DNA of 64,000 nt from Massospora cicadina (Eukaryota > Entomophthoromycota > Entomophthoromycetes > Entomophthorales > Entomophthoraceae), in the NCBI GenBank assembly GCA_022478985.1, contig JAKSZP010012314.1, forward strand, positions 1 to 64,000, read 5' to 3'. Shown here piece after piece: positions 1-64,000 of the stretch (positions are counted from its first letter, which is position 1; the number at the start of each line of letters is the position of its first letter). The notes under the pieces were generated by a model. It was not told the DNA's origin and ran no database searches. It saw only the letters and a program-made list of their open reading frames with translations. The position numbers and the translations under genes were made by a program.

Positions 1-1211
1 ATTCAAAATTGTCTTAAATCCCAGAATACAGAATCTAGTATGGATGGTATTTTTCTTCTCACCATTAATTAAAAAATTCTCTCAACTCTCTCCGTGATAC
101 ACTTCTATATCCACATAATTGACAATTTTCTCAGGAAAATTATCATGATTATTTTAAAGGCATAATAAACCACTTATTTAGTAAGCACCAAAGTCAGAGC
201 GCTGACCTCAGCTTGCTTACTTTTAGGGCTGACTCGCTGCTCATGGAAACTACTTAGTGCAGATTAGGCACATACAACCTTCAATAACGTCACAGTAGCT
301 CTTAATTAGCAAAGCCTCCTCAGATGCTACCCATTGGTGCATTGATCACTTTATCAACATTTTTGCGCGCATTAAAAACTTTCTGCCACTCTTGGATATT
401 TTTGACTTATATTAGCCTTCATGGCTCAATTAAAACCTTTCCAAAATATTCCTTGGCAAGATCAGCGCCAATGTATCCTTGACAGAGAGTCTTCTATAAC
501 ACAGGTTAATCTTAGAATGGTTACTGGAAATTACTTCATATTTGGTTAATCCCAGAATGTTTACTGGTGATTACTGAAATGATACAATACAGATTTAATA
601 GTAAATGATAAAAATTTAGGATTCTGTAAAAGTTTTATTATATTTTATTCAAGGTGGGCTAGCCTGTGGATGATACCGCACCAATGAAGGGGATTTGAGT
701 AAATGTTAAAGGAGGATAAGACCTGGAAAACCTCTATGCGCAGCATATGATAGGCCAGGAACTCCATGAACTGCCTTGTTATTTGCTATCTTGGTTTGGG
801 GCAAAGGTGTGCAACGCCAACAGAGTTATAATTGTCCCCTGCCTAAAGTTTATCTACCAGAATCAAACTTGAGGAGGCAGTGGTAGAAAAGTTTTCTTAT
901 AAAAAGTGATGTCTAATATACTTCATGGGAATTCAAAATTTTAAATGAATGAAATATTATATGATATTTAGGAATATAGAGTTCAATATTGAAACTTTAA
1001 GATCTTCTAATCATATGTCTCACTGCTATTTTATCTCTTCTCTCATCTGAGTTAATTCCTGCATGTGGACGTGGACACTGTCTCATGCTGGTTACCCTTG
1101 AACCTTGATGTTCAGGTGTCTTTGTGCTAGGTACTAGATCTGAGATTTAATCATTTTACTCATTTTTAATTCTGTTTAATTACCAAATCTGGTATTAATA
1201 ACTTTGCCATT
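1..1211. other. AT-rich flank, no gene recognised
   Basis: No open frame of note, no LTR terminus and no match to the repeat families elsewhere in the window was found. It is the left flank of the Ty3-like element starting at 1212. Bases 1207-1211 (CCATT) are the candidate left target duplication of that element. Confidence 0.5.
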
Positions 1212-1958
1212 TGTGGGAATACAGCTAGTTGTGTGCTCGCTGGTGCTAAACACCACTAGATTTTACAACAGATTTATTAATTTAAGTAAAAATACTAAAA
1301 ATAAAAGCTGGTTTATCATGTTTTTATTAGTGCTGGTGCGGGAAAGAGAAAAACAAACCTCTTTCAATATCTGATAATTCAGTATTTAAACTGCATTGAG
1401 TGTCAAAAGGAATTTAATGGCAAGCTCAGAACAACTTATTATGTCTGAATAATGTAATATGTAAATTTGGCCTTTTAGCTTAGAAAACTCACTTTACTTT
1501 AGCTAAATGATGGATGTGGAGTTATTTTTTGGCAAGATGTACCCGTGGGGTAACGATTTAATAAATTTAAGCCAATCCACATTATATAAAATTATTGCAC
1601 CTTTGGGGACCCAGCCAAACCTATAAAAGGGGGTGGTCCCCGCTTAGGTGCTTTAAGGGAACTGGTTGTGGTTAGGGAGAACCATACAATGGACGCCCTA
1701 GAGTCCAATGTGTGGTCATAGTGATAAGACTTCTTGAACTCATGTTAATTGACCATGAGGTATCTGAAAATAGTGTTACCCCAAATTGTGGGGTTCCACT
1801 GAGAATCAACCAGGGTTTTTTAGCTGATAAAATCGCTGTTATTATTCAATTTACTCTTATCATCATTGCTATTTGTAAATGGCTAACTTTTCACCCCTTT
1901 TAGTCAATTTTGACCCAAAACCTACTTACCTTGAAGCCAGGAGGGAAAATGTCCAACA
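1212..1958 (-). repeat. G1 3' LTR (left copy)
   Basis: Begins TGTGGGAAT and ends GTCCAACA on the plus strand. It aligns over its whole length with 8520-9261 at roughly 85 percent by eye, for example the block CCTATAAAAGGGGGTGGTCC (1619-1638), which resembles a TATA box and transcription start. A polypurine tract abuts the right end: read on the minus strand, TTGAGGGGGTTA precedes the LTR start TGTTGGAC. Confidence 0.85.
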
Positions 1959-1970
1959 TAACCCCCTCAA
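1959..1970 (-). other. G1 polypurine tract
   Basis: Read on the minus strand, CTTGAGGGGGTTA lies directly upstream of the LTR start TGTTGGAC. This is where plus-strand DNA synthesis would be primed. The same G-run precedes the 3' LTRs of G2, G3 and Y. Confidence 0.7.
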
Positions 1971-2045
1971 GAATGTTGGGGGGAGAATAGGGCCGTAGGA
2001 AGCGGACATGTACCAAATTGATGGTAATCTTTATAGCCCTGGACT

Positions 2046-2990
2046 TTATAGAGTATTCGTTTCCTCTATTGTAGGTGATGGTGAAAGGACCCTCCCAAAT
2101 TGATCCAATCTTGCCGCTTCTAGGAGTGATGCGGTTAAATTAGTGCAATACCATAACAGACACTTGGAATTTAGGTAGGGGGTTTGGAGCTCATAGGCAG
2201 CCTGACCTTCTTTTGTCACCGTTTTAGCTAAATTGGTCATAGCCTCAGATTGAAGATGGATGATATGCTGAGCCAAACTTCTCATGGCTTCCTTGGGTTC
2301 CTCAGCTTTAGAGGAGAAGACATCTTTAGCTAATAGAGCAGGTACTCCTGAATCCCACCCATACAAGACATGTAATGGAAACATTTTTAAGATCCGGTGA
2401 TAACTAAAATGGTAAACCATAAGTGCACTGGGTAGGAATTGATCCCAGTGAAGGGGATCATAAGAAGCCATTTTTCGTGATATGGAGACTAAGGTTTCAT
2501 TTTCCCTCTTTACATTTGTTGGAAGAGGGATTATATGAAGCTGAGAAGAGTTTTTGGGCTCCCATAGAAGTAGCCAGGATTTTGACTAATCTTAAGGTGA
2601 AGTCCTACCATTGTCGCAGAGTAGTACTTGGGGAAAGCCATGTTGACATATAAGTTTTGGTGTAAAAATGTGGCTGTGGCCTTGGCCGTTTGGGCCTAGT
2701 CTTGAAATCATATTGCTTTTTACACGTGAGGCAGGCATCTAATACTTCAACAATAGTTAACATAATTTTTCCCAGTAGTACCAATCTTTAATCCACTCAT
2801 AGTTTTTCTTCGCTCTTCTATGACCTAGGGTGGAGTGAGCTTCCATAATAACAGGTACATGTTCTGAGGGCTAAAGGTAAGGTAGCCACTTTGCCCTCAC
2901 CATCTTGTACAATTTTACACTCTCTACTTTGGTGTTGCAGGAGTTGCAGCCTAAGATTTTTTGCACGGGCTTATCCTCATCCTCCCAATT
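2046..2990 (-). pseudogene. G1 integrase remnant
   Basis: The longest open piece (2046-2471, minus) resembles the end of a Ty3-type integrase: a segment ending in FPLHVLYGWDSGVP matches the usual S-P-F-x-L-L-Y-G-R motif after the catalytic core. The downstream part (NLAKTVTKEGQAAYEL) is closely matched in G2 and G3, so it is a lineage-specific C-terminal region. The catalytic core upstream (about 2480-2990) is interrupted by stops and frameshifts and no complete DDE triad can be read. There is no chromodomain before the polypurine tract. Non-functional. Confidence 0.7.
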
Positions 2991-2999
2991 GTTGGGGGT

Positions 3000-4460
3000 C
3001 ATTAAGAGTCATATAACCTCTCCACCTCGCTATTATCCAAGTGAAGGACTGGCAAACTAGTCAACCTATCAACATACAAGTGACGGGTTCCAGAACGGTG
3101 TTCAATCTTCTTGTTGTAATGTTGGAGCTTTGGAGCCCAGCGAGCTAACAGGCCAGTAGGATCCTTCATGTTCTGTAACCATTCTAATGAAGCGTGATTT
3201 TTGTAATCACTTGAGGGTCCTAAATAGGAAAGAGCGGTAGTGCTTTACAGCTAACAAAACACCAAGGCACTCCTTCTCAATTTACACTGTAGTTGCATTC
3301 TGCCTTTGACAGCATTTTACAAAATTAGGTTACAGAATGATCCAACTGTTTCCTTCCAATTGGGCTAAGATGGCCCTAATAGCGTATTCCAAGGCGTCAG
3401 TAAACAAATATAAGGGTTTGGTATTAATTTGGTGCCATATGTTAGGATGCTGTTTTATCAGTTGCTTCAGCGTTTAAAAAGCGGCCTTCTGTTTATAACC
3501 TCAATGAAAAGGAGCTTTATTGTTCATAAGCGGCCAAGAGGCTCTATGATCTGGTCAAACTTAGGGATGAACTAATGGTAATACCCCATTATCCCTAAAA
3601 ATACCTGAATATCCCGTACTTTTTTTAGGGGGAGAAATTTTTGAGATCGCTTCAATCTTATCTTGGATGGGTTGAATTCCCAGCTGAGAAATGGAGTGTC
3701 CAAGGAAATCCAGTTTTCTTTGGAAGAATGTACATTTCAAGGGTTTTAACTTGATATTTGACTCACCTAGCCGTTAAAACACCTCCTTCAGGTGATCTGA
3801 TGTTCGTTAAAAGTTTTTGAGAACACTGTGATGTCATTGAGATAGACACCGACGCAACTTTTCTTTTTTTCTTACATGATATAGTCCATAGCACGCTGAA
3901 AAGTTGCAGGTGCGTTGCACAACCCTTGAAGTAATTGAGTGGATTGAAAGTGACCCTCACTGCAATTTAGAGCACATTTTTCCTGGTCTTCGGGGGAAAG
4001 GTACATTTTCAATAGCCACTAGCCAAGTTCATGGCAGAGAAAAAGTTAGAGCCAGAGAGCTGAGCCAGTGCGTCATCAATATAGGGGATGGGATAGCTAT
4101 CCTTTTTTGTGAGTTAATTTAATTTGCAGTAGTCCATGACTATCAAATGATTTCCACTCTTCTTTTAATTAACAAAAGGTGAGAAGACAAAGGGCTTTGT
4201 GAAGGAACGAGTAACCTCACATCTAGTAACTGCTTGAGTTCCGTCCTCATCTGCTGTTCTTCCACCATTTATTTGCAGTAAGGTTTTTACCAAATTGAAT
4301 GAGCATCAACTACATTAATGGAGTAGAACCAGCCTAACATGTGGCCATAGTAATTATCTGATTTGTATATTATTTCGTTGAATTTCTAATTAAGTGTGAG
4401 CTTTTTCAAGTTCACGGGGGGTCAGCTCATCTGAGATATGGACATTGGTTAAGGTACAAA
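3000..4460 (-). pseudogene. G1 reverse transcriptase-RNase H remnant
   Basis: Minus-strand frames carry a Ty3-type RT. The finger region lies near 4200-4260 (an E-L-K-Q-L-L-D segment also present in G2 and G3). The active-site motif at 3833-3844 reads YLND instead of YLDD. RNase H begins near 3420 with F-T-D-A-L-E-Y-A-I-R-A-I-L-A-Q, matching the first catalytic Asp region. Many stops and shifts separate the blocks. The Asp-to-Asn change at the metal-binding site alone would abolish polymerase activity. RT would copy element RNA into cDNA and RNase H remove the RNA strand. Confidence 0.75.
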
Positions 4461-4723
4461 CCAGTTTATCCATTGGCAGGACCATATCCAACTTAGAGCA
4501 ATGGAGTGAATTTGTTTAACTTCCTCCACAGGAACTAACAAGCCTCTGCCAATCTCCTGGTGTTTTTTACCAACATGTCATTGCTGGTGAGGTTTCCCAA
4601 CAGAAGAGATATAGGCCTCTGGTAAGCTGTGTCAAGAACTCCAGGAAATACTCAAGGCTCTAAGGAACTAATGCCCTCAATACATATGAGGTGCAGCAAA
4701 ATAGTGGTGTAAAATTTGGAGTG

Positions 4724-4741
4724 TAATTTTTGTGTCAACCA
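4724..4741. repeat. Target-site duplication of HAL1-like #1, left copy
   Basis: TAATTTTTGTGTCAACCA here is repeated exactly at 6657-6674. An 18-bp perfect direct repeat fixes both ends of the nested insertion. G1 sequence continues on either side: the right side matches G3 at about 42750-42790. Confidence 0.92.
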
Positions 4742-4851
4742 AACTCTCTTTCTGCTCAGCATAACTTTCCAATTAAAATTACACGAATTAATAAAAGCAA
4801 ATTTTAATCGCCCATTGTAGTTTTGCTCAAATGTCCTCAGATTCTCCACAG

Positions 4852-4872
4852 GCTGCTCCAGTGTGGGGCAGC
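4852..4872 (+). promoter_or_regulatory. Conserved 5' hairpin of HAL1-like #1
   Basis: GCTGCTCCA, loop GTG, TGGGGCAGC: a 9-bp stem with one T-G wobble and a 3-base loop, about 110 bases from the 5' end. Equivalent hairpins occur in five other family copies (9387-9403, 22181-22205, 26617-26641, 35436-35456, 50307-50327). Function unknown; an RNA element of the 5' leader is the simplest reading. Confidence 0.6.
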
Positions 4873-5039
4873 GGCAAACCCCCCCCACCGTTTTCTATCC
4901 GGCAGGAAAAAGCGCTCAGACTGGTTCACACAGTCATTCCAAACCCATGGATGATTAATTCCTCCCAAGGATATTGACGCCCACCTTGCTCATACTCAAG
5001 TGGTACCTCGCTGCCCCTGGTGCTCCCCTGGAGCAACAT

Positions 5040-6518
5040 GAACTATGGCCTAAGGGTTGAATATGGGAAACTATTCCCATATCACAACCAAGCCATTATA
5101 AAAATGGCACAGGTGGTGTGACACACGCCGGATTCATAGATTTCCACCCCTATAAGGGTTATTTCAACCTCAACTTCACCTGTGAAGCCAATGCTGCCAC
5201 TGCAGCAACTGTGCCCCTGGTATTCCAGGGCACCCCCTCCCCACAACCCAAACCCCGCTCCCAGCAGATACCACTTTGGTCGTCCAGTTTGCTGGCTTGC
5301 CCACCCACCTCCCCCCTGAAGTGCTCCACCAGGAGCTGATGGACGGTTTGGCAGCCTATGGCTCCAACCCAATCTTACAATTTGTGGTCCCAAATGGGGC
5401 CACACGACTCGCTGGGCCTTGGGCATATGCCATGGTTAGCCCTGAATTTAGTAAAATCGCTGTGTTGATGCCCCCTTGCACCGTTATTCCTTCAGCACCC
5501 AACCATCCAAACCTGGGCCCGCGTCAAGAGTGGGTGGATGATATGTCCATCATGTTTTGAGTTAGACCACTCAAAATGCAAGTGTCCCTCCTTAGCCACT
5601 TCCAATGGATTAATGACTTGTCCGCTGACCTCCAATCCGCTGCCCACCCCATACAAGTTCCAGTATGGGGCACAATACTGCCTCCCCCTCCCCCAAAACT
5701 GGAAGCTGCAGTTGCACCTGCAGCCATCTATCAGCCTCCTTCTTGCCCACATGCCACAAATGATTCCTCTAATCAAGCATAGGATTGGGTCCCAGTTTGA
5801 TCCCATGCTTCCTCAAGTGAATCAACCAAACCTCAACCATATACCGATTCCCCAATTCAATTCAACCAAAACCCATAGGAGTTATTGGCTGAAATTGATG
5901 AATCAGGTAAGCTCATTGAAGAAAGTATCTCTGCAAATCAAGCAGTTCAGTAATGAAGTTTGGGATGCCAAATACCCCCCTCAACTAAATATCCCATAGC
6001 CAAATGCCAAATCATTTTGCAGTAATCTTTATCTTGCAGTCAAAGCAGCTGCAACACCAGATTGTCACCCCCTTTGTAAAGCTGTCGCCAAATCAGTGGC
6101 GATGCTCACAGGAGGAATTCCACCTCCTGTTATCCCCAAACTCTTACTCAAAAAAGTAAAATTACAGTAAAAATGCTATACAAAAATGCTAACAATGCTA
6201 TCCAGAATGTGGCAACTATAGCATGGAACCCATAAGCTAAAATCACCTGAACCAACATTGCCACGTTCATTAAACTCCCAGATGCCCGCATTAAATCTGA
6301 AAAGCTTTAACGAATATATCAGTGCCATTTACCTATATGGCAATTTACATAAAATTCCAATTATTGGAGATATCAAACCACATGCCGCAGATGCCCCAAC
6401 GCCCTTTATGTCTGCCGTGACGTGCACTCTACTATGGGAGGAAGAAGCTGCTGCTGAAGATGAGCCCCCTGACCCCCACCTCCCCTTATGCCATGGAGGG
6501 ATAAGTAGTTTCCCTTGA
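5040..6518 (+). pseudogene. ORF1-like RNA-binding protein of HAL1-like #1, degenerate
   Basis: Plus-strand frames give, in order: an N-terminal N-Y-G-L-R-V-E-Y-G-K stretch; an RRM-like region with G-Y-F-N-L-N-F; a segment T-T-L-V-V-Q-F-A-G-L-P shared with copy #7; the zinc knuckle CPSCFELDHSKCKC (5544-5585, CX2CX4HX4C); a Pro-rich linker; the acidic motif (E-I-D-E-S-G-K, about 5890-5915); and a C-terminal block with D-A-P-T-P-F-M-S-A and D-E-P-P-D-P. LINE ORF1 proteins coat their RNA and act as chaperones, and the layout suggests the same role here. Several frameshifts and stops make this copy inactive. An overlapping minus-strand open frame at 5082-5426 is only its complement. Confidence 0.75.
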
Positions 6519-6656
6519 CCACCTGGTTGGTTGTTTTTTTTTAAAGTGTTTCACTCAATCCGCTCATTTGGGCGTTTTGTTTGAACCAATTAGTTATGTT
6601 AATTTTGAGTTTAGTTTTAGTAATGTCCATCCCCTGGTCAGCTTACCTTGAATAAA

Positions 6657-6674
6657 TAATTTTTGTGTCAACCA
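6657..6674. repeat. Target-site duplication of HAL1-like #1, right copy
   Basis: Exact copy of 4724-4741. It follows the element's GAATAAA tail directly. Confidence 0.92.
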
Positions 6675-7210
6675 CTCATTGTTCACCAGGCTTAATCAAA
6701 AAATCATCTGAAGAATAGAAAGGGATACCATCCCTAGCATCCACTGAATTTGGCTTTTTTGTGTTGCACTCAAAGTGAAAATGCAAAGTCTTAGTGGAAA
6801 AGGGGTATTCAATTAGTTAAACATTCATTCTTTCCGGGATCTTTATTGGATAAGACTAAATGGACTTTTTAGTTGATTAACAAGAGGAAACCTTGCTTCA
6901 TGTTAATAATTCCCTCATAATCAATCATAAATTGGGTACCTATGAGAATATCATAGTTGTTGTCCAAGGCCACTGCAGGGACTGATAAGAAAAGCTTCCC
7001 AATTATAATGGGAATGGAAGACTATGCCTCAATGGCTCAGGTGGTATTCAGGCCTGCGGTTTAAACCCTTGATTGTACTTCAAGTCAGGCGCCAGATTTA
7101 TCCTTTTTATAAGATTAGTGAATATTAAGTTGACTGGGGAGCCAGCGTCTAGGATGGCCATTACCCGGACTATTTGAATGACCACTTAAGCCTTGGTGAG
7201 TGTTCCCCCA
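6675..7210 (-). pseudogene. G1 protease remnant
   Basis: On the minus strand, bases 7141-7149 encode D-A-G within A-I-L-D-A-G-S-P-V-N-L. This aligns with the aspartic protease site I-L-D-T-G-S-P-V-N of G2 (16940-16948), with the active-site Thr changed to Ala. The surrounding frame is broken. The product would have cleaved the Gag-Pol polyprotein. It lies between gag (right) and RT (left, beyond the HAL1-like insertion), as expected for a Ty3-type element. Confidence 0.7.
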
Positions 7211-7448
7211 AAGTTAGGAGACAGGGCCAAGACCTCCTGAAGCCGGAAAGTGAAGGTTAATTTATGTGCAGTCTCATGGTATTTATCCAGGATGGCTTTC
7301 ATGGTATGGAACCTCTGAAGAGGTTGGATCAAGCCAGCTAAGAACTAATCACCATTTCTGGCAGTTTCAATAATTTTTGGACGCCCTAAATTTTAGCTGA
7401 GGTATGTTTCCTCAGGTATGGTGGTTCATATACTCCTCCAGCGTTCAA

Positions 7449-8490
7449 TTAATCAGGGACCTCCACTTCTGTGGGTGCTCCAATTATGTAGTAACCAACG
7501 TCATCGTCACCCCCCTCAAATTCATCCCCAGGGGTATTCTCAACAACTGGCAAAGTTGCAATTGATGTAGAGGAGACGGCCACATGAGGCTGGGTAGCCT
7601 TAAGCGCAACTACCAGCTTGGATGGAGGGGAAGGCACAGCAGCTTTGATGATCTTGTTCAGGAGCAGGGGTAATAACTGCATTACAGGTTGCAGAATTAC
7701 AAGAGGGAGTGATATCAGTTTTAAGTCGCACTGAGGGAGCAGTTTCAAAGGGAGGATAAGCATAGGAGGGTTCACCCCCAACTGGTCTATAGCCAAAAGA
7801 ACCTCAATGGTTAGAACGGAAGGTTTCACCTCAGCTTTATTTGTTATTACACATGAATTGTAATCATAAAATTAAAAAAGCCTCCTTTATTTTGCGGATG
7901 TTTTTGAAGTGGCATTTCACTGATATGATAATCCTGGCTTGAGAGGTTTGGGAAGCTAACCCAGTTAACATGGCTGCGATAATATCATCAAGGGTTAGCA
8001 TGTTAGACGTTGACAACCTTTGCACAGCAAGGTAAAATCGTTCAGCAAAGGACAATGGGCGGTTCACCCTCATACATGCTAAGGCGCGTAAAGGCTTGTT
8101 TTCCTTGTGTAGACTCTGCTTTTAACTGAATTCAGCCAAAATAGCCTCCTTCACCCCTACCCAGGTATGCAGAGTGTCCATATAAGGGACTATCATCTCT
8201 TGTGCCAGGAGACTTAAGCAAGGTTCTTGTATTGAACTTTTTGCTTATCCGTTGCGCCATACATGGCGGCTTCATAAACATACAATAAGGAAGCAATGTT
8301 CCCTTCACCAGGGATGTACATGTCTTTAAAAAAGGGATTATAAAGGGCGTTTCTCAAGATTTTGATAGTGGGATAAAGCGCTTGATAGTTGCTTTTCCAA
8401 GGCAACTTTCGTGATTTATTTAAAAAGGTAAAAATTGGAGGGTTATCACTTTGGAAGCCTCCGTTTTGAGTTTGTTTATCTTTAGTGTGC
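7449..8490 (-). pseudogene. G1 gag remnant
   Basis: Three minus-strand open pieces (8214 to about 8490, 7864-8073, 7449-7829) follow the primer site. The first contains F-F-K-D-M-Y-I-P-G-E-G-N-I-A-S-L-L-Y-V-Y, matched in G2 (about 14790) and G3 (49540-49650), so this is the conserved capsid-like core. The last piece is Pro/Ser-rich and ends in an acidic D-E-F-E-G-G-D-D-D segment, also found before the protease of G2. No clear CCHC knuckle remains. An upstream ATG at 8561 lies inside the LTR and is not taken as the start. Confidence 0.65.
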
Positions 8491-8498
8491 AGGATTGA

Positions 8499-8516
8499 CC
8501 CCTGTAGTGAGCGCCG
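8499..8516 (-). promoter_or_regulatory. G1 tRNA primer-binding site
   Basis: Read on the minus strand: CGGCGCTCACTACAGGGG, two or three bases inside the 5' LTR. It differs by two transitions from TGGTGCTCACTACAGGGG seen in G2, Y and G3. A tRNA ending CCCCTGTAGTGAGCACCA would prime here. Confidence 0.7.
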
Positions 8517-8519
8517 CTT

Positions 8520-9261
8520 TGTGGGAATCCAGCTAGTTGTGTGCTCGCTGGTGCTAAACACTGATGTATTCCAAAACGGTTTTATAATCTTAAAGATAAA
8601 ATCACTAATTAAATAAAAAGCTGGTTTCTATGTTTTTATTAGTGCAGGCATGGGAAGAGATAAAACAAGCCTTTCTCAATATCTGTTTATTCATTATTTA
8701 AACTGTATTGAGGGTCAAAAGGAATCTAATGGTAAGCTCAGAACAACTTAGTATGTCTGAATAATGTAATATGTAAATTTGGCCTTTTAGCTTAGAAAAC
8801 TCACTAAACTTTAGCTAAATGATGGATGGGGAGTTAAATTTTGGCAAGATGTACCCTTGAGGTAACGATTTAATAAATTTAAGTCAATCCACATTAGATA
8901 AATTTTATGCACCTTGGGAGACCCAGCCAATCCTATAAAAGGGGGTGGTCCCCACTTAGGTGCTTTAAGGGACCTGGTTGTGGCTAGGGGAGAACCATAC
9001 AATGAATGACCCAGAGTCCACTGTGTGGGCAGAGTAATACGACTTCTTGATCTCATGTTAATTGCCCGTGAGGTATTTGATTTAGTGTTACCTCAATTGT
9101 GGGGTTTCACTGAGAATCAAACAGGGTCTTTTAGCTGATAAAATCATTAATATTATTCAAATCGCTCTTATCATTATTGCCAATATGTAAATATCCAATA
9201 TTTATCCCTTTTGACTAATTTTGACCCAAAATATTCTTATCTTGAAGCTGGGAGGGCAAAA
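8520..9261 (-). repeat. G1 5' LTR (right copy, split near its end)
   Basis: Begins TGTGGGAATCC and aligns with 1212-1958 to its end. The last few bases (about 11177-11194, AGAGGGCAAATGTCTGATA) are displaced by HAL1-like #2. CCTATAAAAGGGGGTGGTCC (8933-8952) is the TATA-like block. In the element's own orientation this is the promoter LTR. Confidence 0.8.
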
Positions 9262-9386
9262 TAAATTACCATCTTTCTTTCACTTTGATATCTATAATCA
9301 AAACCAAATTTTGATTTTTAAAAAAATACAAAATATGACTGCTCATATGAGCAAAAATCTAAAATGTTGATGATTTCGACGTCCAC

Positions 9387-9403
9387 TGTCCCAGCATGGG
9401 ACG
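9387..9403 (+). promoter_or_regulatory. Variant 5' hairpin of HAL1-like #2
   Basis: TGTCCCA, loop GCA, TGGGACG. Relative to the other copies one stem pair is swapped from C-G to T-A (GTCCCA/TGGGAC), so pairing is kept while sequence changes. Confidence 0.55.
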
Positions 9404-9639
9404 ATGGTGTGCAACTGCTGGTGTGTTTTGACCACCTCTGAAGCATGCCCAAGCTAGCTCTGCTAGCTCTCCCAACGCTACTGGGCGTTATGCCTCCCAG
9501 GACTTGGCTTGCACCTCAAAAGCTCCAAAAGCGGTACTCTGGAGCCATTTGGTGTTCCCACGGAGCAATTTGTGTTTTAACCTCCAGGTCAAATATGAAA
9601 ATCTTTTCCATACACAAGCGCAGCCATCACCAAGATGGA

Positions 9640-11032
9640 CACAGCGGTGTATAAATCAGCTGGCTTAATTTATTTTCGCCCCTTCAAGGGTATTTTGATC
9701 TCAGCTTCCATTCTGACACTAATGCAATGGCAGCATCTAAGCTGCCCTTAATTTTTAAAAATATATACATTCCTACTGTTTGCACCTGGCTCCCAGATGA
9801 GGCCACTTTGGTGGTCCAGTTCACTGGGTTGCCCTCTCACCTTTTTCCTGAACGCCTCTGCCAGGAGCTCACTAGGGGTTGGACATTAACAGCGCAGACC
9901 CCATAATGCAATTTGTGGTCCTGAATGTAGTGGATTGTTTGGCAGGACCATGCGCCTTTGTGATGATCTGCCCATTTTATCATGACACCCATCTCACAAT
10001 TACCCCTCACAGGGTGATCAGATATGCCCTGATCCCCAATTTGGGGCATGCAGCAAGAACATCTGAACCATTTGCTCCTTGTGCTTTGAGCTTGATCACA
10101 TGAAGCACAAGTGCCCAATGGCTTCCACCTCCGCTGCTTCTGCTGCTTCCCCCTCAATTTTCAGCTTAGCTTCTGCCACGCCCAATTTTTTTAAGTGGGG
10201 CTTGATTCTTCCAACCCAAATTTCAGTGAATTCTGGTGTGGTTTCCAAAGAGGCAGCCAATCAAAATTTTAGAAAATTAAAAAAGTTTTGGTCGATTTAC
10301 GCCAACCTGAGCCAATGGCTGAAACAGTTTCAACTGAGCTGCCATGGTTGACAGTTCACAGCCAATCAGGTGTGGCCAACTTGCCAACTCCAGTGGCTGG
10401 GTCAGCATTAGCTGAGTCAGATCCTTTTGAGTGTCTCAATTTGATTGACAAAAATGACCAGTCATATAACGTTAAACCAGATTTTGCACTTGAGGAGTTT
10501 TTCGTCAATCCTCCTAAATTGTGTCCCCACAGTATTTGTCCTAAGAACGGTTATCCCATTTATAATAATATAATTAAAATGGCAGTCAAAGCCGCTGCAG
10601 TTCCTGCCAACACCCTACTCCGCCAGCAACTCCATAGGGCAATGGAACCCCTGGTGAGGTATTCCTATCCCTAATTTTCCTCATGATTTTTGAGGAAGAT
10701 GAAAAAAATGAAATTTAGGTGCTCACATTTAGTGTGAGCCATGTAGCATCAACGTGGCAAAAACTATTCTTTTTAACCCTGATTATCCTGAAACCTGCTG
10801 GTGCATCAAGTCTTTCATTTGTGTGCCTGCTTTCATCACTTTTGCTAAGCATCAACTTGCTCAATATGGTGAGGCGATGGACAGCTCTGTCCTCATAAAT
10901 GAAGAACACCCACAACTATATCTCAATATGCCCCATGTCACTGATGCTCCCACCCCTAATGCTGTCTGCCATGGTCTGCCAGCTAAAGCGGGTGCCAGAC
11001 AAAAGCTTCCCCAAAGCTTCCTCACTTTCTGA
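9640..11032 (+). pseudogene. ORF1-like protein of HAL1-like #2, degenerate
   Basis: The RRM-like block (F-R-P-F-K-G-Y-F-D-L-S-F equivalent, about 9670-9710) is followed by D-P-I-M-Q-F-V-V-L-N (9897-9930) and by a complete knuckle CSLCFELDHMKHKC encoded at 10073-10114. The longest open piece is 10288-10674, ending in a conserved A-V-K-A-A-A-V-P-A-N-T-L-L helical segment. A later piece (10754-11032) includes V-T-D-A-P-T-P, the C-terminal family motif. At least three frame changes separate these blocks. RNA-binding ORF1-type role is inferred. Confidence 0.68.
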
Positions 11033-11199
11033 TATGGCTTCCTAGGCTGTTAGCTGAGGTGCTATATTAGGAATTTTTTATTTCTAATAATCCCTTTGTT
11101 TGGCCCATTTGCAAATAAAGATTCATGGCAGCCCCCCCTTTAGGTTGGGCACCACTAGTGCTAAAAAAAGAATCCAGAGGGCAAATGTCTGATAACATT

Positions 11200-11682
11200 G
11201 GGTTTGAGCTATGGCACTCACATCATTTTTCTCACATCATAGCTTCAAGTTGCTTTAAAAAATGGGAGAAAACCTGATTTAATAGGCTTCTTCATACTTT
11301 GGATGCTTCCATCAATGTAAAGCAGTTTGCTTATTGGTGCTTCATCAGCAGAATGCGAATTATTTCAGACCACAAAGGTATAAAAGAGGCCAATTTTCAT
11401 ATGAAATTTGAGCGGCGTCTTCAAACTCATATATTATGTCATTTGACTCATTGGGGCGAAAAGTACTTCGCATGCCATCCCCAAAATTGGTCAGAAATCA
11501 TTTAGCTTTCTCTCACCTATAAGAGGGCCTTGATTGCCACCATCCGTGATGGCCTGGTCACCAGTAATGACACCAGTTTGGGGGTTGCTTGAACCCATTC
11601 CACTGGTTAAGAACTGACCAGTAGCATAGTAGCAGTCTCATCCATGACAATCAGGATTTATCATTTAAGGATAAACTAATAT
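11200..11682. other. Right flank of G1; short unidentified open frame
   Basis: A plus-strand open stretch (11299-11505, 68 residues, with R-M-R-I-I-S-D-H-K and C-H-L-T-H-W-G) was not recognised. It is preceded by more codons without a start. It could be a remnant of another mobile element. There is no homologue elsewhere in the window. Confidence 0.3.
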
Positions 11683-12120
11683 CAATAATGATAACCCAGT
11701 TAAGTAGCTTCTATTATCTGCCATAAGGGGCTAACGGTCAATAGGGCATAATAGGTGGCATAATATTATATATGGGGCGGATAGGTGAGCTGAGATTGTA
11801 AAACAACCTTTGTACTTTATATCATGATGATAATAAGTTAGTTAGGGCATCCAACCCTATCTTATTGGCCAGTAAAGAAATATCAGGGAGATTTATCTAG
11901 AAGTTGTTGGGTCATGAACTTGGTGTTATTATAGAGAATTTCTCAGTGCTCTTGTATATTATTGTTAGTGATTTTAGGGATTAAGCCTAATATACTAATA
12001 AATGAATTATTATAATTGTTTTTTGGGCCTTAATTCTGATAATGCATCAGTTAGTTAATAGAACTTATGTCAATAGCATTAATAACTAAGTAAGAATCAA
12101 TTTAAGTAGTAAAAGGTAAC
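11683..12120. repeat. Direct repeat R, copy 1
   Basis: Aligns with 23410-23850 at roughly 70-75 percent by eye over about 440 bases, sharing blocks such as TATCTGCCATAAGGG, GATGATAATAAG and CTTATGTCAATA. The start TGATAACCCAGTTA (TGTCAACCCAGTTA in copy 2) and an inner TATATGGGGCGGATAGG give it an LTR-like look, but no primer site or polypurine tract adjoins. Possibly a solo LTR or a piece of an old LTR pair. Confidence 0.55.
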
Positions 12121-12660
12121 CTAAAATCAAGGCCTCACCTAAATTAAGGCAAAGCCTTATAGAGCCCCTTCAAGCCTAGACTAGGGGTGACGATAATTTT
12201 CCAGGGTAAATATAAAGCCTGCAATAACATGTTCCTTAGTGACCTTGTAGCTTGGTTCAAGATAGGTCTGTTCTATGCTTATAGTATTCAGTTTAACATA
12301 GAATGGCGAGATCTTAACAAGGGAAAACAAACTAAGAGGATATTGGAGCATCAGGCAAATTAAATTGCATTGATCATCTGGTTAGGTATAGAGCATAAAC
12401 CACAATAGTTGGTTTGGTTCATTATATAAAAATAATTTGGACAATATTAGGGAACTAGGAGTGTGACAGATGGGCAGAATGATTCTAACGAGGAATTTGT
12501 ATAATGTGACTAGATTTAGGCTGGGTAATTGGAGTTCAAAGGCGGTGAGTAGTGCCATGATTGTCAAGTTAAAATTTAAGGTTTAGCTGGCCACAAAAAT
12601 TTTAAAACCCAATTTTGGGTTGATTGGCCCACCAAAATTACTAAAACCATTTTTTATATA
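12121..12660. other. AT-rich stretch, no gene recognised
   Basis: Follows repeat R and precedes HAL1-like #3. No long frame, LTR end or family match. Bases 12661-12675 (ACTTAAAAGTTATTA) resemble 22313-22327 (CTTTTGAAGTTATAA) and may be the target duplication of HAL1-like #3. Confidence 0.4.
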
Positions 12661-12681
12661 ACTTAAAAGTTATTAGAAGTA

Positions 12682-13898
12682 TGCCAACCAGGGATGGACA
12701 GTACCAATTGCAAAGCAAAAAAAAATTCAGCCTAAACGGGCAATCAAAAAAACAAAATAAAACCTCCAACCAGGTAGGGAGAGGATGATCGCTAACCCAC
12801 CATGGAAAAGGGAGAGGGAGGTTCAGGGTTTCAACATTAGGCGAAGCAGCGATGGCAGAAGCAGCACAATTAAAGATGCAGATATTTGCTGAGACCAAGG
12901 GCGTTGGGGCATCAGCATTAAGGGGATTGAGGGCTGCAATGAAGCGATTATAAGACACAATATCAGCCTAAAAAGCTAAAAATATTCTTTGAGATGATGT
13001 TCAGCTTGAAGGCGGGCATCTAATAGTAGAGTGAAATTAGCAAAATTTTTCTGTGTGATTTTAGTTTTGGGTTAAAGGTTGCAGGGCTAGATATATGATG
13101 CATTGTGGTTGGCGGTATAGGCCAACTTGGTGATTTCTTCCTGAGCTTTAACTGGAAAATCAGGGGTGGAAGTTAGGCATATTTTCCCTTTTGAAGATTC
13201 ATAAACAGATTTTTCCACTGCTTTGCAGAGGAGGGGGCAATGGGGTGATTCCACCGCTGCTAAGGGAATCTGGTAGTCACTCTGGAAGGAAATTACATTG
13301 GGTTTGGGGGCATAACGTCTTAGTGGTAGAGATTGTCAAAATCATAATTTATAAATTTAGTCAAGTTATAAGCCATCGGTGGGGCTTTCAACTGATTTGT
13401 CCTCTTCATTCAGGGCAAGATACACCTGATTCATCAACTTCTTCCAATAGGGCCCAAGTATTTTGGTTAAAATTATCAGGTAAGCCTGAATAAGAGTAGA
13501 TGGTAGTTGGAAATTGGGGAGATGCGTAGGTGCAAACAGTGGTCCAAGCCTGATTCTGATTGGTGGTTTGGAATACAGTGGGTGTTGTGGCTGGAGGAAT
13601 TGAAGGGGCAGATTTCCAGCTCTGGCCCAGCAAGTTAGGGCGTTGGGTGGAAGATGACTTCAAAACACCCCTAATTGGTTGCCGCTGACAAGGGAGCAGA
13701 AATAACAACAGAAGGAACGGCTTGTTGCCAGGAATTTTTAACGTGGTCTAACCTAAAACAGAGAGACAAAGCTTTTGACCGTTGTTGACCAGTGCCCAAA
13801 TAAATTCTCTGGTGCTGCAACTATACAAGCATGTAGAATGATTTGTTGGGCGATGGCAGGGTGGTGTGGCTTGATGGTGGCAGTGGTGAGAGGGGCCA
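12682..13898 (-). pseudogene. C-terminal half of the ORF1-like protein, HAL1-like #3
   Basis: Minus-strand pieces at 13748-13898, 13406-13708 and 12641-12958. In order they contain a damaged zinc knuckle (C-L-S-V then an internal stop, frame slipped), the acidic motif N-T-W-A-L-L-E-E-V-D-E-S-G, and the C-terminal L-N-A-D-A-P-T-P-L-V-S-A block. The matching N-terminal half lies beyond the inserted Ty3-like element. The plus-strand open frame at 13191-13493 is a shadow. Confidence 0.65.
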
Positions 13899-14578
13899 TG
13901 TTGGACAATTACTAGATGATATAATGATAAGAGTGGTTGAGAGAAAGATAATTTGAATATAGGTAAAAGACTCTGGTCATTCCTGGTGGAACCCCGCAAA
14001 TTAGGGTAACACTTTTACAATAGATAGGTAAACAGATTGAGTTTGGCGGTCAGATTGCACCAAACCATCAGCCAAATTTGGGGAGTTCAGCAAAAGATCC
14101 TCCCCTGGCCTTGTCTAGTTTAGTAAAGGTAACACCGCGGAAATTGACCCCTTTTATAGGTTCAGAAGAAGTAAAACCCAAGTGAAAAAAAATTTAACAT
14201 CTTATTGTTTAGGACAAATTCATAAAAACATTACCTAATGGACTTTTTACCTGTTCCCAACCCTCAATTGGCCATTGCGCCCAAACAAGGCATGTTAGAG
14301 GGATCCAATAGGTTAATGGCTCATATTACCTAAATTGGAATTTACTTAGCTATCCAAATTTTGAGCCTCGACGTTCTATATACTATTATCAAATTATTAA
14401 GGGTTCTTTCTCTTTTACCCCCACATGGCGCCTAATAGATATCTATAAAACTAAACCTTTCTAGTATATATTTGTTTTAGTCATTCCGTATTTGTGGTGA
14501 TAAAAGCCCTTAAATATATATTGTTGGATTTGAGGCAAAAAGCACCAGAAAGCCTTTTTTCAAGCCAAAAATTTAATA
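13899..14578 (+). repeat. G2 5' LTR
   Basis: Starts TGTTGGACAATTA and aligns with the 3' LTR start TGTCTGACAATTA and on through TTGAGGCAAAAAGCACC near its end. CCCCTTTTATAGG (14149-14161) is a TATA-like box. About 680 bp. Confidence 0.85.
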
Positions 14579-14580
14579 AG

Positions 14581-14598
14581 TGGTGCTCACTACAGGGG
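14581..14598 (+). promoter_or_regulatory. G2 tRNA primer-binding site
   Basis: TGGTGCTCACTACAGGGG begins two bases after the 5' LTR. The leading TGG pairs with the CCA end of a tRNA. The identical sequence is found in Y (except one extra G context) and, with one change, in G3. Confidence 0.78.
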
Positions 14599-14693
14599 CA
14601 CCTGTGCACCACACCAAACGTTAAAAATTATGGAGGCTGTTGAGGGGGTACCCTTCTAGACCTTTTCGCTGATATTAACCCTAAGCTAGATTT

Positions 14694-15935
14694 ATGGAAC
14701 AACAGTTAGACAGTGCTTTGTCTCGCCCTAAAAGGCTTGATCAGCACTCACTACAACGATTTGTTATAAAAAACCCTCTTCGAGACAGATTCATATTTGA
14801 TGAGGTCAGTACATCCTCCTTCCTCATGTTTATGAATCTGCGATGGAGGAGAAACTGACCAACAATAAATCCAGTACATTCTTCCCTGCTTAGATCAAAC
14901 ATTTCAAAGGAAGAATGGTCCCACAATGGTCAACCTCAGCACTTGGGCAGGAGTTAAGCAAGCGCTGATTGATAAATTTGGTTCCAACAAAGTTTGCAGT
15001 GACAAAAACAGGCTTTTATGTGCCTTAGTTTGCAAGAGGGAGAATCAAGCACCTCTTTTGTTGTGCGATTTTATAATAAATCTCACCTTAGTTGCTTGCC
15101 TTAATGCTCCCTCTCGATGATGCTATTGAAGCTAGCTTGGCTGGCTTGGCATCTCATACCTCCTTTGCGAAACATCTCTCTTCCATATAGCGCACTTTCA
15201 AACCTGTACAGGATATCAAGGAGTCCTTATTAGCAGTTGAAGATATCTATGAGCTTAATCTTACACAATAATTTTTGAGCCAAGCATCTACGCCAACCAA
15301 TTTAGCATCTACTACGGCTTTTTGCCTCTGGAACCTGCTCCTGCAGAAGTTTTCATCACAAATTGCTTCTTCTCATAAATATAGTCAGATGGTAATGGCT
15401 GTATGGGGCAATGCTCCCCTTTGTATTCATTTTAAAACACTCAGTTGGTGAAGGCAGTCGTCCCCTTGCCTTGCCCATCTTCTTCTTCAGAACGGCCTTC
15501 CCAAGTGGTCCCAAAGCCGGATCTAAAGCCTAACCCCTTTCTCATGTCACAATTGCTCCCACTAACAATGGGTTAAATGACCATGTCACATAGGCTAAAA
15601 CTCCTGATTCTTAGAAGCACATAGCAATTGAACGGCCCAAAGCTGTTGAAGTTAAAGCATCCACCTCCATGGTGCTTTCCCCTCAACCTCTCATTCAACT
15701 AACTATAGTCTGAAACCATTCTCCCTGAAGCAGCACAAACCCCCTACTTTAAAGGTCAAAACTTGAGCTGTGACAAATCAACGCCTCCCCCAAAAGTTAA
15801 TAAGGTGGAGGAGCAACCCCAGGACCTATCATCCCATAAAGGAAGTCTTGAACCTACACCACCTCCTATGGGATCCCTAACTTGTATTGATAACCCTTCT
15901 GATGACGAGTCTAAAGGGGGTGATGAATTTAAATT
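14694..15935 (+). pseudogene. G2 gag remnant
   Basis: The ATG at 14694 opens M-E-Q-Q-L-D-S-A-L and runs about 55 codons to a stop. The frame then shifts several times. The open piece 14926-15120 (S-T-W-A-G-V-K-Q-A-L-I-D-K-F-G-S) is clearly homologous to G3 gag (49304-49564). The 3' part is Pro/Ser-rich and ends in acidic S-D-D-E-S-K-G-G-D-E-F, as in G1. It encodes the structural protein of the element's particle. HAL1-like #4 interrupts it at the very end. No intact CCHC is visible. Confidence 0.72.
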
Positions 15936-15939
15936 TATT

Positions 15940-16690
15940 TAAGTTTACCTACCAGGGGACAGACATTACTGAAACAGAACCACCAAACAAGCAAACCAAA
16001 ACATCAACCATATGCTCTAAATGAGCGGCGAGACACATAAAAAAAGTCAAAATAACCTACCAAGTGGAGCAGCGGTGAACCGCTTATCCCACCATGGCGG
16101 AGGGGGAGGGGGATTAGGCGGATTATTAATTTCATCTTCACCATCGAAGAGGCGGATCAATGCTGAGAGCAAGGGGTCGGGTCATCCACAGGATGAGGGT
16201 CAAGGTGAAATAGATAATTGTTGATATCGTCATTGATAATTTGGGCCTGGAGCATAGCCTTCAGGTGTTTGGCAACATGGTGTTCAGCTTGTATGCATGC
16301 GTCAGGAAGCTGGATGAATTTTGTAATATTGGCTCTGGTGATATGTGTGGTGGTGGGGAAAAAGATGCCAGTTCAGCAACATTCTTGACAGCGGTGGTGG
16401 CAGTTTCATTTAAGCAACTGATCTCCTCTTTTGCAATGTCAGAAATTTGGAGGAAGTTGGGTGACATGTATCCCTTCCTTAAATTCAGAAACAGAGAGTG
16501 CCATGGCATCATGGAGATGGTGACTTTCAGGTAAGGCCACCACACCCTCAGCAAGCTGATGGTCACTTAGGAAATGAAGAGGTGATGAAGATGTTGGTCA
16601 ATATGTCTTAGGAGCCCCAGATGAAGTGAAGGTAATGATCAATTGAATCCTGAAAGAGTGAATTGGGCTGAAATCCCTCAATAAATTTAT
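15940..16690 (-). mobile_element. HAL1-like #4: 5'-truncated copy
   Basis: Minus-strand 3' half of the ORF1-only family. The 3' end reads GTCTGTCCCCTGGTAGG followed by an A/T-rich tail that merges into the gag sequence. The protein piece 16261-16566 aligns with HAL1-like #5 (shared L-N/K-E-T-A-T-T/S-A-V/I-K and H-A-Y-K-L-N-T-M-L-P-N). The copy stops near 16690 and lacks the hairpin, RRM-like block and knuckle, the usual signature of incomplete target-primed reverse transcription. The plus-strand frame at 16241-16534 is its complement. Confidence 0.72.
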
Positions 16691-16859
16691 CTTCAGCAAG
16701 CAATAAGGAGTCTCAAGATTATTGACACTGCCAGTGGCGCTGACCAGCACATTGCCACACTTCTCCGATCTATCAGTGCGTTCATACTCTGCAGACTATC
16801 CAGGAGAAATACCATGAAACTGACAAATGACTTTGCTTACTTTTCATCTAAAAGAGGTC

Positions 16860-17496
16860 CTCGCTCTTCCCCCTTCTTGGGTGGTACTTTAACTAAAGTG
16901 GAGGTCGTCGTTAATGGTGTGCAGTTTAAAGCTATCCTTGACACTGGGTCCCCGGTGAACGTTGTGTCAACTAAGCTCATTAAAAATTAAACTGGCCCCT
17001 GACCTTAACTGAACTCAATAGTTTGGAACTGCGGGTCCAGATAACACCTGCGCCATTGGGGCGTACTCTTACCTGCCCATTCGTTTTTAAAACTTCTCTT
17101 GTCAACTCACGCAGTGGCTTTGAAAAAACCTACTATTTACTCATTGGAACGCAATTTATGCTCAAATATGAAGGCTTTCTCAAACTGAAGCAGGGCTATC
17201 TCTCCCTGCTTAACTATGAGGTTCCTCTGATTCTATCTAATGATGAGCTCAATAAAAAAGGATTATGTTTGTACAGTTTAATATCTTTCCTCCAGTTTAT
17301 CCCTGCAATACACCACGGCAGGCAGGCATACAAAAAATTGCCCTCATCAGTGGACACCCTGGAAGGTATCTCTTTCTATGCTTCTGAAGGGGTGGTCATT
17401 AAGGCTGGGGAGCAAAGGGTAGTTGACATAAAATTGCCATGCAAGTCCCACACAACTGCCTACTGCACCTCATTAGCATTGATGGAAGTCCTTTAG
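16860..17496 (+). pseudogene. G2 protease and protease-RT linker
   Basis: The aspartic protease site I-L-D-T-G-S-P-V-N-V-V is intact (DTG at 16940-16948), preceded by the strand V-E-V-V-V-N-G-V-Q-F-K-A. A stop at about 16990 interrupts it. The open frame 17023-17496 (157 residues) continues the linker and includes L-E-G-I-S-F-Y-A-S-E-G-V-V-I-K-A-G, which is matched in G3 at 42782-42860. Protease matures Gag-Pol in Ty3-type particles. Best-preserved protease of the G elements. Confidence 0.8.
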
Positions 17497-17839
17497 AGCC
17501 CAGAGTTATGCCAGGCATGTTAGACCACGCCTATCATCGGCCTATTAACTTTCCCTAGGGATTCTCACCAAGAAGCATATGGTGATAAAAAGTATCAGGA
17601 GATCAGAAGAGGCCTACTGATACCCATTGAGGACATCAAGAAATTCCACTGTACTGGGTCTATGACTGATATGGGTTTACCCATTGACCAATAATTATGT
17701 ATTTTGCCTTCTATCTATATCTCTGACAAACTAACCCTAGCTGAGCTGGATTAATTTACACTTCTCGAGGCCTACAGCGACATTTGCTCCAGTTCTGACA
17801 ATGATTATGGGAACATAAAGGGATGGACGCATACTGCTG

Positions 17840-18679
17840 ACCTTGGGGATGCTAAACCCATTCGTCCAAAACCTACCACAAATCAAAAGTTGAGGAGCTA
17901 TAAGTGTGGATGGAGCTCAAACAGCTTCTGGATGCTGGATTGCTGGTGCCGTCACAAAGCCCTTGGTCATCCCCACTCTTATTAATAAAGAAGAATCGAG
18001 GTCATCAGGTAGTGATGGACTACCACAAATTAAACAACTTTACCGAGAGGGATATTTACCCTATCCTTCGCATTGATGATGCTCTGGCCCAACTCTCTGG
18101 GCCCAAGTTCTTTTTATCCATGGACCTGAATAGCGGTTATTGGCAAATGGACCTTTCTCCACAAGACCTGGAGAAATTTGCTCTTATTTGCAGTGAAGGT
18201 AACTTCCAACCTACACAACTACCACAAAAGTTGTGTAACGCACCCACCATTTTCCAATGGGCGATGGATCATATTCTCCAGGATCTCAAACTGAGTTATG
18301 TGATTGTTTATCTTGATGACAACACAGTTTCTCCAAGACTTTCAATGAACACCTCGCACATCTAAAGAAGGTGTTTCACCGCTTGCAGGCATCTAATATT
18401 AAACTAAAGCGCTCCAAATGTACCTTTTGCAAGAGGAAGCTGAAATTCCTTGGACACGCTATCTCACAAGATGAGATACAACAACATCAAGATAAAGTCA
18501 AAGCAATATCCAAGATGCCTGCACCCAAAACCCATAGTGCCATCCAGGAATTCTTGGGAATGATGGGAGACTATAATGAATTAATCCCAAAATTCTCCCA
18601 GCTCAGCGAGCCCCTTGTCCGCCTCCTGGCTAAGAACACCCTCTTCCATTGGGGTGCTAAAACAACTGGCCGCATTTAG
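17840..18679 (+). pseudogene. G2 reverse transcriptase, one frameshift
   Basis: The frame 17904-18365 holds RT fingers and palm: W-S-S-P-L-L-L-I-K-K, V-M-D-Y-H-K-L-N, S-M-D-L-N-S-G-Y-W-Q (first catalytic Asp) and the active-site YLDD at 18309-18320. Immediately after YLDD the frame shifts. The thumb continues in the frame of 18371-18679 (F-L-G-H-A-I-S, then F-L-G-M-M-G-D-Y-N). Catalytic residues are intact, so inactivation rests on the shift and on damage elsewhere. Confidence 0.85.
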
Positions 18680-19120
18680 TACTCTGAAGGAGCTCTTCAA
18701 AAAAGGCTAATACTTCACCACCCTGACTACAGCAAACCCTTCATGTTGTTCAAAGATGCTTCTGACTATGCTGTTGGAGCTATATTGGCTCAATTGATAG
18801 AGCATGGGGGCAATCGCCCCATGTTTTCTTTTAGCAAAATGCTTTAAAAAGCTGAGCGTAACTACAGCATCACGGAAAAGGAGTGCTTGGATCTCCTACT
18901 CGCTGCCAAACACTACCGCCCATTCCTATATGAAACTCACTTTAAAGTGATCACAGACCACGCCTCTCCAAAGTGATTGCAGAATATTAAGAATTTCACG
19001 AGGCAGTTGGCTCGCTGGGCTCTGAAGCTCCAGCATTATGATATGACTATTGAGCATTGGGCAAATACGTGCTGTATTAATGTAGATGGGTTAAAATAGC
19101 TGCCCATTCTTCACTTAACA
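18680..19120 (+). pseudogene. G2 RNase H remnant
   Basis: In-frame blocks [26 protein letters not shown] and V-I-T-D-H-A-S give the Asp, Glu and Asp positions of Ty3-type RNase H. Single stops fall at about 18845 and 18976. It directly follows the RT thumb, as in the family. Confidence 0.78.
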
Positions 19121-19199
19121 ATAGTGAAGCTGAGAGGCTACATGTCATTTAATGATCCAGATACATGGGCTGAGGAAGACAAACCAGTACAAAATTTTC

Positions 19200-20290
19200 T
19201 AGCTCGACACTCCTGAAAAACCAAGGTGAAAAATGGGAATTTAAATAAGAAAGTAGGAATAGATTGGTTGCCCTATCTCCAGTTGACAGAGCGAATACCT
19301 GTCAGCTTGGAGTCCCACATGATAATGAGGCATAGCAGAGTACGCAAAAAATATGACTGGGTGGAAGAGCGGTACTACTGGGAGGGCTTTTTGAACATTA
19401 ACTGAAGTCTTGGATGCATGCATGACCTGTAAAAAACAATCCAGTTTCAAAGCCCGATATCAGTATCAACCTACATCGCCTCAACAACCCTTCCAAACCA
19501 TAAGTTTGAATGTGGTAGGTCCTCTCCCTCATACCACAGGTGGAAATCGCTATATGTTAGTTGATATTGACCATTTCACCAGATAGGTTGAAGCTGTTGT
19601 TCTCCCCTCTCAGACTGCTAAAGGCACGGACACCTTCTTACGCCAATACATTTTACCTGGCATGGGTGCCCCCAGGTCCTCCTATGTGATAATGGAAAAA
19701 TTTACCTCCCAACTGGTGAAGCTCTTGCCACCTCCATGAAAGTGCTACAACTCTTCTTGGCCCCTTAAAACCCATCCATAAATGGTGCTGTAGAAAGAGT
19801 TAACGGAACCCTGGTCTCAATACTCCGCATAATGGCCAATTCAGACCCTCTCAAAGGGGTCTTTACTTACCCTGTGCCATCATGGCCTACCAAATTAGTT
19901 ACCATTTCATCCTAATGATGTCCTCTTTCCGTGTGTTGTATGACCGAGAACCTGGGTACCAGCTCAATTAGCAAAATATATTTTCACTGACTGAACTGAC
20001 CCAGAGAAAGCCATGAAAAATTTGACCCAACATAATCCAACTACAAGCAGAAGGTATGACTAACTTGGCTAAGACAGTCACAAAAGAAGGAGAAGCAGCT
20101 AATGAGCTCCATGTCACTCTCACTTCTTTCTCAGTAGCTGACTTGGTATTGTATTATCACAACCGCATCAATCCTTGAAGTGAGAAGCTCAGGTTTATCT
20201 AGGAAGGGCCATTTTAGGTCACATACAATCAAGTGGATGAGTACTCTTTCAAATCCCTTACTTCTGGAGTCACCATCAACCAAGTCCATG
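19200..20290 (+). pseudogene. G2 integrase remnant
   Basis: Fragments in several frames: an N-terminal zinc-binding region with H-S-R-V-R-K-K and a C-M-x-C-K remnant (about 19410-19440), the first core Asp in V-D-I-D-H-F-T-R (19560-19585), the second in L-C-D-N-G-K (about 19685) and the Glu in A-V-E-R-V-N-G-T-L (about 19788). The post-core tail K-T-V-T-K-E-G-E-A-A-N-E-L matches G1 and G3. Many stops; non-functional. No chromodomain. Confidence 0.75.
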
Positions 20291-20326
20291 GCTGGTTTTT
20301 ACACCCTTATTCTCCCCCTTACCACA

Positions 20327-20340
20327 CTTAAAGGGGGTAA
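20327..20340 (+). other. G2 polypurine tract
   Basis: ACTTAAAGGGGGTAA lies directly before the 3' LTR start TGTCTGACA. It is the plus-strand primer position. Confidence 0.75.
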
Positions 20341-21640
20341 TGTCTGACAATTATAAGTCCAATATAATGATAAGAGTGGTTCAGAGGAAAATTTATATGA
20401 ATATCAGCCAAAAGACCCTGGTCAATTCCAGGTGGAACCCTGCAAATTTGTGTATTACTTTTACTAAAGATCAAGCAAACAAATCTACTTTGGGCGGTCA
20501 GATTGTGCTGAACCATTGACCAAATTTGGGGAGTACAGCAAAGGATCCTTCCCCAGTGTCAGAATTTGGACCTATCAGGGACCACCAGTGTTTAATGCAG
20601 ACCTGGCAGGTACTACCAATAAAGGATTTTGTTCTGAAGTTAGAATAAGCAGGTGCAACGAATGCTATCAGAACTATTACAACTGATTATTAAGACTCAG
20701 AAGTAATAAACACAATATTATAATTATAAGATATTAGAATTTAGTCTTTTTTTATTGTAAATAGTTAGGGATATTTATAGGATTAGTAGTGAAATTTATA
20801 TCATATAAGGGATAAGATTTTTTGTATCAGATAACTGATATGGATGATTATCAGATCAGATAAGTTCATTGGTAAATACAAAATCATTTTTGTTAAAGTT
20901 GCAGCATTCTCAAAATGCTAATTATACTTATTTTAAAGAAATAATCTCGTTGTAAGCTACACAACTCAATTGTATTATCAGGAAAGTGATTTTAAGATGC
21001 CAATTAAACTAAAAACACTGGAGCACAGCATAGTAGAGTAGTTTGGATTGGAATTGATAGTGCACCACACAGGCAAGTTGAAATAATATATATAAATATA
21101 GATTATAGTCCAAAAGCAATTATGCTTAATGGGAAGCTCAGGTCAAGGCTTTACCCAAATTGGGGTAAATCCTGACACCCAGTCTTATCTAGTTAAGTAG
21201 AGGTTATACCGCAAAACTGACCCCTTTTATAGGGTCAGAAGGGGTCCAACCAAATGAAAAAATTCTAGCCTAATGAATGGGTCAAATTGATAAAAACATT
21301 AGCTAATGGACTTGTCCTTCCTGTTCCTGACCCTTAACTCATGATACCGCCCAAACAAGGTAATTTCAAAGGATCTGATAGGTTAACAGCTCAAATTACT
21401 AATTCAGAATTTACTAAGATATCCAAATTTTGAGCCTCAACGTTTTATATACTATTATTAATTTATTAAGTGTTCTCTCTTTTTCCCTACACGGCACCTA
21501 ATAAATATTAATAAAACTGAACCTTTCTAGTATATTTGTTTTAGTCATTCTCGTATAAGTGGTGAGAAAATTTTTAAATATATTGTTGGATTTGAGGCAA
21601 AAAGCACCAGCGAGCCTTTTTTAAAGCCAAAAGTTCAACA
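20341..21640 (+). repeat. G2 3' LTR, interrupted by a solo LTR
   Basis: Segments 20341-20556 and 21183-21640 together align with the 5' LTR 13899-14578. The last bases AAAAGTTCAACA match the LTR end. The 621-bp insert between them is a separate LTR. Confidence 0.85.
20557..21177. repeat. Solo LTR with perfect 5-bp target duplication
   Basis: Starts TGTCAG and ends CTGACA (6-bp terminal inverted repeat, TG...CA ends). It is flanked on both sides by CCCAG (20552-20556 and 21178-21182). It has no internal retroelement genes, so it is the product of LTR-LTR recombination. No full-length relative is in this window. Confidence 0.9.
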
Positions 21641-22180
21641 GTCCAACAGGCGCTCTGCCCTAAAGTAAACTGTGAAGATACGGTTGGGCTGAGCGCCATA
21701 AGCCAAAAGACCAGACATCAATTCTTCATACAAATATTTGGGGTGTGAGATGGGAAGGGAGGTTAGCAAATAACACCACCAGGGTATAAGAAGGGAGACA
21801 AGTATGGGTAGAAGGAATGGTAGTGTTTTTATGCATTAATGGAGTCATTGCTGCGGCAATGTCCTCCTCCATTTATAAATAAATATCAAAATAGCCCTTA
21901 GAAGGGCGAAATCTGTTTAAGACAGCTGGTGCAAGGTCAGCGGTGGCCAGTTTGACTATTTCTTTGTCAGCACACGTGATTAAACGCCCATAGTTGACAA
22001 GGAGACAAAATCAGTGGTGGTTTGAAGAAGGGCAATAGGATGAGGGCAGGTTGGGTGGATGCGTGCAAGGTGGAGCACTAAGTCCTATGGAGGGAAAAAT
22101 CATCCAGAAAAGTGGGGAAGACTAATGAACCTATCTTAACATTCTTCCCTATAGTGCAGAAAACATTAGGGGGTGGATCA
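21641..22180 (-). pseudogene. N-terminal half of the ORF1-like protein, HAL1-like #3
   Basis: On the minus strand, about 21870-21895 encodes F-x-P-S-K-G-Y-F-D-I, the RRM-like hairpin of the family, followed by an Ala-rich A-A-A-M-T-P stretch. It is split from its C-terminal half by G2. Stops are frequent. Confidence 0.55.
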
Positions 22181-22205
22181 CTGCTGCCCCAATGTGGGGC
22201 AGCAG
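22181..22205 (-). promoter_or_regulatory. 5' hairpin of HAL1-like #3, perfect 11-bp stem
   Basis: Stem CTGCTGCCCCA paired with TGGGGCAGCAG around a 3-base loop (ATG on the plus strand). It is the same hairpin as in copies #1 and #5-#7, with a different loop. Confidence 0.6.
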
Positions 22206-22327
22206 GTGGCGGATCTGAAGACATTAAGTGGAAACTATATGTGGCTAGATGACAATAGTTAATTTAAACTTTGTTTTAATTTAATCAAAAGTGCAATTGA
22301 GTGGAAAGAAAGCTTTTGAAGTTATAA

Positions 22328-23409
22328 TTAAACCTAAAATTATAAAATAAATTATGAAAATATATTATCTTTTCTGCTTGTATTTTTTTGTTATATTTTT
22401 GTTTTTTAATAAATAAAATAGTTTAAATTGAATAAATAAGGATTATTATGATTTCAAGAAATTAGATTTGAATGCTAATGTAAAATGGTAGTTAAGGATT
22501 TTGGTTGATAAGTCAAGTTGAACTACCAGGATAGCATAGGGCCTCACCAAAATCATAACTACATTGACTGATCAGAGTGATGTTGAAAAGAGGCAAGTTA
22601 AATTAAAACATATCCAAACAAAGGCATTTTCACAACATGGTAATGGAAACTCTCATAGTGCAGGGGCTTCAAGTTCATTTGTCAGTTTAGCGGAAGCCTT
22701 GAAAAAGATATAAAAAATAAAATTTATATTTAGTTATAAAGTCATCAGGATAGTGACAACATGTAGTGTTAATAAAATCATATACTTACTTTATTGTGCA
22801 GGAATATAGGTTGCTTGCAGAGGTAATTCTAAATTTGTTTGGCAAGGTATGATTGGTTACTCAGAGATGCTTGGTTAGACAGCAGAAAATTGAAACTTAG
22901 CCTCCATTATAGGTTCAGAGTTTCACTTGATAAAATTGAGTGGGGTATTACCCTAGTTATTGGGTTCTCCAGATAAAAATAGAACTTAGCCTAATAACAA
23001 GAGGTTCATCAGGTCCAAGAAAATTATTATCATTAGTTTGATTAATTTCGCAGTGGCAGCTTTGAGTGCCCCTGTAGTGGGCACCACTCTCAGCATTTCT
23101 GCCAGTGAGCCAAGCTGACAAGGAGTAGATGGACGCTTTTTCATGGACATAGCATAATACATAGGGCTTATCCAGCTTAAGTCTGTTTTAGAGGCCCAAG
23201 TGAACATTAATCCTTCAAATAAATAAAGTCATAAGAAGGTAAGTTAATTAAGTAAATTAGTACTAATTAAAGACTAGAGGTAAATCAAGATTATAATGAG
23301 TTATAGGAGATTACCGCGTGTAAGGGTGGAAGTAGATTCAGAAATATAGGAGGTAATGGTACAGTTCAGGTTCAGAGTTGGAGTATTTCCGGATTCATAA
23401 TTGAAGGCT
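22328..23409. other. AT-rich spacer, no gene recognised; orphan primer-site motif
   Basis: No long frame. A short open stretch near 22858-22975 (D-W-L-L-R-D-A-W-L-D-S-R) was not identified. At 23069-23086 the minus strand reads TGGTGCCCACTACAGGGG, one base from the Ty3-like primer-binding site used elsewhere in the window. It may mark an old LTR junction whose LTR would start near 23088. Confidence 0.4.
23069..23086 (-). promoter_or_regulatory. Orphan tRNA primer-binding-site-like sequence
   Basis: CCCCTGTAGTGGGCACCA on the plus strand, 17 of 18 matching the G2 site. No credible TG start follows, so the parent element is too decayed to define. Confidence 0.45.
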
Positions 23410-23850
23410 GGACTGAGATCAATAATGTCAACCCAGTTATGTGGTTTCCATTATCTGCCATAAGGGTTCAATGGACAGTAAGGCTTAATAGAAGGCATAA
23501 GAATATAAACGAGGCGGATAGATGAGCTGTGATAGTGAACACAATATTGTACTTATTATCAAGATGATAATAAGCTGGTATTGCATTCTTCCCTCTTATT
23601 GGCCATTGGAGCAATAATGAGGCGTTTTATCCAGAGGTTGTTGGATCATTAACTTGGTAAAATTATAGTAAATTGCTCAGTGCTTTTCCACTATATTATT
23701 GTCAGCAATTTGGGCTTTAGGCCAATAAACATTGATAGATAAATTGTTACAAAATTTTGGGCCTTAGTCCAAATAGTTCATCAGTTAATAAGAATAACCT
23801 TATGTCAATACATTAATAATTATGTCAGCATCAATTAAAGTAATAGAAGA
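23410..23850. repeat. Direct repeat R, copy 2
   Basis: Homologous to 11683-12120. It is cut at its right end by the LTR of G3 at 23851. Contains CGAGGCGGATAGATGAGCTG in the position of the TATA-adjacent block of copy 1. Confidence 0.55.
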
Positions 23851-24591
23851 TGTTAGAATCCTGGCTTATACTATGCTCCTGGTGCTAATTGCTAAGGATT
23901 TGACCAATTCAGCTGGAATAGGAGTATTGAAACTCTCAGATGCTTGTTATATAATTGGAGGTATAACACTACTTGTAAAATAAAATAAAAAAATGGGGTA
24001 CTTTGAAAATGAGGTCTTTAAATATAAATATTTATTAGTGATAACCGCATGGGAAATAAGAAACCTCTTAATATCTCGCTTCTTAGCATTTAAAGCAATA
24101 AGAGGCTCAAAGTGAGAGGGGCGAGAAATTCATTACAGAGTGAGAGCAGCCTAAATAGGAACTAAGGGATCTCAACCTATCAGAGCTCTCGAAACTCAAT
24201 TTGCTTTAACTTGACAGCCAATGGTTTGTTGACAAATGGTGAGATAAACCCGTGGAGCATAGATTTGATGTATTTAAACCAATCATATGGCGAGAATATA
24301 ATTTTCCTGGTGGGACCCCTTCCAGGTCTATAAGTTAGGCTTTTCTCCACTTAGGAGTTTGGACAAAATTGCATATGGGATGTGGAGGGATATCAGAATG
24401 GCTCCCCTGATTCCGCCTGTTTGGCGTAACCCTACTATTTTCCATAAGGGTATCTGGCAGAGGAGAGGGAGAAGTAGTATTACTCTTATTTGAGGGATTC
24501 CATAAATAATCAAACAGTGTTGCTTGGGCGATATTAACATATCTATAACCAAAACACTCTTATAACAAATCGGACATGTAATTGTCTGATA
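23851..24591 (-). repeat. G3 3' LTR (left copy)
   Basis: Starts TGTTAGAATCCTGG and ends TGTCTGATA before TTACCCCCTTCAAG (minus-strand polypurine tract GAAGGGGGTAA). TTCCAGGTCTATAAG near 24329-24343 aligns with TTCAGGTCTATAAATAGG in the right LTR. Confidence 0.75.
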
Positions 24592-24659
24592 TTACCCCCT
24601 TCAAGAGCGTTAGAGGGAGAATAAGGGCGCAAGAGCTGGCTATGGACTCAGTTAACACT

Positions 24660-25560
24660 AACTCTAGTAGCAACGTATTGATGGATTACTTATCCCCTCG
24701 CTTATAAGTGACTACAAACGGTCCTTCACAGATAGACCAGAGCCTCTCACTTCAAGAGGAATGTTACAATTATGGTAATACAGAATCAAGCCGGTTACTT
24801 GGAAGGAATGAAGAGGGAACCAGAACTCATTAGCTGCTTGGCCCTCTTTTGTAACAGTTTTGGCCAAATTTGTCATATCCTCTGATTTAAACTGAATGGT
24901 TTGCTGGGCCAACTTCTTCACGGCTTGCTCATGATTAGTTTTATCAGAGAAGATACTTTTGGCTAATAAGGATAGCACTCCAGGTTCTCGTCCATGTATC
25001 ATGTGGAAAGGAGAAAAAGTTTGAGGATTTACTGGTAGCTGATATGGTAGGCCATGAGGGAACTTGGTAAGTACAGATCCCAGTGAGGAGGGTCTGAAGT
25101 GGCCATTTTTTAGTATAGAGACCCGATTCTATTGTCTCTTTCCACAGTAACATTGGTAGATGGGTTATAAGCGGATGAGAAGAGTTGTTACGCTACCATG
25201 GAGGTAAGGAGGATCTTCACCTACCTGTAGGTAAAGGTTTTACCCTTGTCACAGAGCAGGACCTGGGGGCAATCATAGAGAGCGAAAATATACTGATGGA
25301 GGAAAGTAACCATATCTTTGGCAGTTTGAGCAGGAGGAGCTACAGCCTCAACCTATTTGGTAAAGTGGTCTATGCCTACTAAGATATATCTGTTTCCTCC
25401 AGTAGTCTGGGTTAGAGGACCAACCACATCTAGACTTATTGTGTGGAAGGACTGTTGAAGAGTAGTATGTTGGTACTGATACTGTGTCTTGTTGGTGGAT
25501 TGATTTTTACAGGTCAGACAGGCATCCAGGAGTTCTGTAATGGTCTCCATGACACCCTCC
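24660..25560 (-). pseudogene. G3 integrase remnant
   Basis: The piece 25353-25550 (minus) holds the zinc-binding end C-L-T-C-K and the first core Asp in V-G-I-D-H-F-T-K, preceded by S-L-D-V-V-G-P-L. The piece 24712-25002 holds the post-core H-G-R-E-P-G-V-L-S-L-L-A-K and K-T-V-T-K-E-G-Q-A-A-N-E, matching G1 and G2. The region with the second Asp and Glu is scrambled by shifts. Non-functional. Confidence 0.72.
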
Positions 25561-25799
25561 CAGTATTAGCGCTCTTTATCCCGCTCATATGTTTTTGTAC
25601 CCCACTATGGCCTAGAATAGAATGAGACTCCAAGATTACAGGTTCTCTGATAGCTGGAAATAAGGCAACCATTTTTCCCTTACTTTTTTGTATAGCTTCC
25701 TGATCTCCAACGTGATGTTGTGGGAGTGCTAAGCTAGCATCTTCTATATGGGTTCATTCTTATCAGCCCAAGCATCATGATTCACTAAGAGGTCATGTA

Positions 25800-26481
25800 A
25801 ACTCTCATCTTCAATACTCTAAGTGAAGAACAGGCATTTGCGTCAACCTATCAACGCTCATTGTGGCGAGTTCCCACCCAATACTTAATTTTTATATCAT
25901 AATACTGGATCTTTAAAGCCTAACAAACCAATCTTCCATTGGGATTCTTAATATTCTGATATCACTCCAAGTAGGCGTGGTCAATAACTACTTTATGAAG
26001 TCCCATGTAAGAAAAGGCGTTAGTATTTAACAGGAGAAATACACCTAGACATTCTTTTTCTTTGACACTGTTATTGCGTTCAGCTTTTAAAGACTTTCTA
26101 AAGTAGGTCATGGGATGATCGACCTCATGCTTATCCAATTGAGCAAGACAGCTCCACCAGCATAATCAGAGGCATCAATGAAAAACAAAAAATGTTCATT
26201 ATAGTTTGGATTGCGTAGGATAGGTCATTCTTGTAGCATTTTTTTAGCGTCTCAAACAAAGCCTTTTATTCAGCATCAATAGAAGTGTTCTTAGTTAAAA
26301 GTTGAATGAGAGGCTCACTGAGCTGGGCAAGCTTTGGTATGAAATGATGGTTATACCCATCAAACCAGAAATACCTGAATATCTCATAGGTTTATGTGGT
26401 GGAGGATTTTTTACTCGCACTTTAACCTTATCTTGTAGAGGTTAAATGCTTCCTGTTAGAGAGAATGTCCAACAAAATTCC
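25800..26481 (-). pseudogene. G3 RNase H and RT thumb remnant
   Basis: Minus-strand fragments matching G2: F-F-I-D-A-S-D-Y-A-G-G-A-V-L-L-N (about 26150-26200) for RNase H and a thumb segment around 26330-26400. All frames are broken. At 26482 the sequence is interrupted by HAL1-like #5 and resumes at 34572. Confidence 0.6.
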
Positions 26482-26499
26482 TTAAATAAAGTACATTTT
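26482..26499. repeat. Target-site duplication of HAL1-like #5, left copy
   Basis: TTAAATAAAGTACATTTT, repeated exactly at 34554-34571. Shows that 26500-34553 entered as one element (later enlarged by Y). Confidence 0.92.
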
Positions 26500-26616
26500 G
26501 AAACTTTTCTTTCTGCTTGACATCACTTTCAAGAAAATTAATTATAAAGAATCCATTAATTTTCTATTGGCACCTACACCATATCAGTTTTCCATTTATG
26601 TAAGTGGATCCGCCAC

Positions 26617-26641
26617 CTGCTGCCCCAGCGTGGGGCAGCAG
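26617..26641 (+). promoter_or_regulatory. 5' hairpin of HAL1-like #5, perfect 11-bp stem
   Basis: CTGCTGCCCCA, loop GCG, TGGGGCAGCAG. Same stem as copy #3, different loop. Confidence 0.62.
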
Positions 26642-26839
26642 CGCTCCACCTGCTAGCGTTTTACGCCATGCAGGCAAATGCGTGTGAACTGGCTCATCAA
26701 GTCCGCCTAATGAATTGGGCCAATTTTTCCCTCCAAGGGACTTTATATTACACTTAGCGTAGGTCCACCAAGCCAGCCCCACCCACATTGCCTACCCTGA
26801 TCCAATATTCGCTTTTGCCTCCAAGTCAAATATGTGCAT

Positions 26840-27362
26840 TGTTAACATTTTGGCGGATATGACTTATTTCCGCTGAATGAGTTGCGCAGGGTTTAGCCCA
26901 CTGAGCAACAGCTAAACAATATAAAGATTGCTGGTCCCTCAATTAAACGTAATAAAGTTATATATTAAAATATGAGGCAATCGCCCCAGCTTCGCTACTA
27001 TTTATTTTTAATATGATCTAACTGGCAGACCCTCTCAGCTTACACTCTCTACTTCTTCCTACTCACTTTCTTTTTCTACTACTGAAAACCTCCCCCTTTC
27101 TCTCTCACATATCCTTTAACCCTCAGTATTCCTCAATGGATTTGACACATTTCACTTAGTAAGTCTCAATTCACTATCAATGTGGAATTTGTTTGACCAT
27201 CGAGGCTTCAACAGAATTTCCTCAATTACCAAACCTTAATTGATTCAATCGATTCACCTCGCTTTTCTCTAACCTATTACTTACCCTCAGAGCTCACTTT
27301 GCATCTAATTAACAATATACTGGAACACTAGCTTATTGCCCAGTCATATTGAAATCTTGACA
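26840..27362 (-). repeat. Y 3' LTR (left copy)
   Basis: Starts TGTTAACATTTTGG and ends TCTTGACA. Directly to its right ATTATCCCCCTTGAC is, on the minus strand, the polypurine tract AAGGGGGATAA. Contains a pyrimidine-rich stretch at about 27040-27120 (TCTACTTCTTCC...) that in minus orientation is purine-rich leader. Confidence 0.9.
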
Positions 27363-27689
27363 TTATCCCCCTTGACTGGACAATAAGCGCCTATTGCTTG
27401 TAGGCCCAAAGGAACTTCGCATGTACTCAGTTGATTATCTGACCACCCACGGGTGCATAATGGTGTATGCATCAGCCCCAGTCTTCTTGATGATCTCAAA
27501 TGAGCTTGCTCCATATCCTGGCGAGCTTGTTCCTTCCTCCAAACCCATGTTGGTCATGAAACAGGACCGATTCCCCTACCCCGAACTGTGGAAAACTGCT
27601 GCATCTACATTAATCAGCTGCATGATCCCAAATCTTCTTGGCAATACTAGTGGAATATGCCTTAGTTTGGAGTTTAATCAATGCATTTG

Positions 27690-28776
27690 TTAAGGTAGAC
27701 AAAGGCGGTAGGGTTTGACTCCTCCTGTATTCTCCACACAGGAGTAATGCAATGCAGGAAGTGCTGGATGTCGTCTATAGAGCAATTGAAATGGACTCTT
27801 ACTGGTTGCTGAGTGGTAGCTGATATTGTATGCAAAGACAGCGGTGGATAAAAGGGTGCTCCAGTCTGATGGCCACTCTTTTACGAGCTTGCATAGAATA
27901 TTTGCCAAGGTCACATTGACCCATTCCACCATACCATCAGATTCAGGGTGGTAGGGGGTAGTTAAAACCCCACGGATTTCCATGAACTTGTTCAACTTGT
28001 ACAATATATGTGATGTGAAATTGGTTCCATTGTCAGTTAGAATAAATTGTGGACAACCATGGCGCTGTATAACACACTCCAGGATGAACTTGGTGGTAGC
28101 GACAGCCCCCAGATCCTTGATAGCCCTTGCTTCCACCCATCTTATCAAATGGTCGATGGCAACTATTATATATTGGTTCAATTCGCGCCAGTTGGAAGAG
28201 GCCCCACCATATCTAACGAAACCGTATGCCATGTGAACTGAGGCTTAACTAACTGGTAGGTGGTTTTCGGTGGAATGGTTTCTCCACTTGGCACTGATGG
28301 CAACAACAAACCGTCTCAAGCACATCATAGTGCATACTCTCCCAATAGTAGCGGGGTTGCAAGAACTTTAGCATCTTTTTCAGCCCTCCATGACCTACCG
28401 CCCTATGAGCATCCATAATGATCGCAGGCCTGGCAGAGGGTTTTGAGAAACTCAGCATCAATTCTCTCATCCAATTATATAGTGCACTGTTGCGCAAGAA
28501 TGTATCCTGTCTAAGCCCATCTAACACTTTGATCACGGGCAGCAGCTCATCATGACACTTGCTAACAATCATCTTTTCATACATTATGTCCGCCACATCT
28601 GCTGTAATAGCGACTGTGGGCAATCGGGAAAGATAGTCTGCATTCTTATGCTTCGCCCCTGGCCAATGCATGATCTCAAAATCATACACTTGGAGCTTCC
28701 AAGCCCATTGCGTGAGCCACCCTTCAGGTTCCCACAGATTGTGTAGCCAGCGCAAGGAGGGATGATCTGTTACCAC
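27690..28776 (-). pseudogene. Y integrase, nearly complete
   Basis: Two minus-strand frames. 28249-28776 starts with the end of RNase H (T-D-H-P-S-L-R-W, H-W-P-G-A-K-H-K-N-A-D-Y-L-S-R) and holds the integrase zinc site H-x4-H ... C-C-H-Q-C. 27690-28232 is the catalytic core: Asp in V-A-I-D-H-L, Asp in I-L-T-D-N-G-T-N-F, Glu in M-V-E-W-V-N, then S-P-F-Q-L-L-Y-R-R. The triad is intact and only a short frame break near 28240 separates core from zinc domain. No chromodomain follows; the frame ends soon after. It would insert element cDNA into the genome. Confidence 0.85.
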
Positions 28777-30010
28777 TTTGAATTACACCCCGTGGAGGTA
28801 GACCCAAATAGTTTATATGCATAGATTACCGCTAAACACCCCCACTTGACCATGGTGTAATTCCGTTCAGGGCCAGTTAAACTGTGGATGCAATATGCAA
28901 TGGGGTGCTCTACACCGTCATCATCTTTTTGGGATAGCACAGCCCCTACAGCAGAAAGCAAAGCATCCATTTGCACATAAACTCTTTTTCAAAATCGGGG
29001 TATTGTAAAACAGGCGCGCTAGCCAACGAGGTTTGTAATAAATCAAAAGCAGTTTGACATTGATCCGTCCAGTTTAGGCAGCATTTTTCTTAAGTAGCTC
29101 AAAGAGTGGAGCTTCAATACAGCTGAGTTGGGAATGATCCACTGGTAGTAACTGACCATCCCAAGAACACCTGGATATCCCGCTTATTTATTGGCCAAGT
29201 CATCTGGTGGATGGCTTCCACCTTGGCCGGCTGAGGACTAAGCCCTTTTGGTTTCTACCACAAAGCCAAAAATTCCAATTGTTTCTTAAAAAAGTGGCAC
29301 TTTCGGGGCTTAATCGTGATATTAGCTTCAGCTAGGCGACGGAATACTTGCTCCAGGTGTCCAAGATTCTCTGTGAATGTCCGCAAAATTATGTTGATAT
29401 CATCAAGGTAGACAAGAACGCAAGACAGCTTTAGGTCACCCAAAATAGTGTCCATAGCCCGGTGGAATGTAGCAGGGGCATTGCAAAAACCCTGTGGCAT
29501 ACGTGTAGGCTGGAACAATTCCTTTGAGGTAATTATAGCGCACTTTTCTTGTTCCGCCACTGGCAAAACGACCTGCCAGTACCATGATATCAAGTCCATG
29601 GCAGAGAAATACTTGGCCCCACCTAACCAATCTAAAGCATCGTCAATTCACAGAAGTGGGTATGAATCTTTTTTCTGATGCTGTTAAGCTTCCAATAATC
29701 AATTACTACTTAATTGGATCCATCTTTATTTTTGACAATGAGCACCGGAGATGCCCAGAGACTCTTTGAAGGCTCCAACATTCCATGTTCCACCAATGTA
29801 TCTATTTCTGCAGATACAACTTCTATGCTGCCTTTGAGCGTCAGATAGGTCATGACCTAATAGGGGGTGGTCTCCCGTGTCCACCCAATGCATGACCCCA
29901 CGAGTGCAACCCAAGTCATGGTCATCAGTAGCAAAAATGCTGTGATATTTCTTAAACAGATCCATCACCCTGTCCTTCTGAACTCTGATAGCCCAGTTAG
30001 CGCCTCCCAC
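28770..30010 (-). pseudogene. Y reverse transcriptase-RNase H, broken frames
   Basis: RT palm in 29255-29599: M-D-L-I-S-W-Y-W-Q, P-Q-G-F-C-N-A-P-A-T-F and the active site YLDD intact at 29399-29410. An N-terminal piece at 29726-30010 carries D-L-F-K-K-Y-H-S-I-F-A. RNase H is in 28770-28976 (S-A-V-G-A-V-L-S-Q, P-E-R-N-Y-T-M-V-K-W), with the first Asp region altered (M-D-A-L). Frame changes near 29620, 29000 and elsewhere break the polyprotein. Plus-strand frames at 29448-29769 are complements. Confidence 0.8.
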
Positions 30011-30023
30011 AAAACCACCGTCA

Positions 30024-30440
30024 TTACGCTGAAGATGGTTTTTTGAGGCAAGCCAAGATCTTCCCAGGAACCAAAGTCATGTACCTGGTGACCTCATCAA
30101 TAGGGACCAGGTGCAAGTAAGCCACCACTTGGTGCCGCTGAACCTTCATCACCTCCTTTTGCAGATTCGCTACCAACACCTTCAAATCCCCCTTCCCTGG
30201 TAACAGTAACCCAGGAGCCACATGAGGTTCGAGATGTGATTGTTGATAAGGCCCCACAACCTCTCCATGCAGACCTCATAGTATATCAATTTCGAGCTCT
30301 GTCCCAATTATGACCTGATGCCCAGAAGGGATAGTCCAAGCATTCGCAGCTCGTTTTTGAATCCTTTATACTCATAAATCTGGTTTGGAAGCCTTTGGGT
30401 TTTCCACCTCATTCGTCAATATCTTACAGAAATCACACCA
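30024..30440 (-). pseudogene. Y protease-RT linker, degenerate
   Basis: A minus-strand open piece (30024-30257) contains L-E-P-H-V-A-P-G-L-L-L-P and L-A-C-L-K-K-P-S-S-A. It lies between protease and RT in the right order but has no catalytic motif. Likely part of the pol polyprotein. Confidence 0.5.
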
Positions 30441-30444
30441 TTGC

Positions 30445-30996
30445 TTAAAGCAAGATTAATTTGACCGGAGTGGATTGGGTCATCTGGGACTCCGCTGGAA
30501 GTAAAATAGATAGGGATCTGTTGTCCCAGGATACTAATGATCTCATCCGCCATATTAACCACAGCCCCAAAGTGCTGCATAAATGCAGCTTAATCAACAT
30601 GTCATAGTGGTCATTAGGCAACACCACTGCTGGAGCAGATGCGCCAGCTGACCTGAACCTCAAAGGGAATGTGCTATATGCGCCTTCTGACACAGTACTC
30701 TGTGCCCCTAAAGTTCCATACACTACTCGGTGGTCCACATCTGGCTTCTGAGGAAGCTTAGTCACAAGCTTGATGGATATTATATTGACAGAAGCGCCTG
30801 TATCGATGATCTCCCAAATTTTGGTATTCTGCATGAATATGTCACAGTAGGTGCATTCTGAATAAGAAGAACCAATGGTGTTCGATACATAAACATTCAA
30901 GGGCGTTTGATTATCCAGAAAAGTGTACATACCAGCCCCAACATGAGGATACTCTTGGGCAATCTTTTCTAAAGGAATCGCCACCTCCCCCTCCAA
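30445..30996 (-). pseudogene. Y aspartic protease
   Basis: A 183-codon minus-strand frame. The active site W-E-I-I-D-T-G-A-S-V-N-I-I is intact (DTG at about residues 64-66), and a downstream Y-D-M-L-I-K-L-H segment takes the place of the usual I-L-G-x-x-x-L motif. It is part of the pol polyprotein rather than an independent gene; the ATG at 30996 need not be a real start. Cleaves Gag and Pol inside the particle. Confidence 0.75.
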
Positions 30997-31329
30997 AGAT
31001 GCGATATATGTGGAGGGTTCACCGCTGATTGTACCATTCCGCCCAAGGATTTACCAGGCGTACTGCTTATACACGTCTTGGCGGAACCCATGTCTTCATT
31101 ATTGGGGTTTCTACCTCAGCTTGAGGCCAAAAGGTGGTAAGGGATCTGTTAATATACTAAATCCTCATGGTGTGCCCCAGAGTTGACACAAAGTGATCTA
31201 TGATGAACATCAGGGACAATTACATTTGAATCAGAGAAAACAGAGCGTCCTGTCTCTACTCTGCTCGCCCTTTTCCCTGTACATATGGGACAACGGATAC
31301 TGCATGGGCCCTTGGTTTGGCCTTACAAC

Positions 31330-32403
31330 TAACTGCAAAATGACCTGTTTGGCCACATGAGAAACAAGTGTTTGGGACCGGCGCTCATCTCTGAATCACC
31401 CCAGAAGGTCTAGGTCTGCTGTTGAACCACGGTTTATTATGGGCCCAAGGATAAGCGGTTTGATCATAATAGGGATGTAAAGGACCCGCCCATGAGCTGA
31501 GTGGCCGAGGAGTGACCCACCGATTGCCTCCATATTGGTTAGATTCTTCATTTAGCGGAATATCAGTGGCAGATACAGGATCCTTCCGCTCCACATTGGT
31601 AGCACTAAAGGTGGCGGATAACTTGCGTAAATGATGGATGATCTTGAGTAACTCCACACCCTCCTGAAGAGTGTACGCCATAGTATTATGCAATTCGCAG
31701 TAGGGCTTGACAGCCGCCGTCATTGCTATGCCCACCTCCCCATTAGATAAGACATTTTCACACAACAACACATGAGCCTCATTAGTGAATCACTCCGCAA
31801 ACTGTGTTAAAGACTCATTTTTTTGAAAAGATATTGTTAAAAAGTCTACTTTGCGCTGAGCCAAATTCGCTTTGCCCCCAAACAGGAGAATTAAAGTATG
31901 CTTTACCTCTTGGTAAGCTACAGTACTGTTTTTAGGATAACAAATAACTTGATAAGCACTTGAAACAACCAACGCAGATAACAACAGTTTAGCTTTTCGT
32001 CAATCAGAAGCCCCCTATGGCAAACTCAAACCGCTTGAAAAACCCATGTATGTTACCATCTCGGTTAAATGGGGCAACCTGTCTCTGCAGACTTCCTTTT
32101 CCTTAACAACCTTATCTAATTTATACTCCGCACAGTCTAGCCGCTCCATCATGCTGCTCAAGAGGTTGGCAAGTTGGTTGGCATGGTCACCTGCTGGGAG
32201 CTGTTGGCGGAAGGCATGGTTGAGCTGTTCAGGAATATTCTTATTCTCATGAAAAAGCACTTTTTGCGCCTGAAGTAAGGTATCCAAAGCAAGATTCAGT
32301 TCCCCATAGTGAGATATTTCAATCACCGGGGGTAATACCCCATCAAAGCGAGCTGGTTGCGCCAGAGGTGAAATTAATGAAGTTATTAGTTGAACAATGG
32401 GCC
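31330..32403 (-). pseudogene. Y gag with CCHC zinc knuckle
   Basis: Collinear minus-strand frames 32015-32403, 31790-31984 and 31385-31771. The N-terminal part is helical with a Glu/Lys-rich stretch (M-M-E-R-L-D-C-A-E-Y-K-L-D-K-V-V-K-E-K). The C-terminal end carries CFSCGQTGHFAVSC (about 31333-31374), a perfect CX2CX4HX4C nucleocapsid knuckle. Three interruptions separate the pieces. The frame runs upstream into the LTR to an ATG at 32497, but the primer site at 32404 means translation must begin below it. Confidence 0.8.
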
Positions 32404-32421
32404 CCCTGTAGTGAGCACCAC
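32404..32421 (-). promoter_or_regulatory. Y tRNA primer-binding site
   Basis: Minus strand: TGGTGCTCACTACAGGGG, one base from the 5' LTR end. Same 18-mer as G2. Confidence 0.8.
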
Positions 32422-32944
32422 TGTTAACTTTTTGGCAAATAAGGCTTATTTCCGCTGAACGAGTTGCGCAGGGTTTAGCCCACTGAGAAACGGCCAAAAT
32501 GATATGGAGATTGTTGGTCCCTCAATTAAACGTAATAAAGTTATATATAAAAATATGAGGCAATCGCCCCAGCTTCGCTACTATTTATTTTTAATATGAT
32601 CTAACTGGCAGACCCTCTCAGCTTACACTCTCTACTTCTTCCTACTCACTTTCTTTTTCTACTACTGAAAACCTCCCCTTTCTCTCTCACATATCCTTTA
32701 AACCTCAGTATTCCTCAATGGATTTGACACATTTTACTTAGTAAGTCTCAATTCACTATCAATGTGGAATTTGTTTGACCATCGAGGCTTCAACGGAATT
32801 TCCTCAATTACCAAACCTTAATTGATTCAATTGATTCACCTCGTTTTGCTCTAACCTATTACTTACCCTCAGAGCTCACTTTGCATATAATTGATGATTC
32901 ACCAGAACACTGGCTTATCGCCCAGTATTATTAGTATTTTGACT
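32422..32944 (-). repeat. Y 5' LTR (right copy)
   Basis: Starts TGTTAACTTTTTGG and matches 26840-27362 to the end. Most differences cluster in the first 100 and last 60 bases. Confidence 0.9.
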
Positions 32945-34400
32945 GGCGTCTCTTCCCATATGCTGACAATGCAATAATTGAGCTGGCAATGTCCACGTTT
33001 TCACCGTTGGAATTAATAACTTCCGCCATTATAAAGCTATTTTGATATTGGTTTTCCCACTGAAGAGGACGCAGCTGCTGCAGCAACTATGGCCTAAATA
33101 TATAAAAACACACCTATTACACAAACCTACACGCCTCCCCAGTGACACCACAATGATGGTTAACTTTGCATACCCTCCTTCACATCTTCCCCCTCAACGC
33201 TCTATGAAGAACTGATGATGGGCCATCTAGTACTAAAAAAAGAACTGATGATGGGGCTGTCCAAATATTGAAAAAACCCATCCTCCACTTCCTGGCACCA
33301 AGCGGAGCTGAGCGGTTAGTGGCACTACAGGCAATGGCCACCATTACCCCCACGAGCTAACCATAGCCTAGTACATCCCACCACATGCCCATACCCCATC
33401 TGCACCAGATCACTTCTTTTGGGCTCATATTGATAACGGCTGCACCGTTTGCCCCCTATGCCATGAGTTGGGTCATTCAAAAAAACTGTAGCTACAATTA
33501 AAAACAAGCGGAATCCATCAAACCCACACATGAGGCCGCACACAAAGCATTTGAGTGGGGATTTTGGCTGCCCCCACCCCCTCCAGCTGAACGCTCAAGA
33601 AATCAACAAAACCTTTGCAACCAAAGCCCAAGATGGCTTAATTTCTCATAATATATCCAATCAGGAGCAGGTTTGGACCTAAATTCAATCCAACTAATTT
33701 AATGCCAAAACTTATTTAAACAAAAACATGTCCCTCTGAATCCATCATGCTCAACCAAAATCCCTGGGACTTATTGGATGAATTAACTGAATCTGGGGAA
33801 ATTGTCCCACCTCCCGAAATTCCAATTAATTTGGAACCATATATACCTTCAGATTTCGATGCCGCATTCCCATACAAGAAATATGTTCCCAAACCCACCG
33901 CTACCCCATTCTTGAGTGACCATCAACTTGCCAAGGCCACTGTGGCCTCTCCTGATAGCCGCCATCTCCACGAAGCCATGGTGCTATTTGTCACTGAATT
34001 TAATGAAGGGCTACATTTAATCAATTACCTTGTCAATTTCCCTGAGGTTGCAAAAGTGGAAATTGAACGATTAAAGGAAACTGCCACTTCTGCTATCAAG
34101 CAAGTTGTTGCACTAGCAGAATTTCCCCCACCACGTGCATCACCAGAGCCAATATCACTAAATTTTCCCAGCTTCCCGATGCATGCATACAAGCTGAACA
34201 CCATGTTGCCAAATTCCTGGAGGCTATACTCCTGGTCCAGATTGTTACAAAAGACATTAACACTTCTCTATTCTTCCTCGACCCACACCTCACAGATGAT
34301 CAACCTCTTTGCTCTCAGCTTTGATCCGCCTCTTCATTTGTGAAGATGAAATTGATAATCTGCATGATCCCCCTCCCCTCCGCCATGGTGGGATAAGCAG
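32945..34400 (+). pseudogene. ORF1-like protein of HAL1-like #5 (main part)
   Basis: After Y the protein resumes with I-I-E-L-A-M-S-T and the RRM-like block, then a knuckle missing its last Cys (CPLCHELGHSKKL, from 33450). The clean frame 33747-34343 (198 residues) is the best view of the C-terminal half: N-Q-N-P-W-D-L-L-D-E-L-T-E-S-G, S-D-H-Q-L-A-K-A-T, then a helical E-I-E-R-L-K-E-T-A-T-S-A-I-K segment and H-A-Y-K-L-N-T-M-L-P. A 17-bp insertion with a 16-bp duplication lies at 33223-33239. Inactive because of upstream stops. Confidence 0.75.
33207..33255 (+). mobile_element. Minimal 17-bp retro-insertion with 16-bp target duplication
   Basis: AAGAACTGATGATGGG (33207-33222) is repeated exactly at 33240-33255. 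Between them lies CCATCTAGTACTAAAAA, which ends in poly(A). It resembles CACCACTAGTGCTAAAAAAA at 11149-11168. Reads as an extremely 5'-truncated insertion of a non-LTR element with a poly(A) tail, not the GAATAAA-tailed LINE seen here. A simple local duplication is the alternative. Confidence 0.6.
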
Positions 34401-34553
34401 TTCACAACTGCTACGCCTGGTAGGTTAATCTTCCTTTTTGTTTTGGTGTCTCGCCACTCATTTAGGGCGTTTGGTTTGTGTTTTTAGCCGTTATTTTTGT
34501 ATTAGTAATGTCTGTCCCCTGGTCAGCTTACTTCGAATAAAATCGAATAAAAT

Positions 34554-34571
34554 TTAAATAAAGTACATTTT
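34554..34571. repeat. Target-site duplication of HAL1-like #5, right copy
   Basis: Exact match to 26482-26499. Confidence 0.92.
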
Positions 34572-35309
34572 ATGGTTACAACTTAAAGTTAGACTCTTGA
34601 AGGCGTTGAAAAACTCATTTAGATGAGTAAGATGTTTGCAAAGAGTTTTTGAAATACCGTGATGTTATCAAAATATAATATAACACAACTTAGCTTAAGA
34701 TCCTGTAAAATTGAAACCATCACTTGTTGGAATGATGAAGGTGCATTGCACAACCTTTGAGGTAGTCAAGTGGGTTGAAATAGGCCTTCACTGCAATTGA
34801 GGCATATTCTTCCTGATTTTGTGAGGAGAGGTCCATCTATCTGTATCTGCTGGTCATATACACAGCGAGATAAATTTGAAGTCAGAGAGTTGTACAAGGG
34901 CGTCATCAATGCTAGTGATAGGAAAACTATCTTTTTTGTGAGGTTGTTCAATTTCAATAGTCCATAATTACCCAACGACCTCCGTTTTTAACAAGCAAGA
35001 GAGGAGGCGCCTAAGGCTTTGGAAAGGTACTAGTAATGCAGCATCTAACAACTGTTTGAGCTCTGTCCACATTTTTTGCTTTTTAACATTTGATTCCTTG
35101 TAAGGTTTGGGTTGGATAGGACTAGCATCACCAACATCAATTGTATGGCTCCAACCCTTCATGTTCCCATAATCAATATTAATTTAGAGAAAATATCACT
35201 ATAGACATCTAATAAGGAATGAACTCTTAAGATCATCCAGGGTTAGTTCATCATGAAGTATGAATGTTTGGCAATGTACATAACAATTTGTTGTTAGGTA
35301 AGCCCATAT
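34572..35309 (-). pseudogene. G3 reverse transcriptase remnant
   Basis: Minus-strand pieces 34968-35162 (W-T-E-L-K-Q-L-L-D-A-A-L-L-V-P, P-I-Q-P-K-P-Y) and 34766-34975 (C-S-E-G-L-F-Q-P-T) match the fingers and palm of G2. Near 34670 the active-site region can be traced by homology to 3833-3844 of G1 but reads degenerate. Continues the RT interrupted by HAL1-like #5 and is itself cut by HAL1-like #6. Confidence 0.7.
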
Positions 35310-35435
35310 CTAACATAGAAGTGATGAACATTTTTATGCTTGATCCAACTTTTGAGCAATTTTACAAAAATGTTATATTATCTCCCACTGTCTAGACACG
35401 TTTATTTCCCAATTAATGTCCTTGGATTGCAATAT

Positions 35436-35456
35436 GCTGCTCCAGTGTGGGGCAGC
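35436..35456 (+). promoter_or_regulatory. 5' hairpin of HAL1-like #6
   Basis: GCTGCTCCA, loop GTG, TGGGGCAGC: same as copies #1 and #7. Confidence 0.6.
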
Positions 35457-35639
35457 GGTGATCCACCTTCCAGCGTTTTCTGCCCTTCAAGGAAACGTTT
35501 TTGATGTGCTCAAATAGTCCGCCAAGCTCTACTGTCCAATTTGTCCCTCCATGGGACTTGGCGCTTCACCTCAAACAAGCCACCCAACTTGTCCTCATCC
35601 TCTCGCCCTACCCAGATCCACTATCAATTTTGCCTCTGT

Positions 35640-37100
35640 GTTGACTATGGGCATATATCCCATACGCCAACAAAGCAATAATCAAACTCGCCACCGTTGC
35701 CTTTACACTAGGTGCATTTATCAATTTCCACCCTTTTAAAAGATATTTTGACATAGGATTCCAAACAGAGGAGGATGCTGCAGCAGCTGCATTGACTCCA
35801 CTAATGCACAAAAATGCCCCGTCCCAACTACCCAAACTTATATCCCTGATGACACTACACTGGTGGTTTCATTTGCCAACCTCCCTTCACTTCTCCCACC
35901 CCAAATTTATATGATGAGTTGATGTCAGTGCTTTTGGCTTATGGCACTCAGCCCAACCTTTTCTTCGCCATTCCTTCTGGTGCAGTGCTTGGCTGCCCCT
36001 CGAGATACTGCCACCATCATCCCAAGTCACTCTACCATTGCCCAGAAAATCCCCTGCATGCTCACATTGCAGTGGCTCCAGTGCATTTCATTTGGGCTCA
36101 TGTCAATAGAGGTCAACAAATTTGTCCCATTTGTTTTGAGATTGACCACTATAAACGGTCCTGGCCCTATGCCAATTCATTAGTTACAATTTATGAACCC
36201 ATTTCAGTGGCATCTGAATGGGGCGTTTTGTTGACCCCTCCCACCCAACATTATTACACATTGGGCCAATGCAGGAAATCAAAAACAAAACCTCCAGCCA
36301 CACTCACCGCCCTGTGCACAAAATGACCAAGCATAGTCGGTATTGGACCATCATCTGCACCCAAGAAATCTACTTGACTACTACAACTCATCCTAATTCT
36401 ACATCCATTATTCTCGTGAACCAAAATCTTTGGGACCTATTGGATGAGATTGATGAATCAGGTAAAATTGTCATGAATAAGTGTGACGAATCTGATGAAG
36501 AAGGCCCAAATGAATATTATTGGGGTTAATTTTATAACTTTGATTTTTACAAAACCCTCTCTCCTAGATGATATGCTACTAAACCCAATGATATCACATT
36601 CCAAAGTGACTATCAGCTTGCCTTAGCAGCAGTGGCCTCACCCCATTACCACCAACTCCGCAAAGCAGTGGCACAATCAATGAATCAATTCTATGAAGGG
36701 CTGAGCTCAATCAACTTCCACATGATTTCCCTGAAGGTGTATGTGAGGAAATCACCAGTTTGGCCGATGATACCAATGACGCTGTCATGCATGTTGAAAA
36801 ACTATCAGCATTCAACCCAACCTCTAAAATTACCCAGTAAAATATTGCCAGGTTGGCCTAATTCCCAGATGATAACATCCAAGCTAAACATCATGTTGCA
36901 TAGTTAGTTGAGTCTGTCTTCCAAGTTGATCTTGAGGTAAGTAACCGTTATCTCATTCTCCTCCAACCCCACCACACCGATACCCAACGCTCTTTCTCTC
37001 TGCTTTTGTCACTTCTTCAACCAATATGCATCTTACATACAAGATTCGCTTGAAGAAGAGATGGCTGACCCTCCCTCCCCTTCTACCATGGTGGGCTAGC
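35640..37100 (+). pseudogene. ORF1-like protein of HAL1-like #6, degenerate
   Basis: Blocks in order: G-Y-I-P-Y-A-N-K-A-I-I-like N-terminus, the RRM-like segment F-H-P-F-K-R-Y-F-D-I (about 35727-35757), L-V-V-S-F-A-N-L-P, the knuckle start CPICFEIDHYKRS with the last Cys replaced by Trp (from 36123), the acidic motif L-W-D-L-L-D-E-I-D-E-S-G-K-I-V (36428-36470), and a helical tail. Frames 35919-36326 and 36218-36529 overlap because of a shift near the knuckle. Inactive. Confidence 0.7.
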
Positions 37101-37229
37101 GGTACTCCTCTCCTAGACTGGTTGAAGGTTTTAAATTTCTTTTTTACGCCCTTATTATTTTGGATTTTTTTTGGTTCAAATCAGTAATGTCCATCCCCTG
37201 GTTGGTGTGCCTCAAATAATTAGAAAACA

Positions 37230-37245
37230 TAGAACTTATGAAGTG
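37230..37245. repeat. Target-site duplication of LINE A, left copy
   Basis: TAGAACTTATGAAGTG matches 42514-42529 (TAGAACTTATAAAGTG) at 15 of 16. It overlaps the right duplication of HAL1-like #6. Confidence 0.88.
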
Positions 37246-37343
37246 GGTCTCAACTTTTCTTTCTCGTTGCAAACACTTTTGCAACCCATTCAATTAAGAC
37301 TAAATCTAGTTTGATAATCTCATAGAGGGGATTAGTCTGCGCC

Positions 37344-38743
37344 CATGTCGGAGCAGTTGGGAAAGCAAGGCAAGAGGAGCAGGTGGAAGGCCCGCGGCCT
37401 CTAACATTTGAAAACGCCCCGGAGAATCTGGCAGAATAGAAAAATCTAAGAAACTGGCGGTCACAATTTCCCTGGAGATACTCACATGGCAAGCATGATG
37501 CAACCAGTACATCAACACGCCACATTCCCAGCCACTTTCGTCGGTGGAATTCGGAGTCTGTGTGTATCTGGACATCAAAAAATGGCCCTATGGGAAAAAT
37601 TTTGTGAAGATGTACACAAAATTTTCCCGACCGTGGTGTACGTTGCACCTCACTCCATGTCGCGCGGTTGGCTGGACCTAGGTTTTGAAAGCAAAATAGC
37701 AGCAGACGAGGCTGCAGTGGTGCGCATAGTGGTCAACCTCAAGAAGGGCAATGGGTCATCGAAACTAAATGCACCAGATGGACAAAATCAAACCAAATTT
37801 TCCTCACGTTTGACTTTTGCCTACTATGGTAAAATGTGACATTTTGGAGCAACACCTGAAAGATGGTCTCGCCATATATGGCGAAATAAAATCTTTGAAA
37901 TGCAACGTTTCACGCTGATGCCACACCTGTGCACCAGCAAAGCCATGCCAGTTCTGACCCTAACTGAGGAGATCGCGAAGGACCTAACCCAGATCCTGCA
38001 CTCCACCTTTATTGACATCGCAGGGCACACCCACCACCCATTCCGGGTAACCGTGGATAGCGCGCCCCCATTTGCACCCACTGTGATGCATTCAGCCATA
38101 AGGCGCATGCATGCCCCATCAAAGAGGGCGTCACATTCCAAGAGCACCCCTCGGCGGCCATGGCCAGTGGAGAGGCGCACTACAAACCAACCGCAAGCAC
38201 CAAGGAGGCTTTCCCGTGGGGAGCACAAGGCTGCTACCTATTGGTAAAGCCCATCTCCCCACAGGAGCGGAAGAAGGCCAAGCAGGCCCATAGGACCGCG
38301 GCCAAGGAAGTGGCCAAGGTCACCACCACCATCCCACACTCACAACGCCAGGAGGACATGGAGACCTTCGTGGCAGAAGCAACTCAGGAATCCATCACCC
38401 AATCAGATTGGGAGGCCCAAGCCAAACGGGCCACTCAATCTGAGGATCCCATGGGAGATTCGATCTCACCCAATCGCTGCACCCAAGCCGCATTTGAAAC
38501 CAACTTGGGACCTATCCCAACCAAAAATTTTTTTGCCCCTCGACGGTGCACGAACTTATCCGCACCACAAAAATTCGTCCGACGTCGGGAAAAAATAAAG
38601 CAAAGGCCAAAGCCAATGCGACTCTTTCTGCAAAAATTAACAAAAACCCCGATAGCATTGCTGCTAATACCCGCGCTGCTGTGAAAGCCCGTGGGGACCT
38701 GCAAGAGGCTGGTGGGCCTGGGGGCCCACCCCCTCACACCTAA
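37344..38743 (+). pseudogene. LINE A ORF1 (RNA-binding protein), frameshifted
   Basis: Frames read, in order: K-L-A-V-T-I-S near the start; an RRM-like segment G-W-L-D-L-G-F-E-S-K with an A-D-E-A-A helix (37486-37839 frame); R-F-T-L-M-P-H-L-C-T-S-K-A and F-R-V-T-V-D-S-A-P-P (37900 onward), leading to a knuckle position where LINE B has CTYCDVFGHKAHAC but this copy is damaged; then a basic Lys/Ala-rich C-terminus ending at the TAA of 38741-38743. The arrangement parallels the HAL1-like proteins. The start is uncertain; an ATG at 37344 is out of frame with later parts. LINE ORF1 packages its RNA. Confidence 0.72.
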
Positions 38744-38752
38744 GGTGCAATG
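38741..38752 (+). promoter_or_regulatory. ORF1-ORF2 junction of LINE A
   Basis: TAAGGTGCAATG: ORF1 stop, six-base spacer, ORF2 start. LINE B has the identical 12-mer (46699-46710, minus strand), and LINE C has TGAGGTGCACCG at about 55286. Suggests ORF2 translation by termination-reinitiation. Confidence 0.65.
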
Positions 38753-41700
38753 GGGGAAACCTTCACTCTAGGGATGCTGAATATCACCGGACTCAAGGCC
38801 TCCCCATCCTGGGCTAGGAAACTGAGTTTTTTACAATACAATTTACCCGTGGATATCCTGGCCATCCAGGAAACCCAAAGTCCACGAGGTTCTGAGGAAG
38901 CTTGGAAAACAATGCTCCTACCATCCCTATCCTTTTGGTCAAAGCACTGTGGGGTGCTAATTTGGAAAAACAATTTTTTCAAATTTACATCTTCAGAAAC
39001 ATTCCTAAATGGCCAAGTGCTCGTTGTCACCTTCTCATGGGCCGATGTTGCACACACAATCATCAACATTTACGCCCCAAACGGTGCACAAGAGCGTCAG
39101 GAATTTTTCGTCAGTCAAATCCCTCCCGCTACCCCCAATTCTTTCCTAATTGGTGACATGAACTGTTGGCTAACCTCACCAATGGACCGGTGGCCACCCT
39201 CACCCCACGCCCCACAGGGTCATGTAGAACTACGCATTTTAAAAGCCACCCTTGGGTTAATGGATGCGCTGCCATGACATGCCCCACTGCTCGAAAACAT
39301 GACGCGTCCCCACATCCACAACGGCCAATCAAGGTCCATGACCCACATCAACCTTATTCTAGCACTGGCGAAATTCCAACCCCACATCTCCCACTTCAAA
39401 ACAATGAAAATAGAATTCTCTGACCATTGACTGGTCTTGATAACATACCACTTACCCGTCACAGTTGCAAAGGCCCCACATTGGTGCAAAATCTGCCCCC
39501 CAGAGCTCGTGTCATCAGGATTTTCCACGTGGGTGGAAGAGGCAACTTTGGCAAAATCATTTGTTGCACCGTTTTGCGCGGACCCCATTTCCACATGGGT
39601 AACTTTCAAAGAAGACACCATCTGCCACTATTGCCATCTCTCATCCAGATGCATATAAGCCACATCGGCAATTATATCGCGCGTGCTGGTGGAATTGGCC
39701 CACTTGGAGTCCAACATTCCAGCCTCAGGATATAGCCCTGCATGGGGCCAGAAGTGGGCAGAGGCAGCCGCCCACCTCAACGCACTTGAAAGGCAACACA
39801 AACATTGGGTTTGTGTCCAATACAGAGCCACACGCATCACTAAAGGTGACAAGTGCACTGCATACTTCTTCAAAAAAATTTTGCACCATGCCAGAGCGTG
39901 GCCTGCACACAAGTGCGAAGATCAGATAATTCTATTGTGGACACACTGGCTGAAGTGGCAATCGAAACGCAAAGATATTACTCTGAGTTATACCGAGCTG
40001 AACCAATTCAGCCAGCCAAAATGGCGGAATTTCTCGACTGAGCTCATATCTGCACCATTTTTCAATACCCAGAAATAATGAATTTAATTACTCTGAACGA
40101 ATTATGGACTACCATTTGCGGTGCGCCAAACCGAAAATGCCCAGGCCCAGATGACATTTCCATATGAGTTCTACAAAAAATATTTTAAATATATATTCCC
40201 ATTGCTGCAAGCCTCACTCAACCAAATCCTGTTGGAAACGCGCCTCCTACCAGGAGGACATGAGGCCTTTACAGTCACACTCTTCAAGAAAGGGGATAGG
40301 CTAGACTTAGCCAACTGGCGCCCCATTTCTCTAACAAACACAGACACCAAAATTTTAACAAAAATCATGGCTAACCGTTTAGGGACTGTAGCATCTGCCA
40401 CCATCTCCCCAGAACAATTCGGTTTCATCCCCAGAAGGTCAATTTGGGATAACGTGCACTCTGTGGTTAATGTGTGTCAGTCCACAGCCTCTGGGGCACT
40501 TGTTTTCTTGGACCAACAAAAGGCCTATGATAGAGTAAATTGGGAATACCTTAGGGCCTGCCTCCAACAATTCCGCTTACCTCCCCGCTTCATTAACTGG
40601 GTGATGCTGCTCACGGAATCTGCAACAATGGCAGTGCGCGGCCCAGGTTTCCTAACGGAAGTAGTCCGTCCTCAAAGGGGCCTGTGACAAGGGGACCCCC
40701 TGAGCCCACTCTTATACAACTTCAGCCTTGACCCACTACTGCGAAATGTGAATGCCCAACTCACTGGGGTCCATGTGCCAGGCCAAACCCCAGTCAAGAG
40801 GATGGCGTTTGCAGATGATTGCGTGGTGGGGGTGTCTAATATCAAAGATGCATGCGCGCTTGAAGCCCTCATCCAGGAATATTCCTCGGTAAGCAACGCG
40901 GCACTGAACGCCTCCAAAACCGAAATCATTCTCCTTGGTCAGATTCAGAACTGCTGGGCCCCAACAAGTAGTTCCCAACCCGGCCCATCTGCTCGCCCAC
41001 GTCCACGACTTACTAACTCAAAACACACCGCTCCACTGGTGCTCCCCTTTGTGCCACGACCTACCATAGGACCGTTACGCCATCTGGGCGTGTGGTTGGA
41101 GGCAGGTGGATACGCGTCAGCAGTAATGGAGTGCCATATACTGGACAACGTGACGAAGCGAATCGCCTCTCTCAGAGCCCACCCTACTACCCTCACTGGC
41201 AGGGTTGTTCTTGCCAACTCTATGCTCCTATCCAAAGTCTGGTTCGGAGCCCACGCCATCCCCTTCTCCCCAAGCTTCTTCAAATCCCTGTATGCTTTGC
41301 TACAAGGATGGCTTTGGTCAGGCCGCCCTCCACCAGTATGGCTAGAGGTCATGTTTGGCCCTCATCATCATGGTGGCATGGGCCTACTTGACTTCAAAGC
41401 CCATGCCGCCAAGATCCTGGGCACCTGGATTGCGGATGTCACTGCTCCTACACTCCCATCCCAACACTGGTCCCGCGCGGCCCACTCCAACTTCTCCTGA
41501 GCCTTGGGCCTCAACAATCCATCAAACCCCCACTCCCCGATGAAATACCTCGCATCATACATATCAGCCACAGGTCCTCACGGGACCAAAACCCACTACA
41601 AACGAATCCTACTCTCCATGCGAAGCGCAGAGTGGAGAATTCGTAATAGTGGACATACAACCTGAAGAGGCCGCCCCTCTCCTCAGTTCACACAAGAGGT

Positions 41701-42376
41701 ACAGGGGCTACCCATCCATGATGGCGTGATCCCCATTCGACCCCAAGTCCTATCCAGGGTGGACTACCTGGACATGATGGACATCCCTTATTCCACTGAG
41801 ACCCAAAAGACTATCTGGAAATACGCACACCATCCTCTGTTGCAGCCTCAAGTCCGCTCCAATGTGTGGCGCTGCCTGAGGCGGGTGTATCATACAGCTG
41901 AGCGCTCTAATGCTTTACACTCATCCTGTGTCGTGTGTGGCCAGTATGGAACTCTGTTTCACCGCCTGGAGAAGTGCCCCACCTCTAAAGTAATATGGCG
42001 CGAAGTCCAACGTCTGCTAGGCCAGGATCAAACACATCCCTTCAGTCTGTCAAGAGATATGTTTGCTTCATCAATGGCCTCCCCCTCCCCACCCTCCCTC
42101 CGTGCTCTGGTGGTTGCAATCGCCATGTGGACTATCCACACGATTGTCTTGGATGCCATCGCTGGATCCATCCCCACCCTCCCTGAAGCTGTCCACAGAT
42201 TCCGGTCTCATTTGGTGGATCACTTTCAAGCGTGGATGTTTGGATATCTCCCACCGCGTCGCCAACAGCTGGTCTCCTCCTGGTTCCCAGTCTGGTTCAT
42301 CAAATCAGACCCCTTCCTCCACACGTGCTCAATAGTGGCTACGTCCCCTACACACGTTCCCTCCCCCTTCCCATAA
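38750..42376 (+). pseudogene. LINE A ORF2: endonuclease-reverse transcriptase
   Basis: Endonuclease (38750-39440): L-N-I-T-G-L, I-Q-E-T, I-N-I-Y-A-P-N, I-G-D-M-N and, after a shift, S-D-H, the hallmarks of APE-type nucleases that nick the target. RT (40121-41500): F-G-F-I-P-R-R-S-I-W-D-N, F-L-D-Q-Q-K-A-Y-D-R-V-N-W, the active site F-A-D-D (40808-40819), thumb to S-K-V-W-F-G. One TGA (40685-40687) replaces Arg before Q-G-D-P. The C-terminal knuckle CVVCGQYGTLFHRLEKC (41927-41977) is C-x2-C-x7-H-x4-C. Gly-Asp-Met-Asn and FADD are intact, so decay is modest. L1-clade affinity is inferred from the RT motifs. Confidence 0.88.
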
Positions 42377-42513
42377 GTGGCGTTCCCGCTGGCAACAAGA
42401 GATAGCATCGCTTCTCTGGGGTGCCTCCCCTGGTACTAAGTTTTGTCTCGTCTGAGACATTTTCGGAAGTGTTCATCCTATGGTCGGCCTTCCCCGCAAT
42501 AAATCAAATTAAA

Positions 42514-42529
42514 TAGAACTTATAAAGTG
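42514..42529. repeat. Target-site duplication of LINE A, right copy
   Basis: TAGAACTTATAAAGTG, see 37230-37245. Confidence 0.88.
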
Positions 42530-42926
42530 AATTTTTTAATAACCTCAATTGAGATCAGCAGGACTTTTTCTATTTCCTAATGTTTTTATAATAATGTCCT
42601 TATTAGTGAGATTCCCCAATATAATATTGATATGTCGCTGGTAGGCATGATATATTATACTAGGCAATACTTAATGTTCTAAGGGACTTCTCCCTTGATG
42701 CTTGTTATGTATAATAAGAAATTTGAGAGATTTGTAAATTAAACATGGTGTCAGTCACTCACTAGTCACCAGACTTGATTATTAGATATTCTGGGCAATA
42801 AGAGATGCCTTCTAATACGTCAACAATAACAGGCATATTTTTTGTATTCCGCCTATACGTTGTGCAGTGCAATGATGATTCAGATGAAGGGTACTCAACC
42901 AGGAAAAATATTCTTTCTTGCAGGGT
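42530..42926 (-). pseudogene. G3 protease-RT linker fragment
   Basis: The only part of G3 between the two LINEs. The minus strand encodes V-D-V-L-E-G-I-S-Y-C-P-E-Y-L-I-I-K-S-G-D (42782-42842), aligned with G2 at about 17341-17400. The plus strand here also matches G1 at 6670-6720 (ACTCACTAGTCACCAGACTTGATT). Confidence 0.7.
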
Positions 42927-43072
42927 CTTGTATTGTTTAAATTTTAATTTATTGCGGGGAAGACTGACCAGGGGATGGACACTTCTGAAAGTAAACATGA
43001 AAGAAAACGAAACTCAGTAACAGGGAAGGCACCCCAGAGAAGCGATGCTATCTCCTGTTGCCAGCGGGAACG

Positions 43073-46000
43073 CCTCTATGGGGAGGAGGGGGGAACGTTT
43101 AAAGGGGTCATAACCTCAATTGAACACGTGTGGAGGAAGGGGTCCGAGTTGATGAACCAGACTGGGAACCAGGAGGAGACCAGCTGATGGCGACGCGGTG
43201 GGAGGTACCCAAACATCCACGCTTGAAAGTGGTCCACCAAATGGGACTGAAATCTGTGGACAGCTTCTGGGAGGGGGTGGAGCCTGCGATGGCATCCAAG
43301 ACAATTGTATGGATAGTCCACATGGCAATTGCGACCACCAGAGCATGGAGGGAGGGTGGAAGAGGGGGTACCATGTGTATAGCAAACAAATCTCTTGATA
43401 GACTGAAGGGATGTGTTTGATCCTGGCCAAGCAGACGTTGAACTTCACGCCATATCGCTTTAGAGGTAGGGCACTTCTCTTAGGCGGTGAAACAGCGTTC
43501 CATACTGGCCACACACGACGCAGGATGAGTGTAAAGCGTTAGAGCGCTCAGCCATATGGTACACCCACCTCAGTAAGCGCCACACATAGGAACGGATATG
43601 AGGCTGCTACAGAGGGTGGTGTGCTATTTCCAAATAATCTTCTGGGTCTCAAGGGAATAAGGGATGTCCATCATGTCCAGGTAGTCCACCCTGGATAGGA
43701 CATGGGGCCGTGTGGGGATCAAGCCATCTTGAATGAGTAGCCCCTGTACCTTCTGTGTGAACTGAGGAGAGGGGTGGCCTCTCTGGGCTGTGTGTCCACT
43801 AATACGGATTCTCCACTCAGCGCTCCACATGGAGAGGAGGATTTGTTTGTAGTGGGTTTTAGTACTGTGAGGACCTGTGGCCGATGGGTGGGAAGCCAGA
43901 TACCTCATCAAGGAGTGAGGGTTCTATGGATTGGTAAGGCCCAGGGCGCGGGAGAAATTGGAGTAGGATGCGCGGGGCCAGTGTTGGGAGGGGAGCGTAG
44001 GGGCAGTGATGGCCGCAATCCAGGTGCCCAGGATCTTGGCAGCATGGGCTTTAAAGTCAAGCAGGCCCAAACCACCATGTCAATGAGGGCCAAACATGAC
44101 CTCAAGCCGCACTGGCGATGGGCGGCCTGACCAGAGCCACCCTTGTAGAAGGGCATACATAGATTTGAAAAACTCAGGGAGAAGGCGATGGCGTGGCACC
44201 AAACCAGACTTTGGAGAGGAGCATAGAGTTGGCTAAAACAACCCTGCCAACAAGGGAAGTAGGGTGGGCTCTGAGGGAGGCGATGCGCTTTGTCACATTG
44301 TCTAGAATACGACTTTCCATTACTGTTGAGGCATACCCGCCTGCCTCCACCCACATGCCCAGATGGCGGACAGGCCCTATGGTAGGGCATGGTACGAAGG
44401 GGAGCACAAGTGGGGCGGTTTGGGGTGAGTAGGGAGGGTGAGCACATGTGCGAGCAGATGGGCCAGGCTGGGCACTTTTCGTTGGGGCCCAGCAGGTTTG
44501 ATACCAACCAAGGAGGATGATTTCAGTTTTGGAAGCGTTCAGTGCAGCATTACTTACCCGGGAATACTCATGGATGAGAGTTTTAAGCGCGCGTGCATCT
44601 TGATTATTAGACACCCTGACCACACAATCATCTGCAAATGCCATCATGTTGACTGGGGCTTGTCCTGGTGCATGGACCCCAGTGAGGTGGGCATTCACGT
44701 TTCGAAGTAGTGGGTCAAGGCTGAAGTTATATAAGAGTGGGATAAGGGGGTCCCTTTGGCGTAGGCCCCTTTGAGGGTGGACTACTTCTGTGAGGAAGCC
44801 TGGGCCACGCACTGCCATTGTTGCAGATTCTGTAAGCATCATCACCCAGCTGATGAAGCGAGGGGGTAAGTGGAAATGGTGGAGGCAGGCCCTGAGGTAT
44901 TCCCAGTTTAATCTATCATATGCCTTCTGTTGTTCCAAGAATACTAGTGCCCCAGAGGCTGTGGACTGGCATGCATTACCCACATAGTGCACATTGTCCC
45001 AAATTGACCTTCTGGGTATGAAACCAAATTGTTTTGGGGAGATGGTGGCAGAGGCTATAATCCCTAGATGGTTAGCCAAGATTTTAGTTAAAATTTTTGT
45101 ATCCGTGTTAGTTAGAGAAGATGGGGCGCCAGTTGGCTAATTCTAGTTTATTTCCTTTCTGAAGATCGTGATGGTGAAGGCCTCTTGCCCTCCTGGTAGA
45201 AGGCGCGTAACCAGAAGGCTCTGGTTAAGGGAGAAAAGCAGCAGTGGGGATATATATATATGAAGTACTTCTTATAGAACTCATACAGAATGCCATCTGG
45301 GCCTGGGCATTTCCAATTTGGTGCACCGCGGATACTGGACTGGAGTTCATTTGGAGTAATTAAATTCATTAACTCCAGGTATCAGGAAACAGTGCGGATG
45401 TGAGTGCTATCGAAAAACTTTGCCATTTCAGCTGGCTGAATTGGATTGGATTGGTACAACTTGGAGTAATACTTTTGTATTTCAATTGCCACTTTGGCTG
45501 GTATATCCGTGATGGAATCATCCGACCTCCACACCTGTGTACAGGCCATGCTCTGGCGCAGTGTGAAGAATTATTTAAAAAAATAAGCAGAGCACGTGAC
45601 ACCCTCTGTAATGTGTTTGGCCCTTTACTGAACACAAACCTGATATCTGTGTTGCCTTTCAAGTGCAATGAGGTGGGTGGCTGCTTCTGCCCACTTCCGG
45701 CCCCAAGCAGAACTGTAGCCCATGGCTGGGATGTTGGACTCCAGGTGTGCCAACTCTTCCAGAGCGTGTGAGATGACAGCCAATGTAGCTCATGAGCGTT
45801 GGGAGGAGAGGTGGCGAGTGTGGCGGATGGTATCCACTTTGAAGGCTGACCATGTGGAAATTGGGTCCACGCAAAATGGTGTAATAAAACTCTTTTGCCG
45901 AAGTCACTGATTCCACCCAAGTGGAAAATCCTGGCAACGCGAGTTTGGGTGGGCGGAGTTTGCACCAATGCAGAGCCCTAGCCACTGTGATGGGTAAGTG

Positions 46001-46701
46001 GTAGGTTATCAAGACCAGATGGTGGTCGGAGAAATCAATTTTTGATGTGTGGAAGTGGGAAATATGAGATCAAAATTTCGCCGGCATGAGGATAAGGTTG
46101 ATGTGGGACATGGACCTTAATTGGCCATCGTGGATGTGGGGGCGCATCATATTTTCAAGCAGCGGAGCTTGCTGCAGCAGCGCGTCTAGCAACCCAAGGG
46201 TAGCCTTTAGAACGTGAAGTTCTACGTGACCCTGGGGGAGTGGGATGAGGAAGGCCAACAGTCCGTGGATGTGTTTAACCAACAGTTCATGTCGCCAACT
46301 ACAAAAGGGTCAGGGGGTAACAGAAGGGATTTGACTGATGAGAAAAATTCCTGACACTCTCATGCACAGGTTGGGGCATAAATGTTGACGATAGCGTGCA
46401 CCACGTCAGCCCACAAAAATGTGATAATGAGGACTCAGTCATTGAGGAAGGATTCAGATGATAAAAATTTAGGGAAATTGTTTTTCTGAACAAGCACCCC
46501 ACAGTGCTCAGACAAGAAGGATAGGGAAGGGAGGAGCATATTTTCCAAGCATCCTCAGAACCTCATGGACAGTGGGACTCCTGGATGGCCAGGATGTTCA
46601 TGGGTAAATTTTTTTGTAAAAAAAATCAGTTTCCTAGCATGGGACGGCGAGGCCTTGAGTCTGGCGATATTCAACGTCCCTAAAGTGAAGGCTTCTCCCA
46701 T
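43073..46701 (-). pseudogene. LINE B ORF2: endonuclease-reverse transcriptase
   Basis: Starts at the ATG complementary to 46699-46701. The endonuclease part (about 46701-45950) is shifted in places but keeps G-D-M-N context and S-D-H-H-L-V-L. The RT frame 44174-45079 is 301 codons long and contains F-G-F-I-P-R-R-S-I-W-D-N, L-E-Q-Q-K-A-Y-D-R-L-N-W, R-Q-R-D-P (usual Q-G-D-P with Gly changed to Arg) and F-A-D-D (44627-44638). The C-terminal region follows in 43076-43911. Plus-strand frames such as 43774-44130 are complements. Confidence 0.85.
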
Positions 46702-46707
46702 TGCACC

Positions 46708-48110
46708 TTAGGTAGGGGGTGGGCACCTGGGCCCACCATCCTCCTCTGGATCCCCATGGGCCTTCACGGTGGCATGGGTGTTTACAGCAATGCTATTGGA
46801 AGATTTGTTAATCTTAGCAGACAGGTTCGCGTTGGCTTTTGCCTTTGCTTTTTGTTTCCCCACTGTCAAATGAATTTTTGTGATGCGGATGAGTTTAGTG
46901 CACCAACGTTCAGGTCAAAAAAACTTTTCAGGTAGGTTGGAGACCAAATTAGTTTCAATTGGGGCTTGGTTGCAAAGATCAGGTGAGATTGAGTCGCCCA
47001 TCAGATCCTCAGATTGGGTGGCCCAATTGCCTTGGGCCTACCAATCTGATTGGTTGAGGGATTCCCGAGTTGCTTCCGCCATGAAGCTTACAATTTTCCT
47101 GGCGTTGGGAGTGTGGGATAGTGGAGGCGACCTTGGCTGCTTCCTTGGCCATGGCCCTGAGGCCTGTTTGGCCTTCTTTCGCTCTTGAGGGGAGACAGGC
47201 TTTACTAGTAAGTAGCCGCCTTGTGCTCCCCATGGGAAGGCCTCTTTGGTACTGGTGGTTGGTTCATAGTGAGCCTCCCTGTTGGCCATGGCCGCTGAGG
47301 GGTGCTCTTGGAATGTGATGCCCTCCTTGGTGGGTCATGCGTGTGCCTTATGACCAAATACATCACAGTAGGTGCAGATGGGGGGTGCGCTGTCTACAGT
47401 TACCCGGAAAGGGTGGGTGGTATGCCCTTCAATATTAATATAAGTTGAGTGCAGGATCTGGGTTAGGTTCTTCGCGATCTCCCCGGTTGGAGTCAGAACT
47501 GCAATGGCTTTGCTGGTGCACAGGTGCGGCATCAGTGTAAAGTGTTGCATCTCGAAAGATTGTATTTCTCATATATGGTTAGACCAGCTTTCAGGTGCTG
47601 TTCCAAAATGGCACGCTTGACTGTAGTGGGCAAAAAATCAAACATGAGGAAAATTTGATTGGATTTTGTCCATCTGGTGCGCTTGGTTTTGATGACCCAC
47701 TGCCCTTCAGGGAGGTCAATCACAACATGCATCAAGCAGCTTTGTCTACTGCCTCCTTTTTTTGAAACTGAGATCCAGCCAACCGCATGACATGAAGCGA
47801 GGTGTGACATACACTGCAGTTGAGAAATAAGTGTGCACATCCCCCAAAAATTTTCCCACAGAGCTGTTTGGTGGACATCTAGGAACACCCAAACTCCGTA
47901 TTCCACCAACAAGAGTGGTTGAGAGTGCGGCGTGTTGATGTACTGGTTACTTCGCGCCTGCCAAGCGAGGATTTCTGGGGAAATAGTAACCGCCAGTTTT
48001 TTATTTTTATCTAATCCGCTGGTTTCTCTGGGGCGTTTTTAAATGTTGGAGGTCACGGGCCTATCACCTGTGCCTCTTACCTTACTTTCCCAACTGCTCC
48101 CTGATATGGG
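46708..48110 (-). pseudogene. LINE B ORF1 (RNA-binding protein), mostly readable
   Basis: 47532-47912 gives the N-terminal domain (V-E-Y-G-V-W-V-F-L-D-V-H, then V-G-W-I-S-V-S-K-K), with an open frame upstream to about 48000 (L-A-V-T-I-S-P-E-I-L-A-W-Q). 47335-47550 gives F-T-L-M-P-H-L-C-T-S-K-A-I and the intact knuckle CTYCDVFGHKAHAC (CX2CX4HX4C, about 47340-47385). 47009-47289 gives S-P-Q-E-R-K-K-A-K-Q. The C-terminus is basic and ends at the TAA complementary to 46708-46710. The knuckle here identifies the damaged one in LINE A. Confidence 0.78.
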
Positions 48111-48222
48111 CGCAGACTAATCTCCTCTGTGAGATTATCAAACTATATTCAGACTTGAATTGAAGAAGTTTCAAAAGTGATTGCAACGAGAGAGAAAAGT
48201 TTTGGGTTTTGTATTGTTTAAA

Positions 48223-49890
48223 CCAGATGAACCTCATAATTGAGCAGGGAGAGATAACATAGTTTCATATTGATTATTCCATGTACCCAGGCGTAAGTGC
48301 CAATAAGCTTATTGTATTTATTGTTATCCTAGGCCACAGCAGATGGTGACAGAATAATATTCCCAAATCTGATGGGTAAGGAGGAGTATGCCCTGATAGC
48401 ACGAGTACTGTTTGGACCTTAATTTCCATACTCATGGGCGTATTCCAATACAGGCTTCAACTTAATCTTCTTGATAAGTTTTAGGAGAAATAAGATTAGT
48501 CAGAGAACAGGTTTCAAGGTTGATCATACCCCGTACTTTTGGGATGATGAACCCTACCTCGGTTATAGTTCCACCAAAGTTATGAGTAAGAGCTAAAGTC
48601 TCATTAAGACGAAAGTAGAGATGAGTTATTGAGCTGTCTCAAGAAATCTCTCTCTTTAATGGATTGTAAAGTATGAACATGTTGAAAAGGTTAGATTATC
48701 AAAGCAATGAACTGGTAAGCATTACTAGTGGTCTCAATAACTTCATGACACCTCAGATCTTGGCTAAGGTTGATCTTTGGGTATCATGGCCTTACTTTCT
48801 TCTTTTTTTCATTTCGATTGAGTATCCTTACTTCAGTTGATGCTCCCAAGACATAATATCCAATGTGTTCATAACCACTTAAGATTCTTCAAGAAGGGGT
48901 TATCTATACAAGCCAGATGAGCATAGAAGAGGAGTTAAAGTCAGGCGCATCAGATTCGTTGGCAATAGAGGTTACTGTCCTAATGCCAGCAAGACTTAAC
49001 TCGGCTCTTTCATAGTTGACAATGTTCTTGTGACACAAATTGTCACCATGCCCTACATGGCTGCATTAGGTGAAATTTGGGCTCAGCCTTCTTTGGCTTT
49101 TGGTCCTCAATAGTCAAAACTCAGGGTTTATAACACAACTCCTCAATGAGTCTCAGTTTCGTGGTAATTTGCAACATCTAGGAGCCTCATAACTATTGCA
49201 AACATTGCAGTAGTAGCGCTTCATTGAGATAATGTACATCACCATGGATTAGTGAGAAGCCAATTCAGTCATAATGGACACAATGGCGTTTATAATTAAT
49301 AATTTAGAGATTAACAACATTTGGGCTTCTATATAGAACCGTCAGTGAAGGCAGCAACTGATCCTCCCTTTTGTGTGGTAATGCGCATAAAGTCTTTTTT
49401 TTCATGCTCAAACTTTTCTTTGAGCCAACCTCGTCTATCAGCGCTTCTTTAACATCTGCCCAGGTACTAAGGGTGTCCATATGAGGGACGATTACTTCTT
49501 GAGCCATGCAACTTAGGAATGAGAGGATGTGATTGACTTTTTGGTAATCAGTCGCCCATTCCATTGCAGATTCATAGACATATAGAAATGAGGAAATGCT
49601 ACCCTCACCTAGGTAAAACTTGTTCTTAAATGAGGGTTTGAAAGGGACGAGGTCACTCCTAGTGGGGGCATGAAAAGTATGAGCTGAACCATAAGATTAT
49701 TGTGAGGGACGCCGTTCAAGCTACTCAATGCTTGACAAAGCTTTGGCTAGTTGTTATTTGAAAGAAGCTATTCTTTGTTCATTTTCAAAGGCGATGGTAG
49801 TAGGGCTATCCCCTTTCTTATTGTTCCAGTTACACTAGCAACAAGAGCATCTTCTATCGTAATTGTAATTAGTAGATTGTGGTTTATAGG
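48223..49890 (-). pseudogene. G3 gag and protease remnants
   Basis: Minus-strand 49304-49564 with its upstream continuation to about 49660 encodes the capsid-like core: L-G-E-G-S-I-S-S-F-L-Y-V-Y-E-S-A-M-E-W-A-T-D, then S-T-W-A-D-V-K-E-A-L-I-D-E-V-G-S, matching G1 and G2. Around 49185-49215 a Y-Y-C-N-V-C-N-S-Y remnant could be a former zinc knuckle. The protease region (48400-48600) cannot be read confidently. Heavily decayed. Confidence 0.68.
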
Positions 49891-49892
49891 AG

Positions 49893-49910
49893 TCCCTGTA
49901 GTGAGCACCA
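49893..49910 (-). promoter_or_regulatory. G3 tRNA primer-binding site
   Basis: Minus strand: TGGTGCTCACTACAGGGA, two bases inside the LTR. 17 of 18 match G2 and Y. Confidence 0.75.
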
Positions 49911-50306
49911 CTTGTCATAATCCTGGCACTATGCTTCTCGCTGGTGTTTAGTTGCAGGATCCCAACAATATAATAGATGCAGTAGTGCTAAAACTCTCAG
50001 CAGCTGTTTAATAATTTGGGGTTTAACATAGATTACAAGTAAGTCTAAATAGCAATTAAAATGAGTATGATAAATGCTACTTTATTAAGAAAGTGCCTCC
50101 CAGTATTTATAATAATTGGAGGCTAAAAACCAGATAAGCAAGAGAATTCATGATAGGAAGAGGGTAGCTCAGTTTTGGTTAAATAAAAAAACTGATTAGA
50201 AACTCTCTTTCTGCTTGACGTAACTTCCCAAGAAAACCTTATGGAATAAAAGCAAATCTTGATTGCCTGCCATAGTTTCACTATGATGTTCTCAGATTCT
50301 CCGCCA

Positions 50307-50327
50307 GCTGCTCCAGTGTGGGGCAGC
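50307..50327 (+). promoter_or_regulatory. 5' hairpin of HAL1-like #7
   Basis: GCTGCTCCA, loop GTG, TGGGGCAGC. Confidence 0.6.
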
Positions 50328-50489
50328 AGCAAAACTTCCCACACCATTTCCATCTGGCAGGAAAATGCGCTCAGACTGGCTCGCCCAGTCATAACAAACC
50401 CCTGAGATGATTTGTTCCTCCCAAGAATCTCAATGCCCACCTCGCTCATACCCAAGAGGTGCCTTGTGTCCCCAGTTCTCCCTCAGAGA

Positions 50490-51755
50490 ACATGTATTTT
50501 GGCCTTAGGGTCAATTATGGGAAACTTTTCCTTTACGCCGACCAAGACATTATCAATTGGCTCAGGCAGTGATGATTCCCGCCAGTTTTATTGATTTCTG
50601 CCCCTATAAGGGGTATTTTGATCTCAGATTCACCTGTGAAGCTGACGCCACCACTGCAGCAACTGTGCCCCTGGTTTTCCAGGGTACCACTCTCCCCACA
50701 ATTCAGACCCAGATGTTAGTGGATACCACTTTGGTGGTTCAGTTCGCTGGTTTGCCCATCCACCTCCTACCTGCGGTGCTCCACCAGGAGCTGATGGACG
50801 GTTTAGCAGCCTATGGTTCCAACCCCATCTTGCAATTTGTGGTTCTAAATGGGGCCACACGCCTTCCTGGGCCTCGGGCATATGCCAGGATCAGCCCTGA
50901 ATTTGGTAAAATTTGTCTTGTAAATTCCCCCTTGCGCCATAATTCCTTCTGCCCCTGACTATCCATTCTTGGCCTGCGTCTAGGGCGGGTGGACGATCTT
51001 TCCATCCTGTTTCTGAGTTGGACCACTCAAAATGTAAGTGCCCTTCCTTAGCTGCTTCTGACAGTTCTGATTTTTTGTCTTCCAGATTCCAATCCACCAC
51101 CCACCCGCACCAGTTTTGGTATGGGGTACAATCCTACATTCCCCTCCCCCAAAGCCTGATGCTACAGCCGTGCCTACAGCCACAAATCAGCCTCCTCCTC
51201 TCCCCAGTGCCTCAAATGCTCCCTCCAATCAAGCACCAGCTTTGACCCCTGTTTGCTCTCATGAATTCTCCAACAAACCATCCAAACCTTAGGCATATGC
51301 CGTTCCCCAATTCAAATTAGACAAAATCCCCTGGGATCTATTGTCTAGAATTGATGAGTCCAGAAATATTAATGAAGACTCCACTATCCAACGTGAGTAG
51401 TTTGTGTATGCTGACCATGATGCTAAGCTACCCCTCATTTATTTGCCCCCAGCAAAACGCCAAAATTTTCCATGGCGACCACCAGCTGGCTGATGAAGCA
51501 ACGACTAAGCAAGATTGTTATACTTTCCGCAAAGTTGTCGCCAAATCAGTGTCAATGCTCGCAGTAGAAATCCCTCCTCCCATTATCCCCTCCACCAAAA
51601 ATATGCTCCAAAAGAATATGTTGATCAAATCTCACAAAGCTGCCAATGACGCCATTCAGCACATGGCAGTGAAAGTGCAGAATCCCAAAGCTAAAATTAC
51701 CCGCACCAATATCGCCATGTTTGTAAAGCTAACCAATGCACGCATGAATGCTTAA
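50490..51755 (+). pseudogene. ORF1-like protein of HAL1-like #7
   Basis: Probable start ATG at 50490 (M-Y-F-G-L-R-V-N-Y-G-K-L-F), broken by TGA TGA at about 50568. The clean frame 50557-50958 holds F-I-D-F-C-P-Y-K-G-Y-F-D-L-R-F (RRM-like), L-V-V-Q-F-A-G-L-P-I-H-L-L and L-Q-F-V-V-L-N-G-A-T-R. The knuckle (about 51003-51045) needs a one-base shift (P-S-C-F, E-L-D-H-S-K-C-K-C). Then P-W-D-L-L-S-R-I-D-E-S and the frame 51351-51755 with F-R-K-V-V-A-K-S-V-S-M-L and a Lys-rich helical tail. With copy #5 it allows a consensus of the family. Confidence 0.75.
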
Positions 51756-52519
51756 ACAGCTTTGATAAATTATATTGTCTCTCTTATGGTCACCTGATTT
51801 CTTCCTGCGACCCTGCTCATCAAAAACTCGCTCTGTATCTCACTAACGCCCCAACGTCCTTGCTCTCTGCTTTAGCCTGTGCCCTGCTCTGGGGCAAAGA
51901 TGATGCCAAGGATGAGCCCCCTGATCCCCCATTCCACCATGATAGAATAAGCGGTTCCCACTGTCCCACCTGGTTGGTTGCGTTTTCATTTTGTGTGTAG
52001 TCCGCTCATTTTGGGTGGTTCGTTCATTTTGTTTGGTGAGAATTATTTTGATTGCTCTTTAAAATTTGATAATGTTGTCCCATGGTCAGCTTACCTCAGT
52101 TAAATAAAAAACCTATTAGAACTCTTAAAAGTCTTTTCACCCCAACACAGGCTTAATTTTAGAGGATTGGTCAGCACTTGGTATGACAAATTCCTGCAGT
52201 AGTGACTTAATGTACTTTATCTAATCATTCGTCATGAAGTATATTTCATTTTGGCAAATTATAGTTTTTCCAGTTTTTGATTGACAGGCAAAGTATTTTC
52301 ATCCTTTGGAACCTCCTTCAGGTCTATAAATAGGGGGTTTTCTGAGGAGGTAGCACTAAATTTAAGTTAGTGCGTAGCAAAAATACAAATCAGTTAGCCT
52401 ATTCCACTGAGGGTTAGAGGTGAAATCATGGAATTTATATGAACTACTCCGCTAAAGTCAGACTAGTAATTACTAATATCACCTTATTTATTTGACACCA
52501 GGACATTCTTCTCTACTTG

Positions 52520-53106
52520 TCAAAACCTTAAATTGTCTAAAAACCTCATTTGATTTTAGAGCTTTATTAATGTAGAAGTTAACTTTTTTTTATCAAATGA
52601 CGGATGTCTCCTAAGCTTTGTGATTCTAAATTATATACCTGCTTATAGGCAATCTATAAAGCACCTTGGGTATTGATATGATGATGGAGTCCCTCATTAT
52701 GGATTTTTATTAAATTCTTGATATGATAAAGCGCAGTATGTAAGAAATTGCATGATATAGCGAGATAGCTTTACACTAGATACATAACTCTCAAGGAGAG
52801 CACTGGAATCATACAGGTCCTAAGATTCTTGCCTACATTAGATGCCCTTTCAAGACTGGCTTTTTCCAAGGTGAAATTTACTCCATAAAGTAACACTTTA
52901 ACTCTTTCATTAAGGATCCAAGTAAGATAATAAGACTCAGGAATCCCTTAGGATTCTTTAATCTTCTTTACATTTAACAATGGGTGGACTCTCATTTGAT
53001 CATCTTCTTCATCATTTCTAATGTACACCCAGCGGTTGACACATCAATTGGGTTATCTTCCATGGTGCTATCAATTAGTTTCAGGTATCATTAAGCGTCA
53101 GTTGAG
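52520..53106 (-). pseudogene. Possible gag remnant of an unidentified LTR element
   Basis: A minus-strand reading gives fairly open, helix-rich sequence (for example Y-Y-L-T-W-I-L-N-E-R-V-K-V-L-L-Y-G-V-N-F, about 52840-52900) lying just inside a primer-site-like motif at 53107-53124. Position and composition suggest gag, but no homologue was recognised and there are several stops. Confidence 0.3.
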
Positions 53107-53124
53107 CCCCTATAGTGAGCATCT
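53107..53124 (-). promoter_or_regulatory. Degenerate primer-binding-site-like sequence
   Basis: Plus strand CCCCTATAGTGAGCATCT, 15 of 18 matching the shared Ty3-like site. Would imply an LTR to its right (from about 53127), now undefinable. Confidence 0.35.
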
Positions 53125-53850
53125 GCCTATTGGACTTATGTTTTTAAGCTCAATGGTGATATGTCAAAAAGCCTAGCAGTTAATATCTGAAGCAGAATAA
53201 ATTGTTTTAAATGTATATTTTTATAAAAGGATGCAAAATCACCGATTATGTCACATCAGTTAGTGTATTTATCCTACAATAATTATAATAAATGGACTTA
53301 TTGAAGTCAAGTGCCAAAATGAGATATAGAAATAATGAAGTAACTTTATTATAGTATAAAATATGGACATTTTTTTGTCATATTTAGAAAATATAACCCC
53401 CAAAAAGGAAAAGGATTGATAATTTTAATGGAGAAAAAATCTAGAAGGGAATCTCTTTGTCAAGCAATGCATTTCAGAAGGTACAATGCCTTTGTACTAT
53501 ATATATGATAAGTAAAGAATTTTTGAGTTAATTACCAATTCAGATGAGACTGGGGGTCACTTAGGTTGATCATTTGGCAGATTCTTGATTATTACCCTTT
53601 TTCAGGTTCATCTTGATTTTCTGCCTTGAGTGCTACCTTTAGTAGTTGTCACCTGACCTACTAATGATCTTCATATTAATTAGACAGTACTCCATATTGG
53701 TGAATATTAGGATTAATTTGCTCCTTCAGGATTATCCTAAAGTCAATTTGAGCTGTGTTTATTACTTTTCTCTCGGTAATTTACTAAAGAAAAGCTTTTC
53801 TTTTGATTACTGTCACTTTTTAGTAAATAATTTGATAAACAGAATATTTT
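53125..53850. other. AT-rich sequence, possible decayed LTR
   Basis: No gene recognised. A 68-codon plus-strand frame at 53646-53852 has no features. May be the LTR belonging to the motif at 53107-53124; cut at its right by LINE C. Confidence 0.35.
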
Positions 53851-54039
53851 GATAATCAATACCAGGTGAGATGAGCGCATTTAATAAACAAGGACAGGAT
53901 TGGGCAAACGCGGTAAAGGGTAGTGGACCTGGATCTGCACCATCCAAATGCACCAAGCGCACAGAAGTAAATGATAAACCAAAGTAAAGATAAAAACCTG
54001 AGTTGGTGCACCCCTCAGGTTTTATGGATTTTCTAGTAA

Positions 54040-55288
54040 AATACTGCAGTTACATGGAAGTGACCCACTCTTAACTGCTGTCATTGGTTGAACATGGAAT
54101 TTATGTATCTTTGGAAACAGTTTCACTGGAAATGTGGGAAAAGTTGGGAAAAGCCCATCCAAAATGATTCCCACAAGCTGTGTACATGACAAGCCACACT
54201 ATCCACTGTGGTTGGGTGTACTTTAGGTTCAAGACATCAGAGGAAGCAAATGAAGCCATAAAGGTCAGAGTAGTAAATTGACTTTCCTGATAGTCAATGT
54301 TTGGTATCAACCAAAATCACACGTTGGACATAAACTAAAGATATATAGTTTACTTTTTGATCATCTTCTGACAACACTGGCACATACAGCAGTCGAGCAC
54401 CATCTCCAGGGGGGCTTGGAATCCTAAAGAGAAATTAAACAATTTGAGATGCAAATATTTTAACTTATACTGACCCTTGATATAGGGAAGGCAATCAAAA
54501 TTATTTCCCCAAACCCAGAGTTAGCAGAGAATCTTACAAAAATCACCCATATTTCATCAATTATTATTGACAGGAAAATATCATTTATTCCATGCAACTG
54601 TAGAGAGTGCACCACCCATATGCAACCACTTTCAGGCCTTTGGGCACAAGATTCTTGACTGTCCCAAAAGGAAGTCCCAAAAGAAATAGAATTATGTGAG
54701 GAGGAATGGGCGAAGATGACTCAGAATATGCTAAAATCACTGATGCCACACAAGCATTTAACCGGGGAGAAATTGGACAAATATAAATTTTTGCTCCAAT
54801 TTCCTTGAAGAAGTGGAAAATGGCCAGACAGGATTGCAAGTTGGCCGCAGCAAGGTAAATAACTCAGTGGAATGATCCATCTCGCTTGAACAGACTCAGA
54901 AAAGTATAAGAACAAGCAACAATGAGCAATGAATTCCACAGAAACACAAGCAGCCAATACAAACAAACATGATTAGGTGAAACCTTATTCAAAAGCAAAT
55001 TTGTCAGCACAGGGGTTGGCACATCCTCTAAAGTTAAGATTTACAACTCAAATGGGATTGAAAACCAAAAATTGAATGTCATACAAAACTGTGCCCAATG
55101 AAACTCACAAGTTCACCGCAATGATAAATTGGAAACAAACAAAGGCAAGAAAGGAACAGAAACAGCAGTAGTGAAAGAAGCAGAATATACCCCAGTGCCT
55201 ACTCATCAATATGACACCAGTAGCAAGGATGAAAAGGTGATCAAAGAGGGTGAGTGAGTAGGGCTGAGGGACCCTGCTAACTGCTCCT
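54040..55288 (+). pseudogene. LINE C ORF1 remnant
   Basis: Aligned with LINE A ORF1: TTTAGGTTCAAGACATCAGAGGAAG at 54222-54246 corresponds to the D-L-G-F-E-S-K-I-A-A-D-E region. ORF1 ends at TGA of 55286-55288 followed by GGTGCA, as in A and B. No frame longer than about 60 codons remains in the right direction; minus-strand frames at 54585-54966 are incidental. Confidence 0.6.
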
Positions 55289-56487
55289 GAGGTGCACCGG
55301 GCGTCTCAGTAGAGATAGAGATACTGAATATAGAAGGATACAGATCCTTAACGTCCTAGGCCAAGAAGTTGAGTCTCCTGTGAAACCCCCTGTGGACAAC
55401 CTGTCTGTGCAGGAAACCCACTGTCCACAGGGAAAGGAGGAGTCATTGGATAACATGCTCTTCCAACAATATAATTTGGGTTGCAACACTGTGGGATGAT
55501 AGTACGTGCAAACCAAGAAATTTTTAAGATCATTATTAAAAAATTCGTTTTTGGATGGCTGCATAATAGCCATTGACTTCTTATGGCACAAAGGGGTGCA
55601 CACAATAGCCAGTATGTACGCACTGAACTGTGAAATGGAGCTTCAAAGTTTCTATTGGCTTTGACACACCTCCATCTTCCAGCAAACACTTTCATTATGG
55701 GAGAAATGAACTTATGGATTACCCCAGACACTTACTGATGGCCACACAAAATGGAGGCACCACAAGGGCATGTGGAACTTAGCGTGCTGGAAGCCACCTT
55801 AAGTCAATATAATTTTTTACTTAAACAGTCACCTCTCCTGCAGAACATGGCACGCCCACATGTGCACATTGGAAAACTTATTTCTATGTCATAAATAGAT
55901 CTAATACTTGCGCCACTGATTTTCTGACACCAGAATTTATAGATTCAAAACTAAAAAATCAAATTCTTCAACCATTAGCTTGTTTTGTTGTCCTCTAAAC
56001 CAGTGAAAAAATTATCCAAGAATCCATAAGGTGCATAATACGCCCAGAAAAATTAGTTCGTCTTTTTCTAATTCACTCCTGGGTGGAGTAAATATCCTCA
56101 ACATGGGATTTTCAAACATCTTTTTGTTCAGACCCACTGATCACATGAGAAAAAACAAGTAATCAATAATACAACAGATTAAACACACAGCATCAAGAAA
56201 ATACAGAGAAAAAAACCTAAAAGATGGTTAAACTTGTTACAGCTATTTTTTCATCAATTTTATGCCCAGAAAGAATAAGGTAGCCTGAACACAGGTCTGA
56301 CGACTGGATACATCAACAGCGGAGACACCCAATCAAGTCATGACCAAAGTACAAAGCTTTTATAAAAAGGTTATATAAAACTGACCCAGTCAAACCAGTG
56401 AAAGTCGGAGAAATCCTTACTGATGCACATATTGACACCATGGCTCAAACCAATTTAATTAACTCAATATTGCATGAGGAATTATGA
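55289..56487 (+). pseudogene. LINE C ORF2, endonuclease part
   Basis: The ORF2 ATG is lost (CCG at the junction). Recognisable blocks: L-N-I-E-G-Y near the start, Q-E-T-H-C-P-Q-G, I-M-G-E-M-N-L-W (usual I-G-D-M-N, with catalytic Asp changed to Glu), A-P-Q-G-H-V-E-L, R-P-H-V-H-I-G and I-D-L-I-L-A-P. Frames break repeatedly. The minus-strand frames at 55277-55731 are complements. Interrupted at 56488. Confidence 0.72.
56483..56487. repeat. Target duplication of the chromovirus, left copy
   Basis: TATGA, against TATGG at 63822-63826. 4 of 5, supported by the LINE A sequence TATGG at the corresponding site. Confidence 0.7.
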
Positions 56488-57915
56488 TGTTGTGGAGATG
56501 GCAGAAGAAGTTTAGACTGGCCTGCCAGTCAGGATGCTTAAGCACCCAAAAAGCAAGCCAGAATGTCAGGGGCATTGCCAATTAAATGACGTTGTATGGA
56601 GCCAGACATTGGGAAATGATGTTTCGTTGGTGTACAATAATAGTGAATATGATCTCAAGAACAAACCAGATTGAGGCCACCCCAGACCCTGGAGGTATTG
56701 CTGCTGGGGGCGGAACCACGGATATGGTTTCAAAAAGTTCACAAGTATACTGGACTAGTTTGACTGGGGAGACAAGGGGTGGATCCTTGCTTAAAATGGT
56801 AGACATAAGGCAACAAGATCCCAGTATATTGTGGTGAAAGTTTGTAATGACAGGGTAAAAATACCAGAAGTATCTAGCTCACTGAATCCAATCTATGATG
56901 GTGTGGGCCATAGTGACCATGAGTACTGGTAGAGCCTATCTGGTGTACAGACTGACGGGCCACCTTGGAAAGGCCATCAGGAATGCGGCCAGAAGGAAAT
57001 CAATAAAATCAAATTTGCTTGGTTTTTTAGGCAAAATTTTATTGCTCAGGAAAAGGAAGAAAATCGACCAACAATTTTCTCAGTGCAATGAAACTTATTA
57101 AATAGTGGTTGATTAATGTGGGGACAAGCTGGGATCAAGGCCCTCAATTTTGACCTAACCAGAGAACTATTTGGGAATGGGGCGGATAAGTTTACTGGGA
57201 ACTGACATCAAATAATTTGGCGGCAGGCTGAGTTGCTGTCAGTTTAACCTTAAACATCTGAACTGAGGCTCAGATACATTTCTGACAGTTGGCATGACAG
57301 CATCTGGCCCAATGAGCAGCGGGAATCTCCCAAGGCCACCCCATGTAGGGGCTGTCCCATTTGGTTGGGAACGGGTTGGGACGCCCCACCTGCCCATGCC
57401 CAGTCGCTGGGCTGCTCATTCTGTCAAAAGCGTTGCATTGGCTGCAATTCCCAATTTGCCAGAAAGGAGCTTTGAACCCTCATCAATGGTGTCTGATGCT
57501 ATTACCTGCCTGTCGGGGATTATCCCTAACAATTTTTAGGGGGGTTGATTTTTCCAATCATATTATTGGCCAAACCAAAGCCGTCGGCAATTTCAACTGA
57601 TTGATCAGTCTTCATCTCTTTCCAACTACATGGGATCCAAACATTGGGCTGGCTCCCACTTAATTTTGGCTGATCAATTTCATTTCAGCAATCTTGGCGC
57701 AGATTTCCTTGATTAACTGTACTAGTTCTGCTGAGGTGAGTGTGGGCACTGGGAAAGGGATCCAAAATTGAAGAGCTGTTACCCAGCGCTCATCTACCAC
57801 GCGGATGAGGTCGCCCTGGGTAACGAGGGGTACAGCCGCCCTCTTTGATACCTTCTTACTTGGGAATGGGAAAAGGGCCCAATAAACAGCCAGGGGACGT
57901 TCCCCAGGAATTACA
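56488..57915 (-). repeat. Chromovirus 3' LTR (left copy)
   Basis: Starts TGTTGTGGAGATGG and ends GGAATTACA. Aligned with 62390-63821 over the whole length at about 85-90 percent by eye. Plus-strand frames inside it (56586-56837, 57294-57539) are shared with the other LTR but show no recognisable domain. Confidence 0.88.
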
Positions 57916-57930
57916 TTACCCTTTCATTTT
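57916..57930 (-). other. Chromovirus polypurine tract
   Basis: Minus strand: AAAAAATGAAAGGGTAA immediately before the LTR start TGTAATTCC. Confidence 0.7.
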
Positions 57931-58267
57931 TTAAAGGAAGGGCTCCACCACTGGGAAACTGCACAAGGGCAACATTCTTGTGCTCCTTGGGTAACTTGAT
58001 CGCCATTACCATCGTGACTTTTTGGGGAGGGTGGGGAGCATCATAATGGGATTTGTTGAATGCTTTAACCAGTTCCATACAGTTGACACAATCGCGCGCC
58101 TTAGCCCAACTGTTCTCATAGGCCAGATACCCTTTCCAAGCCACAAGATATTGAACAGACCATTGGGACTTATGGGATGCCAGGATATTTACCATCTCAG
58201 CCTCTTCTGCATCCTCAATGATGATCTGTTCAGGTTCTGTGGGGACCATACCCTTGAAGGGCGACAA
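57930..58267 (-). pseudogene. Chromodomain at the integrase C-terminus
   Basis: The minus-strand frame contains E-E-A-E-M-V-N-I-L-A-S-H, W-S-V-Q-Y-L-V-A-W-K-G-Y and E-N-S-W, then a helix E-L-V-K-A-F-N. This is the standard chromodomain pattern (three strands, then helix), with aromatic Trp and Tyr positions kept. Chromodomains of chromoviral integrases direct insertion towards chromatin carrying methylated histones. The frame is slightly offset from the preceding integrase piece. Confidence 0.85.
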
Positions 58268-58297
58268 CTGGGAAACGTGTAAGATGGGTTACTGCTT

Positions 58298-58606
58298 TCA
58301 GTGAGCTGGAAGCTTCAACCGGAATGCACCATTGTTTAAGACCTCCTCCACCAAATGGGGGCCTGAACGCTTACTTGCGAACCTATGAGAAGGGGCTTGA
58401 ATTTGTAAATGGCAGGTATTGAGCATAACATAGGAGCCCGATGTTAGATTGTGACCTGAGAGCTGCTTGAAATCCACAAACCACCTGTAGTTGTCAATAG
58501 CTTTGGTGAGGTGTTCCCGCACTAAGGATTGAGTTGACCTAATATGCTCAGCGTGATCCGCGGCAGCTTGAACCTTAGGCCACAAGCAAGGTCTAACCAA
58601 AAACAA
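58298..58606 (-). pseudogene. Integrase C-terminal GPY/F-like region
   Basis: Includes G-S-Y-V-M-L-N-T and R-F-A-S-K-R-S-G-P-H-L-V-E-E-V-L-N-N-G-A, corresponding to the L-x-P-K-x-x-G-P-F/Y motif between integrase core and chromodomain. One frame break on either side. Confidence 0.78.
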
Positions 58607-58624
58607 AAGATTATAAACCCAATG

Positions 58625-59590
58625 TCACTTTGTAGGTAGAAAATCCTGTGGACGCGTGAGTCCCATTGTTATAAGAAAATTGAAAGAGGGGAGGTTGTTG
58701 GCCCAGGTGTCCTGTGCAGCTGTAGCATAGCAACGCAGGTACTGTTCAAGTACTTGGTTAACTCGCTCAGTCTGTCCATCAGAATGGGGATGATATGCTG
58801 TAGAATGACATGGGAATATTTTTAGGATAGATAGGAGTTCACTCCAAAACCGCACCATGAACTGAGAATTACAGTCACTGATGATCTCCTGTGGGAGACC
58901 AAACATTGAGAACATGTGGCGTACAAAAAGGTGAGTGGTTTCCACTGACATAATAGCAGAAGTACAAGGAATAAAGAGGGAAAATTTAGTGAAACGATCT
59001 ACCACCACCATCACCGCTGTGAACCCATTAGAGCAGGGGAGTTTGACAATAAAGTCCATGGACACCAATGTCCATGGACCCTCCGCCTGCTGTAAGGGGT
59101 GCAAAAGGCCATTTCTACCAGAGCGGTCTGACTTAGCCAAAGCACAAATGACGCAGTCAGTGATCCAGGCCAGAACTTCTTTTGTCAAACCCGCCCAATT
59201 GTATGTCTGCTTGATCAATTTGATGCATTTCTTATTGCCAGGATGGCTGACCATGGGGGGATCGTGATGTGTGAAGAATACCTCGGTTCTGAAGGAGGGA
59301 GGAGCCCAGGCGTGTGACCAAAAATAAATAAGACCCTCCTCCAATGAGTATAGGGAGTGTTTATGATTTTGGTGAGATAACTGCTCAACTAACTCCACGC
59401 CCTCAGGGCAGGCCATTTGACTGGCTAAGACCTGAGCAACTAGCAGGGTGTTGGGAGCCAGAGCGATGGAAGAAATGACAGTGGGGACAATTGGCAGGAT
59501 TTGGGTGGCAGGAATCATGGTAACGAGATTCACTTCCTCTGGGTCCAAGGAACAGTGGGTGGGGCTGCGACTTAGAAAATTGGGAAGCAC
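58625..59590 (-). pseudogene. Chromovirus integrase zinc domain and catalytic core
   Basis: A 321-codon uninterrupted frame. Zinc-binding H-P-G-N-K-K ... C-V-I-C (about residues 112-150), core Asp in S-M-D-F-I-V-K-L-P, second Asp in I-I-S-D-C-N-S-Q-F, Glu in Q-T-E-R-V-N-Q, all present. D-G-Q-T-E-R-V-N-Q-x-L-E-Q-Y-L-R is typical of fungal chromoviruses. Family members usually have S-D-R-G-S where this has S-D-C-N-S. Continues to the GPY/F-like piece after a short break near 58615. Confidence 0.88.
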
Positions 59591-59649
59591 GTTGAGCGCA
59601 CCTTTTATGAACTCATATTTGAAATTAAAACTGCACAGGTTCTTATAGG

Positions 59650-60010
59650 TTCAGGCTTTCTGGTGCACCAATTTTTGGGGTTTGTGACTATACAAGAGAG
59701 CATGGTGATCCATACGGACCATTAACTCATTTTGAGCACCCTGTAAATGGTACCTCCAATGAGTTAATGCTTATGCTATGGCTGCCAACTCCTTGTCATA
59801 GATGGCCCAAGACTGCTCCATAGAAGTGAACTTCCAGAAAAAATAGGCGACTGGGTGTTCCAAGCCATCGTACTCTTGGAGCAACACTGCCCCCACTGCT
59901 ATTGATGAGGCGTTGCAAGCAACGATATAAAGCTTGGCGGGATTGGAATGTTTCAAAATGGGAGGGGACACAAACACTTCTTTGATCAAATCAAATGCCT
60001 GTTGTCATCT
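59650..60010 (-). pseudogene. Chromovirus RNase H remnant
   Basis: Minus-strand 59771-59989 has V-A-C-N-A-S-S-I-A-V-G-A-V-L-L-Q and S-W-A-I-Y-D-K-E-L-A-A-I. The first catalytic Asp (family D-A-S) is Asn here; the Glu is present. The rest of the domain is broken. Confidence 0.75.
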
Positions 60011-60139
60011 GGGTGTCCAATGAAATAGTACATTCTTCCCTGTAAGTGGGTGAATTGGGGCAGCAAGCTGGGAAAGTGCCGAGGAAAATTTATTTAGGAA
60101 AATAAAGGGTTTCGAGAAGCTCTGTATTTGTTTCTAGGT

Positions 60140-60870
60140 AGTCAGGGTTGGCCATTCTCGGATAGCATCCAACTTATTGGGAGGTATTGCGTAAACATCT
60201 TTAAGGATGAGGTTCCTGAGAAAGGTAACCTCCTCCTTATAGAACTCACACTTGGAAGGCTTGACGAACAATCCTGCCTTATGCAAGGCGGCCACAACTG
60301 CTTCCAAGTCAGTATCATGTTGTTCAGTGGTCGGGGATGAACCAGAATGTCATTGATATATGCAACTGCACAAGTAAACTGGAGGTCACCCATTACATTG
60401 TTGATCATATTCTGAAGCATAGCGGGAGTATTCTTCAGCTCAAAGGGCATCATGCAGAATTGGAAAATACCTCGCTTCATCCATATTGCTGTTAACCATT
60501 CTTGCCCTTTCATTATCTAAATCTGGTTAAAAGCGTTCACTAGATCCAACTTAGAAAACACATGGGGTTTGGCGATTGCCTGGCTGATCGTCTGTTCCAG
60601 AAGCAAGGGGTAGGGATCAGAAACCGTCACTTTGTTTAATGGCCGTAATTTATTCATGGATGGAGGGAACCATCAGCTTTTTTGGTGAAGATGATGGGGG
60701 ACACGACTGGTGAGGTCTCATTGAACAGCCACCCTTTTTTCAGCATATCGTCGAACCAAGTGTTGATATCAATCTCTTCCTCTGTTGTATGGGGATACAA
60801 CGGACAGTTGATATACACCAACACCACGGTCGTTCAAAATCCACAGTTGAACTTAGTGTGAGGAGGCTGA
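60140..60870 (-). pseudogene. Chromovirus reverse transcriptase, active site mutated
   Basis: Blocks: D-G-S-L-H-P and S-D-P-Y-P-L-L-L-E-Q (60600-60700, with shifts), K-L-D-L-V-N-A-F-N (about 60530-60560), then frame 60142-60513 with F-Q-F-C-M-M-P-F-E-L-K-N-T-P-A and active site Y-I-N-D-I-L in place of Y-x-D-D. Asp-to-Asn at the metal site should abolish activity. At least three frame breaks. Confidence 0.8.
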
Positions 60871-60998
60871 CGATCCACCTTTTTAGAGTTGAAGATACTT
60901 TGATAGTGCATTAAGCTTTTGGGAAACTGGCCAGTATGCCCGCAGGAGTGACGAGGGAAGTAATAGAACTGGGCCTTGTGTTTTCTTAGGAGTGTCTA

Positions 60999-61688
60999 TC
61001 AGAGGGAATTTACCCGCCAGTTGATCATTGACAAATGACAACATATTAGACTCCAAGTGAATCTTGACATGTTGTTAGCGCCACCATCCCACTCCAAGAT
61101 CACCGGAAACACCAAGTTCAGCATAGCAGAGAAATGATCACAGAAGCTAAACTGGTGTACCAAAAAAGGTACTGGCTGACGGATGACATATGAGGTCTGG
61201 GAGGCAGAAAAAGCCACCATCACCAAGGGACCCGCGTCCATGTCCAGTTCTAATTGTTGGGCCAACTCGACACTCATGAAGTTACCCATGGCCTCAGTAT
61301 CCACCAGGGCCTCAAAGGAGACATGGTGGGAACTGACACTAATCTTCATAGGCAATAAGAAATATGCGAAGTTTTGTTTATTGGAAGATTTGATTGATTC
61401 TATTGCGACTGAAGAAATAACTGGCAAATTGGGGAAAAGGTTGGGGACTTTCACTGGAGCAAAAATTGGAAATATGAGGGTGGGAGAGCCGACTTCCTCC
61501 ATCTGGGCTTTTAAGGATTCATTTACAGGTGAATTAGAGTCAGCCACCTCGGACACAGGATTTGCAACAGGATTGGCAACTGGATCCATTTCTGGTTCGA
61601 AGGTAGACACTTTGTCCAATTCTTCATTAGGTAATCCTATCATAGAAATTTCTCTTCTGATAGCTGGAAGCATGGCGGGGAAAGGCAT
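60999..61688 (-). pseudogene. Chromovirus gag-pol junction and protease
   Basis: A 229-codon frame. The N-terminal half is low-complexity with a V-A-N-P-V-A-N-P-V repeat. The protease follows: F-E-A-L-V-D-T-E-A-M-G-N-F-M-S, where fungal relatives have A-L-x-D-S/T-G-A-T-G-N-F-I. The Gly after D-T is Glu, probably inactivating. Downstream strand L-V-M-V-A-F-S is in place. The plus-strand frame 61183-61767 is its complement. Confidence 0.78.
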
Positions 61689-61699
61689 TAATAGTAGTT

Positions 61700-62388
61700 G
61701 CGGTTTAACATATTTGATCTACTGTTCCTTGTACGGTAGACAAGGCCTCATGATGAGCAGAAACTGAATCCAAACTTGATCTAAAGTCTTCCTGAAGCAT
61801 ATCATTAGAGAGGCCTAGTGCAGGAGCTAGTTCTCAGAAGGTAAAGATCAAAGAAGCCAAGCTAGGGGCTTCAGCCATGGCATAGAGCAATCTGAATAGG
61901 TGGTCTGAGCATGACACAGGGGCTTTAATGGCAGCTGATATGACATCCATTAGTGGAGTGGGGTCCCCCACTTGTGAGGAAGAGCACAGAAGGCCTCTAA
62001 CCCAACGGCGGTCGTCTCCTTCCACCGCGTCCAATAATGCAACCCCTTTTGGGCATGAGATAACGCGGAGGCGTTATTAAGTGCAATCGCTGAACGCATT
62101 TGCACCTCAGCGAGGGTGTTAAGAACTTGATTGGCTATCTCACAGTAAAGAACACGTGAACTTCCTTCTGGACTAGTGGGAGGGGGAGGAGTAACAATCC
62201 GCGCAGCTTGGTCAGTCTGAAGGAATTTCTCCATGGTAGAGCAGATACTATTCCCAAAGTTGGCAAGTAACCAAATAAACAAAAAAAGCAGGCTACTGAT
62301 TGCACATTCATTTGGTAAAGGGTAACCACTGCAGCGCCCACCTTGGAAGAGCAGGTCGGAAGTGCTGGAAACAATGATTGGTCAAAAA
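61700..62388 (-). pseudogene. Chromovirus gag remnant
   Basis: The minus-strand frame 61950-62282 probably starts at M-E-K-F-L-Q-T-D (about 62235) and gives V-L-N-T-L-A-E-V-Q-M-R-S-A-I. The next piece (61834-62034) gives T-P-L-M-D-V-I-S-A-A-I-K-A-P. Short for gag; no CCHC seen. The primer site next to the right LTR could not be assigned to a tRNA. Confidence 0.55.
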
Positions 62389-62389
62389 T

Positions 62390-63821
62390 TCATGGAAACA
62401 GCAGAAGAAGTTTAGACCAGCCTGCCAGTTGGGATGTGTAAGCAACCAAAAAAACATGCCAGAATTCCAGGATCATTGCTAATCAAATAACATTGTATGG
62501 AGCTGGACATTGGGAAATGACAAATCGTTGGTGTATGACAATATTAAATATGATCCCAAGCACAAACTAAATTGAGGCCACCCCAGACCCTGGAGGTCTT
62601 GCTGCAGGGGGCAGAACCAGGGATATGGTTTTAACAAGTTCACCAGTATAATGGACTGGTTCAACTGGGGAGACAAGGGGGCAGATCCTTGCTTGAGGAC
62701 GGTGGACATAAGTCCACAAATTCCCAGTATATTGTTGGTGAAAGTTTTTAAAGACAGGAAAAAATTGCCAGAAGTATCTAGCTCGCTGAATCCAATATAT
62801 TACGGTGGGGGCCAAGTGACCATGAGTACTGGTAGAGCCCATCTGGTGTACAGACTGAAGGGCCACCATGGAAAAGCCATCAGTAATGTGGCCAGAAGGA
62901 AATCAATAAAATCAAAATTGATTGGTTTTTTGAGGCAAAATTTTATCACAAAGGAAAATGAAGAAAATCGACCAACAATTTTCTCAGTGCAATGCAACTG
63001 ATTAAATAGTGGTCAATTGATGCGGGAACAAGCCAGGATTGAGACCCTCAATTTTGACCTAAATGGCAAATTATTCAGGAATTGGGCGGATAAGTTCACT
63101 GGGAACTGACATCAAAGAATTTGGCATCAGGCTGAGTTGCTTTTGGTTTGACCTCAAACATCTGAACTGAGGCTCAGCTACGTTTCTGATGGTTGGCACA
63201 ATGGTGTTTGGCCTGATGAGCAGCGGGAATCTCCCAAGGCCACCCCATGTAGGGGCTGTCCCATTTGGTTGGGAACAGGTTTTGGACGCCCAACCCGCCC
63301 ACGCCCAGTCTCTGGGCTGTCCATTTGGTCAAAAGCATTGCATCAGCTGCAACGCCTGATTTGCCAGAAGGGAACTTTGAACCCTCATCAATGGTGTCTG
63401 ATGCTATTACCTGCCCATTGAGGATGATCCCCAACGATTTTGAGGGGGGATTGATTTTTCCAAGCATATTATTGGCCAAACCAAAACTTTCAGCGATTCC
63501 AGCTGATTGCTCAGTCTTCATCCCTTTGCATCTACACGAGATCCAAACATTGGGCTGCTCCCACTCAATTTTGGGCCAATCAATTTCATTTTGGCGATCT
63601 CAGCGCAGATTTCCCTGATTAACTGTACTAGTTCTGTTAAGGTGAGTGTGGACACTGGTGGAGGGATCCAAAGTGGAAGAGCTGTTACCCAGCACTCATC
63701 TACCATGTGGGCGAGGTCGCCCTGGGTGATGGGGGGCACAGCCATCCTCTTTGATACCTTATTACTTGGGAATGGGAAAAGGTCCCAATTAACGGCCAGG
63801 AGACGTTCCTCAGGACTTACA
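62390..63821 (-). repeat. Chromovirus 5' LTR (right copy)
   Basis: Aligned with 56488-57915; ends GGACTTACA. The inner boundary is approximate (62389-62392). Confidence 0.85.
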
Positions 63822-63826
63822 TATGG

Positions 63827-64000
63827 AGAGTGGTGTGCAGTGCACCACAAGGGAAATGTCTTGGATCTTATGGGCTTCCCTATAAATTTATATAAAAAAT
63901 ATTTTAATAACATCTCTAATATTTCTAGCTTACATGAATAAGTGCATTATGGAAACATGCCTTCTACCCATAGTTAAAGAAGCATACACAGTCACTATTC
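63827..64000 (+). pseudogene. LINE C ORF2, start of reverse transcriptase (runs off window)
   Basis: Resumes after the chromovirus. F-Y-K-K-Y-F-N-N-I-S region: TTATATAAAAAATATTTTAATAA (63886-63908) corresponds to 40168-40195 of LINE A, and TAGTTAAAGAAGCATACACAGTCAC corresponds to 40253-40280. The window ends before the RT active site. Confidence 0.72.

Follow-up and report, generated by a model that had tools for sequence, protein, structure and literature searches.

An L1-like ORF1p with an RRM and a CCHC knuckle is one of several ORF1 types, and the mammalian ORF1p is of the coiled-coil type. SINEs are short and non-coding, and HAL1 uses the ORF2p of a LINE in trans. HAL1 (half-L1) of mammals is described as a non-autonomous L1 derivative encoding ORF1p only (PMC5753468), and HeT-A of the Drosophila telomeres as a non-LTR element that carries gag without pol, for which TART or TAHRE were suggested as enzyme donors (PMC5537684). 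For stringent-type LINEs, the recognition signal is described as a stem-loop at the 3′ end, and some SINEs carry a 3′ stem-loop in common with a partner LINE of this type (PMC5135761).

The window, i.e., the whole 64-kb stretch of Massospora cicadina DNA that was analyzed, contains seven related copies of one 1.9-kb family (Table 1), all of which could be located at about the coordinates given in an earlier note on this DNA. The family probably represents a long-lived ORF1-only satellite, i.e., a non-autonomous family of L1-like non-LTR retrotransposons, mobilized in trans by the ORF2p of a LINE. The HAL1-like interpretation proposed in the earlier note is supported by the similarity of the termini, the absence of matches to the LINE ORF2 and an origin other than by internal deletion of the resident LINE.

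Table 1. Coordinates of the ORF1-only copies, the LINEs and the 3′-terminal hairpins in the window.
Feature	Position	Strand	Remarks
ORF1-only copy c1, full length	4742..6656	+	perfect 18-bp TSD; ORF from ATG 4831
ORF1-only copy c2, most divergent	9262..11176	+	3′ end not LINE-like; 9-bp TSD
ORF1-only copy c3	12676..22312	-	nested insertions between halves 12676-13891 and ~21660-22312
ORF1-only copy c4, 5′-truncated 3′ fragment	15940..16690	-	9-bp TSD
ORF1-only copy c5	26500..34553	+	split by LTR element at about 26837-32947; perfect 18-bp TSD
ORF1-only copy c6	35329..37225	+	17-bp TSD with 2 mismatches
ORF1-only copy c7	50202..52100	+	16-bp TSD (1 mismatch), its end 7 nt upstream of element start
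LINE A, full length, decayed	37246..42506	+	ORF1 with CCHC; ORF2 with RT (RVT_1) and EN-like part (by eye); 17-bp TSD, 1 mismatch
LINE B, full length, decayed	42930..48203	-	81% identical to LINE A; 19-bp TSD, 1 mismatch
LINE C, third divergent LINE	53793..64000	+	ORF1 ~54050-54914, EN-like 55291-55801, RT from 63822
3′-terminal hairpin of c1, representative	6620..6646	+	GUAA...UUAC outer stem
3′-terminal hairpin of LINE A	42465..42493	+	GGAAG...CUUCC outer stem
3′-terminal hairpin of LINE B	42959..42985	-	GAAG...CUUC outer stem

Each full copy consists of a short 5′ UTR, a single ORF of about 575 codons and a 3′ UTR of about 200 nt. Four copies (c1, c2, c6 and c7) have almost their full length, c5 is complete but interrupted, and c4 sits inside the span of c3. 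In a self-comparison of the window (E 1e-10, matches of at least 120 bases listed), DNA similarity paired c1 with c7, c5 with c4 and c6 with c3. Judged by eye from repeats and ORFs, the copies are surrounded by LTR-type elements. The one splitting c5 has 92% identical LTR repeats (26837-27361 and 32419-32943) and appears Ty3-like by eye; the reported share of Ty3 elements in the M. cicadina genome is 56.8% (PMC11105155).

Among the resident LINEs, the RT of LINE B (44174-45136, minus strand) matched human LINE-1 ORF2p with an E-value of 8.5e-17 and showed 87% identity to an M. cicadina protein over a quarter of its length and 53% identity to another one over about half. Both copies of the proposed partner type, LINE A/B, are decayed here. 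LINE A was probably inserted beside c6 at a later date, since its target-site duplication (TSD) overlaps that of c6. LINE C, which was absent from the earlier note, is interrupted and continues past the window edge; its putative 5′ start is at 53793.

Six of the seven copies carry the tail of LINE A/B, about 40 nt in length, before an (A)ATAAA end. The LINE-type 3′ end that had been ascribed to all copies could therefore be verified for these six only, as c2 ends with ...GCACCACTAGTGCTAAAAAAAGAATCC. For a comparison of the termini, blocks at both ends were hand-anchored on an alignment with the LINE ends in view and converted to short weight matrices (26 and 36 positions). With the 3′ matrix, which was trained on c1, c5, c6 and c4, the next-ranked sites were LINE B (27.1), c7 (20.7), LINE A (17.2) and c3 (16.2); sites elsewhere reached 12.8 at most, and the reversed-sequence control 13.7.

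The shared 3′ tail possibly forms a hairpin with compensatory changes, as the outer stem reads GUAA:UUAC in the family and GAAG:CUUC in the LINEs. The predicted folds of c1 and LINE B are alike, and 85.7% of the cells pair across eight sequences. For the structure derived from these same eight sequences, the covariation was 0.302, versus 0.170 ± 0.040 in shuffled alignments (2 of 500) and 0.03-0.21 when the structure was slid. Two of five covariation measures were ordinary in comparison with the 500 shuffles, namely two-sided pair changes (87 shuffles) and additional pair types (200 shuffles), and the stem changes may go back to a single LINE-versus-family event per pair. The z-scores of single hairpins ranged from -2.41 to +1.04 in six sequences.

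At the 5′ end, a LINE-like leader is clear in three copies (c1, c7 and c5), which were used to train the 5′ matrix. LINE A scored 17.5 and LINE B 14.3; as unrelated sites reached up to 14.0 and the control 13.3, the match is marginal in the case of LINE B. Among the 16 best hits, there was no 5′ start of c6, c3 or c2. The LINE-like 5′ end described earlier thus stands as a good match to LINE A and is marginal for LINE B, with c6, c3 and c2 unranked. A profile of the family scored 46.4 against the DNA of LINE A (29.1 on the other strand) and 36.3 against that of LINE B (34.9 on the other strand); LINE C alone gave no match to this profile (23.3). In total, the terminal similarity, for which the earlier note had named a check, is above chance according to the weight matrices and the reversed control, strong at the 3′ end and moderate at the 5′ end.

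TSD scores were determined for nine elements and compared with those of 1000 random pairs, which had a 99th percentile of 8 and a maximum of 34. The highest scores were obtained for c1 and c5 (18 each), which confirms their previously noted perfect 18-bp duplications, followed by LINE B (16), LINE A (14) and c7 (13), and lower ones for c6 (11), c4 and c2 (9 each) and c3 (7). Six of the seven copies thereby exceed the random 99th percentile, and c3 is not above this control. The duplications span 16-18 nt in four copies, compared to 17 and 19 nt in LINE A and LINE B, and 9 nt in c4 and c2. Together with the 5′ truncation of c4, the TSDs fit target-primed reverse transcription.

The shared ends and the TSDs suggest a mobilization of the family in trans by the LINE ORF2p; having no copying enzyme of its own, it probably exploits that of a larger element. 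The shared 3′ hairpin would be recognized by the LINE ORF2p and the RNA copied by target-primed reverse transcription, and the shared 5′ leader could act as promoter or start signal. The ORF1p of the family would coat its own RNA in cis, and such a cis action could explain why the ORF was kept despite the missing ORF2. With a rather low probability, the units are mobilized by another LINE, and the ends in common with LINE A/B are inherited remnants and not a signal in use. This would agree with c2, where a 9-bp TSD accompanies a 3′ end of another kind, and with the existence of LINE C, whose 3′ end lies beyond the window. However, the tail is the sole DNA stretch clearly conserved between the family and LINE A/B, its putative stem has compensatory changes, and the TSDs of four copies reach the length found for LINE A/B.

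By frameshift-tolerant alignment, one ORF of about 575 codons could be followed through all seven copies, with c4 containing the ORF end only. There were 3-17 frameshifts and 0-6 stops per copy, and the alignment scores were 463-1466 versus 33-53 for the controls. For 15 of the 21 copy pairs, dN/dS was 0.18-0.53, and dS was not computable in the other six. When a plain nucleotide alignment was read in the codon frame of a single copy, third positions were the most variable in each of 42 directed pairs, with P < 0.05 for 39, so the selection signal is not solely a product of the alignment method. This substitution pattern indicates that the ORF of the family evolved under purifying selection. 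Between the subfamilies, synonymous changes have nearly reached saturation.

Six M. cicadina gene products match the ORF1-only protein. A protein search revealed P0028, an intact relative of 587 aa with 36% identity over 93%, located on a contig of 1857 bp, as well as P0029 from M. cicadina, and a profile search added P0030-P0034, among which P0030 represents 11 sequences; in both searches, scoring was limited to the 7993 candidates sharing most words. The preferred reading of the C-terminus, made by eye, is ...DPPSPSAM with a stop shortly after it, as in P0028. In the protein tree, from which c4 was left out, c2 forms the longest branch and is placed with c1/c7 (support 0.947), and P0029-P0032 cluster with c6/c3.

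The family protein contains an RRM-like domain, then a CCHC knuckle, then about 300 aa without match, so both parts of the RRM-like and CX2CX4HX4C protein predicted earlier were found; perhaps there is a second RRM-like domain. The AF2 models are of low overall quality (mean pLDDT 40.6 and 42.2), and the domain classed as RRM-like is one domain of such a weak model. With the RRM taken from this model, the protein shows the combination of the L1-like ORF1p type. In an hhalign comparison with the LINE ORF1p, an E-value of 2e-7 was obtained over 147 columns, with shuffles far lower, and the identity of the ORF1 core is only about 24% in the alignable part. On this profile alignment, the family protein is a distant homologue of the ORF1p of the resident LINE, colinear through the knuckle.

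The reported lack of endonuclease and RT could be verified, as the matches of LINE A ORF2 pieces within the window were confined to LINE A, B and C and included none of the seven copies (tblastn, E ≤ 1e-3), which argues for a non-autonomous family. An origin of the units as internal deletions of the resident LINE, which had been named as a check, was rejected due to the low ORF1 identity and the lack of DNA matches beyond the short ends in the self-comparison of the window (E 1e-10, matches of at least 120 bases listed). It is improbable, but was considered, that the units go back to an autonomous LINE family with the same type of ORF1 outside the window, either as internal deletions or as its ORF1 part, with a recent ORF1-only state and selection acting in the autonomous parent. 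The contig of P0028 would leave room for this, since it ends too soon to reveal any following ORF2. On the other hand, all six LINE-tailed copies (c1, c5, c6 and c7 as well as the split c3 and the truncated c4) align across the same ORF/3′UTR junction, and LINE ORF2 pieces match none of the copies. This common junction and the near-saturated synonymous sites argue that the ORF1-only state is older than the subfamilies. As a satellite, the family may thus have originated from an old LINE related to LINE A/B that shed its ORF2 prior to the split of the present subfamilies.

That the similarity of the ends and of ORF1 is due to chance or convergence in an unrelated element is extremely improbable, despite the shortness of the ends and a LINE B 5′ score barely exceeding unrelated sites, since the top four non-training matches of the 3′ matrix on both window strands are all LINE or family 3′ ends and the two ORF1 proteins align as colinear homologues through the knuckle, with shuffles scoring far lower.

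The ORF1-only life style has been described above all in mammals and fruit flies, and the family in this cicada-infecting fungus probably shares it. An ORF1 under selection long after the loss of ORF2 would separate what has to come with a LINE RNA (ORF1p and the 3′ hairpin) from what may be supplied by others (ORF2p). Why some LINE parasites retain ORF1, whereas SINEs do without it, bears on the preference of LINE proteins for their own RNA. As a tentative reading, a deeply diverged ORF1-only lineage might persist beside autonomous LINEs as a stable two-component system, its ORF1p maintained by selection as a cis-acting packaging protein that every RNA has to supply and ORF2p serving as a shared public good. 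If so, c2, which groups with c1/c7 and has another 3′ end, would point to a swap of the tail and hence of the enzyme donor. Furthermore, fungi of this order have giant genomes in which part of the repeats is classed as ‘Unknown’ (PMC11105155), and the family may contribute to this part.

Like HAL1, the family encodes an ORF1p without ORF2p, in seven copies. Unlike HAL1, it resides in a fungal host, does not derive from the mammalian L1 and has an ORF1 homologous to that of the local LINE, which suggests that this state evolved independently. Its ORF1p is of the RRM and CCHC type in contrast to the coiled-coil type of mammals, and its core is only distantly similar to the ORF1 of the resident LINE, with a 3′ hairpin possibly common to both. 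With HeT-A, as described, it shares the nature of a non-LTR element without its own pol; HeT-A transposes to chromosome ends in head-to-tail arrays, whereas the family is interspersed in both orientations, mostly with TSDs. The possible 3′ stem-loop in common with a LINE resembles the situation described for some SINEs, from which the family differs by its length of 1.9 kb and the ORF of about 575 codons under purifying selection. It is therefore best read as a family that works like HAL1 or HeT-A and is a member of neither.

The 3′ terminus of c2, the most divergent of the seven copies of the 1.9-kb ORF1-only family, differs in sequence and has an A-rich end. It possibly contains a GCAC...GTGC hairpin, and the c2 tail was perhaps swapped, and the LINE that acts as donor for c2 perhaps changed with it. 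The start of c2 coincides with the end of the repeat 8518-9260, which is 85% identical to the repeat 1210-1949. In a BLAST search using the joined c2 flanks as query, the match ended at the junction and did not continue across it. By eye only, the repeat 1210-1949 looks like the c2 empty site.

Features of the copies and LINEs
Feature	Position	Strand	Description
c2 3′ terminus	11140-11176	+	
c5 tail	34520-34553	+	
c6/LINE A junction	37200-37260		overlapping TSDs of both elements
LINE C	53793-64000	+	third LINE, divergent; remnants of ORF1, EN-like part and RT

LINE C is split by an inserted element, whose flanking repeats (56493-57916 and 62393-63822) are 85% identical. Its candidate 5′ start, AGCTTTTCTTTTGATTACTGTCACTTTT, scored 11.7 with the family 5′ matrix, which is below the maximum of the reversed-sequence control.

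In the tail of c5, the copy split by an LTR element, TCGAATAAAA is present twice, resembling the short 3′ tandem repeats that some LINEs carry.
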